DNA from: Streptomyces sp. cg36
GTDB lineage: Bacteria; Actinomycetota; Actinomycetes; Streptomycetales; Streptomycetaceae
DNA: 64,000 nt
Assembly (NCBI RefSeq): GCF_041080675.1
Contig: NZ_CP163520.1
Span: 3,038,001-3,102,000, forward strand
Direction of reading: 5' to 3'
Positions 1 through 64,000 of the stretch are shown piece by piece; positions within the stretch are counted from its first letter, which is position 1; every line of letters starts with the position of its first letter. A program made the translations under genes and the position numbers. Below the pieces are notes generated by a model. The model saw nothing but the letters and a program-made list of their open reading frames with translations, was not told the origin of the DNA and did not search any database.

Positions 1-101
1 TCCACCCCCTCGGACACGTACTTCGCCATGGTGGCCGCGCCCTTGCTCGACTCGTCGTCGGGGTGGGCATGCACGGCCATCAGTCGCAGCTGCTCAGTCA
101 A
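1..101 (-). CDS. mca: Mycothiol S-conjugate amidase (5' end only)
   Basis: Only the first 33 codons lie in the window; the rest continues off the left edge. The reading frame from a TTG at 101 gives an N-terminus of the form [20 protein letters not shown], which carries the AHPDDE zinc-binding motif of the LmbE-like deacetylases and matches the usual Mca N-terminus closely. Mca cleaves mycothiol S-conjugates to a mercapturic acid and GlcN-Ins, a detoxification step in the cytoplasm of actinomycetes that use mycothiol instead of glutathione. It is divergent from the DUF4307 gene at 228. The TTG start is chosen because family members begin at this point; no good Shine-Dalgarno is seen. Confidence 0.9.
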
Positions 102-227
102 GACAAGATCCTCAAGTATTCGGCGCCCGGTGTGTTGCCCTCGGTGATCCGGCGCGATGGGCGGCTTCTATAGTGACCGAATCGGGGGGCGGAAAATTCC
201 GGCACCCCCAGCAGCAGGAGGACGATC

Positions 228-629
228 ATGGCCGCGGCAAGCCGGCAGCTTCCCGACGGGCGCTACGGGCGCACCGCGGACCAGCGCGCCGACCGGAAGC
301 TGAAGATCATCGGCTCGGTCCTGGGCGTCGGACTGCTCGGCGTCGTCGGCTGGATCGGCTACGACTACGTGGGCAGCCGGTCGGTCTCCGCCGAGGTCAT
401 CAAGTTCAAGGTGGTCTCCGCCAAGGCCGTCGAGGTGCACCTGGAAGTGCGCAAGGACACCGGCGAGACCGGGGTGTGCACCCTGCGCGCGCTGGAGAGC
501 GGCGGCGACGAGGTGGGCCGCAAGGACGTGCGGTTCGAGCAGCGCGAGAACCGCATCGACCAGGTGATCACCGTGCAGACCACCTCGCGGGCCACCGCCG
601 TGGACCTGGTCGGCTGCAAGTCGGTCTGA
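228..629 (+). CDS. DUF4307 family single-pass membrane protein
   Basis: A 133-residue protein of the actinobacterial DUF4307 type, whose function is unknown. The N-terminal 25 residues are polar and basic, a hydrophobic segment covers about residues 26-46, and the remaining ~85 residues form a soluble, beta-rich domain with two cysteines (in VCTL and GCKS) that would face outside. An AGCAGGAGG ribosome binding site lies just upstream of the ATG. In Streptomyces this gene usually sits between mca and greA, as here, so the assignment rests on both sequence and position. The two cysteines could form a disulfide, but that is inference. Confidence 0.85.
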   Translation: MAAASRQLPDGRYGRTADQRADRKLKIIGSVLGVGLLGVVGWIGYDYVGSRSVSAEVIKFKVVSAKAVEVHLEVRKDTGETGVCTLRALESGGDEVGRKDVRFEQRENRIDQVITVQTTSRATAVDLVGCKSV

Positions 630-924
630 CCCGCCGCGCAGGGCCCACCGCGTACGGTCGCCGCGCCCGCCCCGGGCGTACGGTCACCGCGCCGGCCCGC
701 CCCGTCGCCTCCGGCCCGTCGCGTCCGATCACTCCATCGGGCCCGACCCGGCCGGAGCCGGAGCCGGTCGCTCCGCGCTGACCTGCGCCTACGTTTTCCC
801 TACGGTTTTCGTCCTCCCCCTTCGGGCCCGTAATTGTTAGGCTCGTGGTTTCGCCCGCCCGAGAAGGCACATCCTTCTGGGTAGGGCGATGCGCTTGTAT
901 TCCCAGTACCGACGAGGAGCACCT

Positions 925-1422
925 GTGACCCAGACCAGCGACAACGTCACCTGGCTGACCCAGGAGGCGTACAACCAGCTCAAGGCCGAGCTGGAGTATC
1001 TGTCTGGTCCCGCGCGCACGGAGATCGCCGTAAAGATCGCGGCGGCCCGCGAGGAGGGTGACCTCCGGGAGAACGGCGGGTACCACGCGGCCAAGGAGGA
1101 GCAGGGCAAGATGGAGCTCCGGGTCCGCCAGCTGACCCAGCTCCTGGAGCACGCCAAGGTGGGCGAGGCGCCCGCCGCGGACGGCGTGGTGGCCCCCGGC
1201 ATGCTCGTCACGATCGCCTTCGACGGCGACGAGGACGACACCCTGGAGTTCCTGCTCGCCTCGCGCGAGTACGCCTCGACCGAGATCGAGACCTACTCGC
1301 CGCAGTCCCCGCTGGGCTCCGGCGTCAACGGCAAGAAGATCGGCGAGGACGCCGAGTATGAGCTGCCGAACGGCCGGAAGGCGTCGGTGAAGATCCTCGC
1401 GGCCACCCCGTACACGGGCTGA
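925..1422 (+). CDS. greA: Transcription elongation factor GreA
   Basis: A 165-residue GreA, the usual length. Residues 10-75 form the antiparallel coiled coil that enters the RNA polymerase secondary channel, and the tip carries acidic residues in GDLREN (about 45-50) needed to stimulate transcript cleavage. The C-terminal FKBP-like domain follows from about residue 85. GreA rescues backtracked polymerase. I chose the GTG at 925, not the longer frame from 889, because GACGAGGAG lies at the right distance upstream and the protein then begins MTQTSDNVTWLT as in other Streptomyces GreA proteins. A strong hairpin follows the gene. Confidence 0.93.
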   Translation: MTQTSDNVTWLTQEAYNQLKAELEYLSGPARTEIAVKIAAAREEGDLRENGGYHAAKEEQGKMELRVRQLTQLLEHAKVGEAPAADGVVAPGMLVTIAFDGDEDDTLEFLLASREYASTEIETYSPQSPLGSGVNGKKIGEDAEYELPNGRKASVKILAATPYTG

Positions 1423-1443
1423 GCCCTTCGCCAAGGACCACGG

Positions 1444-1475
1444 GCCCCCGGCCGTCCCGCCAGGACGCCGGGGGC
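1444..1475. terminator. Hairpin between converging greA and ABC permease
   Basis: A perfect 9-bp stem (GCCCCCGGC paired with GCCGGGGGC) with a 14-nt loop lies 21 nt after the greA stop and 39 nt from the end of the opposing permease gene. There is no U tract, as is common in Streptomyces, so it may act in both directions. Confidence 0.6.
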
Positions 1476-1514
1476 TTCGCCGTACCGCTCAGGCGGTCGG
1501 CCCAACCGGTCCGC

Positions 1515-2366
1515 TCACGCCGTCGCCGAGCGGTACTTGCGCACCGCCAGGGTCCGGAAGACCACGATGATCACCAGCGACCAGAGCAGCGAGGCGATCA
1601 CCGGGTGCTGCATCGGCCAGGCGTTGGACGGCACCACTCCGGGGTTGCCGAAGAGGTCGCGGCACGCCTGGACGGTGGCGCTGAACGGGTTCCACTCGGC
1701 CACGTGCCGCAGCCAGGGCGTCATCCCTGACGTCGCCACGAACGCGTTCGACACGAACGTCACCGGGAAGAGCCAGATCAGCCCGCCCGAGGTGGCCGCC
1801 TCCGGGGTCCTGACCGACAGGCCGATCAGGGCGCCGATCCAGGAGAACGCGTATCCCAGCAGGAGCAGCAGGGCGAACGCGCCGAGCGCCTTGGGTACGC
1901 CGTGGTGCACCCGCCAGCCCACCAGCAGCCCCACGGCGGCCAGCACCACCACGGTGAGCGCCGTCTGCACCAGGTCGGCCAGGGTGCGGCCGGTGAGGAC
2001 CGCGCCGCGGGCCATGGGCAGCGACCGGAAGCGGTCGATGAGCCCCTTGTGCATGTCGTCGGCGATCCCCGCGCCCGCGCCCGCGGTCGCGAAGGTGACG
2101 GTCTGGGCGAAGATGCCCGCCATCAGGAACTCCCGGTACCCCTTGGGGTCCAGGGAGCCGCCGATGCTGACCGAGCCGCCGAAGACGTAGCTGAACAGCA
2201 CCACGAACATGATCGGCTGGATCAGCCCGAAGATGATCATTTCCGGGATGCGCATCATCCTGATGAGGTTGCGCTTGGCGACGACGAGCGAGTCGCTCAC
2301 CGACTGCACCACGCCCCCGCGCGGCTGCGGGGCCGTGAGGCGCGGGGTGTCCACGACGGCGGTCAC
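1515..2366 (-). CDS. ABC-2 type multidrug transporter permease (DrrB-like)
   Basis: A 283-residue integral membrane protein with a cytoplasmic N-terminus and about six hydrophobic segments, typical of ABC-2 permeases of the DrrB daunorubicin-exporter type. The conserved region around MHKGLIDRFRSLPM and the later GRTLADL stretch fit the family signature. The GTG start at 2366 is chosen because it overlaps the stop of the upstream ATPase gene in the sequence GTGA and follows GGAGGCAGCC; longer readings of this frame are antisense artefacts. It should pair with the ATPase encoded at 2363-3343 to export a hydrophobic compound. The substrate cannot be told from sequence. Confidence 0.9.
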   Translation of the reverse strand: MTAVVDTPRLTAPQPRGGVVQSVSDSLVVAKRNLIRMMRIPEMIIFGLIQPIMFVVLFSYVFGGSVSIGGSLDPKGYREFLMAGIFAQTVTFATAGAGAGIADDMHKGLIDRFRSLPMARGAVLTGRTLADLVQTALTVVVLAAVGLLVGWRVHHGVPKALGAFALLLLLGYAFSWIGALIGLSVRTPEAATSGGLIWLFPVTFVSNAFVATSGMTPWLRHVAEWNPFSATVQACRDLFGNPGVVPSNAWPMQHPVIASLLWSLVIIVVFRTLAVRKYRSATA

Positions 2367-3343
2367 TTGGCTGCCTCCTTCTCTGCCTCTTCCTCTTCCT
2401 TGAGCTCGGCCGCGTGGCCGGTCAGGGAGATGAAGACGTCGTCGAGGGTCGGCCGGCGCAGCCCGATGTCGTCGATCTCCACCCCCCGGTTGTCGAGCTC
2501 GCGGATGACCTCGGCGAGCAGCTTGGCGCCGCCGGTGACCGGGACCGTGAGCTTGCGGGTGTGCGCGGCGACGGCGACCTCGCCCTTGCCGAACCCGGCG
2601 AGGACCGAGCGCGCGGGCTCGATCTCCTCCTGCTGGTGCACCACGACCTCGACGCGCTCGCCGCCGGTGCGGGCCTTGAGCTGGTCGGCGGTGCCGCGCT
2701 CGATGACCCGGCCGTGGTCGACCACGCAGATGTCGTGCGCGAGGTGGTCGGCCTCCTCCAGGTACTGCGTGGTGAGCAGCAGGGTGGTGCCGCCCGCGAC
2801 GAGCTCCTGGATGACCTCCCACAGCTGCTGGCGGTTGCGCGGGTCGAGGCCGGTGGTCGGCTCGTCCATGAACATCACGGGCGGCGAGACGACCAGGGCA
2901 GCCGCGAGGTCGAGGCGGCGGCGCATCCCGCCCGAGTACGTCTTCGCGGGGCGGTCGGCCGCGTCGGCGAGGTTGAACTTCTCCAGCAGCTCGCCCGCCC
3001 TGGCCTTCGCCTGCCTGGCCTTCATCTGGTAGAGCTGGCCGACCATTTGGAGGTTCTCGCGGCCGGTCAGATACTCGTCGACGGCCGCGAACTGGCCGGA
3101 CAGACCGATCGCGCGGCGCACCTCGTTGGGATGCTTCAGCACGTCGATGCCCGCGACCGTGGCCCGGCCGCTGTCGGGCTGGAGCAGGGTGGTCAGGACG
3201 CGCACGGTGGTGGTCTTGCCGGCGCCGTTCGGGCCGAGCAGGCCCAGAACCGTGCCCTCGGGGACATCGAGGTCCACGCCGTCCAGAGCCTTTACGTCGC
3301 CGAACGTCTTCACCAGGGCTTCGGCGTAGATGGCGCCTGGCAT
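2363..3343 (-). CDS. ABC transporter ATP-binding protein (DrrA-like)
   Basis: A 326-residue ATPase of the daunorubicin resistance (DrrA) family. Walker A GPNGAGKTT is at residues 37-45, the signature YSGGM near 140, Walker B VMFMDEP shortly after, and the C-terminal DrrA-type extension ends in a charged Glu/Lys-rich tail. It energises the permease whose start codon overlaps its stop by 4 nt, so the two form one translationally coupled unit. The ATG at 3343 has a GGGGGT box upstream; the frame stays open to 3400, but the extra 19 residues look unrelated to the family. No specific substrate can be inferred. Confidence 0.92.
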   Translation of the reverse strand: MPGAIYAEALVKTFGDVKALDGVDLDVPEGTVLGLLGPNGAGKTTTVRVLTTLLQPDSGRATVAGIDVLKHPNEVRRAIGLSGQFAAVDEYLTGRENLQMVGQLYQMKARQAKARAGELLEKFNLADAADRPAKTYSGGMRRRLDLAAALVVSPPVMFMDEPTTGLDPRNRQQLWEVIQELVAGGTTLLLTTQYLEEADHLAHDICVVDHGRVIERGTADQLKARTGGERVEVVVHQQEEIEPARSVLAGFGKGEVAVAAHTRKLTVPVTGGAKLLAEVIRELDNRGVEIDDIGLRRPTLDDVFISLTGHAAELKEEEEAEKEAAK

Positions 3344-3511
3344 GTTGGTACCCCCAGAGTTGGGTGTCGTCTGTACACAAATCCTAGGATTGCCGGACAT
3401 ACGATGCCCGGTGGAGCTGTGGCGCGAAACACAGACTAACGCGATGTATCGCGTTCCCTCAAGAGGTGTGCACGGGGTTTGGCCCGCCCGGCACGGGTCG
3501 CGGGAGCGAGC

Positions 3512-4741
3512 TCAGGAAATGATCCGGTAGCCCGCCTCCCGCAGCGCCGCCCCGACCTCCCGGCAGTGCTCCGGACCCTTGGTCTCCAGGTGCAACTCCA
3601 CCTCCACCTCCGTGAGTCCGAGCCGGGGATCGGTCCGCACATGGCTCACGTCGAGGACGTTAGCGTCGAGCACTGACAAAGCCCTGAGAAGCTCGGCCAG
3701 CACCCCCGGCCGGTCCGTGATCCGCAGCCGCAGGCTCAGGTAGCGGCCGGCCGCCGCCATGCCGTGCCGCAGGATCCGCTGGAGCAGCACCGGATCCACG
3801 TTCCCGCCCGACAGCACCGCCACCACCGGCCCCCGGAACGCCCCCGGATCGCTCAGCAGCGCCGCCACCGGACTCGCCCCGGCGGGCTCCACGACCAGCT
3901 TGGCCCGCTCCAGGCAGAGCAGCAGCGCACTGGACAGCGCGTCCTCCGACACCGTACGGATCTCGTCGACCAACTCCCTGACCAGCGCGAACGGCACGTC
4001 CCCGGGCCGCCCCACCTTGATCCCGTCGGCCATCGTGGGCGCCGGGTCGATCGCCACCGGGTGCCCGGCCGCCAGCGAGGGCGGATACGCGGCCGAGGCC
4101 GCCGCCTGCACCCCGACCACCTTCACGTCGGGACGGACCGCCTTGACCGCGAGCGCGATGCCCGCCGCGAGCCCGCCGCCGCCGACCCCGACCAGGATCG
4201 TGCGCACCTCCGGGCACTGCTCCAGGATCTCCAGGCCGACCGTGCCCTGGCCCGCGATGACGTCCGGGTGGTCGAAGGGGTGGATGAAGACCGCGCCCGT
4301 CTCGCGCGCGTGCTCCTCGGCCGCCGCCAGCGTCTCGTCGACGACCGTGCCGCGCAGGACGACCTCCGCCCCGTACTCCCGGGTCGCGGCGACCTTCGGC
4401 AGGGGCGCGCCCAGCGGCATGAACACCGTGGAGCGCACGCCCAGGAGCGAGGAGGCGAGGGCCACTCCCTGCGCGTGGTTGCCCGCGCTGGCGGCCACCA
4501 CCCCGGCCGCCCGCTCCTCCGGACGCAGCCCGGCGATCCGCACGTACGCGCCCCGCAGCTTGAACGAGCCGGTCCGCTGGAGGTTCTCGCACTTCAGGTG
4601 CACCGGCGCCCCCACCAGTTGCGTCAGATGCCGCGACCCCTCCATCGCGGTCATCCGCGCGATGCCCGCGAGCATCTTCTGGGCGCCCCGCACATCGTCG
4701 AGGATCAGGGGGTGCGAGGGGCCGGACGTGCTGAAGCTCAT
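3512..4741 (-). CDS. ilvA: Threonine ammonia-lyase
   Basis: A 409-residue PLP enzyme that deaminates threonine to 2-oxobutyrate, the first step of isoleucine synthesis or, in its catabolic form, of threonine breakdown. The PLP-binding lysine is Lys61 in GSFKLRGAY, the phosphate-binding glycine loop GGGGLAAG is near 190, and a C-terminal ACT domain (about 330-409) suggests allosteric control by an amino acid. One ACT domain and this length resemble the short TdcB-like type rather than the long E. coli IlvA with two. It diverges from a MarR gene, but nothing in the sequence proves that MarR controls it. Confidence 0.9.
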   Translation of the reverse strand: MSFSTSGPSHPLILDDVRGAQKMLAGIARMTAMEGSRHLTQLVGAPVHLKCENLQRTGSFKLRGAYVRIAGLRPEERAAGVVAASAGNHAQGVALASSLLGVRSTVFMPLGAPLPKVAATREYGAEVVLRGTVVDETLAAAEEHARETGAVFIHPFDHPDVIAGQGTVGLEILEQCPEVRTILVGVGGGGLAAGIALAVKAVRPDVKVVGVQAAASAAYPPSLAAGHPVAIDPAPTMADGIKVGRPGDVPFALVRELVDEIRTVSEDALSSALLLCLERAKLVVEPAGASPVAALLSDPGAFRGPVVAVLSGGNVDPVLLQRILRHGMAAAGRYLSLRLRITDRPGVLAELLRALSVLDANVLDVSHVRTDPRLGLTEVEVELHLETKGPEHCREVGAALREAGYRIIS

Positions 4742-4895
4742 GCCGTCAAGTCTCGCAGCTCATGGGCCCGACGGCCGCTGGGACCGGATCCTCGCGGCAG
4801 TTGTCCACAGCTTTGCGCAGGGCCGGTACGCGTACCCCCCGGGCCGCGTACTCTGTCCCCCACCACACCGACCGCCGCACGAGAGAGCCCCGGCC

Positions 4896-5399
4896 ATGCC
4901 CACTACTCAGGACATGACTTCCCATCTCGACCCAGGTCTCCTCGATGCCCTCCAGCACCAGGTGGCCGTCTTCGCGCGCCGCGCGGAGCAGACCCGCCTC
5001 GGCGGCGTCGGCCAGGTCCGCAACTCGATGGACCGCGCCGCCTACCTGCTGCTCAACCGCCTTGACCAGGAAGGCCCGATGGGCGTCAAGGCGCTCGCCG
5101 CGGGGATGGGCATCGACTCCTCGACCGTCACCCGCCAGGTGGCCCCGCTCGTCGACACCGGCCTGGTGAAGCGGACCTCTCACCCGGAGGACGGCCGCGC
5201 GGTCGTGCTCCAGCTCTCGCCGCGCGGCCAGGCCCGCCTCGAAGAGGTCCGCTCCTCGCGGCGCGAGCTCATGGCGCAGGTGACCCAGGGCTGGTCCGAG
5301 GAGGAACGGGAGTCCTTCTGCACCCTCCTGACCCGCTTCAACTCAGCTCTGTCAGCCCGTCAGTCGGCCGGTCAGGACCCGGCGGTGCCGACCTCTTGA
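4896..5399 (+). CDS. MarR family transcriptional regulator
   Basis: A 167-residue winged-helix regulator of the MarR family. The DNA-binding domain is at about residues 40-105, with the recognition helix in STVTRQVAPL and the wing around RTSHPEDGRAV; helices on both sides would make the dimer interface. The ATG at 4896 is taken because the longer open frame upstream is antisense to ilvA. It is divergent from ilvA with a 154-bp spacer that contains a single TTGTCCACA DnaA-box-like 9-mer at 4801. MarR proteins usually repress their own gene and a neighbour in response to small aromatic ligands; the ligand here is unknown. Confidence 0.85.
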   Translation: MPTTQDMTSHLDPGLLDALQHQVAVFARRAEQTRLGGVGQVRNSMDRAAYLLLNRLDQEGPMGVKALAAGMGIDSSTVTRQVAPLVDTGLVKRTSHPEDGRAVVLQLSPRGQARLEEVRSSRRELMAQVTQGWSEEERESFCTLLTRFNSALSARQSAGQDPAVPTS

Positions 5400-5430
5400 C
5401 CTGCGGCGCGCACGGGCTTCAGATGAGGCC

Positions 5431-5931
5431 ATGCGCGAGCGGCAGGCGGAACGAAGACGTCGCGGCGCCCGCGAGTTCGAGGCGTTCGTCGCGGGCGCCG
5501 GCGGCCGTCTGCTGCACACCGCGACCCTGCTGACCGGCGAGGCGCCCGCGCACAACGCGCGGGCCAGGCGGCTGCTCACGGCCGCCCTCGCGCGTACGTA
5601 CGCGCACTGGGACCCCGAGCGCGGCGAGGACCCGTACGACCGCACCCGTCAGGAGCTGGTGGCCCGGTTCGCGGCCACGGCCTGGCGCCACCACCTCCAC
5701 CGCGAACCCGGCGGCGAACTGGGCGTACTGGCCCGGCTCACCCCCCAGGAGCGGCTCATCCTGGTGCTGCGGCTGTACGAGGGGGTCGCCGAGGAGCAGG
5801 TCGCCGCGCTCGTCGGGCTGCCCGCCGAGCGGGTCCGGGTGATCTGCACGCGCGCGATCGCCACCCTGCGCAGCACCCCCGGCGGCTCCCGCCGCCCGCG
5901 CCCCCGGCCGAGCGCCGAGGGGGTCCTGTGA
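5431..5931 (+). CDS. Sigma factor-like protein with reduced region 2
   Basis: A 166-residue protein that resembles the actinobacterial SigE-type ECF family. The C-terminal part (about residues 95-150) is a clear sigma region 4: LTPQERLILVLRLYEG followed by a helix-turn-helix. The N-terminal part begins FEAFVAGAGGRLLHTATLLTG like region 2, but the stretch that normally melts and reads the -10 is short and diverged. It ends in an Arg/Pro-rich tail. The next gene starts 13 bp downstream and encodes a small membrane protein, so they probably form one operon. It could be a functional minimal sigma factor or a regulator derived from one. Confidence 0.7.
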   Translation: MRERQAERRRRGAREFEAFVAGAGGRLLHTATLLTGEAPAHNARARRLLTAALARTYAHWDPERGEDPYDRTRQELVARFAATAWRHHLHREPGGELGVLARLTPQERLILVLRLYEGVAEEQVAALVGLPAERVRVICTRAIATLRSTPGGSRRPRPRPSAEGVL

Positions 5932-5944
5932 GCGAGGGGGTCCC

Positions 5945-6196
5945 ATGAGCCTGCCCGACCGCAAGGAGGAGGAGGTCCGCCGCCTCCTGGACGTGCCGCA
6001 CCCGGCCGTACCGCCCGAACTGGCCGCAGAGGCGGCGGAGTTGGGGACCCGCCTGCTGCGCCGCCGCCGGGTGGCGCGGCGCCTGGCGTGGCTGCTGCTG
6101 ACCGCCGCCGTGCTCGCCTTCACCGTATGGGCGGCCCGGACGCACCCCTGGGTGGCGCCCCCGTCGACGGTGGCGCCACCGGTCGACGGCTTCTGA
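5945..6196 (+). CDS. Small single-pass membrane protein, possible sigma partner
   Basis: An 83-residue protein with a soluble acidic N-terminus (LPDRKEEEVRRLLDVPHPAVPP), a basic patch RRRRVARR, one transmembrane helix at about residues 47-64 and a short outer tail. It follows the sigma-like gene by 13 bp and has its own GAGGGGG box. The layout of a cytoplasmic stretch of about 45 residues plus one membrane helix resembles that of small membrane anti-sigma factors, but there is no HxxxCxxC zinc motif, so an anti-sigma role is only inferred from position. Confidence 0.65.
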   Translation: MSLPDRKEEEVRRLLDVPHPAVPPELAAEAAELGTRLLRRRRVARRLAWLLLTAAVLAFTVWAARTHPWVAPPSTVAPPVDGF

Positions 6197-6225
6197 GCCG
6201 GGCGCGGGAGCCCCGGGAGGACCCG

Positions 6226-6242
6226 GGACCCCCACGGGGTCC
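6226..6242. terminator. Short hairpin between convergent genes
   Basis: A 7-bp GC stem (GGACCCC with GGGGTCC) and a 3-nt loop, 8 bp from the metB stop and 30 bp past the small membrane protein gene. It could serve as a bidirectional terminator. Confidence 0.45.
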
Positions 6243-6249
6243 GAAGGCG

Positions 6250-7404
6250 TCAGCCCAGCGCCTGCTGGAGGTCGGCCAGCAGGTCGTCCACGTTCTCGAT
6301 GCCGACCGACAGGCGCACCAGGTCGCCCGGCACCTCCAGGGCGGACCCGGCGACGCTGGCGTGCGTCATCCGGCCCGGGTGCTCGATCAGCGACTCGACG
6401 CCGCCCAGCGACTCACCGAGCGTGAAGACCTTGGTGCGGGCGCACAGGTCGACCGCCTCCTGCTCGCCGCCGGTCACCCGGAACGACACCATGCCGCCGA
6501 AGGCGCGCATCTGCTTGGCCGCGACCTCGTGGCCGGGGTGCTCGGGCAGCCCCGGGTAGAGCACCTGCGACACCTTGGGGTGCCGGGTCAGCATCTCCGC
6601 GATCTTGCCGGCGTTCTCGCTGTGCCGGTCCATGCGCACCGGCAGCGTCTTGATGCCGCGCAGCACCAGCCACGAGTCGAACGGCCCGGCCACCGCGCCC
6701 ATCGCGTTCTGGTGGTACGCCAACTCCTCGCCCAGCTCGGCCGAGTTGGTGACGAGGGCGCCGCCCACGACGTCCGAGTGACCGCCCATGTACTTCGTCA
6801 GCGAGTGCACGACGACGTCCGCGCCCAGCGCCAGCGGCTGCTGGAGGTAGGGGCTCGCGAAGGTGTTGTCGACGACCAGCTTGGCACCGGCGTCCTTGGC
6901 GACCGCCGCGACCGCCGCGATGTCGGTGATGCCGAGCAGCGGGTTGGAGGGCGTCTCGACCCAGATCGCCTTCGTACGGTCGGTGACCGCGGCCCGCACC
7001 GACGCCGGGTCGGAGGTGTCGGCGACCGACCACTCCACACCCCACCGGGAGACGACCTTGGCGAAGAGGCGGAAGGTGCCGCCGTATGCGTCGTTGGGGA
7101 TGACGACGTGGTCGCCGGGGGCCAGCAGCGTACGCAGCAGGCAGTCCTCGGCGGCGAGCCCGGACGCGAAGGCGAGACCCCGGACACCGCCCTCCAGGGC
7201 CGCCAGGTTCTCTTCGAGGGCGGTACGGGTCGGGTTGGCGCTGCGGCTGTACTCGTAGCCGCCGCGCAGCCCGCCGACGCCGTCCTGCTTGTAGGTGGAG
7301 ACCTGGTAGATCGGGGGTACGACCGCACCGGTCAGCGGATCCGCGGTGTTCCCGGCGTGGATCGCGATGGTCTCGAAGCTCTTGTCGAGGTGCTCGTGGC
7401 TCAT
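6250..7404 (-). CDS. metB: Cystathionine gamma-synthase
   Basis: A 384-residue PLP enzyme of the Cys/Met metabolism family. The PLP-binding lysine is Lys204 in HSLTKYMGGHSD, preceded by the cofactor-binding DN in VVDNTFASP (179-184); the substrate-binding YEYSRSANPTR segment is at about 50-60. It joins an activated homoserine and cysteine to cystathionine in methionine synthesis; members of this family may also act as gamma-lyases, and sequence alone does not exclude that. No Shine-Dalgarno precedes the ATG, and a TAGGCT -10-like hexamer lies 8 nt upstream, so the transcript may be nearly leaderless. Confidence 0.88.
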   Translation of the reverse strand: MSHEHLDKSFETIAIHAGNTADPLTGAVVPPIYQVSTYKQDGVGGLRGGYEYSRSANPTRTALEENLAALEGGVRGLAFASGLAAEDCLLRTLLAPGDHVVIPNDAYGGTFRLFAKVVSRWGVEWSVADTSDPASVRAAVTDRTKAIWVETPSNPLLGITDIAAVAAVAKDAGAKLVVDNTFASPYLQQPLALGADVVVHSLTKYMGGHSDVVGGALVTNSAELGEELAYHQNAMGAVAGPFDSWLVLRGIKTLPVRMDRHSENAGKIAEMLTRHPKVSQVLYPGLPEHPGHEVAAKQMRAFGGMVSFRVTGGEQEAVDLCARTKVFTLGESLGGVESLIEHPGRMTHASVAGSALEVPGDLVRLSVGIENVDDLLADLQQALG

Positions 7405-7497
7405 GGATGCGAAGCCTAGTTCTCCGTCGGCGGAGGTGGGGGTGCTCGCCGTTTCCTGAGATCCGGTTCGCCGATCCGTGAGATCGGGGGCCGTGCC

Positions 7498-7616
7498 CCG
7501 GGGTCCGGTCCGGGGCCGGGGGCGGGCCGGGGCGATGGTGGCTGCGGGCCGGGCGCGGGGCGGGGGGCGGTGGTGGGGGCGGGGGCGGGGTTATCCACAG
7601 GGGCGGGTACGGGTTG
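7498..7616 (+). repeat. G-run-rich tract upstream of the 7651 gene
   Basis: About 120 bp between metB and the next gene in which the + strand is almost only G with short C, T and A breaks, including many runs of three to six G. Several sets of four close G runs could fold into G-quadruplexes. A perfect TTATCCACA 9-mer sits inside it at 7591-7599. No gene or clear promoter was seen here. Confidence 0.6.
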
Positions 7617-7650
7617 GCCAGAAGTCGGTGGGGTCTGGTTCGCTTGAGGC

Positions 7651-8757
7651 ATGTCGATTCTCTGGATCCTGATCGCCGCCTGCATGCTGACGATGGCCCT
7701 GGGCCCGTGGGCCATGCGGCGCCGCCGGGCCGGCATCCAGCTGGCCCAGCCGGGCGAGCCCGACGCCGCGGACCCCGCGGCGTACGGCTTCGCGCGCCAG
7801 GAAGAGCTGGACGTGCGGCTGCCCGGACCCGACCAGGACCTCCTGGACGTACTGGACGTGGTGCAGGGGACCCAGGAGTGGCGGGCCGCGGCCCAGCTCC
7901 TGGCGGGCACCCCGAAGGAGGGCGAGCTGCGCTGGCAGCGCGTCCAGGCGTTCGCGGGCGCGGCCTCGCTGGAGCTCGCCCAGCGCCCGGGCGTGGGCGG
8001 CTCCTGGCTGCGCAAGTGGCGCTCGGAGGCCCCCAAGGACGCGGGCGCGGCCCAGGTGCAGGCGGAGTTCCTGGTCCAGCAGGCGTGGCGCTCGTCGTCG
8101 GCCGGGCAGGACGACTTCCGCATCATCCTGGAGGAGGCCCGCACGGTCTGCGCCGAGGCCGCGCTGCTCGCCCCGGGCGACCCCGTCCCGTATCTGACGG
8201 AGCTGGCGGTGGCCCGCGGCCTCGGGTACGGACACCCGGAGTTCGAGCAGCTCTGGGCCAAGGTGCTGGACCGCGCGCCGCACCACATGGGCGCGCACCT
8301 GGCGGCCCTGCACTACTGGTGCGAGAAGTGGCACGGCTCGCGCGAGCTGGCGGACGAGTTCGCGGTGGCGGCGGCGGCCCGCGCCCCGCAGGGCTCGCTG
8401 CTCGCCGCGCTGCCGCTCTTCGCGGTGTACGAGCACATGCCGGACATCGTGCTCGTCAGCGACTTCCACCGCACCGCGGTGGTCAGCCGCGCCATGGAGG
8501 GCGCCCTGCACGCGGCCCAGGCGGCCCGCGCCGACGACCCGGTCCTCCCGCACGTCCGCCACCTCCTGGCGTTCTTCCTGGTCGGCGCCCAGCGCTGGTC
8601 GGAGTCGATGAACCAGTTCGTCCGCCTGGACGGCTATGTGGGCGCCCTCCCCTGGACCCTGTCCGAGGACCCGGCGGAGCAGTACGCGATATACCGCGCG
8701 CTGGCGGTGGCGGGATACGAGGCGAACGGCGGCGACCCGGCGACGCTGTCGCGCTGA
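7651..8757 (+). CDS. Membrane-anchored helical-repeat-like protein of unknown function
   Basis: A 368-residue protein I do not recognise beyond it being the kind of conserved hypothetical seen in Streptomyces. Residues 1-17 form one hydrophobic N-terminal segment ending in RRRR, consistent with an uncleaved anchor and a cytoplasmic body. The rest is almost entirely helical and Ala/Leu-rich, with blocks such as AEAALLAPGDPVPYLTELAVARG and LDRAPHHMGAHLAALHYW that read like degenerate TPR units. It has no catalytic motif that I can see. It stands alone between metB and msrA. A scaffolding or protein-binding role is a guess from the helical repeats. Confidence 0.75.
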   Translation: MSILWILIAACMLTMALGPWAMRRRRAGIQLAQPGEPDAADPAAYGFARQEELDVRLPGPDQDLLDVLDVVQGTQEWRAAAQLLAGTPKEGELRWQRVQAFAGAASLELAQRPGVGGSWLRKWRSEAPKDAGAAQVQAEFLVQQAWRSSSAGQDDFRIILEEARTVCAEAALLAPGDPVPYLTELAVARGLGYGHPEFEQLWAKVLDRAPHHMGAHLAALHYWCEKWHGSRELADEFAVAAAARAPQGSLLAALPLFAVYEHMPDIVLVSDFHRTAVVSRAMEGALHAAQAARADDPVLPHVRHLLAFFLVGAQRWSESMNQFVRLDGYVGALPWTLSEDPAEQYAIYRALAVAGYEANGGDPATLSR

Positions 8758-8887
8758 CGGCGGGGCGGGCGCAGGCCCTGGGCAGGCCGGGGCGCGGGCC
8801 GCGGGCCGGGTGGGCGGGGAATCCCGTGCCGTCCCCGTACGTTGAACGGGGCGGACCGACTCTCGCCCTCGCCGAGGAGCCCCCGCA

Positions 8888-9553
8888 ATGTTCCTGAACA
8901 GCCGTACACCCGTCCTGCCCACCCCTGAGCAGGCCCTCAAGGGCCGCCCCGAGCCGGAGTTCACCGTCCCCGCGCGCCACACGGTCCTCGGCAACCCGCT
9001 CGTCGGCCCGTACCCGGAGGGGCTGGAGGTCGCGGACTTCGGCCTCGGCTGCTTCTGGGGCGCCGAGCGCAAGTTCTGGCAGACGGAGGGCGTGTGGACG
9101 ACCCTCGTCGGCTACCAGGGCGGCCACACCGAGAACCCGGCGTACGAGGAGGTCTGCTCGGGCCTCACGGGCCACACGGAGGCGGTCCGCGTGGTGTACG
9201 ACCCGTCGCTGGTCTCCTACGAGACCCTCCTGAAGCTGTTCTGGGAGTCCCACAACCCCACCCAGGGCTTCCGCCAGGGCAACGACGTGGGCACCCAGTA
9301 CCGCTCCGCGATCTACACCCACACCCCGGCCCAGGCCACCGCGGCGGCCGCCTCCCGGGACGCCTACCAGCGCGTTCTGACGGCGTCGGGCCACGCCACG
9401 ATCACCACGGAGATCCTCCCGGCCGAGGGCCGCACGTTCTACCCGGCCGAGCCGTACCACCAGCAGTACCTGGACAAGAACCCGGGCGGCTACTGCGGGA
9501 TCGGCGGGACGGGTGTGTCGTGCCCGATCGGGGTGGCGCGCGCGGAGGGCTGA
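8888..9553 (+). CDS. msrA: Peptide methionine sulfoxide reductase MsrA
   Basis: A 221-residue MsrA that reduces the S-epimer of methionine sulfoxide in proteins. The catalytic cysteine is Cys55 in the family motif GCFWGAE; acidic and tyrosine residues of the active site follow in the [14 protein letters not shown] and [11 protein letters not shown] blocks. Cysteines in the C-terminal [13 protein letters not shown] segment can act as resolving residues for regeneration by thioredoxin. Length and domain layout are normal for the actinobacterial type with an N-terminal extension of about 45 residues. An AGGAG lies upstream of the ATG. Confidence 0.93.
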
Positions 9554-9598
9554 GCCTCCTCTCCGTACGCCCGCTCCACCCGGCCCCCCTCTGCTCGG

Positions 9599-10768
9599 CT
9601 ACCTCTTCGGCCAGTACCAGAGCGGCTCGTCCAGGGTGCCCTGGCCCTCCACCACGGTCTGGCCGAACTCCTTCACCAGCTCTATGACGTTGGCCCGGCG
9701 GGAGAGCGCCTCGGCCAGGGGGCGGGCGTGGGTGACCACCACCAGCTGGCTGTGGGCCGTCGCCTTGCGGATCAGGTCCGCGAGGGGCGGCAGCAGGTCG
9801 GGGTGGAGGCTGGTCTCCGGCTCGTTGAGGACCATCAGGGCCGGGGGGCGCGGGGTGAGCAGGGCCGCCGCCCACAGCAGATAGCGCAGGGTGCCGTCGG
9901 AGAGCTCGGCCGCGGTCAGCGGGCGCAGCAGGCCGTGCTGGCGCAGGCCCAGCTCCAGGCGTCCGCCGACCAGGTCGACCACCACCCGGCTGCCCGGGAA
10001 CGCCGCGTCCACCGCCTCGTCCAGCGCCTCCCGGTCGCCGATCTCGCGGATGGTCTGGAGGGCCGCGGCGAGGTCGGCGCCGTCGCCGCTGAGGACCGGG
10101 GTGCGGGTGCCGATGTGGGTGGCGCGCGCGGGCGCGTGCGCGTCGGTGCGGACGTGGTCGTAGAAGCGCCAGGCGCGGATCTGCTCGCGCACCGCCAGCA
10201 CGTCCGGCGCCCGCTGCGGGTCGGCGACCTCGCCCAGCATCGAGTCGTACGGCCTGATCGCGCCCGCCGAGCGGTGCCAGCCGCCGTCCGCCCCGCGCAC
10301 CTTCACCGACTGCCCGGCCCGGTCGGAGAGGACGGACGCGGGGCGCAGCACCGGGCCGCTCCAGATCGACTCGCGCTTGATCTCCGGGTCGAGCGTGAAC
10401 AGCGAGTGCGGGTCGCCCGCCGCGCCGCCGGGGTGGCCGAAGTCGACCGCGTAACCGAACTCGTCGCCCGAGAAGCCGAGCCGCAGGCCGACCGGCTGGG
10501 TGCGCACGGTGCCCTGGAGCGGGCCGTGGCCCTCGCGGACCGAGCGGCTCGTCTTCTCCGGGCCCGCCCACAGCGTCGAGGGCAGGCCGCCCTCGCGGGC
10601 GAGCGCCGCGACCGCGCCTCCGCGCGCGGAGTCGGCGAGCAGCCGCAGCGCGCGGTAGAGGGACGACTTGCCCGTCCCGTTGGCACCGGTCACCACGTTG
10701 AGGCGGTCGAGCCGCACGACGAGGTGCCGCAGCGACCGGTAGTTCTCGACGGCGAGTGTGGTGATCAT
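9599..10768 (-). CDS. AAA family ATPase, RecF/OLD-like
   Basis: A 389-residue P-loop ATPase of the AAA_21 type. Walker A GANGTGKSS is at residues 28-36; an ABC-like signature LSDGTLRYL and Walker B VLNEPETSLHPDLL lie near the C-terminus, followed by the switch histidine in VVTHARPLAEAL. It lacks the TOPRIM nuclease domain of OLD enzymes, so any partner must act in trans; neither neighbour is a nuclease. The ATG at 10768 gives the usual family start MITTLAVENYRSL. A TTG at 10798 with a closer GGAGGTGA box is the alternative and would add ten residues. Its role is unknown. Confidence 0.85.
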   Translation of the reverse strand: MITTLAVENYRSLRHLVVRLDRLNVVTGANGTGKSSLYRALRLLADSARGGAVAALAREGGLPSTLWAGPEKTSRSVREGHGPLQGTVRTQPVGLRLGFSGDEFGYAVDFGHPGGAAGDPHSLFTLDPEIKRESIWSGPVLRPASVLSDRAGQSVKVRGADGGWHRSAGAIRPYDSMLGEVADPQRAPDVLAVREQIRAWRFYDHVRTDAHAPARATHIGTRTPVLSGDGADLAAALQTIREIGDREALDEAVDAAFPGSRVVVDLVGGRLELGLRQHGLLRPLTAAELSDGTLRYLLWAAALLTPRPPALMVLNEPETSLHPDLLPPLADLIRKATAHSQLVVVTHARPLAEALSRRANVIELVKEFGQTVVEGQGTLDEPLWYWPKR

Positions 10769-10927
10769 GCCTTCGAGCGTAGGGAAGGGGTCTGACAATC
10801 ACCTCCCGCCGCCCGCTCCCGGCCCTCGCTCGACGCCTCCCCCCGCCCCTTTCCGGCGCCCTCCCCGGCCGTCCGCCGCGGCGGATCGTTGCGGGGGCCG
10901 TCGGCGGTGGACCGTAAGGTGGGCGGA

Positions 10928-12898
10928 ATGGGCATCAGCCAGGTCCTGGGGACCCACTCCACCGCCGACGCAGCCACCTCACCGAGAAAGGGGAGGTGGC
11001 TGCGGCCCGAGTGGCGCGTGCCCGCGGTCCTGACGCTGGCCTCCGTGCCGCTGTACGTGCTGTGGGCGAAGTACCTCGGCACCGGCGGCGGCGACCTGTC
11101 GGCCCAGCTGGCCTGGGCGGGCTTCGCGACCCGGCACCCGGACTCGGCGTACAACCTGTCCTGGTACGGCGGCGCCCACACCGCCAACTACAGCCTGATC
11201 ACACCCTGGCTGATGGCTACTTTCGGGGTGCGGGCGGTGTCGGTGGCTGCGGGGGTGTCGGCCACGTGGCTGATGGCGCTGCTGTTCGTACGCGCGGAGG
11301 GCGCGTGGGCCGGGCGGGGCCGGGCCGACGGGCCCTGGCGCGGGGTGTGGCCCGCGCTGCTGGGGGCGGCGGCGCTGTGGTGCAACGTGGTGTCGGGGCG
11401 GACGACGTTCGCGGTGGGGGTCGCCTTCGCCGTGGCGGCCTGTCTGCTGGTGCAGGGGTTGCGCGGGGGGCGACGGAGCGAGAGCAGTGCTCTCGGCGGC
11501 GGGCGGCGGGGCGGCGGCGAGAGCGGTGCTCTCAACAATGAGCAGCAATACGGCGAGAGCGGTGCTCTCGATGGTGTGCAGCGGCACGGCGAGAGCAGTG
11601 CTCTCGGTGACGGGCGGCGGCGTGAGGGGCTTCTCCGGTTTGCGGGAGCCTTCCGTTCGGTCCTGGCCCCGGCCGCGCCCGTGACCTCGGCACCGCTCCC
11701 CCAGCCCGCTCTCGGTTCGGTGCGGCGCTCGCGTACGAGACTGGCGCTCGCGGTTGTGAGCAGTGCTCTCGCCACGATGGCCAGTCCCGTCGCCGGGCTC
11801 TTCCTGCTCGTCGTCGGCGCGGCCTACGTACTCGACCGGCAGTGGGCCAAGGCCGCCGTCCTGAGCGTGCCGCCCTGTCTGGTCGTCGGCGCCACCACCC
11901 TCCTCTTCCCCTTCGAGGGCGAGCAGCCGATGCCCCTGCACAAGCTGCTGATGCCGCTCGCCGTCTGCGCCGTACTGCTCCTCGCCGCCCCCGCCGCCCG
12001 GGGCTGGCGGCTGGTGCGCGCGGGGACGGCCGTGTACGCGCTGGGGGTCGTCCTCACGTACTTCATCGCCTCGCCCATCGGTTCCAACGTGGAGCGGCTG
12101 GTCGGGCTCGTCGGGCCCGCGGTGCTGCTCGCCGCCGTCCTCACGCCCGGGCTCGACCGGACGCGGCGGGTCGTGCTGGCCGTGACCATGCTGGTCTCCG
12201 TCAACTGGCTGCGGGACAAGACGATGGACGACACCGACGTCGCCACCGTCGTGCCCGCGTGGGCGGCGCAGACGGACGGCGTCGTCACCGAACTGCGCCG
12301 GCTCGGCGCCGACCGCACGCGCGTCGAGATCGTCCCCGCGCGCAACCACCGCGAGGCCGCGGTGCTCGCCGGGGCCGTCAACAACGCGCGCGGCTGGAAC
12401 CGGCAGCTGGACGTGGAGCGCGGGCGGCTCTTCTACGACGGGGGGTTCTCGGCGGAGCGGTACCGCGCGTGGCTCGACCGGTGGGCCGTCGGGCTCGTCG
12501 CCGTCCACGACGGTCCCCCCGACGGGCCCGCCGAGGCCGAGGCGGCGCTCGTGCGCGGGGGTACGCCGTGGCTGGAGCGGGTGTGGGGGGACGCGCACTG
12601 GACCGTGTACCGGGTGCGGGACGCCGTGCCGCTGGTGTCCTCGCCGGGTACGGCGGTACGGGGGGACGACGCGGAGCTGGTCGTACGGATGGAGCGGGCC
12701 GGGTCCGCGACCGTGCGGGTGGCGTATTCGCCGTGGTTGCGGGTGGACGGGGGGGCGTGCGTGGCCCCCGACGGGGAGTTCACCCGGCTCACCGTGCCTC
12801 GGGCCGGGGTGTACCGGCTGGACTCCCCGTACCGCTGGCCCTGGAACCGGGACGCCGGGTGCGGGGCCCGTCCGGGGGTGGGGGGCTCTGGGGGGTGA
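10928..12898 (+). CDS. Large polytopic membrane protein with in-frame palindromic repeat array
   Basis: A 656-residue protein with around ten hydrophobic segments between residues 35 and 430 and a soluble C-terminal domain of about 220 residues. The layout (early GGGDLSAQLAWA loop, WYGGAHTANYS, later extracytoplasmic domain) resembles GT-C-type or MFS-annotated Streptomyces membrane proteins, but I cannot assign a substrate. The ATG at 10928 follows AAGGTGGG. Residues 185-226 are a hydrophilic insert of four near-identical 12-13-residue units beginning ESSAL or ESGAL, encoded by a DNA array described separately. The insert falls in a loop between membrane helices, so it could be tolerated. 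The gene is followed by intergenic repeats. Confidence 0.75.
   Translation: MGISQVLGTHSTADAATSPRKGRWLRPEWRVPAVLTLASVPLYVLWAKYLGTGGGDLSAQLAWAGFATRHPDSAYNLSWYGGAHTANYSLITPWLMATFGVRAVSVAAGVSATWLMALLFVRAEGAWAGRGRADGPWRGVWPALLGAAALWCNVVSGRTTFAVGVAFAVAACLLVQGLRGGRRSESSALGGGRRGGGESGALNNEQQYGESGALDGVQRHGESSALGDGRRREGLLRFAGAFRSVLAPAAPVTSAPLPQPALGSVRRSRTRLALAVVSSALATMASPVAGLFLLVVGAAYVLDRQWAKAAVLSVPPCLVVGATTLLFPFEGEQPMPLHKLLMPLAVCAVLLLAAPAARGWRLVRAGTAVYALGVVLTYFIASPIGSNVERLVGLVGPAVLLAAVLTPGLDRTRRVVLAVTMLVSVNWLRDKTMDDTDVATVVPAWAAQTDGVVTELRRLGADRTRVEIVPARNHREAAVLAGAVNNARGWNRQLDVERGRLFYDGGFSAERYRAWLDRWAVGLVAVHDGPPDGPAEAEAALVRGGTPWLERVWGDAHWTVYRVRDAVPLVSSPGTAVRGDDAELVVRMERAGSATVRVAYSPWLRVDGGACVAPDGEFTRLTVPRAGVYRLDSPYRWPWNRDAGCGARPGVGGSGG
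11480..11605 (+). repeat. Intragenic array of 15-bp near-palindromes (36-39 bp period)
   Basis: Four copies of GAGAGCRGTGCTCTC start at 11480, 11519, 11555 and 11591, spaced 39, 36 and 36 bp, and a fifth, imperfect copy (GTGAGCAGTGCTCTC) is at 11756. Each has 7-bp inverted arms around one central base. All five are in the same codon phase, giving ESSAL, ESGAL, ESGAL, ESSAL and VSSAL, and all spacings are multiples of three. Confidence 0.85.
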
Positions 12899-13026
12899 GC
12901 CCTCTCCGCTCGGCTGTGTGGCCCGTCCCGGGGAGGGCGGGGGCCCTCCGCGGTGCCCCCTCTCCGCTCGGCTGCGGGGCCCCGTCCGGGGAGCGAGGTC
13001 TGTGGGAGTGACCACCCTTCGCTCGG

Positions 13027-13462
13027 CTGCGGGCCGTAGTTGGCTGGTCGCGCGGTTCCCCGCGCCCCTGGGTGGTGCAGTCGCCTGCGGGCCGGTGGGG
13101 GCTTGTCGCGCAGTTCCCCGCGCCCCTGCTTCGGCCCCGTCGGCTCCGAAGCCCAGGGCCGTTCGGGGCTGAGCCCCTCCTCGCTCGGCTGCGGGCCGTG
13201 CTTGGCCGGTCGCGCGGTTCCCCGCGCCCCTGGGTGGTGCAGTCGCCTGCGGGCCGGTGGGGGCTTGTCGCGCAGTTCCCCGCGCCCCTTCTTCGGCCCC
13301 GTCGGCTCCGAAGCCCAGGGCCGTTCGGGGCTGAGCCCCTCCTCGCTCGGCTGCGGGCCGTAGTTGGCCGGTCGCGCAGTTCCCCGCGCCCCTAGAGGTG
13401 GCCCCCTCTCCATTCGACCGCCCGCCGCCCGTGGCCGGTCGCGCGGTTCCCCGCGCCCCTTG
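13027..13462 (+). repeat. Intergenic repeat cluster A with 162-bp tandem duplication
   Basis: The 627-bp space between the membrane protein gene and the DUF1330 gene holds no credible gene. It contains six copies of the family core CGCGCRGTTCCCCGCGCCCC, at about 13050, 13108, 13211, 13270, 13375 and 13441, all on the + strand. The segment from about 13027 to 13188 is repeated almost exactly 162 bp further on, with a third partial copy from about 13350. Short GC-rich phrases such as CTCGGCTGCGGGCCGT separate the cores. Confidence 0.85.
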
Positions 13463-13525
13463 GGGTGGGCCCCTCCGCGTCCGCCCGCTCGCCGTGCCTG
13501 GCCGGTCGCGCCTCCTCCGTACCCC

Positions 13526-13873
13526 CTAACGCGGCGCCCCCTCCCTCAGCCTCCTCGCCGTCTCCGCCGCCTCGTACCCGGGCGGGACTCCGTCGATCAG
13601 GATCAGGTCGCCGGGGATGTGGGTCGCGCGGAGGGGGAGCAGGGACTGGTAGGCCGGGGAGTCGTACCAGGCCCGGGCCTTCGGCAGTGTCGGGAAGGCG
13701 AGCATGACGAGGGCGCCGGGCCACTCCCCCTCGCGCACCTCGGCCGTCGCGCCGTGGACCAGGAACGATCCGCCGAAGGGGTCCAGGGTGGCCTGGATGC
13801 GCTCCATGTAGACGAGGACGTCCTCGACCGGCGGGGCGGTCGGGCGCAGGTGGGCTATGGCGTACGCGGTCAT
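13526..13873 (-). CDS. DUF1330 domain-containing protein
   Basis: A 115-residue protein of the DUF1330 type, a dimeric alpha-beta barrel fold related to monooxygenases and isomerases. Family features visible are the N-terminal YAIAHLRPTAPPVEDVLVYMERIQATL, the central FLVHGATAEVREGEWPGALVMLAFP and the RAWYDSPAYQSLLPLR block. Function of the family is not established. The ATG at 13873 has a strong AGGAGG upstream; the longer frame further upstream is antisense to other genes. It is a single gene, downstream of and on the same strand as the alcohol dehydrogenase, 195 bp away. Confidence 0.88.
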   Translation of the reverse strand: MTAYAIAHLRPTAPPVEDVLVYMERIQATLDPFGGSFLVHGATAEVREGEWPGALVMLAFPTLPKARAWYDSPAYQSLLPLRATHIPGDLILIDGVPPGYEAAETARRLREGAPR

Positions 13874-14067
13874 CCCGGCCTCCTGGCGGAATCGGCTCTC
13901 CGGTACCGGGAAGGGCCTCCCGGCCGGTGGTCCCGATCCTGCCGCCGCCGGGCCGGGCGGTCGATTACGCGCGGGGTAATGCCCCGCCGCACGTACGACC
14001 GCCCGGCCCGGCGGTCCGGCCGGACCACCAAGACCCCCGCCGCCCCCGCGGGCCCCGCGGGCCCCCC

Positions 14068-15105
14068 TCAGATCGTCCCCGCGTCGATCACGAACCGGTA
14101 CCGCACATCGCTGGCCAGCACCCGCTCGTACGCCTCGTTGACCTCCTCCGCGCGGATCAGTTCGATCTCCGCGCCCAGGCCGTGCTCGGCGCAGAAGTCC
14201 AGCATTTCCTGGGTCTCGGCGATGCCGCCGATCATCGAACCGGCCAGGACCTTGTTGCCGCCGATGAGGCCGAACATGTTGAGGGAGTTCGGCTCCTCGG
14301 GGGCGCCGACGTTCACCAGTGCGCCGCCCGGCTTCAGCAGCGAGAGGTAGGCGCCGAGGTCCAGCGGGGCGGAGACGGTGGAGACGATCAGGTCGAGGGT
14401 GCCGGCGAGGCGCTCGAAGGTCTCCGGGTCGCTGGTGGCGTAGTAGTGGTCGGCGCCCAGCTTCAGGCCGTCGTCCTTCTTGCGCAGCGACTGGCTGAGC
14501 ACGGTCACCTCGGCGCCGAGCGCGTGGGCGATCTTCACGCCCATGTGGCCGAGGCCGCCCAGGCCCAGGATCGCGACCTTCTTGCCGGGCCCGGCCTGCC
14601 ACCGCCTGAGCGGCGAGTACAGGGTGATCCCGGCGCACAGCAGCGGCGCCGCCACGTCGAGGGAGAGACCGTCGGGGATGCGCACGGCGAAGCGCTCGTC
14701 GACGACGACGTGGGTGGAGTAGCCGCCGTAGGTGGGCTCGCCGTCGTGGCCGACCGCGTTGTACGTGCCGACGGAACGGGCGCAGAACTGCTCCTGCCCG
14801 GCCCGGCACTGCGCGCAGTCGCCGCAGGAGTCGACGAGGCAGCCGACGCCGACCCGGTCGCCCACGGCGTGCCGGGTGACGGCGGAGCCGGTCTCGGTGA
14901 CGACGCCCGCGATCTCGTGGCCGGGGACCATGGGGAAGATGGCCTCGCCCCAGCCCTCGCGGGCCTGGTGGATGTCGGAGTGGCAGATGCCCGCGTACTT
15001 GATCTCGATCAGGACGTCATGGGCCCCGACCGGCCTGCGCTCGATGGTGGTGCGCTCCAGCGGGGCCTTGGCGGCGGGGGCGGCATAGGCGGCGACGGTG
15101 GTCAT
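14068..15105 (-). CDS. Zinc-dependent NAD(P) alcohol dehydrogenase (YahK/CAD type)
   Basis: A 345-residue medium-chain dehydrogenase. Catalytic zinc ligands are Cys41 (GICHSD) and His63 (GHEIAG); the four structural zinc cysteines are in the [15 protein letters not shown] stretch near 95-109; the cofactor Rossmann motif GLGGLGHMG follows near 175. This combination is typical of the cinnamyl/aldehyde reductase branch (YahK), which usually prefers NADPH and reduces aldehydes. The ATG at 15105 is preceded by GAGGAGAGC. It diverges from an XRE regulator gene 174 bp away. A role in aldehyde detoxification is inferred from the family only. Confidence 0.9.
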
Positions 15106-15279
15106 GGCCTGCTCTCCTCGGGGTTCTCGGGTACGGGCTCCACGGTGCCGCCCGCGCCGACGTTCACCCAGCCCCCCGGCTTTCGTACGTCCGCCGTGCC
15201 TACGCCTGCCGTGCCTACCACTGGCAGGGTCAGGCTCGCCGTCGTACGACCGGGGGCGGCGGACGGATACTGGGGTGTC

Positions 15280-16191
15280 ATGGACCAGCGCGCCGAACTC
15301 AGCGAATTCCTCCGCTCCCGCCGGGCCCGGCTCAAGCCCGCGGACGTGGGGCTGCCCGACTTCGGGCGGCACCGCCGGGTGCCGGGGCTGCGCCGGGAGG
15401 AGCTGGCGCAGCTGGCCGGGGTGTCGGTGGCGTACTACACCCGCCTGGAGCAGGGGAACGGGCAGAACGTGTCGGGCGAGGTGCTCGACGCGATCGCCCG
15501 CGCGCTGCGGCTGACCGAGGCCGAGCAGCAGCATCTGACGCATCTGGCGAAGCCGACGGCGACCAAGAAGAAGAAGGCCGCGTACGCCAAGGAGCAGCGG
15601 GTGCGCCCCCAGCTGCGGTACCTGCTGGACTCGATGGACGCCGTCCCGGCGTACCTGCTCGGCCGCCGGCTCGATCTGCTGGCCTGGAACCGGATGGCGG
15701 CGGCGCTGATCGGCGACTTCGTCGAACTGCCGCCGCAGGAGCGGAACTTCGCCCGGCACGTCTTCCTCGACCCGACCGCCCGGGAGCGGTACGTGGAGTG
15801 GGAGGACAAGGCGGCCGAGGTGGTCGGGGTGCTGCGGCTGTGCGCGGGCTGCTATCCGGACGATCCGCTGCTCACCGCGCTGGTGGGGGAACTGTCGGTC
15901 AAGAGCGACGAGTTCCGCACGCTGTGGGCCGCCCACACCGTGCGCCAGAAGGGCCACGGCACCAAGCTGCTCCACCACCCGGTGGTGGGCGAGCTGACCC
16001 TGTCGTACGAGACGCTGAAGATGCCCGAGGAGCACGACCTGTCGCTGGTGACCTACTACGCGGAGCCGGGCTCGGCCTCGGCGGACTCGCTGCGGCTGCT
16101 GGCGAGCTGGGCGGCCGACGCGCGCGGGCCGGGCGCCGGGCAGCCCGGTGACCGGCCGGCGCCCGTCACGCCGCCCGCGCCCTCTCCGTGA
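15280..16191 (+). CDS. XRE/MmyB-type helix-turn-helix regulator
   Basis: A 303-residue regulator with an N-terminal HTH_3/HTH_31 domain (about residues 10-75, including [22 protein letters not shown]) and a C-terminal MmyB-like ligand-binding domain (about 105-270, with the characteristic [15 protein letters not shown] and [11 protein letters not shown] segments). Such proteins are abundant in Streptomyces and often control a divergent oxidoreductase, here the zinc dehydrogenase at 14068-15105. The ATG at 15280 was chosen because homologues begin [18 protein letters not shown]. Its last 26 nt overlap, tail to tail, the end of the ABC ATPase gene. Confidence 0.88.
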
Positions 16192-16852
16192 ACGTCACCC
16201 GCCCCTTGCGGATGAGGGCGAGCCGGGGGGCCCGGCTCGCCAGCGCGGTGTCGTGGGTGACCATGACGAAGGTCAGGGCGTGCTCCGCCCAGAGCCCTTC
16301 GAGCACCTCCATGATCTCGTCGCGCAGGTCCGCGTCGAGGTTGCCGGTGGGCTCGTCGGCGAGCAGCACCTTGGGCCGTTTGACCATCGCGCGGGCGATG
16401 GCCACGCGCTGCCGCTGACCGCCGGTCAGTTCGCCGGGCAGCCGGTCCAGCTGCCCGCCCAGGCCGACCGAGGCGAGCGTGTCGGCGGCCCGTTCGCGCC
16501 GGTCGGCGGCCTTGAGGCCGAGCGGGACGAGGCCGGTCTCGACGTTCTCCCGGGCGGTGAGCGCCGGGATCAGGTTGGAGCTCTGGAAGACGAAGCCGAT
16601 GGACTCGGCCCGCACCCGGGCGAGCCGGGCCTCGGGGAGGCTGCCGAGGTCGACGCCGTCGAGGACGACCCGGCCGCCGGTCGGCCGGTCGAGCCCGCCG
16701 AGCAGCTGGAGCAGGGTGGACTTGCCGCCGCCGGAGGGCCCCTGGATGACCAGCCGGCCGCCGTCCGCGATGACCAGATCGACGCCGTCGAGCGCGTCGA
16801 TGCTCTCCTCGCCCCGCCGGTACCGCTTGGTGACGCCGCTGAGTTCGTACAT
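16166..16852 (-). CDS. ABC transporter ATP-binding protein (MacB/LolD-like)
   Basis: A 228-residue ATPase with Walker [10 protein letters not shown] at residues 38-46, Q-loop [12 protein letters not shown], Walker [13 protein letters not shown] and an H-loop in MVTHDTALA. The layout is that of the LolD/MacB group that works with FtsX-like permeases, and such a permease gene lies 52 bp upstream on the same strand. The signature motif reads LTGGQRQR, with Thr in place of the usual Ser; this is a mild change that should remain functional. Mechanotransmission rather than classic substrate export is typical of this group. Confidence 0.9.
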
Positions 16853-16904
16853 GACTCGGGGCCGGTTCCTTTCGTACGTGCGTGGGTCGGTCGGTGCGCG
16901 GCGG

Positions 16905-18272
16905 CTAGGAGGCGCGGCGCTGGGCGTCGGCCGGGCGCAGCCGGGCGGCGCGCCAGCCGCCGAGGCCGCCCGCGACCAGGCCGCCCGCGACGGCGAGGGC
17001 CACGGCGAGGCCGACGGTGGTGAGGGAGACCGGCGCGGTCAGGGCCGTGTCGACGGCTCTGGCCGCGCTGTGCCGCCCGGCCCCGCCGCCGCCCGCGTCG
17101 CCCAGCCTCGCGGTGAGGGTCGGACCGGCCGCGGTGACGGCGTACGCGCCCGCGAGGCCGAGGGCGATGCCGAGCACCGCGCCCAGCAGGGCGTTGACCA
17201 GGGATTCCGCGAGGACTTGGCGGGTGATCCGGCCGCTGTTCCAGCCGAGCGCCTTGAGCGTGCCGAACTCCCGCGTCCGGCGGCCGACCGCGGCCCAGGT
17301 GAGCAGCCCGGCCGCCAGGAAGGCCGCGGCCAGGACGGCCGCCGCGAGCCGGTGGCCGGCGCCGGAGGCGAGGGAGGAGGCGGTGGCCAGGGAGCCGGAG
17401 ACGGCGTCCGGGAGGTCGGCGGAGGTGGTCACGGTGGTGCCCGCGACGTTCTTCTGGATGGCGGACTTCACCCCGGCCACCCGCTGGGAGTCGGCGGCCC
17501 GGACGTAGACGGCGGTGATCTCGTCCTTGGCGTTGGCGAGCGTCTGCGCCTGGGCGAGCGGGAGGTAGACGTCGGCGGCGGCGTCCCCGGTGTCGGCGGT
17601 GGCGACGCCGATGACGGCGTAGCTGTCGCCCGAGACGGTGATGCCGGCGCCGATCGCCAGGTTCCGCTCCCTGGCGTACGCGCTGTCGACGACCGCGACC
17701 TTGGCGGTGGACTCGTCGGCGCGGAAGGTGCGGCCCGAGGTGATCCTGGAGGTGGTCAGCGGGCCGAGGTCCCGCTTGGCCACGTCCGTGCCGTACACGG
17801 TGAAGGAGTCGGCGCCGAAGCCGGCGCCGGGGGCCGCGCCCCGGGGGAGGGCGCCGCGGGTGCGCCCCTGCGGGCGCGGCTGCTTCAACTCGGCGCGGCT
17901 GAAGGGGCCGTCGGCCTTGAGGACGGTCAGGTCGATGCCGCCCGCCGCGTCGGCCACTCCGCTCTGCTCGTCGACCCGCGCCACGGTCGAGGAGGCGAGG
18001 GTGTGTCGGCCCCGCACCAGCACCCGGTCGCCGGACCGCCCGACGGCGCCGGGGGCTTCCGCCGCCCCGGCCGCCGCCGGGGATCCGGCGACGGTCAGGT
18101 CCGTGCCGAGTCCGTAGAGCGAGCGCAGCACCTCGCCCTGCGCCCGGGTCGTCCCGGCGGACACCGCGCTGACCACGATGACGAGCGCGATCCCCAGCGC
18201 CGGCACCGAGGAGAGGAGCAGCGTCGCACCGCCGCGGCGACGCAGTCCGCGCCGCAGGTAGGTGAAGAACAT
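16905..18272 (-). CDS. FtsX-like ABC transporter permease
   Basis: A 455-residue permease with an N-terminal membrane helix (about residues 18-40), a large extracytoplasmic domain of about 230 residues, and three C-terminal helices in an FtsX domain (about 285-440, including TRQVLAESLVNALLGAVLGIALGLAGAYAV). It is the partner of the ATPase just downstream, and the pair resembles MacB-type systems split into two genes. No adaptor or regulator gene lies next to it. The gene ends with an Arg/Ala-rich cytoplasmic tail. The substrate or signal is unknown. Confidence 0.88.
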   Translation of the reverse strand: MFFTYLRRGLRRRGGATLLLSSVPALGIALVIVVSAVSAGTTRAQGEVLRSLYGLGTDLTVAGSPAAAGAAEAPGAVGRSGDRVLVRGRHTLASSTVARVDEQSGVADAAGGIDLTVLKADGPFSRAELKQPRPQGRTRGALPRGAAPGAGFGADSFTVYGTDVAKRDLGPLTTSRITSGRTFRADESTAKVAVVDSAYARERNLAIGAGITVSGDSYAVIGVATADTGDAAADVYLPLAQAQTLANAKDEITAVYVRAADSQRVAGVKSAIQKNVAGTTVTTSADLPDAVSGSLATASSLASGAGHRLAAAVLAAAFLAAGLLTWAAVGRRTREFGTLKALGWNSGRITRQVLAESLVNALLGAVLGIALGLAGAYAVTAAGPTLTARLGDAGGGGAGRHSAARAVDTALTAPVSLTTVGLAVALAVAGGLVAGGLGGWRAARLRPADAQRRAS

Positions 18273-18376
18273 GACGCGAAGCTAGACGCCCGCGGTGATG
18301 AGGACTTGAGTCCCGGATGAGAGAGGGATGAAAACCGGCACGGCGGGCGGTGACGTGAGCGGCGGGAGAACGCGAA

Positions 18377-18406
18377 CGGCCGCACCCGGGACTCCGGGTG
18401 CGGCCG
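18377..18406 (-). terminator. Strong hairpin downstream of L,D-transpeptidase
   Basis: A perfect 13-bp stem (CGGCCGCACCCGG with its complement) and a GACT tetraloop, 42 bp after the end of the transpeptidase gene and upstream of the ABC permease start. It should end transcription of the transpeptidase gene. Confidence 0.75.
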
Positions 18407-18448
18407 ATGTCTTGCGCGCCGGGGGCCCGCCCCGCCGTACGCGACGGG

Positions 18449-19717
18449 TCAGACCGCCGAGCCGGCCTGCCAGGCCGACCAGCTCATGTTCCAGTCGCTG
18501 AAGCCGTTGTCGGGCGTGATGGTCTTGTCGCCGGTGTTCTTGACGACGACCACGTCACCGACGATCGAGTGGTTGTAGAACCACGCGGCGGCGGTGTCGG
18601 GGTCGCCCGCGCCCTTGGTGTCGGACAGGCCCACACAGCCGTGGCTGGTGTTGACGCTGCCGAAGATGGACTTGGCGCCCCAGTAGTTGCCGTGGATGAA
18701 GGTGCCGGAGGCGGAGAGCCGCATGGCGTGCGGGACGTCCTTGATGTCGTACTCGCCCTTGCCGTCGCCGTCCGTGAAGCCGACGGTGGCGCCGTTCATC
18801 CGGGTCTCCTTGAACTTCTCGGAGATCACCATCGTGCCGTTGTACGTCTTGTGCTCGGGCGATCCGGCCGAGATCGGGATCGTCTTGACCGTCTTGCCGT
18901 CCTGGGTGACGGTCATCTGGTGCGTCTTCGCGTCGACCGTGGAGACCTGGTTGCGGCCGATCTTGAAGGTGACCGTCTTCTCCTGGACGCCGGTGACACC
19001 GGGCTTCGCCTCGACGCCGTCGAGGTCCAGCTTCATGGTGACGGTCGAGCCGGCCTTCCAGTAGTCCTGCGGACGGAAGTCCAGGCGCTGCGAGCCGAAC
19101 CAGTGGCCGACGACCTGCTGACCGCTGCTGGACGTCACCGAAATGTGTGACTGCACGTCCTTCTTGTTGCTGACGGCCTTGTCGAACGTGACCGACACCG
19201 GCATGCCGACGCCGACCGTGGAGCCGGACTCGGGCGTGAAGTTGCCGATGAAGCTGTTGGCCGGCGAGACCGTCGCGAACGACGTGTTCTCGTGGGCCTG
19301 GCGGCCCTTGGCGTCCTGCGCGGTCGCCGTGATCTGGTACTTGGCCGAGCGCTTCAGCGGCTTGTCCGGCACCCAGCTGAGCCCGTCGCCGGAGATCTTG
19401 CCCGCCACCGGGGTGCCCTCGGCGGAGGTCATGACCACCGAGGTCAGCTTGCCCTCGGCCACGGTGACCTTGGTGTCGTTGTTGATGCCGACGTTGTCCG
19501 CGCCGTTCTTGGGCGTGATGGTGATCCTGGCGTCGGAGGTGTCCTTCTCCGCCGCCTTGTCGACCTGCGACTGTGACGTCTTCGAGGTGTCGGCACCGCT
19601 CTTGTCCTTGGCCCCGTCGTCGTTGCAGGCCGACAGCAGCAGGACGCCGCCGAGGACGGCGGACGCGGCCACCAGACCCTTGCGCCGGTTACTCTCCGTT
19701 ATCACACGCTTCTCCAT
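18449..19717 (-). CDS. Lipoprotein L,D-transpeptidase
   Basis: A 422-residue exported cell-wall enzyme. The signal peptide ends in the lipobox LLSAC with the lipid-modified cysteine at residue 31. Two Ig-like domains (about 60-270) precede a YkuD catalytic domain with the HGNYW and SHGCVGL motifs; the cysteine in SHGC is the nucleophile. It makes 3-3 crosslinks in peptidoglycan and, by family, should be insensitive to most penicillins but inhibited by carbapenems. The domain order matches the mycobacterial LdtMt2 type. The ATG at 19717 has GGGGGACC upstream and yields a proper signal peptide; the longer frame is less likely. Confidence 0.92.
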   Translation of the reverse strand: MEKRVITESNRRKGLVAASAVLGGVLLLSACNDDGAKDKSGADTSKTSQSQVDKAAEKDTSDARITITPKNGADNVGINNDTKVTVAEGKLTSVVMTSAEGTPVAGKISGDGLSWVPDKPLKRSAKYQITATAQDAKGRQAHENTSFATVSPANSFIGNFTPESGSTVGVGMPVSVTFDKAVSNKKDVQSHISVTSSSGQQVVGHWFGSQRLDFRPQDYWKAGSTVTMKLDLDGVEAKPGVTGVQEKTVTFKIGRNQVSTVDAKTHQMTVTQDGKTVKTIPISAGSPEHKTYNGTMVISEKFKETRMNGATVGFTDGDGKGEYDIKDVPHAMRLSASGTFIHGNYWGAKSIFGSVNTSHGCVGLSDTKGAGDPDTAAAWFYNHSIVGDVVVVKNTGDKTITPDNGFSDWNMSWSAWQAGSAV

Positions 19718-19840
19718 CGTTGCCGGTCCCCCAAGCCATCGACTGAACAACATAGCCACTGAGGCTGTGGTTCCATTTCGGGAGGAGGTGTGGGGAACAC
19801 CACCCGGGCCGGACGGACCGGCCCCGTGGCTCCACGGACG

Positions 19841-20191
19841 TCACGGCCGCACGCCGCCGGCTCCGCCCTCCTCGCCCGCACCATCTTCCTCGCCGAGCTC
19901 CCACTCCTCGTCGTCGGGGTCGTACTCGATCTCCTCGCTGCTCCAGGACGCCTGCACGAGCTCGACCCCCGGCACCTGTGCGACCAGGTCGAACGGGTCG
20001 ACCAGATACGCCAGCGCCTCCGCCTCGTCTTCCCGCACCGCCGACTCGGCATGCGCGCGCTCGGCGTCGGGCAGGAGCTCGTCGGCCGTGATCCGTTCGA
20101 GGGCCGCGCCGGTCAGCGCCTGGGAATCGTCGATCTCCAGTACCAAATCCACCCGGAGACGGACATAGCGTGGTGTCTGATCAGTCGTCAT
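19841..20191 (-). CDS. Conserved acidic protein of unknown function
   Basis: A 116-residue protein with a short ordered domain (RYVRLRVDLVLEIDDSQALTGAALERI) and a very acidic C-terminal third rich in Glu, Asp and Gly, probably disordered. I recognise it only as a Streptomyces-type conserved hypothetical. There is no signal peptide or membrane segment. It lies upstream of the L,D-transpeptidase on the same strand, with 123 bp between, so the two might be co-transcribed, but a separate promoter is equally possible. Confidence 0.7.
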   Translation of the reverse strand: MTTDQTPRYVRLRVDLVLEIDDSQALTGAALERITADELLPDAERAHAESAVREDEAEALAYLVDPFDLVAQVPGVELVQASWSSEEIEYDPDDEEWELGEEDGAGEEGGAGGVRP

Positions 20192-20300
20192 GCGTCGGAG
20201 CGTAGGGCTCTAGTCCGCCGCGACTTTCCCACGACCCGCTGCTTTCACTAGCATCGGCGTACGCCACCAATTCGCCGTATCCACAAGGGGGATCGACCAG

Positions 20301-20573
20301 GTGTCCGTCGCTCGCCGGCCTCTGCTCACCGCCACCGCGGCGGGCTCGCTGCTCTGCGCTCTGTGGTTCGTCCCGTCCGCCAACGCCACGGACGCCGGGC
20401 CCCGGTCGGACGCGGCCCGCTCGACGTCCGCCTCCGCCGCCGGGTCCGACCTCGCGCTCGCCGACACGGGCAGCGTCGACACCTCCCCGTACCTCTTCGG
20501 CGGGACGGCCTTCCTGGGCCTGGGCGCCGGGTTCGTCGTCTTCTCGGTGCGCCGGGCGCGCCAGCAGTCCTGA
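20301..20573 (+). CDS. Small secreted protein with LAXTG sortase signal
   Basis: A 90-residue protein with an N-terminal signal peptide likely cut after residue 29 (SANA), a short Ser/Ala-rich mature region of about 25 residues, then LADTG at residues 53-57, a hydrophobic stretch (about 66-82) and the tail RRARQQS. LAXTG plus a membrane helix plus basic tail is the signal recognised by Streptomyces class E sortases, which attach long chaplins and other proteins to peptidoglycan. If processed, the displayed peptide would be unusually short. The GTG start follows AAGGGGGAT. It converges on hutH. Confidence 0.75.
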   Translation: MSVARRPLLTATAAGSLLCALWFVPSANATDAGPRSDAARSTSASAAGSDLALADTGSVDTSPYLFGGTAFLGLGAGFVVFSVRRARQQS

Positions 20574-20597
20574 GCCGTCCGCGGCCCGTCGAACGCG

Positions 20598-20632
20598 CGA
20601 GGGCGCCCCGGAGGTGATCCGGGGCGCCCTCG
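20598..20632. terminator. Bidirectional hairpin between LAXTG protein gene and hutH
   Basis: A perfect 14-bp GC stem around GAGGGCGCCCCGG with a 7-nt loop AGGTGAT, 24 bp past one stop and 17 bp from the other. It lies exactly between two convergent genes. Confidence 0.75.
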
Positions 20633-20649
20633 ACGCGTACGGGCCGCCG

Positions 20650-22197
20650 TCAGGCCAGCGGGCCCGTCACCGGCTCCACGGCCGCGACCAGCCCGCCGCC
20701 GCGGACGAACGCGTCGGCGGCGGCCAGGTCCGGGGCGAGGAAGCGGTCCGGGCCGGGGCCGCCGACACCGGCCGCGCGGGCGGCGTCGATGGCGGCCCGG
20801 GAGGCGGGCGCCGGGGTCAGCCCGTGGCGCAGCTCGATGCCCCGGGTCGCCGCGTACATCTCGACGGCGATGATCCGGGTCAGGTTGTCGATGGCGGTGC
20901 GCAGCTTGCGGGCGGCCGACCAGCCCATCGAGACGTGGTCCTCCTGCATCGCGGAGGACGGGATCGAGTCGGCGGAGGCGGGCACCGCCAGCCGCTTCAT
21001 CTCGCTGACCAGGGCGGCCTGCGTGTACTGGGCGATCATCAGCCCGGAGTCCACACCGGCGTCGTCCGCGAGGAACGGCGGCAGGCCGTGCGAGCGGTTC
21101 TTGTCGAGGAGGCGGTCGGTGCGGCGCTCGGCGATGGAGCCGAGGTCGGCGGCGGCGATCGCCAGGAAGTCCAGGACGTAGGCGACCGGGGCGCCGTGGA
21201 AGTTGCCGTTGGACTCCACGCGGCCGTCCGGCAGGACGACGGGGTTGTCCACGGCCGAGGCGAGCTCGCGCTCGGCGACGGTCAGCGCGTACGCGATGGT
21301 GTCGCGGCCCGCGCCGGCGACCTGCGGGGCGCAGCGCACCGAGTACGCGTCCTGGACGCGCGGGGCCTCGTCCTGCTGGAAGTGGCCGGTCAGGCCCGAA
21401 CCCTTCAGCACGGCGGCCATGTTGGCGGCGGAGGCGCCCTGGCCGGGGTGCGGGCGGATGGCGTGCAGCTCGGGGGCGAGCACCTTCGCCGTGCCCAGCA
21501 GCGCCTCCAGCGAGAGGGCGGCGGTGATGTCGGCCGAGGTGTAGAGCTTCTTCAGGTCGGCGATGGCCATGACCAGCATGCCGAGCATGCCGTCGGTGCC
21601 GTTCAGGAGGGCCAGGCCCTCCTTCTCGCGCAGCTCGACGGGCTCGATGCCGGCCTCGGCGAGCAGCTCCCCGGCGGGGCGGACGGTGCCGTCGGGGCCC
21701 TCCGCGTCGCCCTCGCCCATCAGGGTCAGGGCGCAGTGCGAGAGCGGCGCGAGGTCGCCGGAGCAGCCGAGCGAGCCGTACTCGTGGACCACGGGGGTGA
21801 TGCCGGCGTTCAGGACGTCCGCCATGGTCTGCGCGACCGACGGGCGTACGCCGGTGTGGCCCGAGGCGACGGTCTTCAACCGCAGGAACATCAGCGCGCG
21901 CACGACCTCGCGCTCCACGCGCGGGCCCATCCCGGCCGCGTGCGAGCGCACGATGTTGCGCTGGAGCTGGGCGCGCAGGTCCGGGCTGATGTGGCGGGAG
22001 GCCAGGGCACCGAAGCCGGTGGAGACGCCGTAGACCGGCTCCGGCTTGGCGGCGAGGGCGTCGACGATCTCGCGGGACCTGGCGAGGGCGGCGAGGGCGG
22101 TGGGCGAGAGTTCGACCCGGGCGCCCTGGCGTGCGACTGCGATGACGTCCTCGGGGGTCGTCCCGGACGTCCCCACCACGACAGTGTGCATATCCAT
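20650..22197 (-). CDS. hutH: Histidine ammonia-lyase
   Basis: A 515-residue enzyme that removes ammonia from histidine to give urocanate, the first step of histidine use. The cofactor tripeptide lies in GSLGCSGDLAPLSH and reads Cys145-Ser146-Gly147 instead of the common Ala-Ser-Gly; the serine that forms the methylidene-imidazolone is kept. Other blocks (YGVSTGFGAL, QDAYSVRCAPQV, SNGNFHG) are intact. The start MDMHTVVVGTSG at 22197 is the one I recall for the S. griseus enzyme. It appears leaderless, because a sigma-70-type promoter ends 7 nt before the ATG. No other hut genes are nearby. Confidence 0.93.
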   Translation of the reverse strand: MDMHTVVVGTSGTTPEDVIAVARQGARVELSPTALAALARSREIVDALAAKPEPVYGVSTGFGALASRHISPDLRAQLQRNIVRSHAAGMGPRVEREVVRALMFLRLKTVASGHTGVRPSVAQTMADVLNAGITPVVHEYGSLGCSGDLAPLSHCALTLMGEGDAEGPDGTVRPAGELLAEAGIEPVELREKEGLALLNGTDGMLGMLVMAIADLKKLYTSADITAALSLEALLGTAKVLAPELHAIRPHPGQGASAANMAAVLKGSGLTGHFQQDEAPRVQDAYSVRCAPQVAGAGRDTIAYALTVAERELASAVDNPVVLPDGRVESNGNFHGAPVAYVLDFLAIAAADLGSIAERRTDRLLDKNRSHGLPPFLADDAGVDSGLMIAQYTQAALVSEMKRLAVPASADSIPSSAMQEDHVSMGWSAARKLRTAIDNLTRIIAVEMYAATRGIELRHGLTPAPASRAAIDAARAAGVGGPGPDRFLAPDLAAADAFVRGGGLVAAVEPVTGPLA

Positions 22198-22204
22198 ATT
22201 CAGC

Positions 22205-22233
22205 AGCGTACGTATTGAATCGCCATGTGTCAC
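22205..22233 (-). promoter_or_regulatory. Likely hutH promoter
   Basis: On the minus strand GTGACA (22233-22228) and TACGCT (22210-22205) are separated by 17 bp, a good fit to a vegetative promoter. The -10 ends 7 nt before the hutH ATG, so transcription should begin at or next to the start codon, giving a leaderless mRNA. Confidence 0.6.
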
Positions 22234-22329
22234 TAGCCCCACCCCACCCCTTCCCCAAACCCCTCAGCCGGACAGCGAACCGTTTCCCCGCACCCCCTTC
22301 GAGCCGGGTGTTCGCCTGCGGACCGGCGG

Positions 22330-22860
22330 TCGCTCCTCGCGCAGTTCCCCGCGCCCCTTCCGGGCAGGGACTCCGCCTGCGGACCGTGCGTGGCCGGTCG
22401 CGCAGTTCCCCGCGCCCCTAGGGGATACCCGGCAGCCGGAGAACCGAGCTCAGCCACAGGCTTTTAGGGGCGCGGGGCTGTGCACATTTGCGGCTCCGCC
22501 GCGCGGGCGCGAGAAACGGGCATCGGCCCGGCAGGTTTGGGGGCGCGGGGAACTGCGCGACCAGCCCAGCACGGCCCGCGGACGAACGAAGGTTTTCAGG
22601 GGCGCGGGGAACTGCGCGAGAAGCGAGCACGGTCCGCAGACGGACGAGGGTTTTCAAGGGGCGCGGGGAACTGCGCGAGCAACCCAGCACGGTCCGCAGA
22701 CGGACGAGGGTTTTCAAGGGGCGCGGGGAACTGCGCGAGAAGCGGGCACGGCCCGCGGACGAAGGCGGGTTTCAAAGGGGCGCGGGGAACTGCGCGAGCA
22801 ACCCAGCACGGTCCGCAGACGGACGAGGGTTTTCAAGGGGCGCGGGGAACTGCGCGAGAA
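22330..22860 (+). repeat. Intergenic repeat cluster B, two-armed composite element
   Basis: The 706-bp space between hutH and the GGDEF gene carries no credible gene. On its left are two + strand copies of CGCGCAGTTCCCCGCGCCCC (about 22339 and 22400). On its right are six copies of the reverse form GGGGCGCGGGGAACTGCGCG (22541, 22599, 22658, 22718, 22777, 22837) with a period of about 59 bp. Between them is a centre with CTTTTAGGGGCGCGGGGCTG followed by GCGGCTCCGCCGCGCGGGCG. The same centre recurs in cluster C. Confidence 0.88.
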
Positions 22861-22903
22861 GCGACCGCCGGGCCGCGGACGAACACCCGGTCCGGAGAAC
22901 CCC

Positions 22904-24061
22904 TCAGCCCCGCCCCCGGAAACGGCGGCGCTCCGCCCGTTCCGGTGCCGCCGCGTCCGCGAGCCGGACCACCGCCCCGTCCCGCCCCGCCACCACCGGC
23001 ACCCCCGCCCGAGCCGCCTTCGCCCGGTACTGCGCCGCGTCCGCCAGCCGGAACAGGCGGCGGGCCGAGCGCACCGGCCCGATGGGGTCGCCGGTGGACG
23101 CGACCCCGCACGCCACCCCCTCCCCCAGCTCCAACTCCCCCGCCCGCACGCACAGTTCGGACGCCACCCGCACCACCTCGTCCGCCGCCGGCCCCACCGC
23201 CAGCAGACAGAACTCGTCGCCCCCGAGCCGGGCCGCCAGCGCTCCCGGCAGCTTGGCCCCGCACAGCGAGAGGACCGACCCGAACCGCTCCAGGAGCCGG
23301 TCGCCGACCGCGTGCCCCCGGGTGTCGTTGACCCGCTTCAGCCCGTTCAGGTCGCACACCACCAGGCTGACGACCGACTCGTCCCGCCGGTGCGCCTCGA
23401 TCGCCTCGTCGAGCCGTACGTCCACCGCCCGCCGGTTGGCGAGCCCGGTCAGCGGGTCGGTGAAGGCGAGGCGGCGGACCTCCTCCAGGCGTTCGGTCTG
23501 GGCGATCCCGGCCGCCGCCACGGACGCCAGGACGGTGGCGAAGTCGGCGTCGGCGGCGTCGAAGACGGGCGCCCCCACCGGCCGCGCCACGTACAGCTCG
23601 CCCCAGGCCCGCCCGTGCAGCACGATCGGCGCGACCACGCAGCAGCCGCGCCCGCGCCGCCGCAGCGCGGTGACCCGCTCGTGGCAGTACCCGGCCTCCT
23701 CGCCGGGCGGCCGGGTGGCGACCTCCACCCACGCGTTGGGCTCGCCGCCCCCGGCCCACCGCTCGTGCAGGAACTCGGTGATCTCGGGGAACTGGTGCAC
23801 CGGATACGTCTCGTCCTCCGGGAACTCCTCCTCCCCCTCGGCCCGTTCGCCCGCGTTCACCAGGACCCGCAGCCGCCCCAGCTCCCGCTCCCAGGTGGAG
23901 AGCGCGGCGAAGTTCCCCTTCAGCGCGGACCGCGCGCCGAGCGCCGCCGCCCGCCAGGACTCGCGCGGGGTGTGCGCCGCCGCCATGGCCTGCGCCAACG
24001 ACACCACGGCCGTCAGCCGTGCGTCCCCGGCCCCGCCCCTGCCCTCACCCTCACCGCGCAT
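22904..24061 (-). CDS. cdgE: GAF-GGDEF diguanylate cyclase
   Basis: A 385-residue cytoplasmic protein. Residues about 15-190 form a GAF sensory domain, followed by a GGDEF domain starting at FTDPLTGLANRRAVD (about 203) with an intact RLGGDEF active site near 290. No RxxD inhibitory site is present just upstream of GGDEF, so product feedback through the I-site is unlikely. Cyclic di-GMP made by such enzymes controls BldD and hence sporulation in Streptomyces. The position next to hutH matches, from memory, S. coelicolor SCO4931, called CdgE; the symbol is given on that basis. There is no transmembrane segment or EAL domain. Confidence 0.85.
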   Translation of the reverse strand: MRGEGEGRGGAGDARLTAVVSLAQAMAAAHTPRESWRAAALGARSALKGNFAALSTWERELGRLRVLVNAGERAEGEEEFPEDETYPVHQFPEITEFLHERWAGGGEPNAWVEVATRPPGEEAGYCHERVTALRRRGRGCCVVAPIVLHGRAWGELYVARPVGAPVFDAADADFATVLASVAAAGIAQTERLEEVRRLAFTDPLTGLANRRAVDVRLDEAIEAHRRDESVVSLVVCDLNGLKRVNDTRGHAVGDRLLERFGSVLSLCGAKLPGALAARLGGDEFCLLAVGPAADEVVRVASELCVRAGELELGEGVACGVASTGDPIGPVRSARRLFRLADAAQYRAKAARAGVPVVAGRDGAVVRLADAAAPERAERRRFRGRG

Positions 24062-24143
24062 CCCTCCAGTTTAGGGAGGTTTGCCCGAATTTGATCAGTT
24101 GGCCGGGCCAAGACGATCAAGGATGATCAGGAACGTGCCCGGC

Positions 24144-24187
24144 GGAAGCCCGCGCGGCCCGCCACCTGCCGGGCCGCGCGGGCTTCC
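24144..24187 (-). terminator. 18-bp hairpin downstream of enoyl-CoA hydratase
   Basis: A perfect 18-bp stem (GGAAGCCCGCGCGGCCCG and complement) with an 8-nt loop, 6 bp beyond the stop of the enoyl-CoA hydratase gene. One of the strongest hairpins in the window. Confidence 0.78.
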
Positions 24188-24193
24188 GGCCCC

Positions 24194-24994
24194 TCACTCC
24201 CCCGGCCACTCCGGCTTCCGCTTCTCGTTGAACGCCGCCACGCCCTCCGCCCGGTCCCCGGAGAAGGCCACCGACCGCCAGGCCGCGTCCTCGACCTCCA
24301 GGCCCGCCCGCAGGTCCAGGCCGTGCCCGAGCCGCATCGCCCGCTTGGCCGCGCGCAGCCCGACCGGCGAGTTCGCCGCGATCCGCCCGGCCAGCTCCAG
24401 CGCGCTCGTACGGTCCTCGCCCGCGTCCACCAGCACGTCCACCATGCCCAGCTCGCGCGCCTCGGCCGCCTCCACCCGCCGCGCGGTGAAGACCAGTTCG
24501 GCCGCCCGGGCCGCGCCGACGCGCCGGGGCAGCAGCTGCGTACCGCCGCCGCCGGGGATGACGCCGACGGAGACCTCGGGCAGGCCGACCACGGCCGTCG
24601 CGTCCGCCACGATCAGGTCGCAGGCCAGCGCCAGCTCGTACCCGCCGCCGAGCGCGAAGCCGTGCACGGCGGCCACGGTCGGCACCGGCAGTTCGAGGAC
24701 GCCGGTGTAGCAGGCCCGCGCGGTGGGGCGCTGGCGGACCAGTTCGGCGTCGCTCATGGAGTTGCGCTCCTTGAGGTCGGCGCCGACGCAGAAGGCCCGC
24801 TCGTGGGTGGAGGTGAGCACGACCACCCGCGCCGAGGGGTCGGCGGCGAGCGCGTCGCAGGCGGCGGCGACCGAGCGGGCCATCTCGCTGGAGACCGCGT
24901 TCATCGCCTTGGGCCGGTCGAGGACCAGTTCGGCGACGTGCCCGTGCCGCCGTACGCCGACGAACTCCCCGTACCGCTGCTCATCCGTGCCCAT
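24194..24994 (-). CDS. Enoyl-CoA hydratase/isomerase family protein
   Basis: A 266-residue crotonase-fold protein. The oxyanion hole segments ERAFCVGADLKE and HGFALGGGYELALACD are present, and both glutamates typical of hydratases are kept (GGGYEL and LPEVSVGVIPGGGGT), so it is probably a true 2-enoyl-CoA hydratase acting in fatty acid or branched-chain amino acid breakdown. It is a single gene with its own promoter and a large inverted-repeat operator just upstream. GGGAGGG lies before the ATG. The exact acyl-CoA substrate is not evident. Confidence 0.9.
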   Translation of the reverse strand: MGTDEQRYGEFVGVRRHGHVAELVLDRPKAMNAVSSEMARSVAAACDALAADPSARVVVLTSTHERAFCVGADLKERNSMSDAELVRQRPTARACYTGVLELPVPTVAAVHGFALGGGYELALACDLIVADATAVVGLPEVSVGVIPGGGGTQLLPRRVGAARAAELVFTARRVEAAEARELGMVDVLVDAGEDRTSALELAGRIAANSPVGLRAAKRAMRLGHGLDLRAGLEVEDAAWRSVAFSGDRAEGVAAFNEKRKPEWPGE

Positions 24995-25000
24995 CAGACC

Positions 25001-25040
25001 CTCCCGACGACGTTAACGAACGTTACGTCGGGAGATCCTA
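25001..25040 (-). promoter_or_regulatory. Promoter and inverted-repeat operator of enoyl-CoA hydratase gene
   Basis: Outer arms CTCCCGACG (25001-25009) and CGTCGGGAG (25026-25034) enclose a second palindrome-like core TAACGAACGTTA (25014-25025). On the minus strand TAGGAT (25040-25035) fits a -10 element, which puts the start of transcription inside the inverted repeat. That is the geometry expected for a TetR-type repressor site; no regulator gene is adjacent. Confidence 0.6.
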
Positions 25041-25121
25041 GGCGGAGCACCCCCCGCCCCCACAGGGGTGCGGGGACCCGCGGTGCCCGGCCGCGCGCGG
25101 GTGCGCGGCCGGATCTCCGGC

Positions 25122-26276
25122 TCAGCCCCTGCGGTGCAGCATCCAGGGCTCGACCACGCCGAGGCCGCGCACCGGCCGCTGCCACATCGGCTGCAGCGCG
25201 AACCGGTACTTGGGCGGCTCCTCGCCCTCCTTCTCGGCCGCGGCGGCCTCCTCGGCGGCCTGCGCCTCCGAGACGGGCGCGTCCCCGGTCCGGGCCAGCT
25301 CCTCCGCGAAGGCGCCGTCGACCAGCACCGAGTCCTTGGGCGCTATCGAGGTGAGGCGGCTGGCGAGGTTCACGGTGGTGCCGAACACATCGCCCATCCG
25401 GGTGGTGACCGTGCCGAAGGCGATGCCCACGCGCAGCGCGGGCATCGTCTCGTCGTGGCCCATCGTCTCGATCAGCCGCAGCGATATCTCGGCGGCGGTC
25501 CCGGCGTCGTCGGCCGCGAAGAGCACCTCGTCGCCGAGCGTCTTGATGAGCCGTCCGCCGTGCGCGGCGACCAGGTCGGCGGCGGTCGTCTCGAACGCCT
25601 CGACCAGCTCGCCCAGCTCCTCCTCCTCCAGGCGCCGGGTCAGCCGGGTGAAGCCGACGAGGTCGGCGAAGCCGACGGCGAGCCGCCGGTCGACCATCTC
25701 CTCGTCGTCGGCCGCCTGCACCACCCGCCCGGTGGCGGCGGCCAGCTGGCGCCGCCACACATAGACGAGGAACTCCTCCAGCTCCGGCAGCAACAGCTCG
25801 ACCAGCGGATACGTGACCTCCGTACGGGTCATCCCGGGCTCGGGCGGCTCGGTCAGGCCCTCCAGGAAGGAATCGATCTGCCATTCGGCCAGCCGGGCGG
25901 TGGTCTGCCCGGTGGAGCGGGCCACCTGCACGGCCATCGGCTCGCTGAGCAGCCCCGCCTCGACCAGACCGGCGAGCCGGCGCAGCGCCAGCACGTCGGC
26001 CTCGGTGAGCGCCTTGGCCTGGCCGATGTCGGCGAAGCCCATGGCCCGCCAGAACCGCGACGCCAGCTCCATGGAGACCCCGGCGGTGCGGGCCGCCTGG
26101 AACGGCGTGTAGCGGCGGTCCGCGCCCAGGATCAGCTGCTCCAGCCGGATGGCCAGCGGGTCGTGGGTCGGCTCGGCGGTGTGGTCCACGGCGTGGTGCG
26201 GGGTCGGATAGGGGGACGGCGCCGTCTCGGGGGGTGGGTCGCCACCCTCGCCCGGCTGTGTGTCGTCGACGGTCAC
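25122..26276 (-). CDS. cya: Class III adenylate cyclase
   Basis: A 384-residue cytoplasmic cyclase making cAMP, which in Streptomyces works with the CRP-like protein in germination and development. After a disordered Pro-rich start, residues about 40-150 form the regulatory domain found in the pH-sensing mycobacterial Rv1264, and residues about 195-340 the catalytic domain. Metal-binding aspartates are Asp205 (FADLVGFT) and Asp249 (TLGDEVLF); the Gly-Thr-Val-Asn-Leu-Ala segment near 310 contributes the transition-state Asn. The GTG at 26276 follows AGGAGG and gives the expected N-terminus, so the longer frame to 26339 is rejected. The biotin ligase gene lies 94 bp upstream on the same strand. 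Confidence 0.92.
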   Translation of the reverse strand: MTVDDTQPGEGGDPPPETAPSPYPTPHHAVDHTAEPTHDPLAIRLEQLILGADRRYTPFQAARTAGVSMELASRFWRAMGFADIGQAKALTEADVLALRRLAGLVEAGLLSEPMAVQVARSTGQTTARLAEWQIDSFLEGLTEPPEPGMTRTEVTYPLVELLLPELEEFLVYVWRRQLAAATGRVVQAADDEEMVDRRLAVGFADLVGFTRLTRRLEEEELGELVEAFETTAADLVAAHGGRLIKTLGDEVLFAADDAGTAAEISLRLIETMGHDETMPALRVGIAFGTVTTRMGDVFGTTVNLASRLTSIAPKDSVLVDGAFAEELARTGDAPVSEAQAAEEAAAAEKEGEEPPKYRFALQPMWQRPVRGLGVVEPWMLHRRG

Positions 26277-26370
26277 CAGCCGCCTCCTGCCCGTTCCCTG
26301 CGCACTTCCCTGCCGATCTGTCGCTGGATCGGGCTCCACGATACGACAGGTGTGCCGTAGCTCACGTCCC

Positions 26371-27231
26371 TCAGCCCGTTGCCGTCCGCAGATGAACGAT
26401 GTCGCCCGCCGCGACCGGCTCCCGCAGGCCGGTCCCGGTGGCCAGCACCAGCCTGCCGTCGGAGTCGACCGCGACCGCCTCGCCGGTCAGCGAACGCTCG
26501 CCCGGCAGCTCGGCGCGGACCGTACGGCCCAGCGTGGCGCAGCCCGCCGCGTATGTCTCCTGGAGCCGGGAGGCGGCCGGGTCGCCGCCCGCCTCGCGCC
26601 AGTCCACGTACCACTGCTCCAGCGAGCGCAGCACGGCCCGCAGCAGCGTCTCGCGGTCGGTGGAGACCGCGTTCGCCAGCGCCAGCGAACCGGCGGCGGG
26701 GACGGGCAGTTCCGCCGCCCGCAGCGTCACGTTCAGGCCGATGCCGACCACCACGGCGTCGTCCCCGGCCCGCTCGGCGAGGATGCCGCCCGCCTTGCGC
26801 TCCTCGCCGTCCACGGTGACCAGCAGGTCGTTGGGCCACTTCAGCGAGGTGTCCACGCCCGCGGCCCGGGACAGACCGGTGGCGACGGCGACTCCGGTGA
26901 GCAGCGGCAGCCAGCCCCAGCGCTCGGCCGGGACGCCCGGTCCGGGCCGGAGCAGGACCGAGAAGAACAGCCCCGACCGGGCGGGCGCCGTCCAGTTGCG
27001 GTCCAGGCGCCCCCGGCCCGCGGTCTGCTCCTCGGCCACCAGGACCGCGCCCTCGGGCAGCTCCTTGGCGCGGGAGGTGAGGTCGGAGTTGGTGGAGCCG
27101 GTCTCCGCGACCACGTCGAGGGAGGTCCACAGGGCGCCGGGCCGCACCAGGGCGTGGCGCAGGGCGGAGGCGTTGAGCGGGGGCCGGTCGAGGTCGGACC
27201 AGCGGCTGTCGGATACGTCCGGAGGCGTCAT
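26371..27231 (-). CDS. birA: Biotin--[acetyl-CoA-carboxylase] ligase
   Basis: A 286-residue monofunctional biotin protein ligase. The biotinyl-5'-AMP loop is GRGRLDRNW (about 93-101), the KWPNDLLV block follows near 150, and a C-terminal SH3-like domain spans about 230-286. It lacks an N-terminal DNA-binding domain, so it should not act as the BirA repressor. It attaches biotin to the acyl-CoA carboxylase alpha subunit, whose beta, epsilon and alpha genes lie next to it on the opposite strand. A TAACCT -10-like element ends 6 nt before the ATG and there is no Shine-Dalgarno, so the mRNA is likely leaderless. Confidence 0.92.
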   Translation of the reverse strand: MTPPDVSDSRWSDLDRPPLNASALRHALVRPGALWTSLDVVAETGSTNSDLTSRAKELPEGAVLVAEEQTAGRGRLDRNWTAPARSGLFFSVLLRPGPGVPAERWGWLPLLTGVAVATGLSRAAGVDTSLKWPNDLLVTVDGEERKAGGILAERAGDDAVVVGIGLNVTLRAAELPVPAAGSLALANAVSTDRETLLRAVLRSLEQWYVDWREAGGDPAASRLQETYAAGCATLGRTVRAELPGERSLTGEAVAVDSDGRLVLATGTGLREPVAAGDIVHLRTATG

Positions 27232-27364
27232 ACAGCCAGGTTAGGCGCGTTGGCGCAAGCGCACTGTGGTGTGGCAAACGACGCACTGCCGAACCGTATC
27301 GCCACCACTACCCTACGAGTCAGTAGCCAGCAGAACCCGTGACCAGGCAGGGAGCCGCATCCCG

Positions 27365-28966
27365 ATGTCCGAGCCGGAGCAGCCATCGATGACCGACATC
27401 CACACCACCGCGGGCAAGCTCGCGGACCTGCAGCGCCGGATCGACGAGGCCACGCACGCCGGCTCAGCGCGCGCGGTGGAAAAGCAGCACGCCAAGGGCA
27501 AGTTGACCGCCCGTGAGCGGGTGGAGCTGCTCCTCGACGAAGGGTCGTTCGTCGAGCTCGACGAGTTCGCCCGGCACCGCTCCACCGACTTCGGGATGGA
27601 GCTGAACCGCCCGTACGGCGATGGCGTGGTGACCGGTTACGGCACCGTCGACGGCCGTCCGGTGGCGGTGTTCTCGCAGGACTTCACGGTCCTCGGCGGC
27701 TCGCTCGGCGAGGTCTTCGGCCAGAAGATCATGAAGGTGATGGACTTCGCGCTGAAGACCGGCTGCCCGGTCGTCGGCATCAACGACTCCGGCGGCGCCC
27801 GCATCCAGGAGGGCGTCATGGCCCTCGGCATGTACGGCGAGATCTTCCGCCGCAACACCCATGCCTCCGGCGTGATCCCGCAGATCTCGCTGGTCGTGGG
27901 CCCGTGCGCGGGCGGCGCGGTCTACTCCCCGGCCATCACCGACTTCACGGTGATGGTCGACCAGACCTCGCACATGTTCATCACCGGCCCGGACGTCATC
28001 AAGACGGTCACCGGCGAGGACGTCGGCTTCGAGGAGCTGGGCGGCGCGCGCACCCACAACGCCACCTCGGGCGTGGCCCACCACCTGGCGGGCGACGAGA
28101 AGGACGCCATCGAGTACGTCAAGTCCCTGCTGTCGTACCTGCCTTCGAACAACCTCAGCGAGCCCCCGGCCTTCCCCGAGGCGGCCGACCTGGACGTCTC
28201 GGCGACCGACCTGGAGCTGGACACGGTCATCCCGGACTCGGCGAACCAGCCGTACGACATGCACACCGTGATCGAGCACGTGCTGGACGACGGCGAGTTC
28301 CTGGAGACGCAGGCCCTGTTCGCGCCGAACATCCTCACCGGCTTCGGCCGGGTCGAGGGCCACCCGGTCGGCATCGTCGCCAACCAGCCGATGCAGTTCG
28401 CGGGCTGCCTGGACATCGACGCCAGCGAGAAGGCCGCCCGGTTCGTGCGCACCTGCGACGCGTTCAACGTGCCGGTGGTCACCTTCGTGGACGTGCCGGG
28501 CTTCCTGCCGGGCGTGGACCAGGAGTACGGCGGCATCATCCGGCGCGGCGCCAAGCTGATCTACGCGTACGCCGAGGCGACCGTCCCGCTGATCACGGTC
28601 ATCACCCGCAAGGCGTTCGGCGGCGCCTACGACGTCATGGGCTCCAAGCACCTGGGCGCCGACCTCAACCTGGCCTGGCCCACCGCCCAGATCGCGGTGA
28701 TGGGCGCCCAGGGGGCGGTGAACATCCTGCACCGGCGCACCATCGCCGCCGCCGCGGACGCCGAGGAGGCGGAGGCCACCCGCGCCCGGCTGATCACGGA
28801 GTACGAGGACACCCTCCTCAACCCGTACGTGGCGGCCGAGCGCGGCTACATCGACGCGGTGATCATGCCGTCGGACACCCGGTCGCACATCGTGCGCGGC
28901 CTGCGTCAGCTGCGCACCAAGCGGGAAAGCCTTCCCCCGAAGAAGCACGGCAACATCCCCCTCTAG
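27365..28966 (+). CDS. pccB: Acyl-CoA (propionyl-CoA) carboxylase beta subunit
   Basis: A 533-residue carboxyltransferase that moves CO2 from carboxybiotin to propionyl-CoA (or acetyl-CoA), feeding methylmalonyl-CoA into fatty acids and polyketides. Both halves of the crotonase-like fold are complete, with oxyanion-hole glycines in [23 protein letters not shown] and [12 protein letters not shown]. It ends in the conserved KKHGNIPL. The ATG at 27365 follows AGGGAG and gives the usual start MSEPEQ; the frame further upstream is non-conserved. accE begins 18 bp downstream, and the alpha subunit gene lies 2 kb further on, so one holoenzyme is encoded locally. Confidence 0.94.
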
Positions 28967-28983
28967 GCCCCCGAGGAGCGGTC

Positions 28984-29190
28984 ATGATCAAGGTCGTACG
29001 GGGCAATCCGACCCCGGAGGAGCTGGCCGCCGCACTGGCGGTGGTCCAGGCGCGCGCCGCGGCGACGGCGTCCGCGTCGTCCGGTGCGCCGCTGCCGCCC
29101 GAGGAGTGGTCCGACCCGGCGCGCATCGCGCGCCGCCCGGTCCCCCGGCCGGGCCCGCGCTCCTGGGCGCGCAGCTACTGGCCCGTGTGA
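28984..29190 (+). CDS. pccE: Acyl-CoA carboxylase epsilon subunit
   Basis: A 68-residue protein typical of the small epsilon subunits of actinobacterial acyl-CoA carboxylases. It begins [21 protein letters not shown] and ends WARSYWPV, both conserved in the family. Epsilon binds the beta subunit core and stimulates activity of the complex. It starts 18 bp after pccB with GAGGAGCGG upstream, so the two are co-translated. Confidence 0.92.
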
Positions 29191-29207
29191 GACCCGGTCA
29201 GGGCGGT

Positions 29208-29223
29208 TGAGTACGCGTACTCA
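29208..29223. promoter_or_regulatory. Perfect 16-bp palindrome upstream of small membrane protein gene
   Basis: TGAGTACGCGTACTCA is a perfect palindrome located 18 bp past the epsilon subunit stop and 35 bp before the next ATG. It is too short to be a terminator and has no T run, so it looks like a binding site for a dimeric regulator. No matching second copy was noticed in the window. Confidence 0.5.
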
Positions 29224-29258
29224 GGCGCCCGGACCGGACCGGCCGCAGTATCGGAGGC

Positions 29259-29387
29259 ATGCTGTGGTCCGACCCGGAGAACGAGCCGCCGAAGGAACTG
29301 CGCGACGCCCAGGCGATGATGCGGCGCGCGGGTCTGGTGCTCGCGCTGCTCATGGTGGTGGGGATGGTCGCGGTCAGCCTCCGCTGA
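29259..29387 (+). CDS. 42-residue single-pass membrane protein
   Basis: A very short gene between the carboxylase subunit and maf. The ATG at 29259 is preceded by CGGAGG and the frame gives [18 protein letters not shown], a soluble acidic head, followed by one transmembrane helix (about residues 25-40) ending in SLR. I recall a similar tiny open frame at this place in S. coelicolor, which supports its being real. Head, helix and no tail suggest it binds something at the inner membrane face; the function is unknown. Confidence 0.7.
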
Positions 29388-29431
29388 CGCTCCCGCCCCG
29401 GCGGGGTGCGGCGCTGTCTACGATGGCCCGT

Positions 29432-30049
29432 ATGACTGCCGCCGCTCGCCGCCTCGTCCTCGCCTCCGCCTCGCCCGCCCGGCTCGGTCTGCTGCGGCAG
29501 GCCGGACTCGCCCCCGAGGTCATCGTCAGCGGGGTGGACGAGGACGCGCTGAGCGCCCCCACCCCCGGCGAGCTGGCCCTGGTGCTCGCCGAGGCCAAGG
29601 CGGACGCGGTCGCCGCCCGCCCGGAGGCCGCCGGGGCCCTGCTCATCGGCTGCGACTCGGTGCTGGAGCTGGACGGCGAGGCGCTGGGCAAGCCCGCCGA
29701 CGCCGAGGAGGCCACCGCCCGCTGGAAGTCCATGCGCGGCCGGGCCGGAGTGCTGCGCACGGGCCACTGCGTGATCGACACGGCGACCGGCCGCCGCGCC
29801 TCGGCGACCGCCTCCACCACGGTCCGCTTCGGCGAGCCGAGCGACGCGGAGGTGGCCGCGTACGTGGCGAGCGGCGAGCCGCTGCACGTGGCGGGCGCCT
29901 TCACCCTGGACGGCCGCTCGGCCCCGTTCGTGGACGGCATCGACGGCGACCCGGGCAACGTCATCGGCCTGTCGCTGCCGCTGCTGCGCAGGCTGCTCGC
30001 GGAGCTGGACATCAGCATCACGGACCTGTGGGCGACCCCGGCCGGCTAG
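29432..30049 (+). CDS. maf: Maf family nucleotide pyrophosphatase
   Basis: A 205-residue member of the Maf/Ham1 house-cleaning pyrophosphatases, which hydrolyse non-canonical or selected nucleoside triphosphates. Conserved blocks are [19 protein letters not shown] at the N-terminus, the acidic [22 protein letters not shown], and [27 protein letters not shown] near the C-terminus. In bacteria this family is tied to arrest of cell division. The ATG at 29432 is chosen over the ATG at 29423 because only the shorter form matches the family start; either is possible. Confidence 0.9.
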
Positions 30050-30080
30050 CCGGGCCGCCCGGTGGGGCGCGGCCGTCCGG

Positions 30081-30560
30081 CTAGACGGTCGCGGGGGCGT
30101 CGCTCGTGGGCGGCGCGCCGGGCCCCTCGGGGCTCTTCTCGCCCTCGCCGTCCCGCGGCTCCGCCGGGGCCGGGGGCGCGTTCAGCAGCAGGGCGAGCAC
30201 GATCAGGGCCAGCACCAGCATCATGAACGCGAAGGCCGCCCAGCCGATCAGACCGACCGTCAGCGCGCCGAGCACGCCGTGCACCACCGCGCAGGTGATC
30301 AGCACGATCCGCCCGAAGCGGCCGGGCGCGCGGTCGCGTACGGCGACGAGCAGCAGGAGCACCGCGCACAGCGCCAGATAGAGGCCGACGACGGCGCCCA
30401 TCGCATAGGTGGCGTTGGCCATGGTGGCGGAGTCGATGCCGCCCATGGACATGCTCTGCTGGTGGACGACCCGCCCGAGGATCCAGTTGATCAGCGCCAT
30501 GCCGATGGCCTCGCCCAAGAGAACGATCGCGGCCACCACGGCCACCGTCCTGCGCGCCAC
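30081..30560 (-). CDS. Four-helix membrane protein
   Basis: A 159-residue protein with four hydrophobic segments (about residues 5-30, 52-75, 84-104 and 105-128) and a polar, Pro/Glu-rich cytoplasmic tail. I do not know a function for this family. The GTG at 30560 has a GGAGGTG box upstream. It converges on maf, separated by 31 bp, and is divergent from the accA2 promoter region. It could be a small membrane structural protein; nothing in the motifs points to an enzyme. Confidence 0.75.
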   Translation of the reverse strand: MARRTVAVVAAIVLLGEAIGMALINWILGRVVHQQSMSMGGIDSATMANATYAMGAVVGLYLALCAVLLLLVAVRDRAPGRFGRIVLITCAVVHGVLGALTVGLIGWAAFAFMMLVLALIVLALLLNAPPAPAEPRDGEGEKSPEGPGAPPTSDAPATV

Positions 30561-30944
30561 GGCGCACCTCCCCCTGCCTACACCCAGCCCCTGTTACCGG
30601 TAGTACGTCCGACATCGCGAACGCTACTAACGGGTAAACCCCTGGGCAAGGGTCTTGCCGAAGGAGTGGGCGGGATCTTCCGGCCGTAAAGAATCATTCG
30701 GCCATTCGTAGGGACTCCACAAAGAATGTGCGGGGGCCGCTGGCCGCCAGGACAGAGACCTTGGCCACACCAGAACGCTAATGTGCCGAGGAGGGACCCG
30801 GCGTACCGTGGTGCGACAAGGGATTTCGCGACACGAGCTACCCCGGGATCACACTCCGTGTGGGCAAGCTCACCACCGGGGACGGGTCGTGGGCCGGTGT
30901 ACGGCTTCCCTAAACTCAGCTTGTTTTTCAAGGAGGGAGCCATC
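30561..30944 (+). promoter_or_regulatory. Intergenic region containing accA2 promoter
   Basis: 384 bp without a gene. It is less GC-rich than its surroundings. Near its right end TAAACT (30911-30916) resembles a -10 element, and AAGGAGGG lies before the GTG of accA2. Centrally, TAAAGAATCATTCGG and nearby repeats of CATTC suggest further regulatory sequence, but I could not match them to a known operator. Confidence 0.45.
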
Positions 30945-32718
<1,774 letters not shown>

Positions 32719-32742
32719 ACTCCCGTCACCGGCTGACCAGTC

Positions 32743-32776
32743 GGGGCCCCCGCCGGATCGTTCCGGCGGGGGCCCC
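32743..32776 (+). terminator. 15-bp hairpin after accA2
   Basis: A perfect 15-bp stem (GGGGCCCCCGCCGGA and complement) with a TCGT tetraloop, 24 bp beyond the carboxylase stop. A strong candidate for the transcription end of accA2. Confidence 0.78.
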
Positions 32777-32805
32777 GGCCGTTCCGGCGGCGATACGCTT
32801 CGGCG

Positions 32806-34254
32806 GTGCCGGACGAACCCTCCCTCACCACACGCCAGTTGGCGGCGGGCGTCCATCTGGACGCCCGCTACCGCGAAGCCGTCATCGGCGAACTGCACGA
32901 CCACCGGAACCGGTACAGCGCCCCGTCGCCCGACGTCGACACGGTCGCGCTGGTCACCGAGGCGCTGGGCGCGCGCAGGACGGCGACGGTCCTGGGCGGG
33001 TACGTGGCGCTCCTGTGGTTCGCCGGGTTCGTCTTCACGGGCGCCCTGTTCGCCCTGTACGCGGCGGCGTGCGCGGTCCTGCTCGGCGCGGCGGCCCTCG
33101 CCCGCCCCCGCCACTGGGCGGCCCGGACGGCGGCGGGCTGTCTGCGGGTGCTGGGCGGCGCGGCGCTGGCCGGGTACGCGGTGCTGGCCGGGGCCACCGC
33201 CGGGGACGCCGGGTGGCTGCGGACCACCGCCGCCTTCGGCTTCCCCCTGCTCACGGCCGGGCTGGTCGGGGCGCACCGGGCGGCGGTCGAGCTGAGGCTG
33301 CGGGTCATCGGCTCCCCCTCGTACCGCCTCCGGCGGGTCCCCTCAGGGCGGCACACGGCCGAACTCCTCGACCGGGAGCGCACCTCGTCCGTGGTGTTCC
33401 ACCGGCCCGACTCCCCGTTCCTGGGGGCGGGCCCGGTACGGGAGTCGCTGGGGCTGACGGTCGAAGTACGGGGACACGAGGGCCCGTTCGCACGGCCCCC
33501 GGCGCTGACGCGCATCGCGCGGGCCGTGGGGAACGTGCCCGGTCTCGCCGACAGCGTCGAGGACTGCTTCCTCTACCCGGAGGCGGTGGCGCCGCCCCGG
33601 AACACGTTCCCGCGGCTCCCGCACGAGCTGCCCGCCGGGCCGCGCTGGCTGCGGATCGTCTCCGGCTCCCGGGGCCCGCACCCGGTCACCGTCTTCGTCC
33701 AGGTCCGGCTGGACGGCACCTTCCTCTCCCTCCAGCAGGTCACCTGCGCCCTGCCGCCGGTCCGCGAGGACTTCGCGTACGCCCTGGGCGAGCCGCCCGC
33801 CGCCACGGGCCGGGCGCTGGTGCGGGCGCTGACCGCCTCGCCGCGGACCGCCGCCGCGCTGCTCACCGAGGTGGCGGCCTGGCCGGTGCGGCGCGTGCGG
33901 CGGTCCGCACGGGCGGGGCGGCGCACGGAGGCCGCCCGCGTCTCCGTCCGCGAGCTCGCCGCCGGGCCCGCGCTGCCCGCGCTCGCCGCCGCCGAGGCCG
34001 ACCGGGTCGCGCGGACCGTACGGCTCCTGGTCCTCGACGCCGTCCGCGAGGACCTGCGCGACCAGGGGCTGCACGCTCCGGGCCTCGGCGGCCCGGCGGA
34101 GGTACGGAACGAGCAGGTCGGCGACTTCCTCATCGGCAACTCGCGCGGCGCCGTCGCCATGGGCGACAACTCCCGCGCCGTCACCCGCCACACCTCCCCC
34201 GGCCCCACCACCAACCCCGACGACGACTCCTGGGAAGACGACGACCTTGGGTGA
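32806..34254 (+). CDS. Membrane protein of unknown function, accessory pair part 1
   Basis: A 482-residue protein I cannot assign. Residues 1-60 form a soluble head ([19 protein letters not shown], which resembles the heads of other actinobacterial membrane proteins), then about four membrane helices (65-165), then a ~290-residue soluble region. The tail has an unusual Gly/Asn/Ser-rich stretch, [20 protein letters not shown], and ends in acidic residues. The GTG start follows accA2's terminator. Its stop overlaps the start of the next gene, so both are translated together. I do not recall this pair at this place in S. coelicolor, which suggests an accessory insertion. Confidence 0.7.
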
Positions 34255-35266
34255 CATCGCCAAGGGGGTGCTGGGCGGCGCCTGGACCCTGCTCGTGGGG
34301 TGGATACTCCCGACCGTCCTCAACCTCGGCGTCTTCGCCCTGGCCGTCGCGCCCAGCCTGCGCCGCACCGCCGCGGCGCGCCGGCTGTGGCCGGACGGCA
34401 TGCCCGGCACGACCGTGGTGCTGCTGGCCGCCGCCCTGCTGCTCGGCCTGGTCCTCAGCGCCCTGCAGAACCTGCTCTACCGCGTCCTGGAGGGCTATGC
34501 CCTCTGGCCCGCCGCCGCCTACCGGGCGGGGTGCCGACGGGCGCTGAGGGCGCGGGGCGCGCTCGCCGACCGGCTGCTGGTCATCTCGCTGGAGCGGCGC
34601 GAGCGCGAGGGGACGCCCCCGGCCCCGCCGGCCCGCGCCGACCTGCTCCGGATCCGCGCGGACGCCCGGCTGGCCCGTGCCGTACGCGGGGACCGGCGGC
34701 GCACCTCCGCCCAGCGGGCGCTGCTGCGGGAGCGGCTGAACCGGTACCCGGTGGACGCGGCGCAGCTGGCCCCGACCCGGCTCGGCAACGCGATCCGCCG
34801 CTTCGAGGAGTACGGGCACGACCGGTACCGGCTGGACACCCAGCTGCTGTGGAACGAGCTGACCGGGGCCGCGTCCGACAAGCTGTGCCGTCAGGTGGAT
34901 CTGGCCCGCGCCAGCGTGGACTTCTTCGTGGCGCTGCTCGCCGGGCACACGGCGGTCGCGCTGGCCGCGCTGGCCACGCTCCCGGCCGCCTCCGCCGACG
35001 TCCCGCTGCTGCTCACGGCCGCCGGGGGCCTGGCCGTACTGGTGCCGCTCTGGTACCGGGCGGCGGTGACCGCGACCGACGAGTGGGCGGCGGCGGTGCG
35101 CGCCCTGGTGAACGCGGGACGCCAGCCGCTGGCCGAGGCGCTGGGACTGGTGCTGCCGGGGGAGCTGGCCGAGGAGCGGAAGATGTGGACCATGGTCTCC
35201 CGTTTCTCCCGCATCCCCTTCCACGACCGGGCGTCAGCGCTCGACCGCTACCGGGCGGCCCCGTGA
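34247..35266 (+). CDS. Membrane protein of unknown function, accessory pair part 2
   Basis: A 339-residue protein with two N-terminal helices (about 8-35 and 60-85), a ~140-residue soluble middle with many Arg and the conserved-looking phrase [29 protein letters not shown], two further helices (about 225-275), and a soluble end. Similar phrases occur in other Streptomyces membrane proteins of unknown role. The only in-frame start near the junction is TTG at 34247, inside the end of the previous gene (8-nt overlap); a later start is possible. It is followed 26 bp on by a TetR gene. Confidence 0.65.
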
Positions 35267-35292
35267 GCGCGCGGTTCGGGCATCCTTGGGGT

Positions 35293-35853
35293 ATGACGAC
35301 GAGGCCCATGCGTGCCGACGCGCGGCGCAACTACGAGCGGCTCCTCGGCGTGGCACGAGCCGCTTTCGCGGAACACGGCACGGACGCCTCGCTGGAGGAC
35401 GTGGCCAAGCGCGCGGGCGTCGGCATCGGCACCCTGTACCGGCACTTCCCCAACCGGCACGCCCTGATGAACGCGATCTTCCAGGGCGAGGTCGACGTAC
35501 TGCTGACCCGCTCCCGCGAGTTGCTGGACGCCGAACAGCCGTGTACGGCGCTCGTGGAGTGGCTGCGCGCCATCATCACTCATACGGGTGAGTATCGCGG
35601 GGTGGCCCGCGCCCTCATGTCGGCGTCGCACGACGACAGTTCGGCGCTGGCCCAGTGCAACGTGCCGATGCGGGAGGCGGGCAGCGCGCTGCTGGCCCGG
35701 GCGCAGCTGGCCGGCAGCGTGCGCGTGGACGTGACGATCGGCGATCTGCTCCAGCTCACCAACGCGATCGCGCTGGCGGCGGAACAGGCGCCGGACGACC
35801 CGGAGTTGGCCGACCGGCTGCTCGCGCTGACCCTGCGCGGCCTGAAGCCGTGA
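35293..35853 (+). CDS. TetR family transcriptional regulator
   Basis: A 186-residue regulator. The N-terminal TetR helix-turn-helix is clear: residues about 10-58 with TDASLEDVAKRAGVGIGTLYRHFPNRHALM. The ligand-binding domain is helical and of the SbtR-like C-terminal type. It starts 26 bp after the membrane protein pair on the same strand and could be part of that operon, perhaps as its autoregulator. The ATG at 35293 is chosen since sequence upstream is antisense or overlaps the previous gene. Confidence 0.85.
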   Translation: MTTRPMRADARRNYERLLGVARAAFAEHGTDASLEDVAKRAGVGIGTLYRHFPNRHALMNAIFQGEVDVLLTRSRELLDAEQPCTALVEWLRAIITHTGEYRGVARALMSASHDDSSALAQCNVPMREAGSALLARAQLAGSVRVDVTIGDLLQLTNAIALAAEQAPDDPELADRLLALTLRGLKP

Positions 35854-35990
35854 CCGGGGCGGCGCGTGCCCCGGCCACGACGACCGCGGGCGGCACGCGC
35901 CCAGGTCACGACACCGCGCGAGGGGACCACGGCCGCGGGACCGAAGACCCGGCCCGCCCCGACCTGAGCCGCCCCGGCCCGGCCTGCCGC

Positions 35991-36044
35991 GAACCGGCCC
36001 GGATCTGACGCGAACCGGCCCGGATCTGACGCGAACCGGCCCGG
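35991..36044 (+). repeat. 21-bp tandem repeat
   Basis: GAACCGGCCCGGATCTGACGC occurs twice in tandem (35991-36011 and 36012-36032) followed by a 12-bp partial copy. It lies between the convergent TetR and DeoR genes in a Pro/Arg-codon-like GC-rich spacer that holds no gene. Confidence 0.8.
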
Positions 36045-36066
36045 CCGCGTCCGCCCCGGCCCGTCC

Positions 36067-37023
36067 CTACCGGCGGCGCAGATCCGCGACCCGCGCCCGG
36101 TCGCCGGGCCCCTGCTGGTCGCCGAGCGGGGCCGCGCTGCGCAACTGCGGTCCGGCGCCCGGCACATGGCTGCGGCGCTGGCCGGGGAGCGGCACGTCCC
36201 GGCGGGGCGGGCGCCCCGTGGGCAGGCTCTCGCCGCCCGGCCCGGTCCCGGCCACCGCGATCTGCACGCCCTGGTCGGCCAGGGCCTGAAACTCGGTGCC
36301 CGCCCGGTCGTCGTGGGCGGGCGGCTCGTCGGTGACCAGGCGCGTGATCACATCGGTCGGCACCGTCTGGAACATGGTGTCGGTGCCGAGCTTGGTGTGG
36401 TCGGCCAGGACCACGACCTCGGCCGCCGCCTGCACCAGTGCCCGGTCCACGCTCGCGGAGAGCATGTTGGACGTGGACAGGCCGCGCTCGGCGGTCAGCC
36501 CGCTCCCGGACAGGAAGGCGCGCGAGACCCGCAGCCCCTGGAGGGACTGCTCGGCGCCGCTGCCCACCAGGGCGTAGTTGGAGCCGCGCAGGGTGCCACC
36601 GGTCATGACGACCTCGACCCGGTTGGCGTGGGCCAGGGCCTGGGCCACCAGCAGGGAGTTGGTGACGACGGTCAGACCGGGGACCCGGGCCAGCCGGCGG
36701 GCCAGCTCCTGGGTGGTCGTCCCCGCGCCGACGACGATGGCCTCGCCCTCTTCGACCAGGCCCGCGGCGAGGTCGGCGATGGCCGTCTTCTCGGCGGTCG
36801 CGAGATGGGATTTCTGCGGGAAGCCGGACTCTCGCGTGAATCCGCCCGGCAGTACCGCACCGCCGTGCCGGCGGTCGAGGAGTCCTTCGGCCTCCAGTGC
36901 CCGCACGTCCCGCCGTACGGTCACTTCGGAGGTCTGGACGACGCGGGCGAGCTCACGGAGCGATACCGCCCCGTTGGCGCGCACCATTTCGAGGATCAAT
37001 TGGCGACGTTCTGCAGCGAACAC
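36067..37023 (-). CDS. DeoR family transcriptional repressor
   Basis: A 318-residue regulator with an N-terminal DeoR winged helix (about residues 1-57; MFAAERRQLILEMVRANGAVSLRELA and the recognition part TSEVTVRRDVRALEAEGLL) and a C-terminal sugar-phosphate-sensing domain (DeoRC, about 75-235, with VGAGTTTQELARRL and ADHTKLGTD). The last 70 residues are a Pro/Gly/Arg-rich extension. DeoR proteins bind phosphorylated sugars such as deoxyribose-5-phosphate. It is the best candidate to recognise the CTACGCGCGTAG sites before pnp, deoC and add in this window, but it has no such site in front of its own GTG start. Confidence 0.9.
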   Translation of the reverse strand: MFAAERRQLILEMVRANGAVSLRELARVVQTSEVTVRRDVRALEAEGLLDRRHGGAVLPGGFTRESGFPQKSHLATAEKTAIADLAAGLVEEGEAIVVGAGTTTQELARRLARVPGLTVVTNSLLVAQALAHANRVEVVMTGGTLRGSNYALVGSGAEQSLQGLRVSRAFLSGSGLTAERGLSTSNMLSASVDRALVQAAAEVVVLADHTKLGTDTMFQTVPTDVITRLVTDEPPAHDDRAGTEFQALADQGVQIAVAGTGPGGESLPTGRPPRRDVPLPGQRRSHVPGAGPQLRSAAPLGDQQGPGDRARVADLRRR

Positions 37024-37113
37024 GAAACTGACAGTAACCTGAGCGGCCGATTGTTTTCAGCAGTTTGCGCCGAATAACAGAAGGTGTGCACAGAGGTGTC
37101 CGCGAAGTGGTAT

Positions 37114-37133
37114 AGGCGCCCTCCCGGGCGCCT
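37114..37133 (-). terminator. Hairpin after NAD(P)H-quinone dehydrogenase gene
   Basis: An 8-bp stem AGGCGCCC/GGGCGCCT with a TCCC loop, 35 bp downstream of the stop of the gene at 37169-38608 and upstream of the DeoR gene. Confidence 0.5.
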
Positions 37134-37168
37134 TGTCCCGCGCCGCCGCGCTCCGCGTACGCCCTCGG

Positions 37169-38608
37169 CTACGCCTCGCCCGCCTTCTTGCGGGTGTGCA
37201 GCTGCCGGGCCACCTCGGCGATCGAACCCGACAGGGACGGGTACACGGTGAACGCGTTCGCGATCTGTTCGACGGTCAGGTTGTTGTCGACCGCGATCGA
37301 AATGGGGTGGATCAGCTCCGAGGCGCGCGGCGAGACGACCACGCCGCCGACCACGATCCCGGTGCCCGGACGGCAGAAGATCTTGACGAAGCCGTCCCGG
37401 ATGCCCTGCATCTTGGCGCGCGGGTTGCGCAGCAGCGGCAGCTTCACCACGCGCGCGTCGATCCTGCCCGCGTCCACGTCCGCCTGCGAGTAGCCGACGG
37501 TGGCGATCTCCGGGTCGGTGAAGACGTTGGAGGAGACCGTCTTCAGGTTCAGCGGGGCCACCGCGTCGCCCAGGAAGTGGTACATCGCGATGCGGCCCTG
37601 CATGGCCGCGACCGAGGCGAGCGCGAAGATGCCGGTGACGTCGCCGGCCGCGTACACGCCCGGCGTGGAGGTGCGCGAGACCTTGTCCGTCCAGATGTGG
37701 CCGGACTCCAGGAGCTTGACCCCGGACTCCTCCAGGTTCATCCCGGCGGTGTTGGGGATCGCGCCGACCGCCATCAGGCAGTGGGTGCCGGAGATGACCC
37801 GGCCGTCGGCGAGCGTGACCTCGACGCGGTCGCCGACCCGCTTGGCGGACTGGGCGCGCGAGCGGGCCATGACGTTCATGCCGCGGCGCCGGAAGACGTC
37901 CTCCAGGACGGCCGCCGCGTCCGGGTCCTCGCCCGGCAGCACGCGGTCGCGGGAGGAGACGAGGGTGACCTTGGAGCCGAGCGCCTGGTACGCGCCGGCG
38001 AACTCGGCACCGGTGACGCCGGAGCCGACCACGATCAGCTCTTCGGGCAGCTCCTCCAGGTCGTAGACCTGGGTCCAGTTCAGGATGCGCTCGCCGTCCG
38101 GCAGCGCGTCCGGGATCTCGCGCGGGTGGCCGCCGGTGGCGATCAGCACGGCGTCGGCGGTGAGGATCTCCTCGCTGCCGTCGGCGGCCGTGACGATGAC
38201 GTCCCGGGTGCCGTCGATGCCCTGCGGGCCGCCGAGCTTGCCGCGCCCGCGCATCACGCGGGCCCCGGCGCGGGTCACCGAGGCGGTGATGTCGTGCGAC
38301 TGGGCCAGCGCCAGCCGCTTCACACGCCGGTTCACCTTGCCGAGGTCGACGCCCACGACACGGGCGGACTGCTCCTCGGGCGGGGTGTCGTCGGCGACCA
38401 GGATGCCCAACTCCTCGTACGAAGAGTCGAAGGTCGTCATCACCTCGGCCGTCGCGATCAGAGTCTTCGACGGTACGCAGTCGGTCAGCACCGACGCCCC
38501 GCCCAGACCGTCGCAGTCGACGACGGTCACCTCCGCGCCGAGTTGGGCGGCCACCAGCGCCGCCTCGTATCCGCCGGGTCCGCCACCGATGATCACGATC
38601 CGGGTCAC
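37169..38608 (-). CDS. NAD(P)H-quinone dehydrogenase, LpdA-type flavoprotein
   Basis: A 479-residue FAD enzyme of the pyridine nucleotide-disulfide oxidoreductase family. It has the N-terminal FAD motif GGGPGG (residues 8-13), a NAD(P) motif GSGVTGAEFAG near 190, the second FAD block YAAGDVTG near 320, and the dimerisation domain after 355. The redox-active CxxxxC of true lipoamide dehydrogenases is missing: the segment reads GGASVLTDCVPSK with only one cysteine. That is the pattern of Mycobacterium LpdA (Rv3303c), which reduces quinones and is not part of pyruvate dehydrogenase. Hence the quinone reductase call. Confidence 0.88.
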   Translation of the reverse strand: MTRIVIIGGGPGGYEAALVAAQLGAEVTVVDCDGLGGASVLTDCVPSKTLIATAEVMTTFDSSYEELGILVADDTPPEEQSARVVGVDLGKVNRRVKRLALAQSHDITASVTRAGARVMRGRGKLGGPQGIDGTRDVIVTAADGSEEILTADAVLIATGGHPREIPDALPDGERILNWTQVYDLEELPEELIVVGSGVTGAEFAGAYQALGSKVTLVSSRDRVLPGEDPDAAAVLEDVFRRRGMNVMARSRAQSAKRVGDRVEVTLADGRVISGTHCLMAVGAIPNTAGMNLEESGVKLLESGHIWTDKVSRTSTPGVYAAGDVTGIFALASVAAMQGRIAMYHFLGDAVAPLNLKTVSSNVFTDPEIATVGYSQADVDAGRIDARVVKLPLLRNPRAKMQGIRDGFVKIFCRPGTGIVVGGVVVSPRASELIHPISIAVDNNLTVEQIANAFTVYPSLSGSIAEVARQLHTRKKAGEA

Positions 38609-38760
38609 GAAAAAGTCCGCCTCGCATTGTGGAATGCAGTACGTAGCTCATTGTCCCGCACGCTTCAAGATGCTTCGCCCCCCGGGGCGCCATCCGGCTG
38701 TCACACCCGTGTGCCCTTCTCGCGCGGGCACCCGTGGGCCGCTGTCGTACCCTCGACACC

Positions 38761-39198
38761 ATGTCGCTCTACGCCGCGTACGCCGGCAACATGGATCCGC
38801 GGCTGATGACGCGCCGCGCACCGCACTCACCGCTGCGCGGCACGGGCTGGCTCAACGGCTGGCGGCTGACGTTCGGCGGGGAGCAGATGGGCTGGGAGGG
38901 TGCCCTGGCCACGATCGTGGAGGCGCCGCGCTCCCAGGTCTTCGTCGCCCTCTACGACATCGCCTCCCTCGACGAGGACTCGATGGACCGCTGGGAGGGT
39001 GTCGGCCTCGACATCTACCGCAGGATGCGGGTACGGGTGGACACGCTGGACGGGGAGGAGCCGGCGTGGATCTACGTGCTCAACGCGTACGAGGGCGGGT
39101 TGCCGTCGGCGCGGTACCTGGGGGAGCTGGCGGACGCGGCGGAGTCCGCGGGGGCGCCCCACGACTACGTGATGGAACTCCGCAAACGCCCCTGCTGA
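38761..39198 (+). CDS. Gamma-glutamylcyclotransferase family protein
   Basis: A 145-residue protein of the GGCT/AIG2 fold. The family opening YAAYAGNMDPRLM corresponds to the YGSN substrate-binding loop, changed here to YAGN, and the catalytic glutamate region follows in the middle (SLDEDSMDRWEGVG). Such enzymes cleave gamma-glutamyl groups to 5-oxoproline; whether this one is active on peptides, and which, is not known, since actinomycetes lack glutathione. The ATG at 38761 is chosen over an upstream start at 38734 with a poor context. It is followed by repeat cluster C. Confidence 0.82.
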   Translation: MSLYAAYAGNMDPRLMTRRAPHSPLRGTGWLNGWRLTFGGEQMGWEGALATIVEAPRSQVFVALYDIASLDEDSMDRWEGVGLDIYRRMRVRVDTLDGEEPAWIYVLNAYEGGLPSARYLGELADAAESAGAPHDYVMELRKRPC

Positions 39199-39207
39199 GC
39201 GGCACCC

Positions 39208-39640
39208 CTTTTGGACCAGGTGTTCGTCTGCGGGCCGGTGGTGGGTTGCTCGCGCAGTTCCCCGCGCCCCTTTTGGACCAGGTGTTCGTCTGCGGGCCGG
39301 TGGTGGGTTGCTCGCGCAGTTCCCCGCGCCCCTAGGGGGTACGGCCGGCGCTGCCACTGTGAGGCGCGGGCAGGGGTGCGCCTTCACCTGCGGGCCTGGG
39401 GGCTTGTCGCGCAGTTCCCCGCGCCCCTGGCAGGCACCCGGCAGCCGAAACACCCAGCTCAGCCCAGGCTTTTAGGGGCGCGGGGCTGTGACATTGTGCG
39501 GCTCCGCCGCGCGGGCGCGAGACGCGGGCACGGTCCGCAGGCGAAGGCGGGTTTCCAGGGGCGCGGGGAACGGCGCGAGGAGCGACCACGGTCCGCGGAC
39601 GACGGCGGGTTTCAAAGGGGCGCGGGGAACGGCGCGAGCA
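39208..39640 (+). repeat. Intergenic repeat cluster C, two-armed composite element
   Basis: Between the cyclotransferase gene and pnp. Left arm: three + strand copies of CGCGCAGTTCCCCGCGCCCC (about 39252, 39312 and 39409); the first two lie in an exact 60-bp direct repeat. Centre: CTTTTAGGGGCGCGGGGCTG and GCGGCTCCGCCGCGCGGGCG as in cluster B. Right arm: two reverse copies GGGGCGCGGGGAACGGCGCG (about 39558 and 39617), with G in place of T relative to cluster B. No gene was seen. Confidence 0.88.
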
Positions 39641-39738
39641 ACCCACCACCGGCCCGCAGGCGAAGACCCGGCCCGCAAAAATGTTTTTGCCTCGTCGGAA
39701 ACGACAAGGCAACGATCGAGCCCTTGTGCGCCAGTCAT

Positions 39739-39750
39739 CTACGCGCGTAG
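39739..39750. promoter_or_regulatory. Putative nucleoside-regulon operator, pnp promoter
   Basis: Perfect palindrome CTACGCGCGTAG, shared with the deoC and add promoters. It lies 12 bp upstream of TACCCT (39763-39768), a -10-like element that ends 7 nt before the GTG of pnp. Binding here would cover the -35 region. Confidence 0.7.
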
Positions 39751-39775
39751 GACTCCAGCGGTTACCCTCGTCGAC

Positions 39776-40600
39776 GTGAACGCATCTGTTATTCCGGACA
39801 ACCTCCAGGGCGACCCCCACGCCGCCGCCGACGCCGCCGCCGCCCGCCTGCGCGAGCTGACCGGCGCCGAGACCCACGACGTCGCCCTCGTGATGGGCTC
39901 CGGCTGGGCGCCGGCCGCCGACGCGCTCGGTGAGCCCGAGGCCGAGTTCCCGGTCACCGAGCTGCCCGGCTTCCCGCCGCCGGCCGTCGAGGGCCACGGC
40001 GGCAAGATCCGCTCGTACCGGATCGGCGACAAGCGCGCCCTGGTCTTCCTGGGCCGTACGCACTACTACGAGGGCCGCGGCGTCGCCGCCGTCGCCCACG
40101 GCGTGCGCACCGCCGTCGCCGCGGGCTGCAAGACCGTCGTGCTCACCAACGGCTGCGGCGGTCTGCGCGAGGGCATGCGCCCGGGCCAGCCCGTGCTGAT
40201 CAGCGACCACCTGAACCTGACGGCCGCCTCCCCGATCGTCGGCGCCAACTTCGTGGACCTGACCGACCTGTACTCGCCGCGGCTGCGCGCGCTGTGCAAG
40301 GAGGTCGACCCCTCGCTGGAGGAGGGCGTCTACGTCCAGTTCCCCGGCCCGCACTACGAGACCCCGGCCGAGATCAACATGGTCCGCGTGCTCGGCGGCG
40401 ACCTCGTCGGCATGTCGACGGTCCTGGAGGCCATCGCGGCCCGCGAGGCGGGCGCCGAGGTGCTGGGCATCTCGCTGGTGACCAACCTGGCCGCGGGGCT
40501 GACGGGCGAGCCCCTCAACCACGAAGAGGTGCTCCAGGCCGGCCGTGACTCGGCCGCGCGCATGGGTTCGCTGCTGACGCGGGTACTCGACCGCATCTGA
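39776..40600 (+). CDS. Purine nucleoside phosphorylase (trimeric type)
   Basis: A 274-residue PNP of the class that splits inosine, guanosine and their deoxy forms to base and (deoxy)ribose-1-phosphate. Phosphate- and substrate-binding parts are present: [42 protein letters not shown], the MSTVLEA purine-site loop and VTNLAAG. The GTG at 39776 starts a protein reading [11 protein letters not shown]; there is no Shine-Dalgarno and the -10 is 7 nt upstream, so it is probably leaderless. It forms an operon with the sugar-phosphate mutase 51 bp downstream. The operator in front links it to deoC and add. Confidence 0.92.
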
Positions 40601-40651
40601 ACCGCACCGACCGATCCGCACCCTGAGCCGAACCGGAAGGGATTCACCGAC

Positions 40652-42292
40652 GTGACGCAGGACCTGATCGCGCGGGCCAAGGCATGGCTGGCCGAGGACC
40701 CGGACGGCGAGACGCGCGAGGAGCTGGCCAAGCTCATCGACAACGAGGAGCTCGACGAACTGGCCGCCCGGTTCGGCGGCACGCTCCAGTTCGGCACCGC
40801 CGGGCTCCGCGGCGAGCTGGGCGCCGGCCCGATGCGGATGAACCGCTCGGTCGTCATCCGCGCCGCCGCCGGTCTCGCCGCGTACCTGAAGGCGCAGGGC
40901 CAGGGCGACGGCCTGGTCGTCATCGGGTACGACGCGCGCTACAAGTCGGCCGACTTCGCGCGCGACACGGCCGCCGTGATGACCGGCGCGGGCCTGCGGG
41001 CCGCGGTGCTGCCGCGCCCGCTGCCCACCCCCGTCCTGGCGTACGCGATAAGGCATCTGGGCGCCGTCGCCGGCGTCGAGGTGACCGCCAGCCACAACCC
41101 GCCGCGCGACAACGGCTACAAGGTCTACCTCGGCGACGGCTCGCAGATCGTGCCGCCCGCCGACGCGGAGATCGCCGCCGAGATCGCCGCGGTGGCCTCG
41201 CTCGCCGACGTCCCCCGCCCCGAGTCGGGCTGGGAGACGCTGGGCGAGGAGGTCCTGGACGCCTATCTGGCGCGTACGGACGAGGTGCTGACCGCAGGGT
41301 CCCCGCGCACCGCCCGGGTCGTCTACACGGCCATGCACGGCGTCGGCAAGGACGTCCTGACGGCCGCCTTCGCCCGGGCGGGCTTCCCGGCGCCCGCGCT
41401 GGTGGCCGAGCAGGCCGAGCCGGACCCGGCGTTCCCGACCGTCGCGTTCCCCAACCCGGAGGAGCCGGGCGCGATGGACCTGGCCTTCGCGACCGCGCGC
41501 GCGGTCGGCCCGGACATCGTCATCGCCAACGACCCGGACGCGGACCGCTGCGCCGTCGCCGTGCCGGACGCGTCGGTGGAGGGCGGCTGGCGGATGCTGC
41601 GCGGCGACGAGGTCGGCGCGCTGCTCGCCCGCCACCTGGTGGACCGGGGCGTGAGCGGCGTCTTCGCCGAGTCGATCGTCTCGTCCTCGCTGCTCGGCCG
41701 GATCGCCGCCGCCGCGGGCCTGGGCCACGAGGAGACCCTGACGGGCTTCAAGTGGATCGCCCGCGTCGACGGCCTGCGGTACGGGTACGAGGAGGCGCTG
41801 GGCTACTGCGTCGACCCGGAGGGCGTCCGCGACAAGGACGGCATCACCGCCGCCCTGCTCGTCGCCGAGCTCGCCTCGGTCCTCAAGGAGCAGGGGCGCA
41901 CGCTCCTGGACCTGCTGGACGACCTGGCCGTCGAGCACGGTCTGCACGCCACCGACCAGCTGTCGGTGCGGGTGGAGGACCTCTCCGTCATCTCCGACGC
42001 CATGCGGCGGCTGCGCGAGAACGCGCCGACCGTGCTGGCGGGCCTGGCGGTCACCCGGGCCGAGGACCTCACCGAGGGCACCGAGGCGCTGCCGCCGACC
42101 GACGGTCTGCGCTACTACCTGGACGGCGCCCGCGTGATCGTCCGCCCCAGCGGCACCGAGCCCAAACTCAAGTGCTACCTGGAGGTCGTGGTGCCGGTCG
42201 CCGGCGCGGACGCCCTGGACGCGGCCCGCGCCACGGCGGCCGGGCTGCTCGCCGGGATCAAGCGGGACCTGGCGACCGCCGCGGGCATCTAG
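40652..42292 (+). CDS. Phospho-sugar mutase, probable phosphopentomutase role
   Basis: A 546-residue alpha-D-phosphohexomutase superfamily enzyme. The phosphoserine loop TASHNPPRDNGYK (near 150), the metal loop DPDADR (near 300), the sugar-binding loop in EEALGY, and the phosphate-binding RPSGTEPK near 495 are all intact. Annotated relatives are phosphoglucomutases or phosphomannomutases, but members of this size that sit with PNP and deoC often isomerise (deoxy)ribose-1-phosphate to the 5-phosphate; that is inferred from context here. The GTG follows GGAAGGG. Two hairpins follow. Confidence 0.88.
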   Translation: MTQDLIARAKAWLAEDPDGETREELAKLIDNEELDELAARFGGTLQFGTAGLRGELGAGPMRMNRSVVIRAAAGLAAYLKAQGQGDGLVVIGYDARYKSADFARDTAAVMTGAGLRAAVLPRPLPTPVLAYAIRHLGAVAGVEVTASHNPPRDNGYKVYLGDGSQIVPPADAEIAAEIAAVASLADVPRPESGWETLGEEVLDAYLARTDEVLTAGSPRTARVVYTAMHGVGKDVLTAAFARAGFPAPALVAEQAEPDPAFPTVAFPNPEEPGAMDLAFATARAVGPDIVIANDPDADRCAVAVPDASVEGGWRMLRGDEVGALLARHLVDRGVSGVFAESIVSSSLLGRIAAAAGLGHEETLTGFKWIARVDGLRYGYEEALGYCVDPEGVRDKDGITAALLVAELASVLKEQGRTLLDLLDDLAVEHGLHATDQLSVRVEDLSVISDAMRRLRENAPTVLAGLAVTRAEDLTEGTEALPPTDGLRYYLDGARVIVRPSGTEPKLKCYLEVVVPVAGADALDAARATAAGLLAGIKRDLATAAGI

Positions 42293-42306
42293 CCGCGCCC
42301 GGGCGC

Positions 42307-42348
42307 GGGGTGCGGCGACCGCACCCCGTACGGGTGAATCCCGTACGG
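42307..42348 (+). terminator. Tandem hairpins after phospho-sugar mutase gene
   Basis: First stem GGGGTGCGG/CCGCACCCC with loop CGA (42307-42327); immediately after it, a second perfect stem CCGTACGGG/CCCGTACGG with loop TGAAT (42326-42348). The two share a couple of bases and may be alternatives or work together. Confidence 0.65.
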
Positions 42349-42433
42349 CGGTCGGCGGATCGCCCACGGCCCTTCCCGGACCGGCGGGGCGAAGGTGGGC
42401 CCCGGTAGCCCGCCGAGCCCAGGAGCAGCCGCC

Positions 42434-43663
42434 GTGCCCCCGATCGCCTCACCGGCGGCCCGTACGCGCAGTCGTACGGGCCGCCGCGCCGTACCCGCCG
42501 CCCGCCGCCCCCGGGCCCCCGGCGGCGGCGCCGGTCCGCGACCGGTCCGCGACCGGGCCCGCCACGCGCTCCGGCGGGCCGCGCCCGCGCTGCTCGGCCA
42601 TCTCGCGGTGCGGCTGCTCGGCCTCGCGGTGCTCGCCAAGTGGGCCCACCTCCAGCACCACGGCGTGTGGACGACGCTGGCCACCTCCTGGGACTCGCAC
42701 TGGTACCTGGGCATCGCCGACCACGGCTACGACCATGAGCTCGGCACCCGCTACAACCACAACAACCTGGCGTTCTTCCCGCTCTACCCGCTGCTGGTGA
42801 AGGCGGTCGCGGCGGTGACGCCCGGCTCGCGCGCCAGCGTGGGCCTGCTGCTGGCCGTCGGCTGCTCGGCGGCGGCGGCCTGGGGCGTCTTCGCCGTCGG
42901 CGACCTGCTGTACGGGCGGCGCGCCGGTACCGCGCTCGCGGTGCTGTGGGGGGCGCTGCCGGTGGCCGTCGTGGAGTGGATGGGCTACACCGAGTCCCTG
43001 TTCACCGCGCTGACCGCGTGGGCGCTGTACGCGGTGCTGACCGGGCGGTGGGTGGCGGCGGGGGCGCTGGCGGCGCTCGCGGGGCTGACCCGGCCGACCG
43101 GGATCGCGGTCGCGGCGGCGGTCGGCCTGGCCGCGCTGACGGCGCTGTGGCGCGGCGGCCTCGCCCGGCGCCCGCTGGCGGGGGCACTGCTCGCGCCGCT
43201 GGGCTGGTTCGGGTTCGTGGCCTGGGTGGGGGTGCGGCTGGGCCGCTGGGACGGCTACTTCGCGGTGCAGCGGCTGTGGCGCAACGAGTGGGACGGCGGC
43301 GCGGACACCCTGCGCGAGCTGCGCGCCCTGCTGGTCTACGACCGTGCTCCAGCGCTGTTCCTGGTGGTGGTCTCGCTGGTGCTGATCGTGGCGGGCGGGC
43401 TCTTCCTGCTCTGTCTCGCCGACCGCCAGCCGCTCGCCCTGCTGGTCTTCAGCGGGGTGCTGCTGCTGGTGGTGTTCGGCAGCGGCGGCGTCTACTTCCC
43501 GCGCGCCCGCTTCCTCGTCCCCGGCTTCCCGCTGCTGCTGCCGCTCGCGGTCGCCCTGGCCCGGGCCCGGCGCCATGTGGCGGTGCTGCTGCTGACGGCG
43601 GCGGCCCTGTCGTCGGCCTGGCTGGGCGCCTACATGCTGCTGGTGTGGCCGGGGGCGCCGTAG
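42434..43663 (+). CDS. PIG-V-type mannosyltransferase family membrane protein
   Basis: A 409-residue polytopic protein with a basic, disordered first 45 residues and about ten membrane helices. The luminal loop after the first helix, TSWDSHWYLGIADHGYD, contains the WDxxWYLxIAxxGY motif with the catalytic-type Asp of GT-C glycosyltransferases of the PIG-V family, which use polyprenyl-phosphomannose; FFPLYPLLVK is also typical. It probably transfers mannose to a cell envelope acceptor. The GTG at 42434 follows AGGAGC by 7 nt. It is downstream of the nucleoside operon but separated by hairpins. Confidence 0.82.
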   Translation: MPPIASPAARTRSRTGRRAVPAARRPRAPGGGAGPRPVRDRARHALRRAAPALLGHLAVRLLGLAVLAKWAHLQHHGVWTTLATSWDSHWYLGIADHGYDHELGTRYNHNNLAFFPLYPLLVKAVAAVTPGSRASVGLLLAVGCSAAAAWGVFAVGDLLYGRRAGTALAVLWGALPVAVVEWMGYTESLFTALTAWALYAVLTGRWVAAGALAALAGLTRPTGIAVAAAVGLAALTALWRGGLARRPLAGALLAPLGWFGFVAWVGVRLGRWDGYFAVQRLWRNEWDGGADTLRELRALLVYDRAPALFLVVVSLVLIVAGGLFLLCLADRQPLALLVFSGVLLLVVFGSGGVYFPRARFLVPGFPLLLPLAVALARARRHVAVLLLTAAALSSAWLGAYMLLVWPGAP

Positions 43664-43676
43664 GGGCCGCGCCCGG

Positions 43677-44309
43677 TCAGCCGATGGCGGCCAGGACCGC
43701 GAGCAGGACGGCGCCGGCGGCGGCCGGGGCGATGACCTCGTAGGCCCAGCGCACGCCCGTCTCGCCCTGCGCGCCCTCGCGGGCCGCGTTGCGCTCGGCC
43801 AGCTCGCGCAGCTCGCGGATGGTGCGGTCGGTGGGGGCGACGGTCTTGTCGTCGGTGGCGGAGACGGCCGCCGAGGTGCGCCCGTACGGGTCGTTGGCCG
43901 CGTCCCGCTGCTGGGCCCGGGCGGCGCGCTTGCGCTGGCGCAGCGAGACCGGGATCGCCCACAGCTGGTACTTCTTGCCGCTGTGCTCGAACACCTCGCT
44001 GGAGTACCCGGCGCGGACGTCCGCGACCGAGGCCCACGGCAGGGTGATGGTGCGGAACGGGTTGCGGATCCGCAGCCGGTCCTGGCCCGCGAAGACCGCC
44101 GGGCGCAGGGTGAACGCGAAGATCAGCGGCACCGCGAAGAGCAGCCCCGCCAGCGCCAGCCAGGGCGCGCTGCCGTGGCCGCGCACCACCGCGTCCCCGC
44201 CGAGCCACAGCCCGAGCGCGAGCAGCAGCGCGCCGCCGGCGATGCCGCCGGAGGACCGGTAGACGCGGTCTGCGTAGGTGGGCTCGGCGGGCGGCGTGGG
44301 GCTCGTCAT
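43677..44309 (-). CDS. PH domain-containing membrane protein
   Basis: A 210-residue protein with two N-terminal helices (about 22-65), a bacterial PH-like domain (about 68-125: LRPAVFAGQDRLRIRNPFRTITLPWASVADV), a charged linker and one C-terminal helix (about 190-209). The pattern of conserved WASV after the NPFRTI strand is common in small actinobacterial bPH2-type proteins. Function unknown. It converges on the PIG-V gene with a 13-bp gap. Confidence 0.83.
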   Translation of the reverse strand: MTSPTPPAEPTYADRVYRSSGGIAGGALLLALGLWLGGDAVVRGHGSAPWLALAGLLFAVPLIFAFTLRPAVFAGQDRLRIRNPFRTITLPWASVADVRAGYSSEVFEHSGKKYQLWAIPVSLRQRKRAARAQQRDAANDPYGRTSAAVSATDDKTVAPTDRTIRELRELAERNAAREGAQGETGVRWAYEVIAPAAAGAVLLAVLAAIG

Positions 44310-44382
44310 GGGGCCGATTGTGCACTACGTGTTCGAGCGGGGCCGAGAGAGGGCGCGGGCGCGCCCGGCCCGCAACGCGTGC

Positions 44383-44415
44383 GGGGGTGCCGCCACGGTG
44401 AGTGGCGGCACCCCC
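44383..44415 (-). terminator. 14-bp hairpin downstream of secreted protein gene
   Basis: A perfect 14-bp stem (GGGGGTGCCGCCAC and complement), loop GGTGA, 16 bp beyond the stop of the gene at 44432-45694. Confidence 0.75.
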
Positions 44416-44431
44416 GGCGAGATGCGGAGCG

Positions 44432-45694
44432 TCAGGCGCGGGCGCCCGCGCGGCGCCGCAGCGCGACGAGGCCGAGCCCGGCCGCGCCCACCGACGCGAG
44501 GCCCGCGCCGCCCGCGAGGAGCGCGGTGTCGTGGCCGCCGCCGCCGTTGATCTCGGCACCGGCCGCGACCGCGCCCTTGGGGACGACCTGGACGCCGGTG
44601 GCGGTGGCGGCGGTGGCGGTGGTCTGCGTGGTGGTGCCGGTGCCGGAGGTCCCCGAGGTCCCGGCGGGCTTCGCGGTGCCCGTGGTGGCCGCGCAGCCCT
44701 GGCCGGCCGGCTTCTTCGGGAAGGCGAGGGTGGCCCAGCCGCTCTTGCCGCCGTGCACCCGCATCCGGAAGACCGGCCCGCTCGACAGGTCCCGCACCTC
44801 GGCGCCGCCCAGCACGCCGTACCGGTCGCCGGTGGAGAGCCGGTCGTAGACCGAGCCCTTGTCCGCGTTCAGCACCTCGGCGACCGCGCCCTTGGAGCCG
44901 TTGGAGAGCCGCAGGCTCAGCCCGCCGAAGGGGGTGCCGCTGGTGCGGACGGCCGTGCAGCCCTTGACGGTGTCGAACTCGCCGTCGAAGCCGCCCGCCG
45001 GGTTGAGCCAGGAGCCCACCTTGCCGCCGGCGTTGAGGCCCACCCACATGCCGCCGACCTGCCTGCCGTTCTCGGACTGTCCCTTCGGGCCGCCCGCCGT
45101 GACCGAGCCGCGCTGCACGCCGTCGCGCGCCGCCAGCTCCAGGACGTACCAGCCGTCGGCCTTCTTCCACAGCTCGCCGTAGGTGCCGTCGGCCAGCCTG
45201 CGCTTGCCGAGGTCCGTGCCGACCGGGGTGGTCGGGCCCTGGCCGCCGCCGCCGTGGTCCTTGGCGCCGCCGTCGTTCACGCGCTCGGGGAAGAGGACCG
45301 TGCGGGTGCCGGCGGCGTCGGTGACCTCCAGCATCGGGATCTCGGCGGTCGGGGCGGACAGCCGCAGCGACAGCGGGCCGGTCTTCGCCGAGGTGTGCTT
45401 GACGGTGAGGACCTCCAGGACCTTCCCCGCGTGGCCGTCGGAGGGCTTCCAGTCCGGGCCGACCGCGCGGATCCACGCCTCGGCGCCGCCGTCGGCGGTG
45501 TGGTTGCGCAGCACCGCGATGTAGCCCTTGGCGAGCGAGACGGTCAGGCCCGAGTAGCGGTCGCCGGTGGCGGCGGGCTTGGCGGTGGCCGACGCGCTGG
45601 GGGCGGCGAGCGCGCTGGTCGCGACGGCGACCGGGGTGAGGGCGACACCGACGACGACGGCGGTGGCGAGGACGGTGCGGAGGGCGTGACGCAT
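44432..45694 (-). CDS. Secreted, C-terminally anchored protein of unknown function
   Basis: A 420-residue exported protein. The signal peptide (residues 1-30, ending in ALA) leads into two ~130-residue Gly/Ser/Thr-rich domains that look like internal duplicates, each with a WxxVG or ELWKKADGWYVLEL type core, joined by a Thr-rich linker (about 335-365) typical of O-mannosylated wall-spanning stalks. A C-terminal hydrophobic segment and basic tail (ALRRRAGARA) resemble a wall-anchor tail, but no LPXTG or LAXTG motif is visible. ATG at 45694 has CGGGAG upstream. The product may sit in the membrane and display both domains outside. Confidence 0.75.
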   Translation of the reverse strand: MRHALRTVLATAVVVGVALTPVAVATSALAAPSASATAKPAATGDRYSGLTVSLAKGYIAVLRNHTADGGAEAWIRAVGPDWKPSDGHAGKVLEVLTVKHTSAKTGPLSLRLSAPTAEIPMLEVTDAAGTRTVLFPERVNDGGAKDHGGGGQGPTTPVGTDLGKRRLADGTYGELWKKADGWYVLELAARDGVQRGSVTAGGPKGQSENGRQVGGMWVGLNAGGKVGSWLNPAGGFDGEFDTVKGCTAVRTSGTPFGGLSLRLSNGSKGAVAEVLNADKGSVYDRLSTGDRYGVLGGAEVRDLSSGPVFRMRVHGGKSGWATLAFPKKPAGQGCAATTGTAKPAGTSGTSGTGTTTQTTATAATATGVQVVPKGAVAAGAEINGGGGHDTALLAGGAGLASVGAAGLGLVALRRRAGARA

Positions 45695-45835
45695 GACGAC
45701 TCCCGAGGAGACAAGTGGTGGAAGTGGGAAGAGCCGCATGCCGCTGTGGTCTCGTTCGGAGTGGGGCCGGGTGAGTCTTCGGCGGGCTGCGTGAACGAAT
45801 TTAGTGATCTTGTTCGGCGGAGCCGTCCGCTCTCT

Positions 45836-45851
45836 GTCACAGCGGTGTGAC
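45836..45851. promoter_or_regulatory. GTCAC-N6-GTGAC inverted repeat
   Basis: The sequence TGTCACAGCGGTGTGACA (45835-45852) has 6-bp arms around six bases. It lies 82 bp upstream of deoC and 142 bp upstream of the divergent secreted protein gene. It fits the loose AfsQ1 pattern GTnAC-N6-GTnAC but, unlike the copy before afsQ1, as an inverted rather than a direct repeat. Confidence 0.45.
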
Positions 45852-45907
45852 AGGGAACGGAAGGGCCTGTTCCGAAGCGGCCCTGGTCAGCGGGGCTGTA
45901 CAGGACG

Positions 45908-45919
45908 CTACGCGCGTAG
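45908..45919. promoter_or_regulatory. Putative nucleoside-regulon operator, deoC promoter
   Basis: CTACGCGCGTAG, identical to the sites before pnp and add. TATGCT (45921-45926) directly follows as a -10-like element and ends 6 nt before the GTG of deoC. A repressor bound here would block polymerase. Confidence 0.7.
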
Positions 45920-45932
45920 ATATGCTCATCTG

Positions 45933-46895
45933 GTGACCATGCCCACCAATGCACCTGCAGCTGCCCTCGCCGACGCGACCGCGTCGGACGCGGCACTGCG
46001 CCGCTTCCTCCACGGGCTCCCCGGCATCGACCCGGTGGGCCTGGAAGCGCGCGCCGCGTCCCTCGGCACCCGTTCGATCAAGACGACGGCCAAGGCGTAC
46101 GCCATCGACCTGGCCATCTCGATGATCGACCTGACGACGCTCGAAGGCGCGGACACCCCGGGCAAGGTCCGGGCGCTCGCCGCCAAGGCCGTCCACCCCG
46201 ACCCGCTGGACCGCACCACGCCGACCACCGCGGCCGTCTGCGTCTACCCCGACATGGTGGCCACCGCCAAGGCGGCCCTGAAGGGGTCGGACGTGAAGGT
46301 CGCGTCCGTCGCCACCGCCTTCCCGGCGGGCCGCGCCGCCCTCCCCGTCAAGCTGGCGGACGTGCGGGACGCCGTGGCCGCCGGCGCCGACGAGATCGAC
46401 ATGGTGATCGACCGGGGCGCGTTCCTGGCCGGGCACTACCTCAAGGTGTACGAGGAGATCGCGGCCGTGAAGGCCGAGTGCGGCGACCGGGCCCGCCTCA
46501 AGGTCATCTTCGAGACCGGCGAGCTCTCCACGTACGACAACATCCGCCGCGCCTCCTGGCTCGGCATGATGGGCGGCGCCGACTTCATCAAGACGTCGAC
46601 CGGCAAGGTCGCGGTGAACGCGACGCCCGCCAACACCCTGGTGCTGCTGGAGGCCGTGCGCGACTACCGCGCCCAGACCGGCGTCCAGATCGGCGTGAAG
46701 CCCGCCGGCGGCATCCGCTCGACCAAGGACGCCATCAAGTTCCTGGTCCTGGTCAACGAGACCGTGGGCGAGGACTGGCTGGACAACCACTGGTTCCGCT
46801 TCGGCGCCTCCTCGCTGCTCAACGACCTGCTGATGCAGCGTCAGAAGCTGGCGACCGGCCGCTACTCCGGCCCCGACTACGTGACGGTGGACTGA
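45933..46895 (+). CDS. deoC: Deoxyribose-phosphate aldolase
   Basis: A 320-residue class I aldolase that splits 2-deoxyribose-5-phosphate to glyceraldehyde-3-phosphate and acetaldehyde. The Schiff-base lysine lies in ADFIKTSTGK, and the proton-relay Asp and Lys in EIDMVIDRG and VKPAGGIRS. About 60 residues of extra N-terminus are normal for the long DeoC type. The start is either GTG 45933 or ATG 45939; GTG is preferred because the -10-like element ends 6 nt before it, implying a leaderless message. The aldehyde dehydrogenase genes that follow 5 bp later can dispose of the acetaldehyde. Confidence 0.92.
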   Translation: MTMPTNAPAAALADATASDAALRRFLHGLPGIDPVGLEARAASLGTRSIKTTAKAYAIDLAISMIDLTTLEGADTPGKVRALAAKAVHPDPLDRTTPTTAAVCVYPDMVATAKAALKGSDVKVASVATAFPAGRAALPVKLADVRDAVAAGADEIDMVIDRGAFLAGHYLKVYEEIAAVKAECGDRARLKVIFETGELSTYDNIRRASWLGMMGGADFIKTSTGKVAVNATPANTLVLLEAVRDYRAQTGVQIGVKPAGGIRSTKDAIKFLVLVNETVGEDWLDNHWFRFGASSLLNDLLMQRQKLATGRYSGPDYVTVD

Positions 46896-46900
46896 TCCCC

Positions 46901-48337
46901 ATGGCATCTGTTTTCGAGTACGCACCGGCGCCCGAGTCGCGGTCGGTCGTCGACATCGCGCCCTCGTACGGCCTGTTCATCGACGGCGAGTTCGTCGACG
47001 CGGCCGACGGCAAGGTCTTCAAGACGGTCAGCCCGTCCACCGAGGAGGTCCTCTCCGAGGTCGCCCAGGCGGGCGAGGCGGACGTGGACCGCGCGGTGCG
47101 TGCCGCCCGCAAGGCGTTCGAGAAGTGGTCGGCGCTGCCCGGCTCCGAGCGCGCCAAGTACCTCTTCCGCATCGCCCGGATCATCCAGGAGCGCAGCCGC
47201 GAGCTGGCCGTCCTGGAGACCCTGGACAACGGCAAGCCGATCAAGGAGACCCGCGACGCGGACCTCCCGCTGGTCGCCGCGCACTTCTTCTACTACGCGG
47301 GCTGGGCCGACAAGCTCGGCCACGCGGGCTACGGGCCGAACCCGAAGCCGCTCGGCGTCGCGGGCCAGGTCATCCCGTGGAACTTCCCGCTGCTGATGCT
47401 GGCGTGGAAGATCGCCCCGGCGCTGGCGACCGGCAACACGGTCGTCCTCAAGCCCGCCGAGACGACCCCGCTGACCGCGCTGTTCTTCGCGGACATCTGC
47501 CGCCAGGCGGGCCTGCCCAAGGGCGTCGTGAACATCCTGACCGGGTACGGCGACGCGGGCGCGGCCCTGGTCGGGCACCCCGACGTCAACAAGGTCGCCT
47601 TCACCGGCTCGACCGCCGTGGGCAAGGCCATCGCCCGGTCCGTGGCGGGCACCGACAAGAAGGTCACCCTGGAGCTCGGCGGCAAGGGCGCCAACATCGT
47701 CTTCGACGACGCCCCCGTCGACCAGGCGGTCGAGGGCATCGTCAACGGCATCTTCTTCAACCAGGGCCAGGTCTGCTGCGCGGGCTCGCGCCTGCTGGTC
47801 CAGGAGTCGATCCAGGACGAGCTGCTGGACGCGCTCAAGCGCCGCCTGTCCACCCTGCGCCTCGGCGACCCGCTGGACAAGAACACCGACATCGGCGCCA
47901 TCAACTCGGCCGAGCAGCTGGCCCGGATCACCGCGCTCGCCGAGACCGGCGAGGCCGAGGGTGCCGAGCGCTGGTCCCCGGCGTGCGAGCTGCCGGAGAA
48001 CGGCTACTGGTTCGCCCCGACGCTGTTCACCAACGTCACCCAGGCGCACACCGTCGCCCGCGACGAGATCTTCGGCCCGGTCCTGTCGGTGCTGTCGTTC
48101 CGTACCCCGGACGAGGCCGTCGCCAAGGCCAACAACAGCCAGTACGGCCTGTCCGCGGGCATCTGGACGGAGAAGGGCTCGCGGATCCTCGCGGTCGCCA
48201 ACAAGCTCCGCGCCGGTGTGGTGTGGGCCAACACGTTCAACAAGTTCGACCCGACCTCGCCGTTCGGCGGTTACAAGGAGTCGGGCTTCGGCCGCGAGGG
48301 CGGTCGCCACGGCCTGGAGGGTTACCTCGATGTCTGA
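46901..48337 (+). CDS. Aldehyde dehydrogenase (catalytically complete)
   Basis: A 478-residue NAD(P)-dependent aldehyde dehydrogenase. The cofactor-binding NFPLLMLAWKIAPALATGN, GSTAVGKAI, the general-base glutamate in LELGGKGAN, and the catalytic cysteine in FFNQGQVCCAGSR are all present, as is the C-terminal GGYKESGFGREGG. It starts 5 bp after deoC, so acetaldehyde from deoxyribose breakdown is the likely substrate, giving acetate. The 3' end overlaps the next aldehyde dehydrogenase-like gene by 8 nt. Confidence 0.92.
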   Translation: MASVFEYAPAPESRSVVDIAPSYGLFIDGEFVDAADGKVFKTVSPSTEEVLSEVAQAGEADVDRAVRAARKAFEKWSALPGSERAKYLFRIARIIQERSRELAVLETLDNGKPIKETRDADLPLVAAHFFYYAGWADKLGHAGYGPNPKPLGVAGQVIPWNFPLLMLAWKIAPALATGNTVVLKPAETTPLTALFFADICRQAGLPKGVVNILTGYGDAGAALVGHPDVNKVAFTGSTAVGKAIARSVAGTDKKVTLELGGKGANIVFDDAPVDQAVEGIVNGIFFNQGQVCCAGSRLLVQESIQDELLDALKRRLSTLRLGDPLDKNTDIGAINSAEQLARITALAETGEAEGAERWSPACELPENGYWFAPTLFTNVTQAHTVARDEIFGPVLSVLSFRTPDEAVAKANNSQYGLSAGIWTEKGSRILAVANKLRAGVVWANTFNKFDPTSPFGGYKESGFGREGGRHGLEGYLDV

Positions 48338-49241
48338 GAAGTCGTCTGAGAAGTCCGAGTCGACGCGTCTCGGCGTCTTCAAGACCTACAAGCTGTACGT
48401 GGGCGGGAAGTTCCCGCGTTCCGAGAGCGGCCGGGTGTACGAGGTGAGCGACTCCAAGGGCAAGTGGCTGGCGAACGCGCCCCTGTCCTCCCGCAAGGAC
48501 GCCCGGGACGCGGTCGTCGCCGCCCGCAAGGCGTTCGGCGGCTGGTCGGGCGCGACCGCGTACAACCGCGGCCAGGTCCTCTACCGCGTCGCCGAGATGC
48601 TGGAGGGCCGCAAGGAGCAGTTCGTCCGCGAGGTCGCCGAGGCGGAGGGCCTCTCGAAGGCCAAGGCCGCCGCCCAGGTGGACGCGGCGATCGACCGCTG
48701 GGTCTGGTACGCGGGCTGGACCGACAAGATCGGCCAGATCGTGGGCGGCGCCAACCCGGTGGCGGGTCCGTACTTCAACCTGTCCACGCCGGAGCCGACC
48801 GGTGTCGTCACCGTCGTCGCGCCCCAGGAGTCCTCGTTCCTGGGCCTGGTGTCGGTGATCGCCCCGGTGATCGCGACCGGCAACACCGCCGTGGTGATCG
48901 CCAGTGCGGACGCGCCGCTGCCGGCGCTGTCGCTGGGCGAGGTGCTCGCCACCTCCGACCTGCCCGGCGGCGTGGTCAACGTGCTGTCGGGCCGGACGGC
49001 CGAGCTCGCCCTGCCGCTCGCCGCCCACCAGGACGTCAACGCGATCGACCTGACCGGCGCGGACGCGGAGCTCGCGCGCGAGCTGGAGGTCGCGGCGGCG
49101 GACAACCTCAAGCGCGTGCTGCGCCCGGCCGCCGCCGACTGGTCGGCCGACCCGGGCACCCACCGCCTGACGGCGTTCCTGGAGACCAAGACGGTCTGGC
49201 ACCCGACCGGCTCGCTGGGTGCCTCCGGCTCCGCGTACTAG
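48330..49241 (+). CDS. Truncated aldehyde dehydrogenase-like protein lacking catalytic domain
   Basis: A 303-residue protein homologous only to the N-terminal cofactor-binding half of aldehyde dehydrogenases (KLYVGGKFPRSESGRVYEV to about residue 230, with APQESSFLGLVSVIAPVIATGN). The glutamate of ELGGK and the catalytic cysteine region are absent; the last ~70 residues end in a non-family tail. Overlap of 8 nt (ATGTCTGA) with the complete enzyme shows tight coupling. I recall the same two-gene pair next to deoC in S. coelicolor, so this looks like a conserved partner subunit rather than decay. It might stabilise, regulate or channel for its neighbour. Confidence 0.85.
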   Translation: MSEKSSEKSESTRLGVFKTYKLYVGGKFPRSESGRVYEVSDSKGKWLANAPLSSRKDARDAVVAARKAFGGWSGATAYNRGQVLYRVAEMLEGRKEQFVREVAEAEGLSKAKAAAQVDAAIDRWVWYAGWTDKIGQIVGGANPVAGPYFNLSTPEPTGVVTVVAPQESSFLGLVSVIAPVIATGNTAVVIASADAPLPALSLGEVLATSDLPGGVVNVLSGRTAELALPLAAHQDVNAIDLTGADAELARELEVAAADNLKRVLRPAAADWSADPGTHRLTAFLETKTVWHPTGSLGASGSAY

Positions 49242-49269
49242 CCGCCGCGCGCACCAGCGCCTCCCGACC

Positions 49270-49309
49270 CCGAACGGCGCCCCGGGCCCCCACCCGTGGC
49301 GCCGTTCGG
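49270..49309. terminator. 12-bp hairpin between convergent genes
   Basis: Perfect 12-bp stem CCGAACGGCGCC/GGCGCCGTTCGG with a 16-nt loop, between the deoC operon and the opposing secreted protein gene. Confidence 0.65.
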
Positions 49310-49333
49310 TCCGTTCCGCCCCGGGCCGGGCCC

Positions 49334-49753
49334 TCAGCCCGGCAGCAGGCCCGTCGCCGCGCCGATCACCGGCAGGTCCTTGAGCGCGCCGCTGTCGTGC
49401 AGCGGGTCGGTGGCGACGGCCGTGGTGACCGGCTTGAAGTCGCCGACCTGGGTCGCCACCCCGTTGTCCAGCGGGTCCACCGCGGTCTGGGCGAACGGGT
49501 TGAGCCGGAGCGTCTTGGCCGGCGCCAGCGCGTACTTCACCCCCGCGGACAGGTCTCCGGTCACCGAGCGTGTCGGGGCGTCCACGGCCGTCGCCGGGCC
49601 CGCCACGGCCTCGCCCACCGCCGTCGCCGGGTCGGTGGCCGCCTGGGCCGGGGCCCCGGCCCCGGTGAGCGCCGCGCCCGCCGCCGTGACGGTGAGCCCG
49701 GCGCGCAGCAGTGCGCGACCGCGACCGGCCCCGCCCGCGTGGTTTCGTGCCAT
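49334..49753 (-). CDS. Small secreted protein
   Basis: A 139-residue exported protein: signal peptide of about 39 residues (basic start, Ala/Leu/Gly core, cleavage after AQA), then a mature region of 100 residues rich in Ala, Val, Thr and Asp with no cysteine and no clear domain. The C-terminus is Gly/Leu/Pro (IGAATGLLPG). GAGGAG precedes the ATG at 49753. It resembles small secreted structural proteins of Streptomyces, such as the protein at 56278, but no function can be assigned. Confidence 0.75.
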   Translation of the reverse strand: MARNHAGGAGRGRALLRAGLTVTAAGAALTGAGAPAQAATDPATAVGEAVAGPATAVDAPTRSVTGDLSAGVKYALAPAKTLRLNPFAQTAVDPLDNGVATQVGDFKPVTTAVATDPLHDSGALKDLPVIGAATGLLPG

Positions 49754-49872
49754 GGTCGTCCACTCCTCTACGTATTGATTCGCGCACGCAGCGTAGTTGA
49801 GGTGTGATGCTCGATACCAACGGGCTCCCCGGGGGGTCCACCTCCCGGGTGGATGCCTCAGACTGGTGTCCC

Positions 49873-50508
49873 GTGACCGCACACGCCATCCCGACCCGTG
49901 TTGTTCTCCTCACGGGCCCCTCCGGTTCCGGAAAGTCCTCCCTCGCCGCCCGCACGGGTCTGCCCGTGCTGCGCCTGGACGACTTCTACAAGGAGGCCGC
50001 CGACCCCACCCTGCCGCGTGTGCCCGGCTCCACGGACGTCGACTGGGACTCGCCGGGGTCCTGGGACGCCGACGCGGCCGTGGCCGCCGTCGTCGAGCTG
50101 TGCCGCACCGGACGCACGGCGGTGCCCGAGTACGACATCGCCACCAGTTCCCGGACCGGCACCAGCCTCTTCGGCATCGACCGCACCCCGCTCTTCGTCG
50201 CCGAGGGCATCTTCGCGGCGGACATCGTGGACCGGCTGCGCGAGCACGGGGTGCTGGCCGACGCGCTCTGCCTGCGGGGCCGCCCCTCGACCACGTTCCG
50301 GCGGCGGCTGGCCCGCGACCTCAAGGAGGGGCGCAAGTCGGTGCCGTTCCTGCTGCGGCGGGGCTGGCGGCTGATGCGGGCCGAGCGCGGCATCGTGGCC
50401 CGCCAGACCGCGCTGGGCGCGCACCCGTGCGGCAAGGAGGAGGCGCTGGGCCGGCTGGCCGCGGCAGCCGCGGGCCGGCGCGCCGCCGCACCCGCCGTGC
50501 AGGTCTGA
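49873..50508 (+). CDS. udk: Uridine kinase-like P-loop protein
   Basis: A ~211-residue kinase with Walker A GPSGSGKSS close to the N-terminus, a DDFYKE motif (typical of uridine kinases, where the Asp binds the nucleoside), a WDSPGSWD segment and an arginine-rich lid, RRRLARDLKEGRKS. It should phosphorylate uridine or cytidine in salvage, or a related substrate. The start is uncertain: GTG at 49873 gives the family length, while ATG at 49807 with GAGG close upstream would add 22 non-conserved residues. It lies between the deoC cluster and sigQ. Confidence 0.82.
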   Translation: MTAHAIPTRVVLLTGPSGSGKSSLAARTGLPVLRLDDFYKEAADPTLPRVPGSTDVDWDSPGSWDADAAVAAVVELCRTGRTAVPEYDIATSSRTGTSLFGIDRTPLFVAEGIFAADIVDRLREHGVLADALCLRGRPSTTFRRRLARDLKEGRKSVPFLLRRGWRLMRAERGIVARQTALGAHPCGKEEALGRLAAAAAGRRAAAPAVQV

Positions 50509-50550
50509 CCCCGCGCCCGCCGTCCGGGTAGCCCGCGGCCGGAAACGGAA

Positions 50551-50594
50551 GAGGCGGGACCGAGTGGGCCCCCCGGCCCCTTCGGTCCCGCCTC
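50551..50594. terminator. 13-bp hairpin between udk and sigQ
   Basis: Perfect stem GAGGCGGGACCGA and complement with an 18-nt loop, 42 bp after udk and 104 bp from the end of sigQ. A likely bidirectional terminator for convergent genes. Confidence 0.7.
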
Positions 50595-50698
50595 GTTCCC
50601 CCGTTGCCCGTACGCCCGGCGCCTCCCCCGAGACACCGTCCCCCGTACGCTCCCCCCAGCTCCCCGTACTCCGGCGGCTGCCACCGCCGGGCCCGCCT

Positions 50699-51448
50699 TC
50701 AGGCCACCAGCTCGCCGAAGGACTCTTCCTCGTCACGGCCGAAGGAGAGGACGTCGTCCTCGCGCAGCCGGCGGAGCGACCGCCAGATGCTCGACTTCAC
50801 CGTGCCGACACTGATGTCGAGGATGTCCGCGATCTCCGGGTCGGTGCGGCCCTCGTAGTACCGCAGGACCAGCATGGTGCGCTGGAGTTCGGGCAGCCGC
50901 GCCAGCGCCTGCCAGAGCACCGCGCGCAGCTCCGTGCCGCGCATCGCGTCCGTGTCGCCCGCCGTCTCCGGCAGCTCCTCGGTCGGGTACTCGTTCAGCT
51001 TGCGGCGGCGCCACGCGCTGATGTGGAGATTGGTCATGGTGCGGCGGAGGTAGCCCCCGACCGCGGCCTTGTCGCTGATCCGGTCCCAGGCCCGGTAGGT
51101 CGAGAACAGCGCGCTCTGCAGCAGGTCCTCGGCCTCGAACCGGTCGCCGGTCAGGTGGTAGGCGGTGGCGTACAGGGAGGCCCGGCGCTCCTGCACATAG
51201 GCCGTGAACTCGGCCTCCGAGGCGGAACGCTCCCCCGTGGCCCCCCCGTACGCCGCATCCCCGCCGGTCACCGCGCCCTTGAAGGGCGAGGTCGGCACCG
51301 AGTCGAGCACCGTCATGTACGTCTGGTGCTGACGCCCGGTGCCGCGAGCGCACCCCCGTCCGCTCACGGCACCGGACTTCTCGCTCCGCACGACGTCGTG
51401 GAGACGCGTGACAACTGCGCTTGAGGTGGTGCTGTGCAGTGCGTTCAT
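50699..51448 (-). CDS. sigQ: ECF-type sigma factor SigQ
   Basis: A 249-residue sigma-70 family protein of the SigE-like actinobacterial group. Region 2 is at about residues 80-145 (FTAYVQERRASLYATAYHLTGDRFEAEDLLQSALFSTYRAWD) and region 4 at about 175-240 (LPELQRTMLVLRYYEG, then the helix-turn-helix ending SSIWRSLRRLRE). Divergent placement from afsQ1-afsQ2 matches S. coelicolor, where SigQ opposes AfsQ1 in control of antibiotic production under nitrogen stress. The ATG at 51448 follows ACGGGGGGCG. The N-terminal 75 residues are long and may be partly untranslated, since MTVLDSVPTSP at about residue 45 is an alternative start. Confidence 0.88.
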   Translation of the reverse strand: MNALHSTTSSAVVTRLHDVVRSEKSGAVSGRGCARGTGRQHQTYMTVLDSVPTSPFKGAVTGGDAAYGGATGERSASEAEFTAYVQERRASLYATAYHLTGDRFEAEDLLQSALFSTYRAWDRISDKAAVGGYLRRTMTNLHISAWRRRKLNEYPTEELPETAGDTDAMRGTELRAVLWQALARLPELQRTMLVLRYYEGRTDPEIADILDISVGTVKSSIWRSLRRLREDDVLSFGRDEEESFGELVA

Positions 51449-51533
51449 CTCGCGCCCCCCGTCGGTGGAGTCCTGTTTCGGTCGGTACGAGGAAGAGCTT
51501 GCCCGGCCACTTTCATGGCGCTGTCCGGCGACT

Positions 51534-51549
51534 GTCACAGCCCTGTCAC
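51534..51549 (+). promoter_or_regulatory. AfsQ1 binding box
   Basis: GTCAC AGCCCT GTCAC: a direct repeat of GTCAC with exactly six bases between, as required by the published AfsQ1 consensus GTnAC-N6-GTnAC. It sits between the divergent sigQ and afsQ1 genes, 86 bp from the sigQ ATG and 80 bp from the afsQ1 GTG, so it can control both. Confidence 0.8.
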
Positions 51550-51628
51550 AGCAGGCTGTGAGCGTTGCGGTGCGGGCGAAGTCCGGGGGAGGTCGAACTC
51601 CGCTCCCCCATGGGCCAGAATGACCTCC

Positions 51629-52306
51629 GTGCCTTTCCTGTTGCTGATCGAGGACGACGACGCCATCCGCACGGCGCTCGAACTCTCCCTGTCCCGCCAG
51701 GGCCACCGTGTGGCCGCCGCGGCGACGGGCGAGGACGGGCTCAAGCTGCTGCGCGAGCAGCGGCCGGATCTGGTCGTGCTGGACGTGATGCTGCCCGGCA
51801 TCGACGGCTTCGAGGTGTGCCGTCGCATCCGGCGCACCGACCAGCTGCCGATCATCCTGCTGACCGCGCGCAGCGACGACATCGACGTGGTGGTCGGCCT
51901 GGAGTCGGGCGCCGACGACTACGTGGTCAAGCCGGTGCAGGGCCGGGTGCTCGACGCCCGGATCCGCGCGGTGCTGCGCCGCGGCGAGCGCGAGGCGACC
52001 GACTCGGCGACCTTCGGCAGCGTGGTGATCGACCGCGCCGCGATGACGGTCACCAAGAACGGCGAGGACCTCCAACTGACGCCGACCGAGCTGCGGTTGC
52101 TGCTCGAACTGAGCCGCCGCCCCGGTCAGGCGCTCTCCCGCCAGCAGCTGCTGCGGCTGGTGTGGGAGCACGACTACCTGGGCGACTCCCGGCTGGTCGA
52201 CGCGTGCGTGCAGCGGCTGCGGGCCAAGGTCGAGGACGTACCGTCGTCGCCGACCCTGATCCGCACGGTGCGCGGGGTCGGCTACCGCCTCGACACCCCC
52301 TCGTGA
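51629..52306 (+). CDS. afsQ1: Two-component response regulator AfsQ1
   Basis: A 225-residue OmpR-type regulator, the length of S. coelicolor AfsQ1 and nearly identical in the stretches I remember. The receiver domain has acidic pocket EDDD (residues 8-11), phosphoacceptor Asp52 (VVLDVML), Thr in LLTAR, and Lys in VVKPVQG; a winged helix occupies about 130-223 (LTPTELRLLLELSRRPGQ, GVGYRL). It controls antibiotic synthesis, nitrogen assimilation and development. The GTG start is chosen to match the known N-terminus; CAGAAT ends 7 nt upstream, so it may be leaderless. Confidence 0.94.
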   Translation: MPFLLLIEDDDAIRTALELSLSRQGHRVAAAATGEDGLKLLREQRPDLVVLDVMLPGIDGFEVCRRIRRTDQLPIILLTARSDDIDVVVGLESGADDYVVKPVQGRVLDARIRAVLRRGEREATDSATFGSVVIDRAAMTVTKNGEDLQLTPTELRLLLELSRRPGQALSRQQLLRLVWEHDYLGDSRLVDACVQRLRAKVEDVPSSPTLIRTVRGVGYRLDTPS

Positions 52307-52346
52307 CCGCTCCCGGCCGAACCCAAGAAAGCAGCGATTCGCAAAC

Positions 52347-53837
52347 GTGAAGAAGGCGATACTCGCCGGCCTCCGCTGGACCAGCCTGCGCCTGCGTCTG
52401 GTCGTCGTGTTCGCGCTCGTCGCCCTGACCGCCGCGGTCTCCGCGTCGGGGATCGCGTACTGGCTGAACCGCGAGGCCGTCCTGGTCCGCACCCAGGACG
52501 CGGCGCTCGGGGACTTCCGGCAGGAGATGCAGAACCGGGCGGCCTCGCTGCCGCTGCGGCCGACCGCGCACGACCTCCAGGTGACCGCCCAGCAGATGGC
52601 GGCCAGCAGCCGCTCCGGCTACCACGTCAGCTCCGGCTACCAGGTGCTCCTGGTGGACGAGCGGGACCCGGGCAAGCCGATCGTGGGCGCGTCCGACGTG
52701 GACCGCTTCACGCTCGACGACGTGCCCGGCTCGCTCCAGGAGGCGGTGGGCAAGAAGCAGAAGGTCACGGACAGCAACGACTATCCGTACCACCTGTTCT
52801 GGCAGCGCCGCACGCTGCGCGGGAAGCCGTACCTGATCGGCGGGACGAAGATCATCGGCGGTGGCGCGACCGGCTACATGCTGGCCTCGCTCGACCAGGA
52901 GCGCCAGGACCTCAACTCGCTGGCCTGGTCGCTCGGGATCGCCACCGGGCTCGCGCTGCTCGGCTCCGCGCTGCTGGCGCAGGCCGCCGCGACGACCGTG
53001 CTGCGGCCGGTCCAGCGCCTGGGCGACGCGGCCCGCCAGCTCGGCGAGGGCAAGCTGGACACCCGGCTGCGGGTGTCGGGCACCGACGAACTGGCCGACC
53101 TGTCGCGGACGTTCAACAAGACGGCCGAGAGCCTGGAGAAGAAGGTCAGCGACATGAGCGCGCGGGAGGAGGCGAGCCGCCGGTTCGTCGCCGACATGTC
53201 GCACGAGCTGCGGACGCCGCTGACCGCGCTGACGGCGGTCACCGAGGTCCTGGAGGACGAGGCGGACAGCCTCGACCCGATGATCGCGCCCGCCGTGCAG
53301 CTGGTGGTCTCGGAGACCCGGCGGCTGAACGTGCTGGTGGAGAATCTGATGGAGGTCACCCGCTTCGACGCCGGTACGGCCCGGCTGGTCCTCGACGACG
53401 TCGACATCGCCGACCAGATCACCGCGTGCATCGACGCGCGGGCCTGGCTGGACGCGGTGGACCTGGATGCCGAACGCGGCGTCATGGCGCGGCTCGACCC
53501 GCGCCGCCTGGACGTGATCCTGGCCAACCTGATCGGGAACGCGCTCAAGCACGGCGGCTCCCCGGTCCGGGTCTCGGTGCGGGTGGAGGGCGAGGAGCTG
53601 GTGATCGCGGTACGGGACCACGGCCCGGGCATCCCCGAGGACGTGCTGCCGCACGTGTTCGACCGGTTCTACAAGGCGAGCGCGTCCCGGCCCCGTTCGG
53701 AGGGCAGCGGGCTCGGCCTGTCCATCGCGATGGAGAACGCGCACATCCACGGCGGCGACATCACGGCCGCGAACTCGCCCGAGGGCGGCGCCGTGTTCGT
53801 GCTGCGGCTGCCGCTCGGCGGGGGTGAGGAGGCGTGA
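52347..53837 (+). CDS. afsQ2: Two-component sensor kinase AfsQ2
   Basis: A 496-residue membrane histidine kinase. Two helices (about residues 14-36 and 190-212) flank a ~150-residue extracytoplasmic sensor; a HAMP domain follows (about 212-265), then the H-box FVADMSHELRTPLTAL near 290, and an ATPase domain with N-box NALKHGG, G1 DHGPGIPE and GSGLGLSI. It phosphorylates AfsQ1. The GTG at 52347 lies 40 bp after afsQ1. Its stop overlaps the start of the lipoprotein gene by 4 nt. The in vivo signal is not known; in S. coelicolor glutamate as nitrogen source is linked. Confidence 0.94.
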   Translation: MKKAILAGLRWTSLRLRLVVVFALVALTAAVSASGIAYWLNREAVLVRTQDAALGDFRQEMQNRAASLPLRPTAHDLQVTAQQMAASSRSGYHVSSGYQVLLVDERDPGKPIVGASDVDRFTLDDVPGSLQEAVGKKQKVTDSNDYPYHLFWQRRTLRGKPYLIGGTKIIGGGATGYMLASLDQERQDLNSLAWSLGIATGLALLGSALLAQAAATTVLRPVQRLGDAARQLGEGKLDTRLRVSGTDELADLSRTFNKTAESLEKKVSDMSAREEASRRFVADMSHELRTPLTALTAVTEVLEDEADSLDPMIAPAVQLVVSETRRLNVLVENLMEVTRFDAGTARLVLDDVDIADQITACIDARAWLDAVDLDAERGVMARLDPRRLDVILANLIGNALKHGGSPVRVSVRVEGEELVIAVRDHGPGIPEDVLPHVFDRFYKASASRPRSEGSGLGLSIAMENAHIHGGDITAANSPEGGAVFVLRLPLGGGEEA

Positions 53838-54454
53838 GGGACTCGGTGGGAACGCGTCTGGCGGGCGGGGCGCTCGCCCTGCTGGCCCTGGCCGGCGCCG
53901 CCACCGGCTGCGGCATCCGGCCCACGGCGGTCCCGGTGGACGCCGGGCCCGCGCCGTCCCGGGTGCCCTGCGAGGTGCCGGGCAACCCGACCCCGCAGTT
54001 CGAGGGCGTGACCGTACGGATCTACCTGGTGTGCGGGGCGCAGCTGGTGGCGGCCGAGCGTTCGGTGCGGATCCCGGAGGGGCGGGCGTCGGCCGACCGG
54101 CTGCTGTTCGCGCAGACGCTCCTGTCCGAGCTGGAGGTCACCCCGTCCGGCGACGAGAAGGCCGCCGGGTACACCACGGACGTACGGGGTCCGCTGACGG
54201 TCACCGGCGCGCGCAAGGGCGATCCGGCCGGGGCGCTGCGGCTGACGCGCCGCCCCGAGGACCTGCCGGCACCGGCGCTCTCGCAGATCGTCTGCACGTT
54301 CGCGGAGAACACGCCGACCTCCTCGGGCAGCCGCCAGGTGGTGCTCGGCGGCCCGACCGACGATCCCGCCCGGGGCTACGCCTGCACGGCGGAGATGAAG
54401 TCGCGCCCGGACGCCTCGCCCACCCTGGGCGACATGTTGCGCCCGGCCCCGTGA
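53834..54454 (+). CDS. Lipoprotein of the AfsQ operon
   Basis: A 206-residue lipoprotein: signal peptide with lipobox ATGC (lipidated Cys at about residue 26), followed by a ~180-residue extracytoplasmic domain with GerMN-like features. Translation is coupled to afsQ2 through GTGA. In S. coelicolor the gene in this position is the third member of the afsQ operon. It could modulate the AfsQ2 sensor at the outer face of the membrane, as several actinobacterial lipoproteins do for their kinases (inference). Confidence 0.85.
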   Translation: MRDSVGTRLAGGALALLALAGAATGCGIRPTAVPVDAGPAPSRVPCEVPGNPTPQFEGVTVRIYLVCGAQLVAAERSVRIPEGRASADRLLFAQTLLSELEVTPSGDEKAAGYTTDVRGPLTVTGARKGDPAGALRLTRRPEDLPAPALSQIVCTFAENTPTSSGSRQVVLGGPTDDPARGYACTAEMKSRPDASPTLGDMLRPAP

Positions 54455-54542
54455 GCCCCGCCCCCGCCGCGCGCGGGTGGGGGCGCCGGGGCCGTCTTCG
54501 GCACGCGGAACCGATCGTGCCGCACCGGTCGTCTTGGGGGGC

Positions 54543-55100
54543 GTGCAACAGCGTCATGGTGTGGGCGGCGGCGCCGCCATCCGGTTCCGCGCGGCGGGAT
54601 GCGCTCTTCTCCTCGCGCATCTGACGCTGGTCGCGTCTCTCACCCTGCGGCCCCGCGACGTCGTGTGGGTGGCCGCGCCCAATCTGACCCCGCTCGCCGG
54701 GATCCGCGCCGACCTGGCGCTGGGGACGCTGGAGGCGGTCGAGCGCATCGGCGCCGGGCTGCTGCTCCTGGCCCCGCTGGGCGTGCTGCTGCCGCTGGTG
54801 GGCGGGCGCCTCGACGTCTCCCCGGTGGCCTCCCTGCTGCGGACGGCCGCCGCCACGGCGCTCGTCTCGCTCGGCATCGCCCTGCTCCAGACGGGGGTGC
54901 CGGGGCGGGTGGCGGACGTGGACTCGCTGCTCCTGAACACGGCCGGGGCGGCGCTCGCCCACATCGCCGTGGTGCCCGCCGCCCGGCTCGCGCTGCGCCG
55001 CCGCCGGGACCGGGCCGTGCCGCGCCCGGCCCCGGTCTCCCACCCGGGCCCGGCTCAGGGTCGTACCCCGACGATTCCCAGGGTCGGGATCGCCCCGTAG
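54543..55100 (+). CDS. VanZ-like membrane protein
   Basis: A ~185-residue protein with four to five hydrophobic segments and an Arg/Pro-rich tail, in the pattern of VanZ/YgaH family proteins (ALLLAHLTLVASLTLRP, then NLTPLAGI and the acidic VDSLLLNTAGA block). VanZ proteins are linked to teicoplanin tolerance in enterococci, but most members have no known role. The start is uncertain: GTG at 54543 or GTG at 54477 upstream. It follows the AfsQ lipoprotein gene by about 90 bp and may be read from its own promoter. Confidence 0.8.
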   Translation: MQQRHGVGGGAAIRFRAAGCALLLAHLTLVASLTLRPRDVVWVAAPNLTPLAGIRADLALGTLEAVERIGAGLLLLAPLGVLLPLVGGRLDVSPVASLLRTAAATALVSLGIALLQTGVPGRVADVDSLLLNTAGAALAHIAVVPAARLALRRRRDRAVPRPAPVSHPGPAQGRTPTIPRVGIAP

Positions 55101-55189
55101 TCCGACGTTTTGCCCGCTTCCCGGGGGCAGGATCGAGTCATGGCGCAAACGCCACGCACCAGCCACGACTCGGCCCCGAAGGAGCCCTC

Positions 55190-55390
55190 ATGAACACCCT
55201 CACCCGCCCCCGCGACGGCCGGATGATCGGCGGCGTGTGCGCGGCGCTGGCCCGGCGCTTCGGCACCTCGGCCACCACGATGCGCGTGCTCTTCGTGGCG
55301 TCCTGTCTGCTGCCGGGCCCGCAGTTCCTGCTCTACCTCGCGCTGTGGGTCCTCTTCCCGGCCGAGAAGACCCCGAGCACCGCCTGGTGA
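55190..55390 (+). CDS. PspC domain-containing protein
   Basis: A 66-residue protein made of one PspC domain: DGRMIGGVCAALARRFGTSATTMRVLF followed by a membrane helix (about 40-60) ending LWVLFPAEK. PspC domains bind or signal envelope stress in many bacteria; small stand-alone copies like this are frequent in Streptomyces. The ATG at 55190 has AAGGAG 6 nt upstream. It converges on a lipoprotein gene. Confidence 0.92.
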   Translation: MNTLTRPRDGRMIGGVCAALARRFGTSATTMRVLFVASCLLPGPQFLLYLALWVLFPAEKTPSTAW

Positions 55391-55421
55391 CCCCGGCGGC
55401 GGGCCGCGCGGGGCGCCGGGC

Positions 55422-56138
55422 TCAGCCCAGTACCTCGCGGACCTTCGCGAGCTGCTTGTCCGCGACCTCCCTCGGCACCTCCACCAGCGGCTGCGCCCGG
55501 CCCTCGACGGGCGCGCCGAGGTTGATCGTCATGAAGCGCACGATCGTCGGGCCCTGGCGCACGACGACGATGTGCACCGGCGTGTCCACGTTCACCTGGG
55601 TCGACGTGGCCGACCAGCTGACCGACTCGTCCCCGCCGACGCGGTACGGCCGCGCCCTCACCTGCCGGTAGACGGAGTTGGTGCCGCCGAGTTCGGCCCG
55701 GAAGCCGGTGCACCCGGCGAGCGCCGCCCGCAGGTCCTTGATCAGCTTCTCGGCGTCGGGCCGGGCGTAGTCGCTGAGCGAGGCGGCGACCGCGAGGCCG
55801 AGGCGCCGCTGCGAGCCCAGCCCCCGGTTGACGGTCTCGCGCGCCTTGGGGCTCGGCCGGTCGCCCATGACGTCGGCGAGCGGCTGGCACCGCCCGCGGT
55901 CGGCCTGCGGGCGGCCCTGGCCCTGCGCGGTGGTGTCGGCGGAGACCTGGTAGCCGGGCACGTCCCCCTGTTCGAGGGCGGCCCGCTGCAGCTTGGTGCG
56001 CCCGGCGGCCGAGGCCGGGGTGCCGCCCCGGGCGGACCCGGACCCCTTGCCGTCGCCCCCGCCGGAGGAGCCGCACGCGGCGGTGAGGCACAGCGCCGAC
56101 ACCGTCAGTACGGCGAGTCCGGTCGCCTTCACACGCAT
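55422..56138 (-). CDS. Lipoprotein of unknown function
   Basis: A 238-residue lipoprotein: lipobox LTAACG (Cys at about residue 22), a disordered Gly/Ser/Lys linker, then a ~180-residue domain with two Cys (RCQPL and GCTGF) that could pair. Similar Streptomyces lipoproteins are of unknown function. ATG at 56138 is chosen as it gives a compact signal peptide; a GTG 18 bp upstream is an alternative. No partner gene is evident. Confidence 0.8.
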   Translation of the reverse strand: MRVKATGLAVLTVSALCLTAACGSSGGGDGKGSGSARGGTPASAAGRTKLQRAALEQGDVPGYQVSADTTAQGQGRPQADRGRCQPLADVMGDRPSPKARETVNRGLGSQRRLGLAVAASLSDYARPDAEKLIKDLRAALAGCTGFRAELGGTNSVYRQVRARPYRVGGDESVSWSATSTQVNVDTPVHIVVVRQGPTIVRFMTINLGAPVEGRAQPLVEVPREVADKQLAKVREVLG

Positions 56139-56199
56139 CCTGGAAACCCTACTCACCTGTCAATCGCCTGCGTACGAGCCGCGATCCTGACACACGCGC

Positions 56200-56237
56200 G
56201 GCGGGGCGCACACCCGCAACCGGGTGTGCGCCCCGCC
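56200..56237 (-). terminator. 17-bp hairpin downstream of small secreted protein gene
   Basis: A perfect 17-bp stem GGCGGGGCGCACACCCG and complement with a CAAC loop. It lies 40 bp past the stop of the gene at 56278-56574. Confidence 0.78.
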
Positions 56238-56277
56238 ACAACGCCTCAAAGCACCGCCAGGCGGTACGTTTCGGCCA

Positions 56278-56574
56278 TCAGCCGCCGAGCGGCAGACCGC
56301 CGCCGAGGCCGCCGACCGGCAGACCGCCGAGCAGGCCGCCCACCGGGTCGGTGGCGCCGGCCGGTACGGCCGAGGCGCCCTTGCCCAGGGCGTTCTGACC
56401 GGCGGTCAGGGACTCGGCGGCACCCATCGGGAGCTTCTTGGTCACGCCCGACAGAACGGGGAGTTCGGGAAGGCCGGCGGCGGCGGGCGCGGCGGCGGCC
56501 GAACCGGCGGCAGCGGCGGCGAAGGCGACACCGACAGCGGCGGTACCGAGTGTCTTGACGGCAGACTGCTTCAT
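56278..56574 (-). CDS. Small secreted Gly/Leu-rich protein
   Basis: A 98-residue exported protein: a signal peptide cut near residue 28 (AAAA), a 40-residue middle (LPELPVLSGVTKKLPMGAAESL), and a low-complexity C-terminus of GG-LP repeats. There are no cysteines. It resembles abundant small secreted Streptomyces proteins that are often annotated by default as ATP-binding, which this one shows no evidence for. Its role is unknown; a surface-coat function is possible. Confidence 0.78.
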   Translation of the reverse strand: MKQSAVKTLGTAAVGVAFAAAAAGSAAAAPAAAGLPELPVLSGVTKKLPMGAAESLTAGQNALGKGASAVPAGATDPVGGLLGGLPVGGLGGGLPLGG

Positions 56575-56708
56575 CAGGAATTCATCCTAGGGAAGGGGAT
56601 GTGAGCGGCTCTGCAAGCTAGTCAGACCGCCGTGCGCGCCGCAAACCCCGACACCACCGGGAAACGGCCGGTGAATCAACTCCCCCGGCCGTTCCGGCGA
56701 TTGAACTA

Positions 56709-57863
56709 TTACCCCATGGGCGCGGTAGACCCGCTGGTCGCAGCGGTCTGCTTGAACAACCATTCGGATTTCAGCTCGGCGTATCCGGGCTTGATGACGT
56801 CATTGATCATCGCGAGGCGTTCGTCGAAAGGAATGAACGCTGATTTCATCGCATTGACAGTGAACCACTGCATGTCGTCGAGCGTGTAGCCGAACGCCTC
56901 GGTCAGCCGCTCGAATTCCTGGCTCATGCTGGTGCCGCTCATCAGCCGGTTGTCGGTGTTCACGGTGGCCCGGAAGTGCAGCCGGCGCAGCAGCCCGATC
57001 GGGTGTTCGGCGTAGGAAGCGGCGGCGCCGGTCTGGAGGTTGGACGTCGGGCACATCTCCAGCGGGATCCGCTTGTCCCGCACGTACGCGGCGAGCCGGC
57101 CCAGCTTCACCGTGCCGTCCCCGGCGACCTCGATGTCGTCGATGATCCGCACCCCGTGGCCCAGCCGGTCGGCGCCGCACCACTGGAGCGCCTGCCAGAT
57201 CGACGGGAGGCCGAACGCCTCGCCCGCGTGGATGGTGAAGTGGTTGTTCTCGCGCTTGAGGTACTCGAACGCGTCCAGGTGCCGGGTGGGCGGGAAGCCC
57301 GCCTCGGCGCCCGCGATGTCGAAGCCGACGACGCCCGAGTCCCGGTAGGAGTTGGCCAGTTCGGCGATCTCCAGGGCGCGGGCGGCGTGCCGCATCGCGG
57401 TGAGCAGGGCGCCGACGCGGATGCGGTTGCCCGCCTCGCGGGCCCGGCGCTCGCCCTCCCGGAAGCCCTCGTTGACGGCTTCCACGACCTCCTGGAGGGT
57501 CAGCCCCTTCTCCAGGTGCTGCTCCGGCGCGTACCTCACCTCGGCGTAGACGACGCCGTCCTGCGCCAGGTCCTCGGCGCACTCGGCGGCGACGCGGAAG
57601 AGCGCGTCGCGGGTCTGCATGACGGCGCAGGTGTGCGCGAAGGTCTCCAGATACCGCTCCAGGGAACCGGAGTCGGCGGCTTCCCGGAACCAGATGCCGA
57701 GCTTGTCGGCCTCGGTCTCGGGCAGACCGGTGTACCCGGTCTGTTCAGCGATCTCGATGATGGTGCCAGGACGCAGACCGCCGTCGAGGTGGTCGTGGAG
57801 CAGCACCTTCGGGGCGCGGCGGATCTGGTCCGTGGTCGGTACGTCGGTGGTCTGGCTCGTCAT
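56709..57863 (-). CDS. add: Adenosine deaminase
   Basis: A 384-residue zinc hydrolase that turns adenosine and deoxyadenosine into the inosine forms, feeding the PNP encoded at 39776. Zinc ligands are His23 and His25 (HDHLDG), with HAGEAFG (near 215), GHGVRI, and the later NTDNR with the metal-binding Asp; catalytic Glu is in HAGEA. The ATG at 57863 has no Shine-Dalgarno; TAGAGT ends 6 nt upstream, so it is likely leaderless, and the CTACGCGCGTAG operator lies just beyond. It is a single gene followed by the small secreted protein gene. Confidence 0.94.
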
Positions 57864-57879
57864 CTGCGCACTCTAGCCC

Positions 57880-57891
57880 CTACGCGCGTAG
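57880..57891. promoter_or_regulatory. Putative nucleoside-regulon operator, add promoter
   Basis: CTACGCGCGTAG, third copy in the window. On the minus strand it is 4 bp upstream of TAGAGT (57875-57870), which ends 6 nt before the add ATG. Confidence 0.7.
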
Positions 57892-57977
57892 ATCACCGGG
57901 AGTTGATCGGTTGCCGATACGTAACAGTGACCGCGCGGACGGGTGGAGTACACGTCGGCTTCTGAGACTGTTCTGCC

Positions 57978-58742
57978 ATGGCACAGCAAGCGATTCCCCT
58001 GCCTGCTGCCCGGCTCGGACGGGCCGTCGGCGCGACCGGCGCCGGCACCTCGGTCGGCGGAGTGGTGCTGGTGCTGCCGGACGGCGACCCCGTCTCGGCG
58101 CGCCGCCCCTCCCCCCTCAGCCATGTCTCGGCGCTGCCGCTGGCCCGCCGGCTGGCGCGCGCGGGCCGCGACGACGGGCTGGTGGCCCATCTGGTCCGCT
58201 ACCGGGGCCGGGGCTGGAACGGCGACGACGCCCGGCTCGCGGCGGACGCCCGGTGGGCGGCGGACGAGGTCGTGCGGCGGTACGGGGACGTGCCCGTCTG
58301 CCTGGCCGGGCACGGCATGGGCGGCCGGGCGGCGCTGCGCGCGGCGGGCCACGAGGCGGTCAACTGCGTCCTCTCGCTGGCCCCTTGGCTGCCGGAGGAG
58401 GACCTGGCGGCCGAGCCGGAGCCGGTCAAGCAGCTGGTGGGGCGGCGGGTGCTGATAGTCCACGGCACCAACGACGCCCGCAGCGACCCGGAGTTGTCGT
58501 TCCGGCTCGCCGCGCGCGCGAAGAAGGCCAACCGGGACACCTGCCGCTTCGAGGTCCACTCCGACGGCCACGGGCTGCGCCAGCACCGCTCCGAGGTCCA
58601 CGCGCTGGCCGTCGACTTCGTCAAAGGGTCCCTCTTCGCGCACGCGTACGCGCGTCCCGTCGAGGACGCCCTGGCGGCCCCGCCCCCGCTGGGTCTGCGG
58701 ATGCCGCTGGCGGCGGGCTTCGGCAGGTCCCTCAAGTCGTAG
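57978..58742 (+). CDS. Alpha/beta-hydrolase-like protein with altered nucleophile elbow
   Basis: A 254-residue protein of alpha/beta-hydrolase fold. The segment around residues 110-120 reads CLAGHGMGGRAAL: the nucleophile elbow expected as GHSMGG has Gly in place of Ser. The later RVLIVHGTNDARSDPEL and DGHGLRQH carry the usual acid and histidine positions. So the fold and two of three catalytic positions remain but the nucleophile is gone. It may be a non-catalytic or differently acting protein. It is divergent from add. Confidence 0.8.
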   Translation: MAQQAIPLPAARLGRAVGATGAGTSVGGVVLVLPDGDPVSARRPSPLSHVSALPLARRLARAGRDDGLVAHLVRYRGRGWNGDDARLAADARWAADEVVRRYGDVPVCLAGHGMGGRAALRAAGHEAVNCVLSLAPWLPEEDLAAEPEPVKQLVGRRVLIVHGTNDARSDPELSFRLAARAKKANRDTCRFEVHSDGHGLRQHRSEVHALAVDFVKGSLFAHAYARPVEDALAAPPPLGLRMPLAAGFGRSLKS

Positions 58743-58802
58743 CGCCGCATGCGGCTCTGACGCGGGCTCAGTTCGCACGGAGGCGGTACGGGCCCGCGCG
58801 CC

Positions 58803-59720
58803 TCACACCGGCAGCAGCTGACCGCGGCGCGAGAGCAGGAACGCCTTGAAGGCGGCCACCGGCGGGGTGTCCGGATGGCCGTCCAGCCAGGCCACCCCGA
58901 TCTCGCGCACCGCGCGCGGCGCCGTCACCGTCAGCTCGACCACGCCGGGCCGGGCCACCGCGGGCGGGGGCAGCAGGGCGACGCCGAGACCCGCCGCCAC
59001 CAGCCCGCGCAGGGTCTCCGCCTCCTCCCCCTCGAACGCCACCCTCGGGGTGAACCCGGCCCGGGCGCACAGGTCGTCGGTGATCCGCCGCAGCCCGTAG
59101 CCGGGCTCCAGGGTCACGAACGTCTCGTCGGCGGCCTCGGCGAGCCGGACCCGCCGGCGCGTCGCGAGCCGGTGGTCCTCGGGGACGACCAGCCGCAGCC
59201 GCTGCTCGTCCAGCCGCCGGGCCACCAGATCGGGCGCGTCCGGCACCGGCGAGGTGAGGCACAGGTCCAGCTCCCCCGCCCGCAGCCGCTCGATCATCGC
59301 CTCGCCGTAGTTCTGCACGAGGGTGAAGCGCACCCGGGGGTGGTCGACCCGGAAGGCCCGGATCAGGCCGGGCACCGTCTCCGAGCCCATGGTGTGCAGG
59401 AAGCCGAAGGCGACCTTGCCGGTGGCCGGGTCGGCGTCGGAGCGCACCGACTCGGCGGCCCGCGCGACCTCGGCCAGCGCCCGCTCGGCCGAGGCGAGGA
59501 AGGTGCGGCCCGCCGGGGTCAGCGAGACCGTGCGGCCCCGCCGGGCGAAGAGCGCGACGCCCAGGTCCTCCTCCAGCCGCACCATGGCCCGCGAGAGCGT
59601 CGACTGGGGCACCCCGAGCTCCTGCGCCGCGCGCGTGACGTGCTCGTGGCGGGCCACCCCGGCGAAGTACGCGAGGCGCGGAGCGAGGGCCGTGACAATG
59701 TCTTCTTCGTTACTGTTCAA
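58803..59720 (-). CDS. LysR family transcriptional regulator
   Basis: A 305-residue LysR regulator: N-terminal helix-turn-helix (about residues 15-72; [28 protein letters not shown]) and periplasmic-binding-protein-like effector domain (about 100-300). It is divergent from an MFS exporter gene and very probably controls it; this LysR-MFS pair looks like the YnfL/YnfM type. The TTG at 59720 is chosen, giving [21 protein letters not shown]; upstream starts would run into the divergent promoter. Confidence 0.87.
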
Positions 59721-59782
59721 TGACAGCCACCCGCCTGAACTCTGCTTATGCACTGGTGGATCGATTATGGCCGGTCCACGCA

Positions 59783-59812
59783 TTGGACGCATAACACGGC
59801 CGGGCCTACGGT
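59783..59812 (+). promoter_or_regulatory. Promoter of the MFS exporter gene
   Basis: TTGGAC (59783-59788) and TACGGT (59807-59812) are 18 bp apart; the -10 ends 6 nt before the ATG of the MFS gene, so the message is likely leaderless. The AT-rich ATGCACTGGTGGATCGATTAT to its left is a candidate LysR site. Confidence 0.65.
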
Positions 59813-59818
59813 CGCCGT

Positions 59819-61099
59819 ATGCCTCCTGCCAGTACCGGGGCACCCGCCACCACGGGTGCCTCCACCGCGCCGTCCCCCGCCGACACCAAGCTCGCCCCGG
59901 GCGCGGCCGGCTACCGCCGGATGAGCTTCGCGCTCTTCGCCGCCGGAGTCGCGACCTTCGCCCTCCTCTACTCCACCCAGGCCCTCCTCCCGCTGATCTC
60001 CGGCGACTTGGGCGCCTCGGCCTCCGCGGCGAGCTGGACGGTGTCGGCGGCCACCGGGGCGCTCGCCCTGTGCGTACTGCCGCTGAGCGCCGTGTCCGAG
60101 CGGTTCGGACGGTCGCGGACGATGACGGTCTCGCTGGCGGTCGCGGTCGGCGTGGGCCTGCTGGTGCCGTTCGCGCCGAACGTGGGCTGGCTGGTGGCCC
60201 TGCGGGCGGTCCAGGGCGCGGCGCTGGCGGGGCTGCCCGCCTCCGCGATGGCCTATCTCGCCGAGGAGGTCCGGCCCAAGGCGCTCGTCGCCGCGATCGG
60301 CCTGTTCGTGGCGGGCAACTCCATCGGCGGCATGAGCGGCCGGATCCTCACCGGCTGGGTGGCACAGGCGTGGGGCTGGCGCGCGGCGCTGGCGGCGGTG
60401 GGCCTGCTGGCCGCCGGGTGCGCGGTCGCGTTCCGGCTGCTGCTGCCGGGCTCGCGCCACTTCAGGCCCGCCCCGCTGGACCCGCGGGCCCTGGCGGCGA
60501 CCGTGCGCGGCCATCTCGCCGACCCGCTCCTGGTACGGCTGTACGCGATCGGCGCGCTCTTCATGACGGTCTTCGGCGCCGTCTACACGGTGATCGGCTA
60601 CCGGCTCACCGCCGCCCCCTTCCACCTCCCCCAGGGCGTGGTCGGCTCGATCTTCCTGGTCTACCTGGTCGGTACGGTCTCCTCCGCCGGAGCCGGGCAG
60701 CTGGTCGCCCGGCTCGGCCGCCGGGGCGCGCTGTACCTGGCCGTCTCCACCACCGCGGCCGGACTGGTGCTGAGCCTGCTCGACTCGCTGGCCGCGGTCC
60801 TGGCCGGGCTCGTCCTGATCACCGCCGGATTCTTCGCGGGCCACGCCGTCGCCTCCTCCTCGGTGAGCCGCACCGCCACGTCGGGCCGGGCCCAGGCGTC
60901 CGCGCTCTACCAGTCCGCGTACTACCTGGGCAGCAGCGCGGGCGGCACGCTCGGTGCGGTCGCCTTCCACGCGGGCGGCTGGCCCGCCACGGTCCTGCTC
61001 GGGCTGCTCGCGGTCCTCGGCGTCGTCACGGTGACGCTGTACGGCAGCCACGCCGCCCGGGTCGAGCGCCGGCTCGCCGCGACCCACGCGACCTGCTGA
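59819..61099 (+). CDS. MFS efflux transporter (YnfM-like)
   Basis: A 426-residue major facilitator with about twelve helices after a polar 35-residue start. [22 protein letters not shown] in helix 1, the loop 2-3 motif ERFGRSRT and [22 protein letters not shown] in helix 4 are typical of the YnfM/arabinose-like branch of multidrug exporters. It is regulated, by position, by the divergent LysR gene. The substrate is not inferable. The gene ends in a basic cytoplasmic tail. Confidence 0.9.
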
Positions 61100-61191
61100 A
61101 ACACCGCCACAGAGGGCGATTGTCAGTGGCCTCCGGTAGCTTCCGAAGGGCTGGGGCACTGAAGACGCACGGTCGATCTGGGGTGGACGCG

Positions 61192-62181
61192 ATGAGTGAT
61201 CTGTCGACGGCGACGGACCTGGACTCCCGTCTGGAGAAGCACCGGGTCGAGCTGACGGGGTACTGCTACCGGATGCTCGGCTCGTCCTTCGAGGCGGAGG
61301 ACGCGGTGCAGGACACGATGGTCCGCGCCTGGCGCAGCCACGACAAGTTCGAGGGCCGCTCGTCGCTGCGGTCCTGGCTCTACCGGATCGCCACCAACGT
61401 CTGCCTGGACATGCTGACCGCCAGCGGCAAGCGGGCCCGGCCGATGGACCTGACGGCCCCGCAGACCGCCTCCTCGGCGGTGCTGCGCTCCCGGCCGGAG
61501 GTCACCTGGCTGGAGCCGGTGCCGGACGCGCGGGTGCTGCCCACGGCGGTCGACGACCCGGCCGAGACGGCGGTCGCCCGGGAGAGCGTGCGGCTCGCCT
61601 TCGTCGCGGCCCTCCAGCACCTGCCGCCCCGTCAGCGGGCGGTGCTGATCCTGCGCGAGGTGCTGGCCTGGAAGGCGAGCGAGGTGGCCGAGCTGCTCGG
61701 GACGACGGTGGCGTCGGTCAACAGCGCGCTCCAGCGGGCGCGGGCCACGCTCGCCGAGTCGGAGCCCCGCCCCTCGGACGCGGCGGACCCGCTCGACGAG
61801 GAGCAGCGGAAGCTGCTGGCCCGCTATGTGGCGGCGTTCGAGGGGTACGACATGTCGGCGCTCACCGCACTGCTGCACGAGGACGCCACGCTGTCGATGC
61901 CGCCGTACGACCTGTGGCTGCGCGGGCCCGAGGACATCGTGGCCTGGCACGTGGGGCCCGGCCACGGCTGCCGGGGCTCGCGGCTGGTGGCGACGGTGGC
62001 CAACGGGACGCCCGCGTTCGGGCAGTACCGGCCGAGCGGGCCCGGCGGGCGGCACGAGCCGTGGGCGCTGCAGGTGGTGGAGCTCGCGGACGGCAAGATA
62101 GTCGGGCTCAACGCGTTCCTGGACACGGCGCGGTGGTTCCCGCTGTTCGGGCTGCCGGAGGTGCTGGGCGCGGGTGAGTAG
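61192..62181 (+). CDS. ECF sigma factor with C-terminal SnoaL-like domain
   Basis: A 329-residue sigma factor, longer than ordinary ECF factors. Region 2 (about residues 20-85; [25 protein letters not shown]) and region 4 (about 145-195; [29 protein letters not shown]) are complete and separated by an acidic linker. Residues about 210-325 form a SnoaL/NTF2-like domain of the kind that controls activity in SigG/SigJ-type ECF groups, replacing a membrane anti-sigma factor. The ATG at 61192 follows GGGGTGG; no anti-sigma gene is adjacent, which fits this class. Confidence 0.9.
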
Positions 62182-62189
62182 TGGCTCGC

Positions 62190-62440
62190 TCGCGCGGTTC
62201 CCCGCGGCCTTGTTGTGCCCGGAGTTCGGCTGCGGGCCGGTGGGGGTTGCTCGCGCCCCTCTAGGGCCCGGTGTTCGTCCGCGGGCCGTGCTGGGTTGCC
62301 CGCGCCGTTCCCCGCGCCCCTCAAAACCCTCGTTCCCCTGCGGACCGTGCCCGCTTCTCGCGCAGTTCCCCGCGCCCCTGAAAGCCCCGTTCGTCCGCGG
62401 GCCGTGCCCGCCTCTCGCGCCGTTCACCGCGGCCCCGAGC
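62190..62440 (+). repeat. Intergenic repeat cluster D (degenerate)
   Basis: Between the sigma factor and STAS genes. Three or four diverged + strand copies of the CGCGCAGTTCCCCGCGCCCC family (about 62193, 62308, 62358 and 62418, the last as CGCGCCGTTCACCGCGGCCC) alternate with GTCCGCGGGCCGTGC phrases. No reverse arm and no gene is seen. Confidence 0.75.
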
Positions 62441-62459
62441 CGGTGGGGAGCGGTGGTGG

Positions 62460-62765
62460 CTACTCCGCCAGGCCCGCCAGATGCAGCAGGGCCCGCAGGC
62501 CCGGGGTCGCGCCCCGTATCGACAGGTGGCCGCCTGCTCTGCGGGCCGTCAGGTGGAGGCGGGCCAGGGCTTCCAGTGCTGTCAGGTCCGCCCGTACCAG
62601 GGCGCCCACGTCGCACACCACCTCCCGGGCCCCGGCCTCGTACAGCGCCCGCAGGCTCGCGCACAGCGGGGGGACGTCGGTCGGGGTCAGTGGCGACGGG
62701 ACTACTAGGAGCGCGGGTTCGTTGGGGTCCACACGGAGCAGACCCGCGCCGGCCGTGAAAGTCAT
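62460..62765 (-). CDS. STAS domain protein
   Basis: A 101-residue protein formed by one STAS domain of the anti-anti-sigma type, with the strand-helix-strand pattern LLVVPSPLTPTDVPPLCASLRALYEAG, VVCDVGALVRADLTALEALARLHLTAR and ISIRGATPGL. The usual phosphorylatable serine position in the DxS/T region reads DLTAL, with a Thr as a possible acceptor. No cognate anti-sigma kinase is next to it. It lies downstream of deoA on the same strand. Confidence 0.8.
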   Translation of the reverse strand: MTFTAGAGLLRVDPNEPALLVVPSPLTPTDVPPLCASLRALYEAGAREVVCDVGALVRADLTALEALARLHLTARRAGGHLSIRGATPGLRALLHLAGLAE

Positions 62766-62813
62766 CGGCCGGACACGGGTCCGCGAGGGGTGGCGCCGGG
62801 GCGCCGGGGGGCG

Positions 62814-64000
62814 TCAGGCGATCCGGTCGAGGACGATCGGGTTCGCGGTGAACGAGGTACCCGCCGGGGCGATGTCGTACGAGCCGCCGAGCGTCTGCAG
62901 GGCGTACTCGAACTTCTCCGGCGTGTCCGTGTGCAGGGTGAGCAGCGGCTGACCGGCCGTCACGGTGTCGCCCGGCTTGGCGTGCAGCTCGACGCCCGCG
63001 CCCGCCTGCACCGGGTCCTCCTTGCGGGCCCGGCCGGCGCCGAGGCGCCAGGCGGCGACGCCGATGTCGTACGCGTCGAGGCGGGTCAGCACGCCCGAGC
63101 TCGGAGCGGTGACCACGTGCTGCTCGCGGGCGACCGGCAGGGTGGCGTCCGGGTCGCCGCCCTGGGCCGCGATCATCCGGCGCCACACGTCCATGGCCGA
63201 GCCGTCGGCCAGGGCCTTCTCCGGGTCGGCGTCCTTGATCCCGGCCGCGTCCAGCATCTCGCGGGCGAGCGCCAGCGTGAGGTCGACGACGTCGCGGGGG
63301 CCGCCGCCGGCCAGCACCTCGACGGACTCGCGCACTTCGAGGGCGTTGCCCGCGGTGAGGCCGAGCGGGGTGGACATGTCGGTGAGCAGCGCGACCGTCC
63401 TGACGCCGCTGTCGGTGCCGAGCGCGACCATGGTGGAGGCGAGCTCGCGGGCGTCCTCGATGGTCTTCATGAAGGCGCCGGTGCCGACCTTGACGTCCAG
63501 GACCAGCGAGCCGGTGCCCTCGGCGATCTTCTTCGACATGATCGAGGAGGCGATCAGCGGGATGGCCTCGACGGTGCCGGTGACGTCGCGCAGCGCGTAG
63601 AGCTTCTTGTCGGCGGGGGCCAGGCCGTCACCGGCGGCGCAGATGACGGCGCCGGTGGTGTCCAGGACGTTCAGCATCTCCTCGTTGGAGAGCAGCGCGC
63701 GCCAGCCGGGGATGGACTCCAGCTTGTCCAGGGTGCCGCCGGTGTGGCCGAGGCCGCGGCCGGAGAGCTGCGGCACGGCCGCGCCGCACGCGGCGACCAG
63801 CGGGGCCAGCGGCAGCGTGATCTTGTCGCCGACGCCGCCGGTGGAGTGCTTGTCGGCGGTGGGGCGCGAGAGCGCGTCGAAGTTCATGCGCTCGCCGGAC
63901 GCGATCATCGCGGCGGTCCAGCGGGCGATCTCCGTACGGTTCATGCCGTTCAGCAGGATCGCCATGGCGAGGGCGGACATCTGCTCGTCGGCGACGACAC
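62814..64000 (-). CDS. deoA: Thymidine phosphorylase (5' end outside window)
   Basis: 395 C-terminal codons are present; the frame stays open to the window's right edge, where the residues before the internal Met at 63980 read VVADEQ, so the true start lies beyond 64000. Glycine-rich phosphate site KHSTGGVGDK and the family phrases SGRGLGHTGGTLDKLESIPG, ALRDVTGTVEAIPLIASSIMSKK and VGTGAFMK are intact, and a C-terminal PYNP domain is present. It splits thymidine (and uridine-type nucleosides) to base and deoxyribose-1-phosphate, the feed for the mutase and deoC in this window. Confidence 0.95.
   Translation of the reverse strand, partial: VVADEQMSALAMAILLNGMNRTEIARWTAAMIASGERMNFDALSRPTADKHSTGGVGDKITLPLAPLVAACGAAVPQLSGRGLGHTGGTLDKLESIPGWRALLSNEEMLNVLDTTGAVICAAGDGLAPADKKLYALRDVTGTVEAIPLIASSIMSKKIAEGTGSLVLDVKVGTGAFMKTIEDARELASTMVALGTDSGVRTVALLTDMSTPLGLTAGNALEVRESVEVLAGGGPRDVVDLTLALAREMLDAAGIKDADPEKALADGSAMDVWRRMIAAQGGDPDATLPVAREQHVVTAPSSGVLTRLDAYDIGVAAWRLGAGRARKEDPVQAGAGVELHAKPGDTVTAGQPLLTLHTDTPEKFEYALQTLGGSYDIAPAGTSFTANPIVLDRIA

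Follow-up and report, generated by a model that had tools for sequence, protein, structure and literature searches.

The 12-bp palindrome CTACGCGCGTAG recurs at the promoters of nucleoside genes in Streptomyces sp. cg36 and across its genus. We propose, with a probability of roughly 0.87, that it is bound by a LacI-family regulator encoded far from these genes, which would control a regulon for the use of nucleic acids.

The palindrome and the genes it precedes

An exact search of the window (the whole 64,000-nucleotide stretch analysed) confirmed the initial annotation, which had reported three copies and no other: CTACGCGCGTAG overlies the promoters of pnp (39739), deoC (45908) and add (57880). 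The features concerned are the following:

36067..37023, minus strand: DeoR-family regulator (PF08220 and PF00455)
39739..39750: putative operator copy 1, TCTACGCGCGTAGG, ahead of pnp, where other genomes of the genus have it too
39776..40600, plus strand: pnp, purine-nucleoside phosphorylase (NCBIfam TIGR01698, 338 bits, above cut-off; PF01048)
45908..45919: putative operator copy 2, GCTACGCGCGTAGA, upstream of deoC
45933..46895, plus strand: deoC, deoxyribose-phosphate aldolase (NCBIfam TIGR00126, above cut-off; PF01791)
56709..57863, minus strand: add, adenosine deaminase (NCBIfam NF006847, 646 bits, above cut-off; PF00962)
57880..57891: putative operator copy 3, TCTACGCGCGTAGG on the minus strand, with 16 bases between it and the add start codon
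62814..64000, minus strand: deoA, thymidine/pyrimidine-nucleoside phosphorylase, running past the window end

The geometry of the pnp, deoC and add promoters was read by eye. Each copy had been described as lying just upstream of a -10-like element, which holds for deoC, where a single base separates the 12-mer from TATGCT (45921-45926), and for add, with four bases to TAGAGT and 16 to the ATG at 57863. It does not hold for pnp: 12 bases lie between the 12-mer and TACCCT (39763-39768), so that the 12-mer covers the -35 region. The pnp gene, with its GTG start, is possibly leaderless; deoC starts at GTG 45933 or ATG 45939 (family searches began at 45945) and would be leaderless with the former. 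The longest deoA reading frame starts at 64148, outside the window, and a copy with one mismatch, CTACGCGCATAG at 64139-64150, overlaps that start. A LysR gene (58803-59843) also belongs to the cluster.

Rather than being scattered at random places, the exact copies in the 9.02-Mb genome (9,022,416 bases) number four and span no more than 29 kb; the reversed 12-mer, used as a control, has none. The fourth copy lies 4.7 kb beyond the window, upstream of a gene for a nucleoside-type ABC-transporter ATPase. In addition to the one-mismatch copy at deoA, bmpA of the same genome has a copy with two mismatches.

Extending the search to other Streptomyces, as had been suggested, gave the 12-mer in each of the 121 genomes sampled from the genus, at 2-6 copies per genome (0-3 for the reversed pattern); at the sequence level, the palindrome is conserved across genomes. 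Outside the genus exact copies are rare, occurring in 3 of 15 genomes that represent other genera in the sample of the order and 3 of 38 genomes of a chosen set, four of which were also among the 15. These copies represent five distinct loci, none of which matched the protein queries from the window cluster, and two of the five lie inside an open reading frame, by eye that of IMP dehydrogenase.

Sites at nuclease, uptake and purine genes

The nucleoside regulon of the initial annotation is well supported and larger than was proposed, as nuclease, uptake and purS genes also carry sites. The motif TCTACGCGCGT, whose right half is variable, lies at gene 5′ ends in other genomes of the genus, with 116 matches in seven of them against 12 for its reversed control. 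Counting exact TCTACGCGCGT from 350 bases before to 120 bases inside the start of the query in these seven genomes gave the following genes:

Bmp-type binding protein: 7/7 genomes
ExeM/NucH-like secreted nuclease: 7/7 genomes
HNH secreted nuclease: 7/7 genomes
DUF4429 protein: 7/7 genomes
CpdB/5′-nucleotidase-like protein: 6/7 genomes
Transporter ATPase: 5/7 genomes
RNase (guanyl-RNase): 4/7 genomes
Acid phosphatase: 2/7 genomes
NCS1 permease: 2/7 genomes
purS: 2/7 genomes, and with one mismatch in the own genome

In several species, then, genes linked in function share this site. Sixteen further TCTACGCGCGT places in the seven genomes had no match to a query family, and occurrences inside reading frames for TPR (6/7 genomes), LAL (2), AfsR-like (2) and oppA-like (1) proteins look like coding coincidence and were discarded.

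Counts from the own genome are weak by themselves: 15 places with one mismatch against 29 for the reversed control, and 22 matches to the 10-mer ACGCGCGTAG against 14. Five of the 18 own-genome ACGCGCGTAG places resemble chance; L100, L101, L112 (identical to L093), L114 and L117 were discarded as coding matches or chance. That the one-mismatch count falls below its control would suit a chance recurrence, or an element unrelated to a regulator, as would the window, where matches with up to two mismatches number 5 against 4.99 in shuffles, making the loose pattern alone uninformative. Such an account is nonetheless extremely improbable given the 12-mer in every genome of the genus sample, the excess of TCTACGCGCGT over its control and the functional coherence of the targets.

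Candidate binding proteins

The protein that we consider the probable binder is encoded as follows:

G000:C1:4316047-4317066, minus strand: LacI-family regulator, 1.2 Mb away; the gene for a GlnR-like response regulator lies directly upstream

Its candidacy rests on a matching distribution, a half-site at its own gene and a recognition-type helix common to distant homologs that have the operator. The protein scores above cut-off for PF00356 (N-terminal HTH, 51.9 bits) and PF13377 (periplasmic-binding-protein-like, 108 bits). The genome has 15 LacI-HTH genes above cut-off, and AGTSTAVVSYV is found in the candidate only among the 14 HTHs compared, the HTH of the fifteenth gene (L207) lying outside the comparison. 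An ortholog is present in 120 of the 121 genomes of the sample used for the 12-mer, and protein and operator thus co-occur, judging from genome sequences. A screen for sites at the regulator's own gene covered the LacI and DeoR families; LacI-family regulators often, though not always, have an operator in their own promoter. The half-site CGCGTAGACT stands just before the start of the LacI gene in 16 of 16 cases examined; the other half has three mismatches in the own genome, and the site overlaps a -10-like TAGACT, an overlap that could itself explain part of the conservation.

LacI-family operators are as a rule palindromes with a central CG, a pattern shared by TCTACGCGCGTAGA here and by the homolog sites TCTAnnCGnnTAGA. 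Strict TCTAnnCGnnTAGA occurs near 22 of 29 distant homolog loci with the same helix, whereas 42 control loci totalling 208,548 bases have none. For these homologs the sharing of the helix is by construction (VVSYVMNN was among the peptides used in finding homologs), and related homologs are not independent. Three more of the 29 (L270, L272 and L273) have only a 9-of-10 form, and four (L262, L263, L271 and L274) have no site. In all 16 same-helix loci L246-L261, TCTAAnCGnTTAGA lies 44-89 bases upstream. Eight further class-level homologs divide into three with a site and five without. The exact 14-mer TCTACGCGCGTAGA appears in two Pantoea loci, and forms with one mismatch in Pragia and Salinibacterium. 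Neighbours of the homologs include nucleoside hydrolase (PF01156; L264, L265, L266 and L247) and adenosine deaminase (PF00962; L232).

The initial annotation had instead named the DeoR-family protein at 36067-37023 as the binder, with a deoxyribose phosphate as inducer. Its gene is close to the nucleoside-gene cluster, the protein has a DeoRC sensor domain, and it was found in all 11 genomes of the genus that were searched. However, the DeoR loci of these 11 genomes (L046-L056) contain no copy within two mismatches, and the DeoR promoter looks strongly conserved there, yet without the operator. Homologs with 54-70% identity occur in 11 genomes of two other families. Ten of these genomes lack the exact 12-mer, and the eleventh has its copy away from the cluster genes used as queries; across genera, the exact 12-mer does not track the DeoR protein. 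The helix SEVTVRRD is nevertheless identical in the seven aligned of these 11 homologs, and three of their genes adjoin an ABC ATPase gene. In E. coli, deo genes are under one regulator, DeoR; the local protein reaches 73.5 bits against that model, whose cut-off is 244. As the LacI protein fits better, accounting for the site across phyla, binding by DeoR found no support and we regard it as very unlikely. CGATC/GATCG-type repeats, spotted by eye and then located near the other-family DeoR homologs, are a weak lead.

Proposed mode of action and known regulators

We infer binding, repression and the ligand as follows. The full form of the operator, TCTACGCGCGTAGA, would be bound by the LacI-family protein, most likely a repressor seated on core promoters or start codons. 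Its targets would be, outside the cell, secreted nucleases, guanyl-RNase, secreted nucleotidase-like enzymes and phosphatases; for uptake of nucleosides and nucleobases, bmpA, the ABC ATPase and NCS1; and for intracellular breakdown, pnp, add, deoA and deoC. It probably limits its own gene too. Sites lie at various positions between the -35/-10 spacer and codons 4-7, a variability that would suit activation of some targets by the same protein. The three sites of the window, however, like several more, overlap either the core promoter or the start codon; a protein bound there would block initiation, and we find activation improbable.

Under repression, a nucleoside-derived ligand would release the protein, and nuclease action would feed forward to uptake and catabolism; release by an inducing ligand is somewhat favoured over a corepressor. 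The presence of purS in the set is a poor fit to simple nucleoside induction. With the same binder and different ligand logic only, the protein could resemble PurR of E. coli, in that purines acting as corepressor would keep a purine-acquisition regulon closed until they become scarce. The purS sites agree with this, nucleobase permeases and nucleases would fit, and PurR is among the candidate's closer NCBIfam and PDB relatives. Against it, deoA and deoC are catabolic, homologs adjoin nucleoside hydrolase, and PurR is equalled or outscored by RbsR and CcpA, which makes a corepressor of this kind rather unlikely. The scores of CcpA, RbsR and PurR are alike and do not single out an effector.

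Among known regulators, the E. coli LacI-family protein CytR governs nucleoside uptake and catabolism genes, as proposed here, acting with CRP on loose operators; the candidate differs in its tight 14-bp operator and secreted nucleases and in scoring 163 bits (cut-off 436). UriR of Corynebacterium is likewise an actinobacterial LacI-family regulator, of nucleoside use, but its model gives 114 bits (cut-off 550). PurR and RbsR of E. coli, closer relatives together with CcpA, also have palindromic operators with a central CG, of a sequence other than TCTACGCGCGTAGA, and yield 173 bits (cut-off 501) and 170 bits (cut-off 531). The candidate is thus below the NCBIfam cut-offs for equivalogs of all four.

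By synteny the candidate is the ortholog of S. coelicolor SCO4158. A LacI regulator gene downstream of glnR/sco4159 was suggested as a possible regulator of glnR (PMC9739823), and the excerpts available from that paper give SCO4158 no operator or regulon. The SCO4158 promoter has been used as a constitutive promoter (PMC4365011). No report of the motif in Streptomyces or of an SCO4158 regulon was found in excerpts of the open-licence PMC literature, including PMC3224704, PMC4848846, PMC6627660, PMC5839063, PMC3878966, PMC9252823 and PMC3293853; regulon databases or Meng 2012 may differ.

For nucleic-acid use in Streptomyces, these results name an operator, a regulator and a set of targets that can be tested. 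They also give the SCO4158-type LacI protein, mentioned without a regulon in the excerpts of PMC9739823, a likely one. The SCO4158 promoter, used as constitutive, may be self-controlled. A single circuit, next to the nitrogen regulator glnR, would link the secreted nucleases and phosphatases with the uptake and breakdown of nucleosides, and its gene set hints at what the uncharacterised DUF4429 family may do. More tentatively, we speculate that a genus-wide LacI switch beside glnR runs the whole of Streptomyces nucleic-acid feeding, from secreted nucleases to purS, plus DUF4429 and, in some species, a secreted M4 protease, and that it might recycle DNA and RNA from dying mycelium during development.

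Distribution of the palindrome

The 12-bp palindrome CTACGCGCGTAG, a candidate operator, occurs in exactly three copies across the whole window, at the pnp, deoC and add promoters, as the initial annotation had described. The complete genome (9,022,416 bases) contains four exact copies, and the reversed motif, searched alongside as a control, none. The fourth copy and two degenerate ones lie past the window's end (same numbering), where cdd is located between deoA and the transporter genes:

39739, exact copy, pnp promoter
45908, exact copy, deoC promoter
57880, exact copy, add promoter
64139, one-mismatch copy CTACGCGCATAG, overlapping the start of the longest deoA ORF
68678 (C1:3106678 on the contig), exact copy, upstream of a Bmp-type ABC transporter ATPase gene
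69932, two-mismatch copy GTAACGCGCGTAGA, upstream of bmpA

A search of other Streptomyces, proposed in the same annotation, found the exact 12-mer in all 121 sampled genomes of the genus, with 2–6 copies each (reversed pattern, 0–3). An order-level sample yielded it in 104/104 genus members and 3/15 genomes of other genera, and a chosen set of other genomes in 3/38 (four of the 38 are also in the order sample). Searched with the cluster proteins, the five loci outside the genus gave no match; at two of them, the copy falls within an ORF read by eye as IMP dehydrogenase.

Genes preceded by the site

At up to one mismatch, the motif falls at 15 places in the genome and its reversed control at more (29); the 15 include sites upstream of deoA, NCS1 and NCS2 permease genes, purS and a gene for a secreted 5′-nucleotidase-like protein. 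The 10-mer ACGCGCGTAG gives 22 matches over 18 places (reversed control, 14), 13 of which lie upstream of, or over the first codons of, the following genes, while five resemble chance matches:

Nucleoside breakdown, nucleoside and nucleobase uptake: pnp, deoC, add, transporter ATPase, bmpA, NCS1 permease
Nucleases: secreted HNH (GmrSD_C) nuclease; guanyl-RNase (PF00545)
Secreted nuclease-like protein: PF03372 match below its cut-off
Nucleotidase type: 5′-nucleotidase-like gene; CpdB/5′-nucleotidase-like protein, two sites 19 bp apart
Other: DUF4429 gene, copy upstream

In a single genome such counts by themselves are weak evidence, and the argument depends instead on which genes carry the site and on its recurrence in other species. 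Across seven further genomes of the genus, TCTACGCGCGT is found 116 times versus 12 for the reversed control. The 78 stretches examined from these seven omit the three positions per genome assigned by location to pnp, add and deoC, of which a subset was read, and also the second add of G207 and of G161, retrieved separately.

Table. Seven other Streptomyces genomes: number with a copy at each target. A 5′-end copy is an exact copy from 350 bases before to 120 inside the query's start; where none was counted, a site may still exist.
5′-end copy: Bmp-type binding protein 7; ExeM/NucH-like nuclease 7; HNH nuclease 7; DUF4429 7; CpdB-like 6; transporter ATPase 5 (a further G161 entry being a cross-hit close to purS); M4 peptidase 4; RNase 4; acid phosphatase 2; NCS1 2; purS 2; PLD-like nuclease 1; S1E protease 1
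Copies within ORFs: TPR protein 6; LAL 2; AfsR-like 2; oppA-like 1

Sixteen TCTACGCGCGT places in these genomes matched no query family. The right half of the site is variable, its second variable position being a purine in 67 of 71 sites, counted after 22 loci were left out.

Several placements were observed in their own right. Upstream of the DUF4429 gene, TCTACGCGCGT lies 57–69 bases before the homology start in 7/7 genomes. The site covers the first codons of a secreted M4 metalloprotease gene in 4/7, reflecting either regulation or a coding coincidence, and the 12-mer covers codons 3–7 of a second adenosine deaminase in five genus genomes. In 6/7 genomes, TCTACGCGCGT adjoins a terminator-like hairpin where an HATPase gene (PF13581 at one locus, L127) ends; a gene that we take to be DUF397 converges with it where called, and no promoter role was seen for these six copies.

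Candidate regulators

The protein encoded at 36067–37023, assigned to the DeoR family by family search, had been proposed as the repressor, a role that its distribution does not bear out. Its promoter appears highly conserved across 11 genus genomes, and no operator copy within two mismatches is found at any of these 11 loci. Homologs with 54–70% identity are found in two other families (eight genomes and three, respectively), the seven aligned sharing an SEVTVRRD helix; only one of these 11 genomes contains the 12-mer, at a place away from the queried genes. An ABC ATPase gene adjoins the DeoR gene in three of the 11 cases. CGATC/GATCG-type repeats were observed near five of the other-family homologs (L057, L058, L059, L062 and L068), beside ABC ATPase genes in the first three, and are possibly the true DeoR operator. 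The proposed nucleoside regulon stands as regards the pnp, deoC and add sites and is extended by transporter, nuclease and nucleotidase-like genes; the DeoR link is not supported. A LysR-family regulator gene (58803–59843) also lies inside the nucleoside cluster, with no link to the operator seen.

CcpA and lac operators are comparable in form to the palindrome, which suggests a LacI-family protein. Of the 15 LacI-HTH genes over the cut-off in the genome, one is our candidate:

C1:4316047–4317066, minus strand, LacI-family gene 1.2 Mb away, downstream of a GlnR-like gene

It carries a three-mismatch site nine bases upstream of its start, and none of the other 13 genes seen shares its HTH, AGTSTAVVSYV (the HTH of L207 was not displayed). 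The protein is present in 120/121 genus genomes, with no match in one that is 82% complete (G050). In a search of 32 genomes, it was found in 16/16 of the genus at 84–100% identity and at ≤43% elsewhere; a class sample of 148 genomes gave homologs outside the genus in nine, at best 38–46%. CGCGTAGACT stands directly upstream of the gene in all 16 genus genomes examined.

Peptides of one homolog, scanned over 84,980 species at one genome per species, gave 40 loci; one of these query peptides, VVSYVMNN, comes from the HTH itself, which makes a shared helix a product of the search. The HTH was readable in 29 of the first 30 (L269 is a fragment), with the following sites:

L246–L261 (Microbispora, Nocardiopsis, Nonomuraea, Streptosporangium, [Actinomadura], several Streptomyces records): TCTAAnCGnTTAGA, 44–89 bases upstream of the match, 16/16
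L264 and L275 (Pantoea): exact TCTACGCGCGTAGA, ~1.75 kb upstream
L265 (Pragia): TCTACGCGAGTAGA, two copies
L266–L268 (Salinibacterium): TCTACGCGGGTAGA
L270, L272, L273 (Nocardia): TCTAATCG(A/T)TTAGC
L262, L263, L271, L274: no site

The strict form TCTAnnCGnnTAGA occurs at 22/29 homolog loci (250,084 bases) versus none in 42 control loci (208,548 bases), on average shorter. VTR before the helix, as in Streptomyces, pairs with inner CG, and TL with inner AT or AA; the exceptions are L263 and L274, with TR-type helices and no site. Neighbouring genes encode nucleoside hydrolase (L247, L264, L265, L266) and adenosine deaminase (L232). A site matching 9 or 10 of the 10 key bases accompanies three of eight additional class-level homologs; the other five have none. 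Eight of the Streptomyces records (L248–L252, L254–L256) encode a LacI relative that more closely resembles the Microbispora one and is preceded by TCTAAWCGTTTAGA; at L249, it is divergent from a gene read by eye as nucleoside hydrolase.

Predicted mode of control

The site adjoins the −10-like element at deoC and add, covers the −35 region at pnp and overlaps codons 4–7 of the HNH nuclease gene. Repression would be the likeliest direction of control by the LacI protein, since occupancy of all these sites would block transcription. Its nearest scores are to RbsR, PurR, GalS, CytR and CcpA, with no equivalog cut-off reached, and CcpA, RbsR and PurR lead in a second comparison of its relatives. 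We favor a nucleoside-derived ligand that would release the protein from the operator; the presence of purS and nucleobase permeases in the target set makes a PurR-like corepressor a serious alternative to an inducer.

LacI-family nucleoside regulators, such as CytR and UriR, are already known. In the open-licence literature, seen mostly as listings, we found no report that puts this operator in control of secreted nucleases and phosphatases together with uptake and catabolism, or that connects it with the SCO4158 protein. The gene upstream of the candidate in one genus genome (G056) encodes a product matching solved response regulators, with entry 4o1h named GlnR. SCO4158 is described as a LacI gene downstream of glnR/sco4159 (PMC9739823), which makes it the ortholog by synteny, an arrangement that also fits the assignment of the genus to Streptomyces; its protein is reported to be abundant under phosphate limitation (PMC9739823), and an ArgR-box is predicted nearby (PMC5839063). 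Both are possible further inputs to the SCO4158 ortholog.
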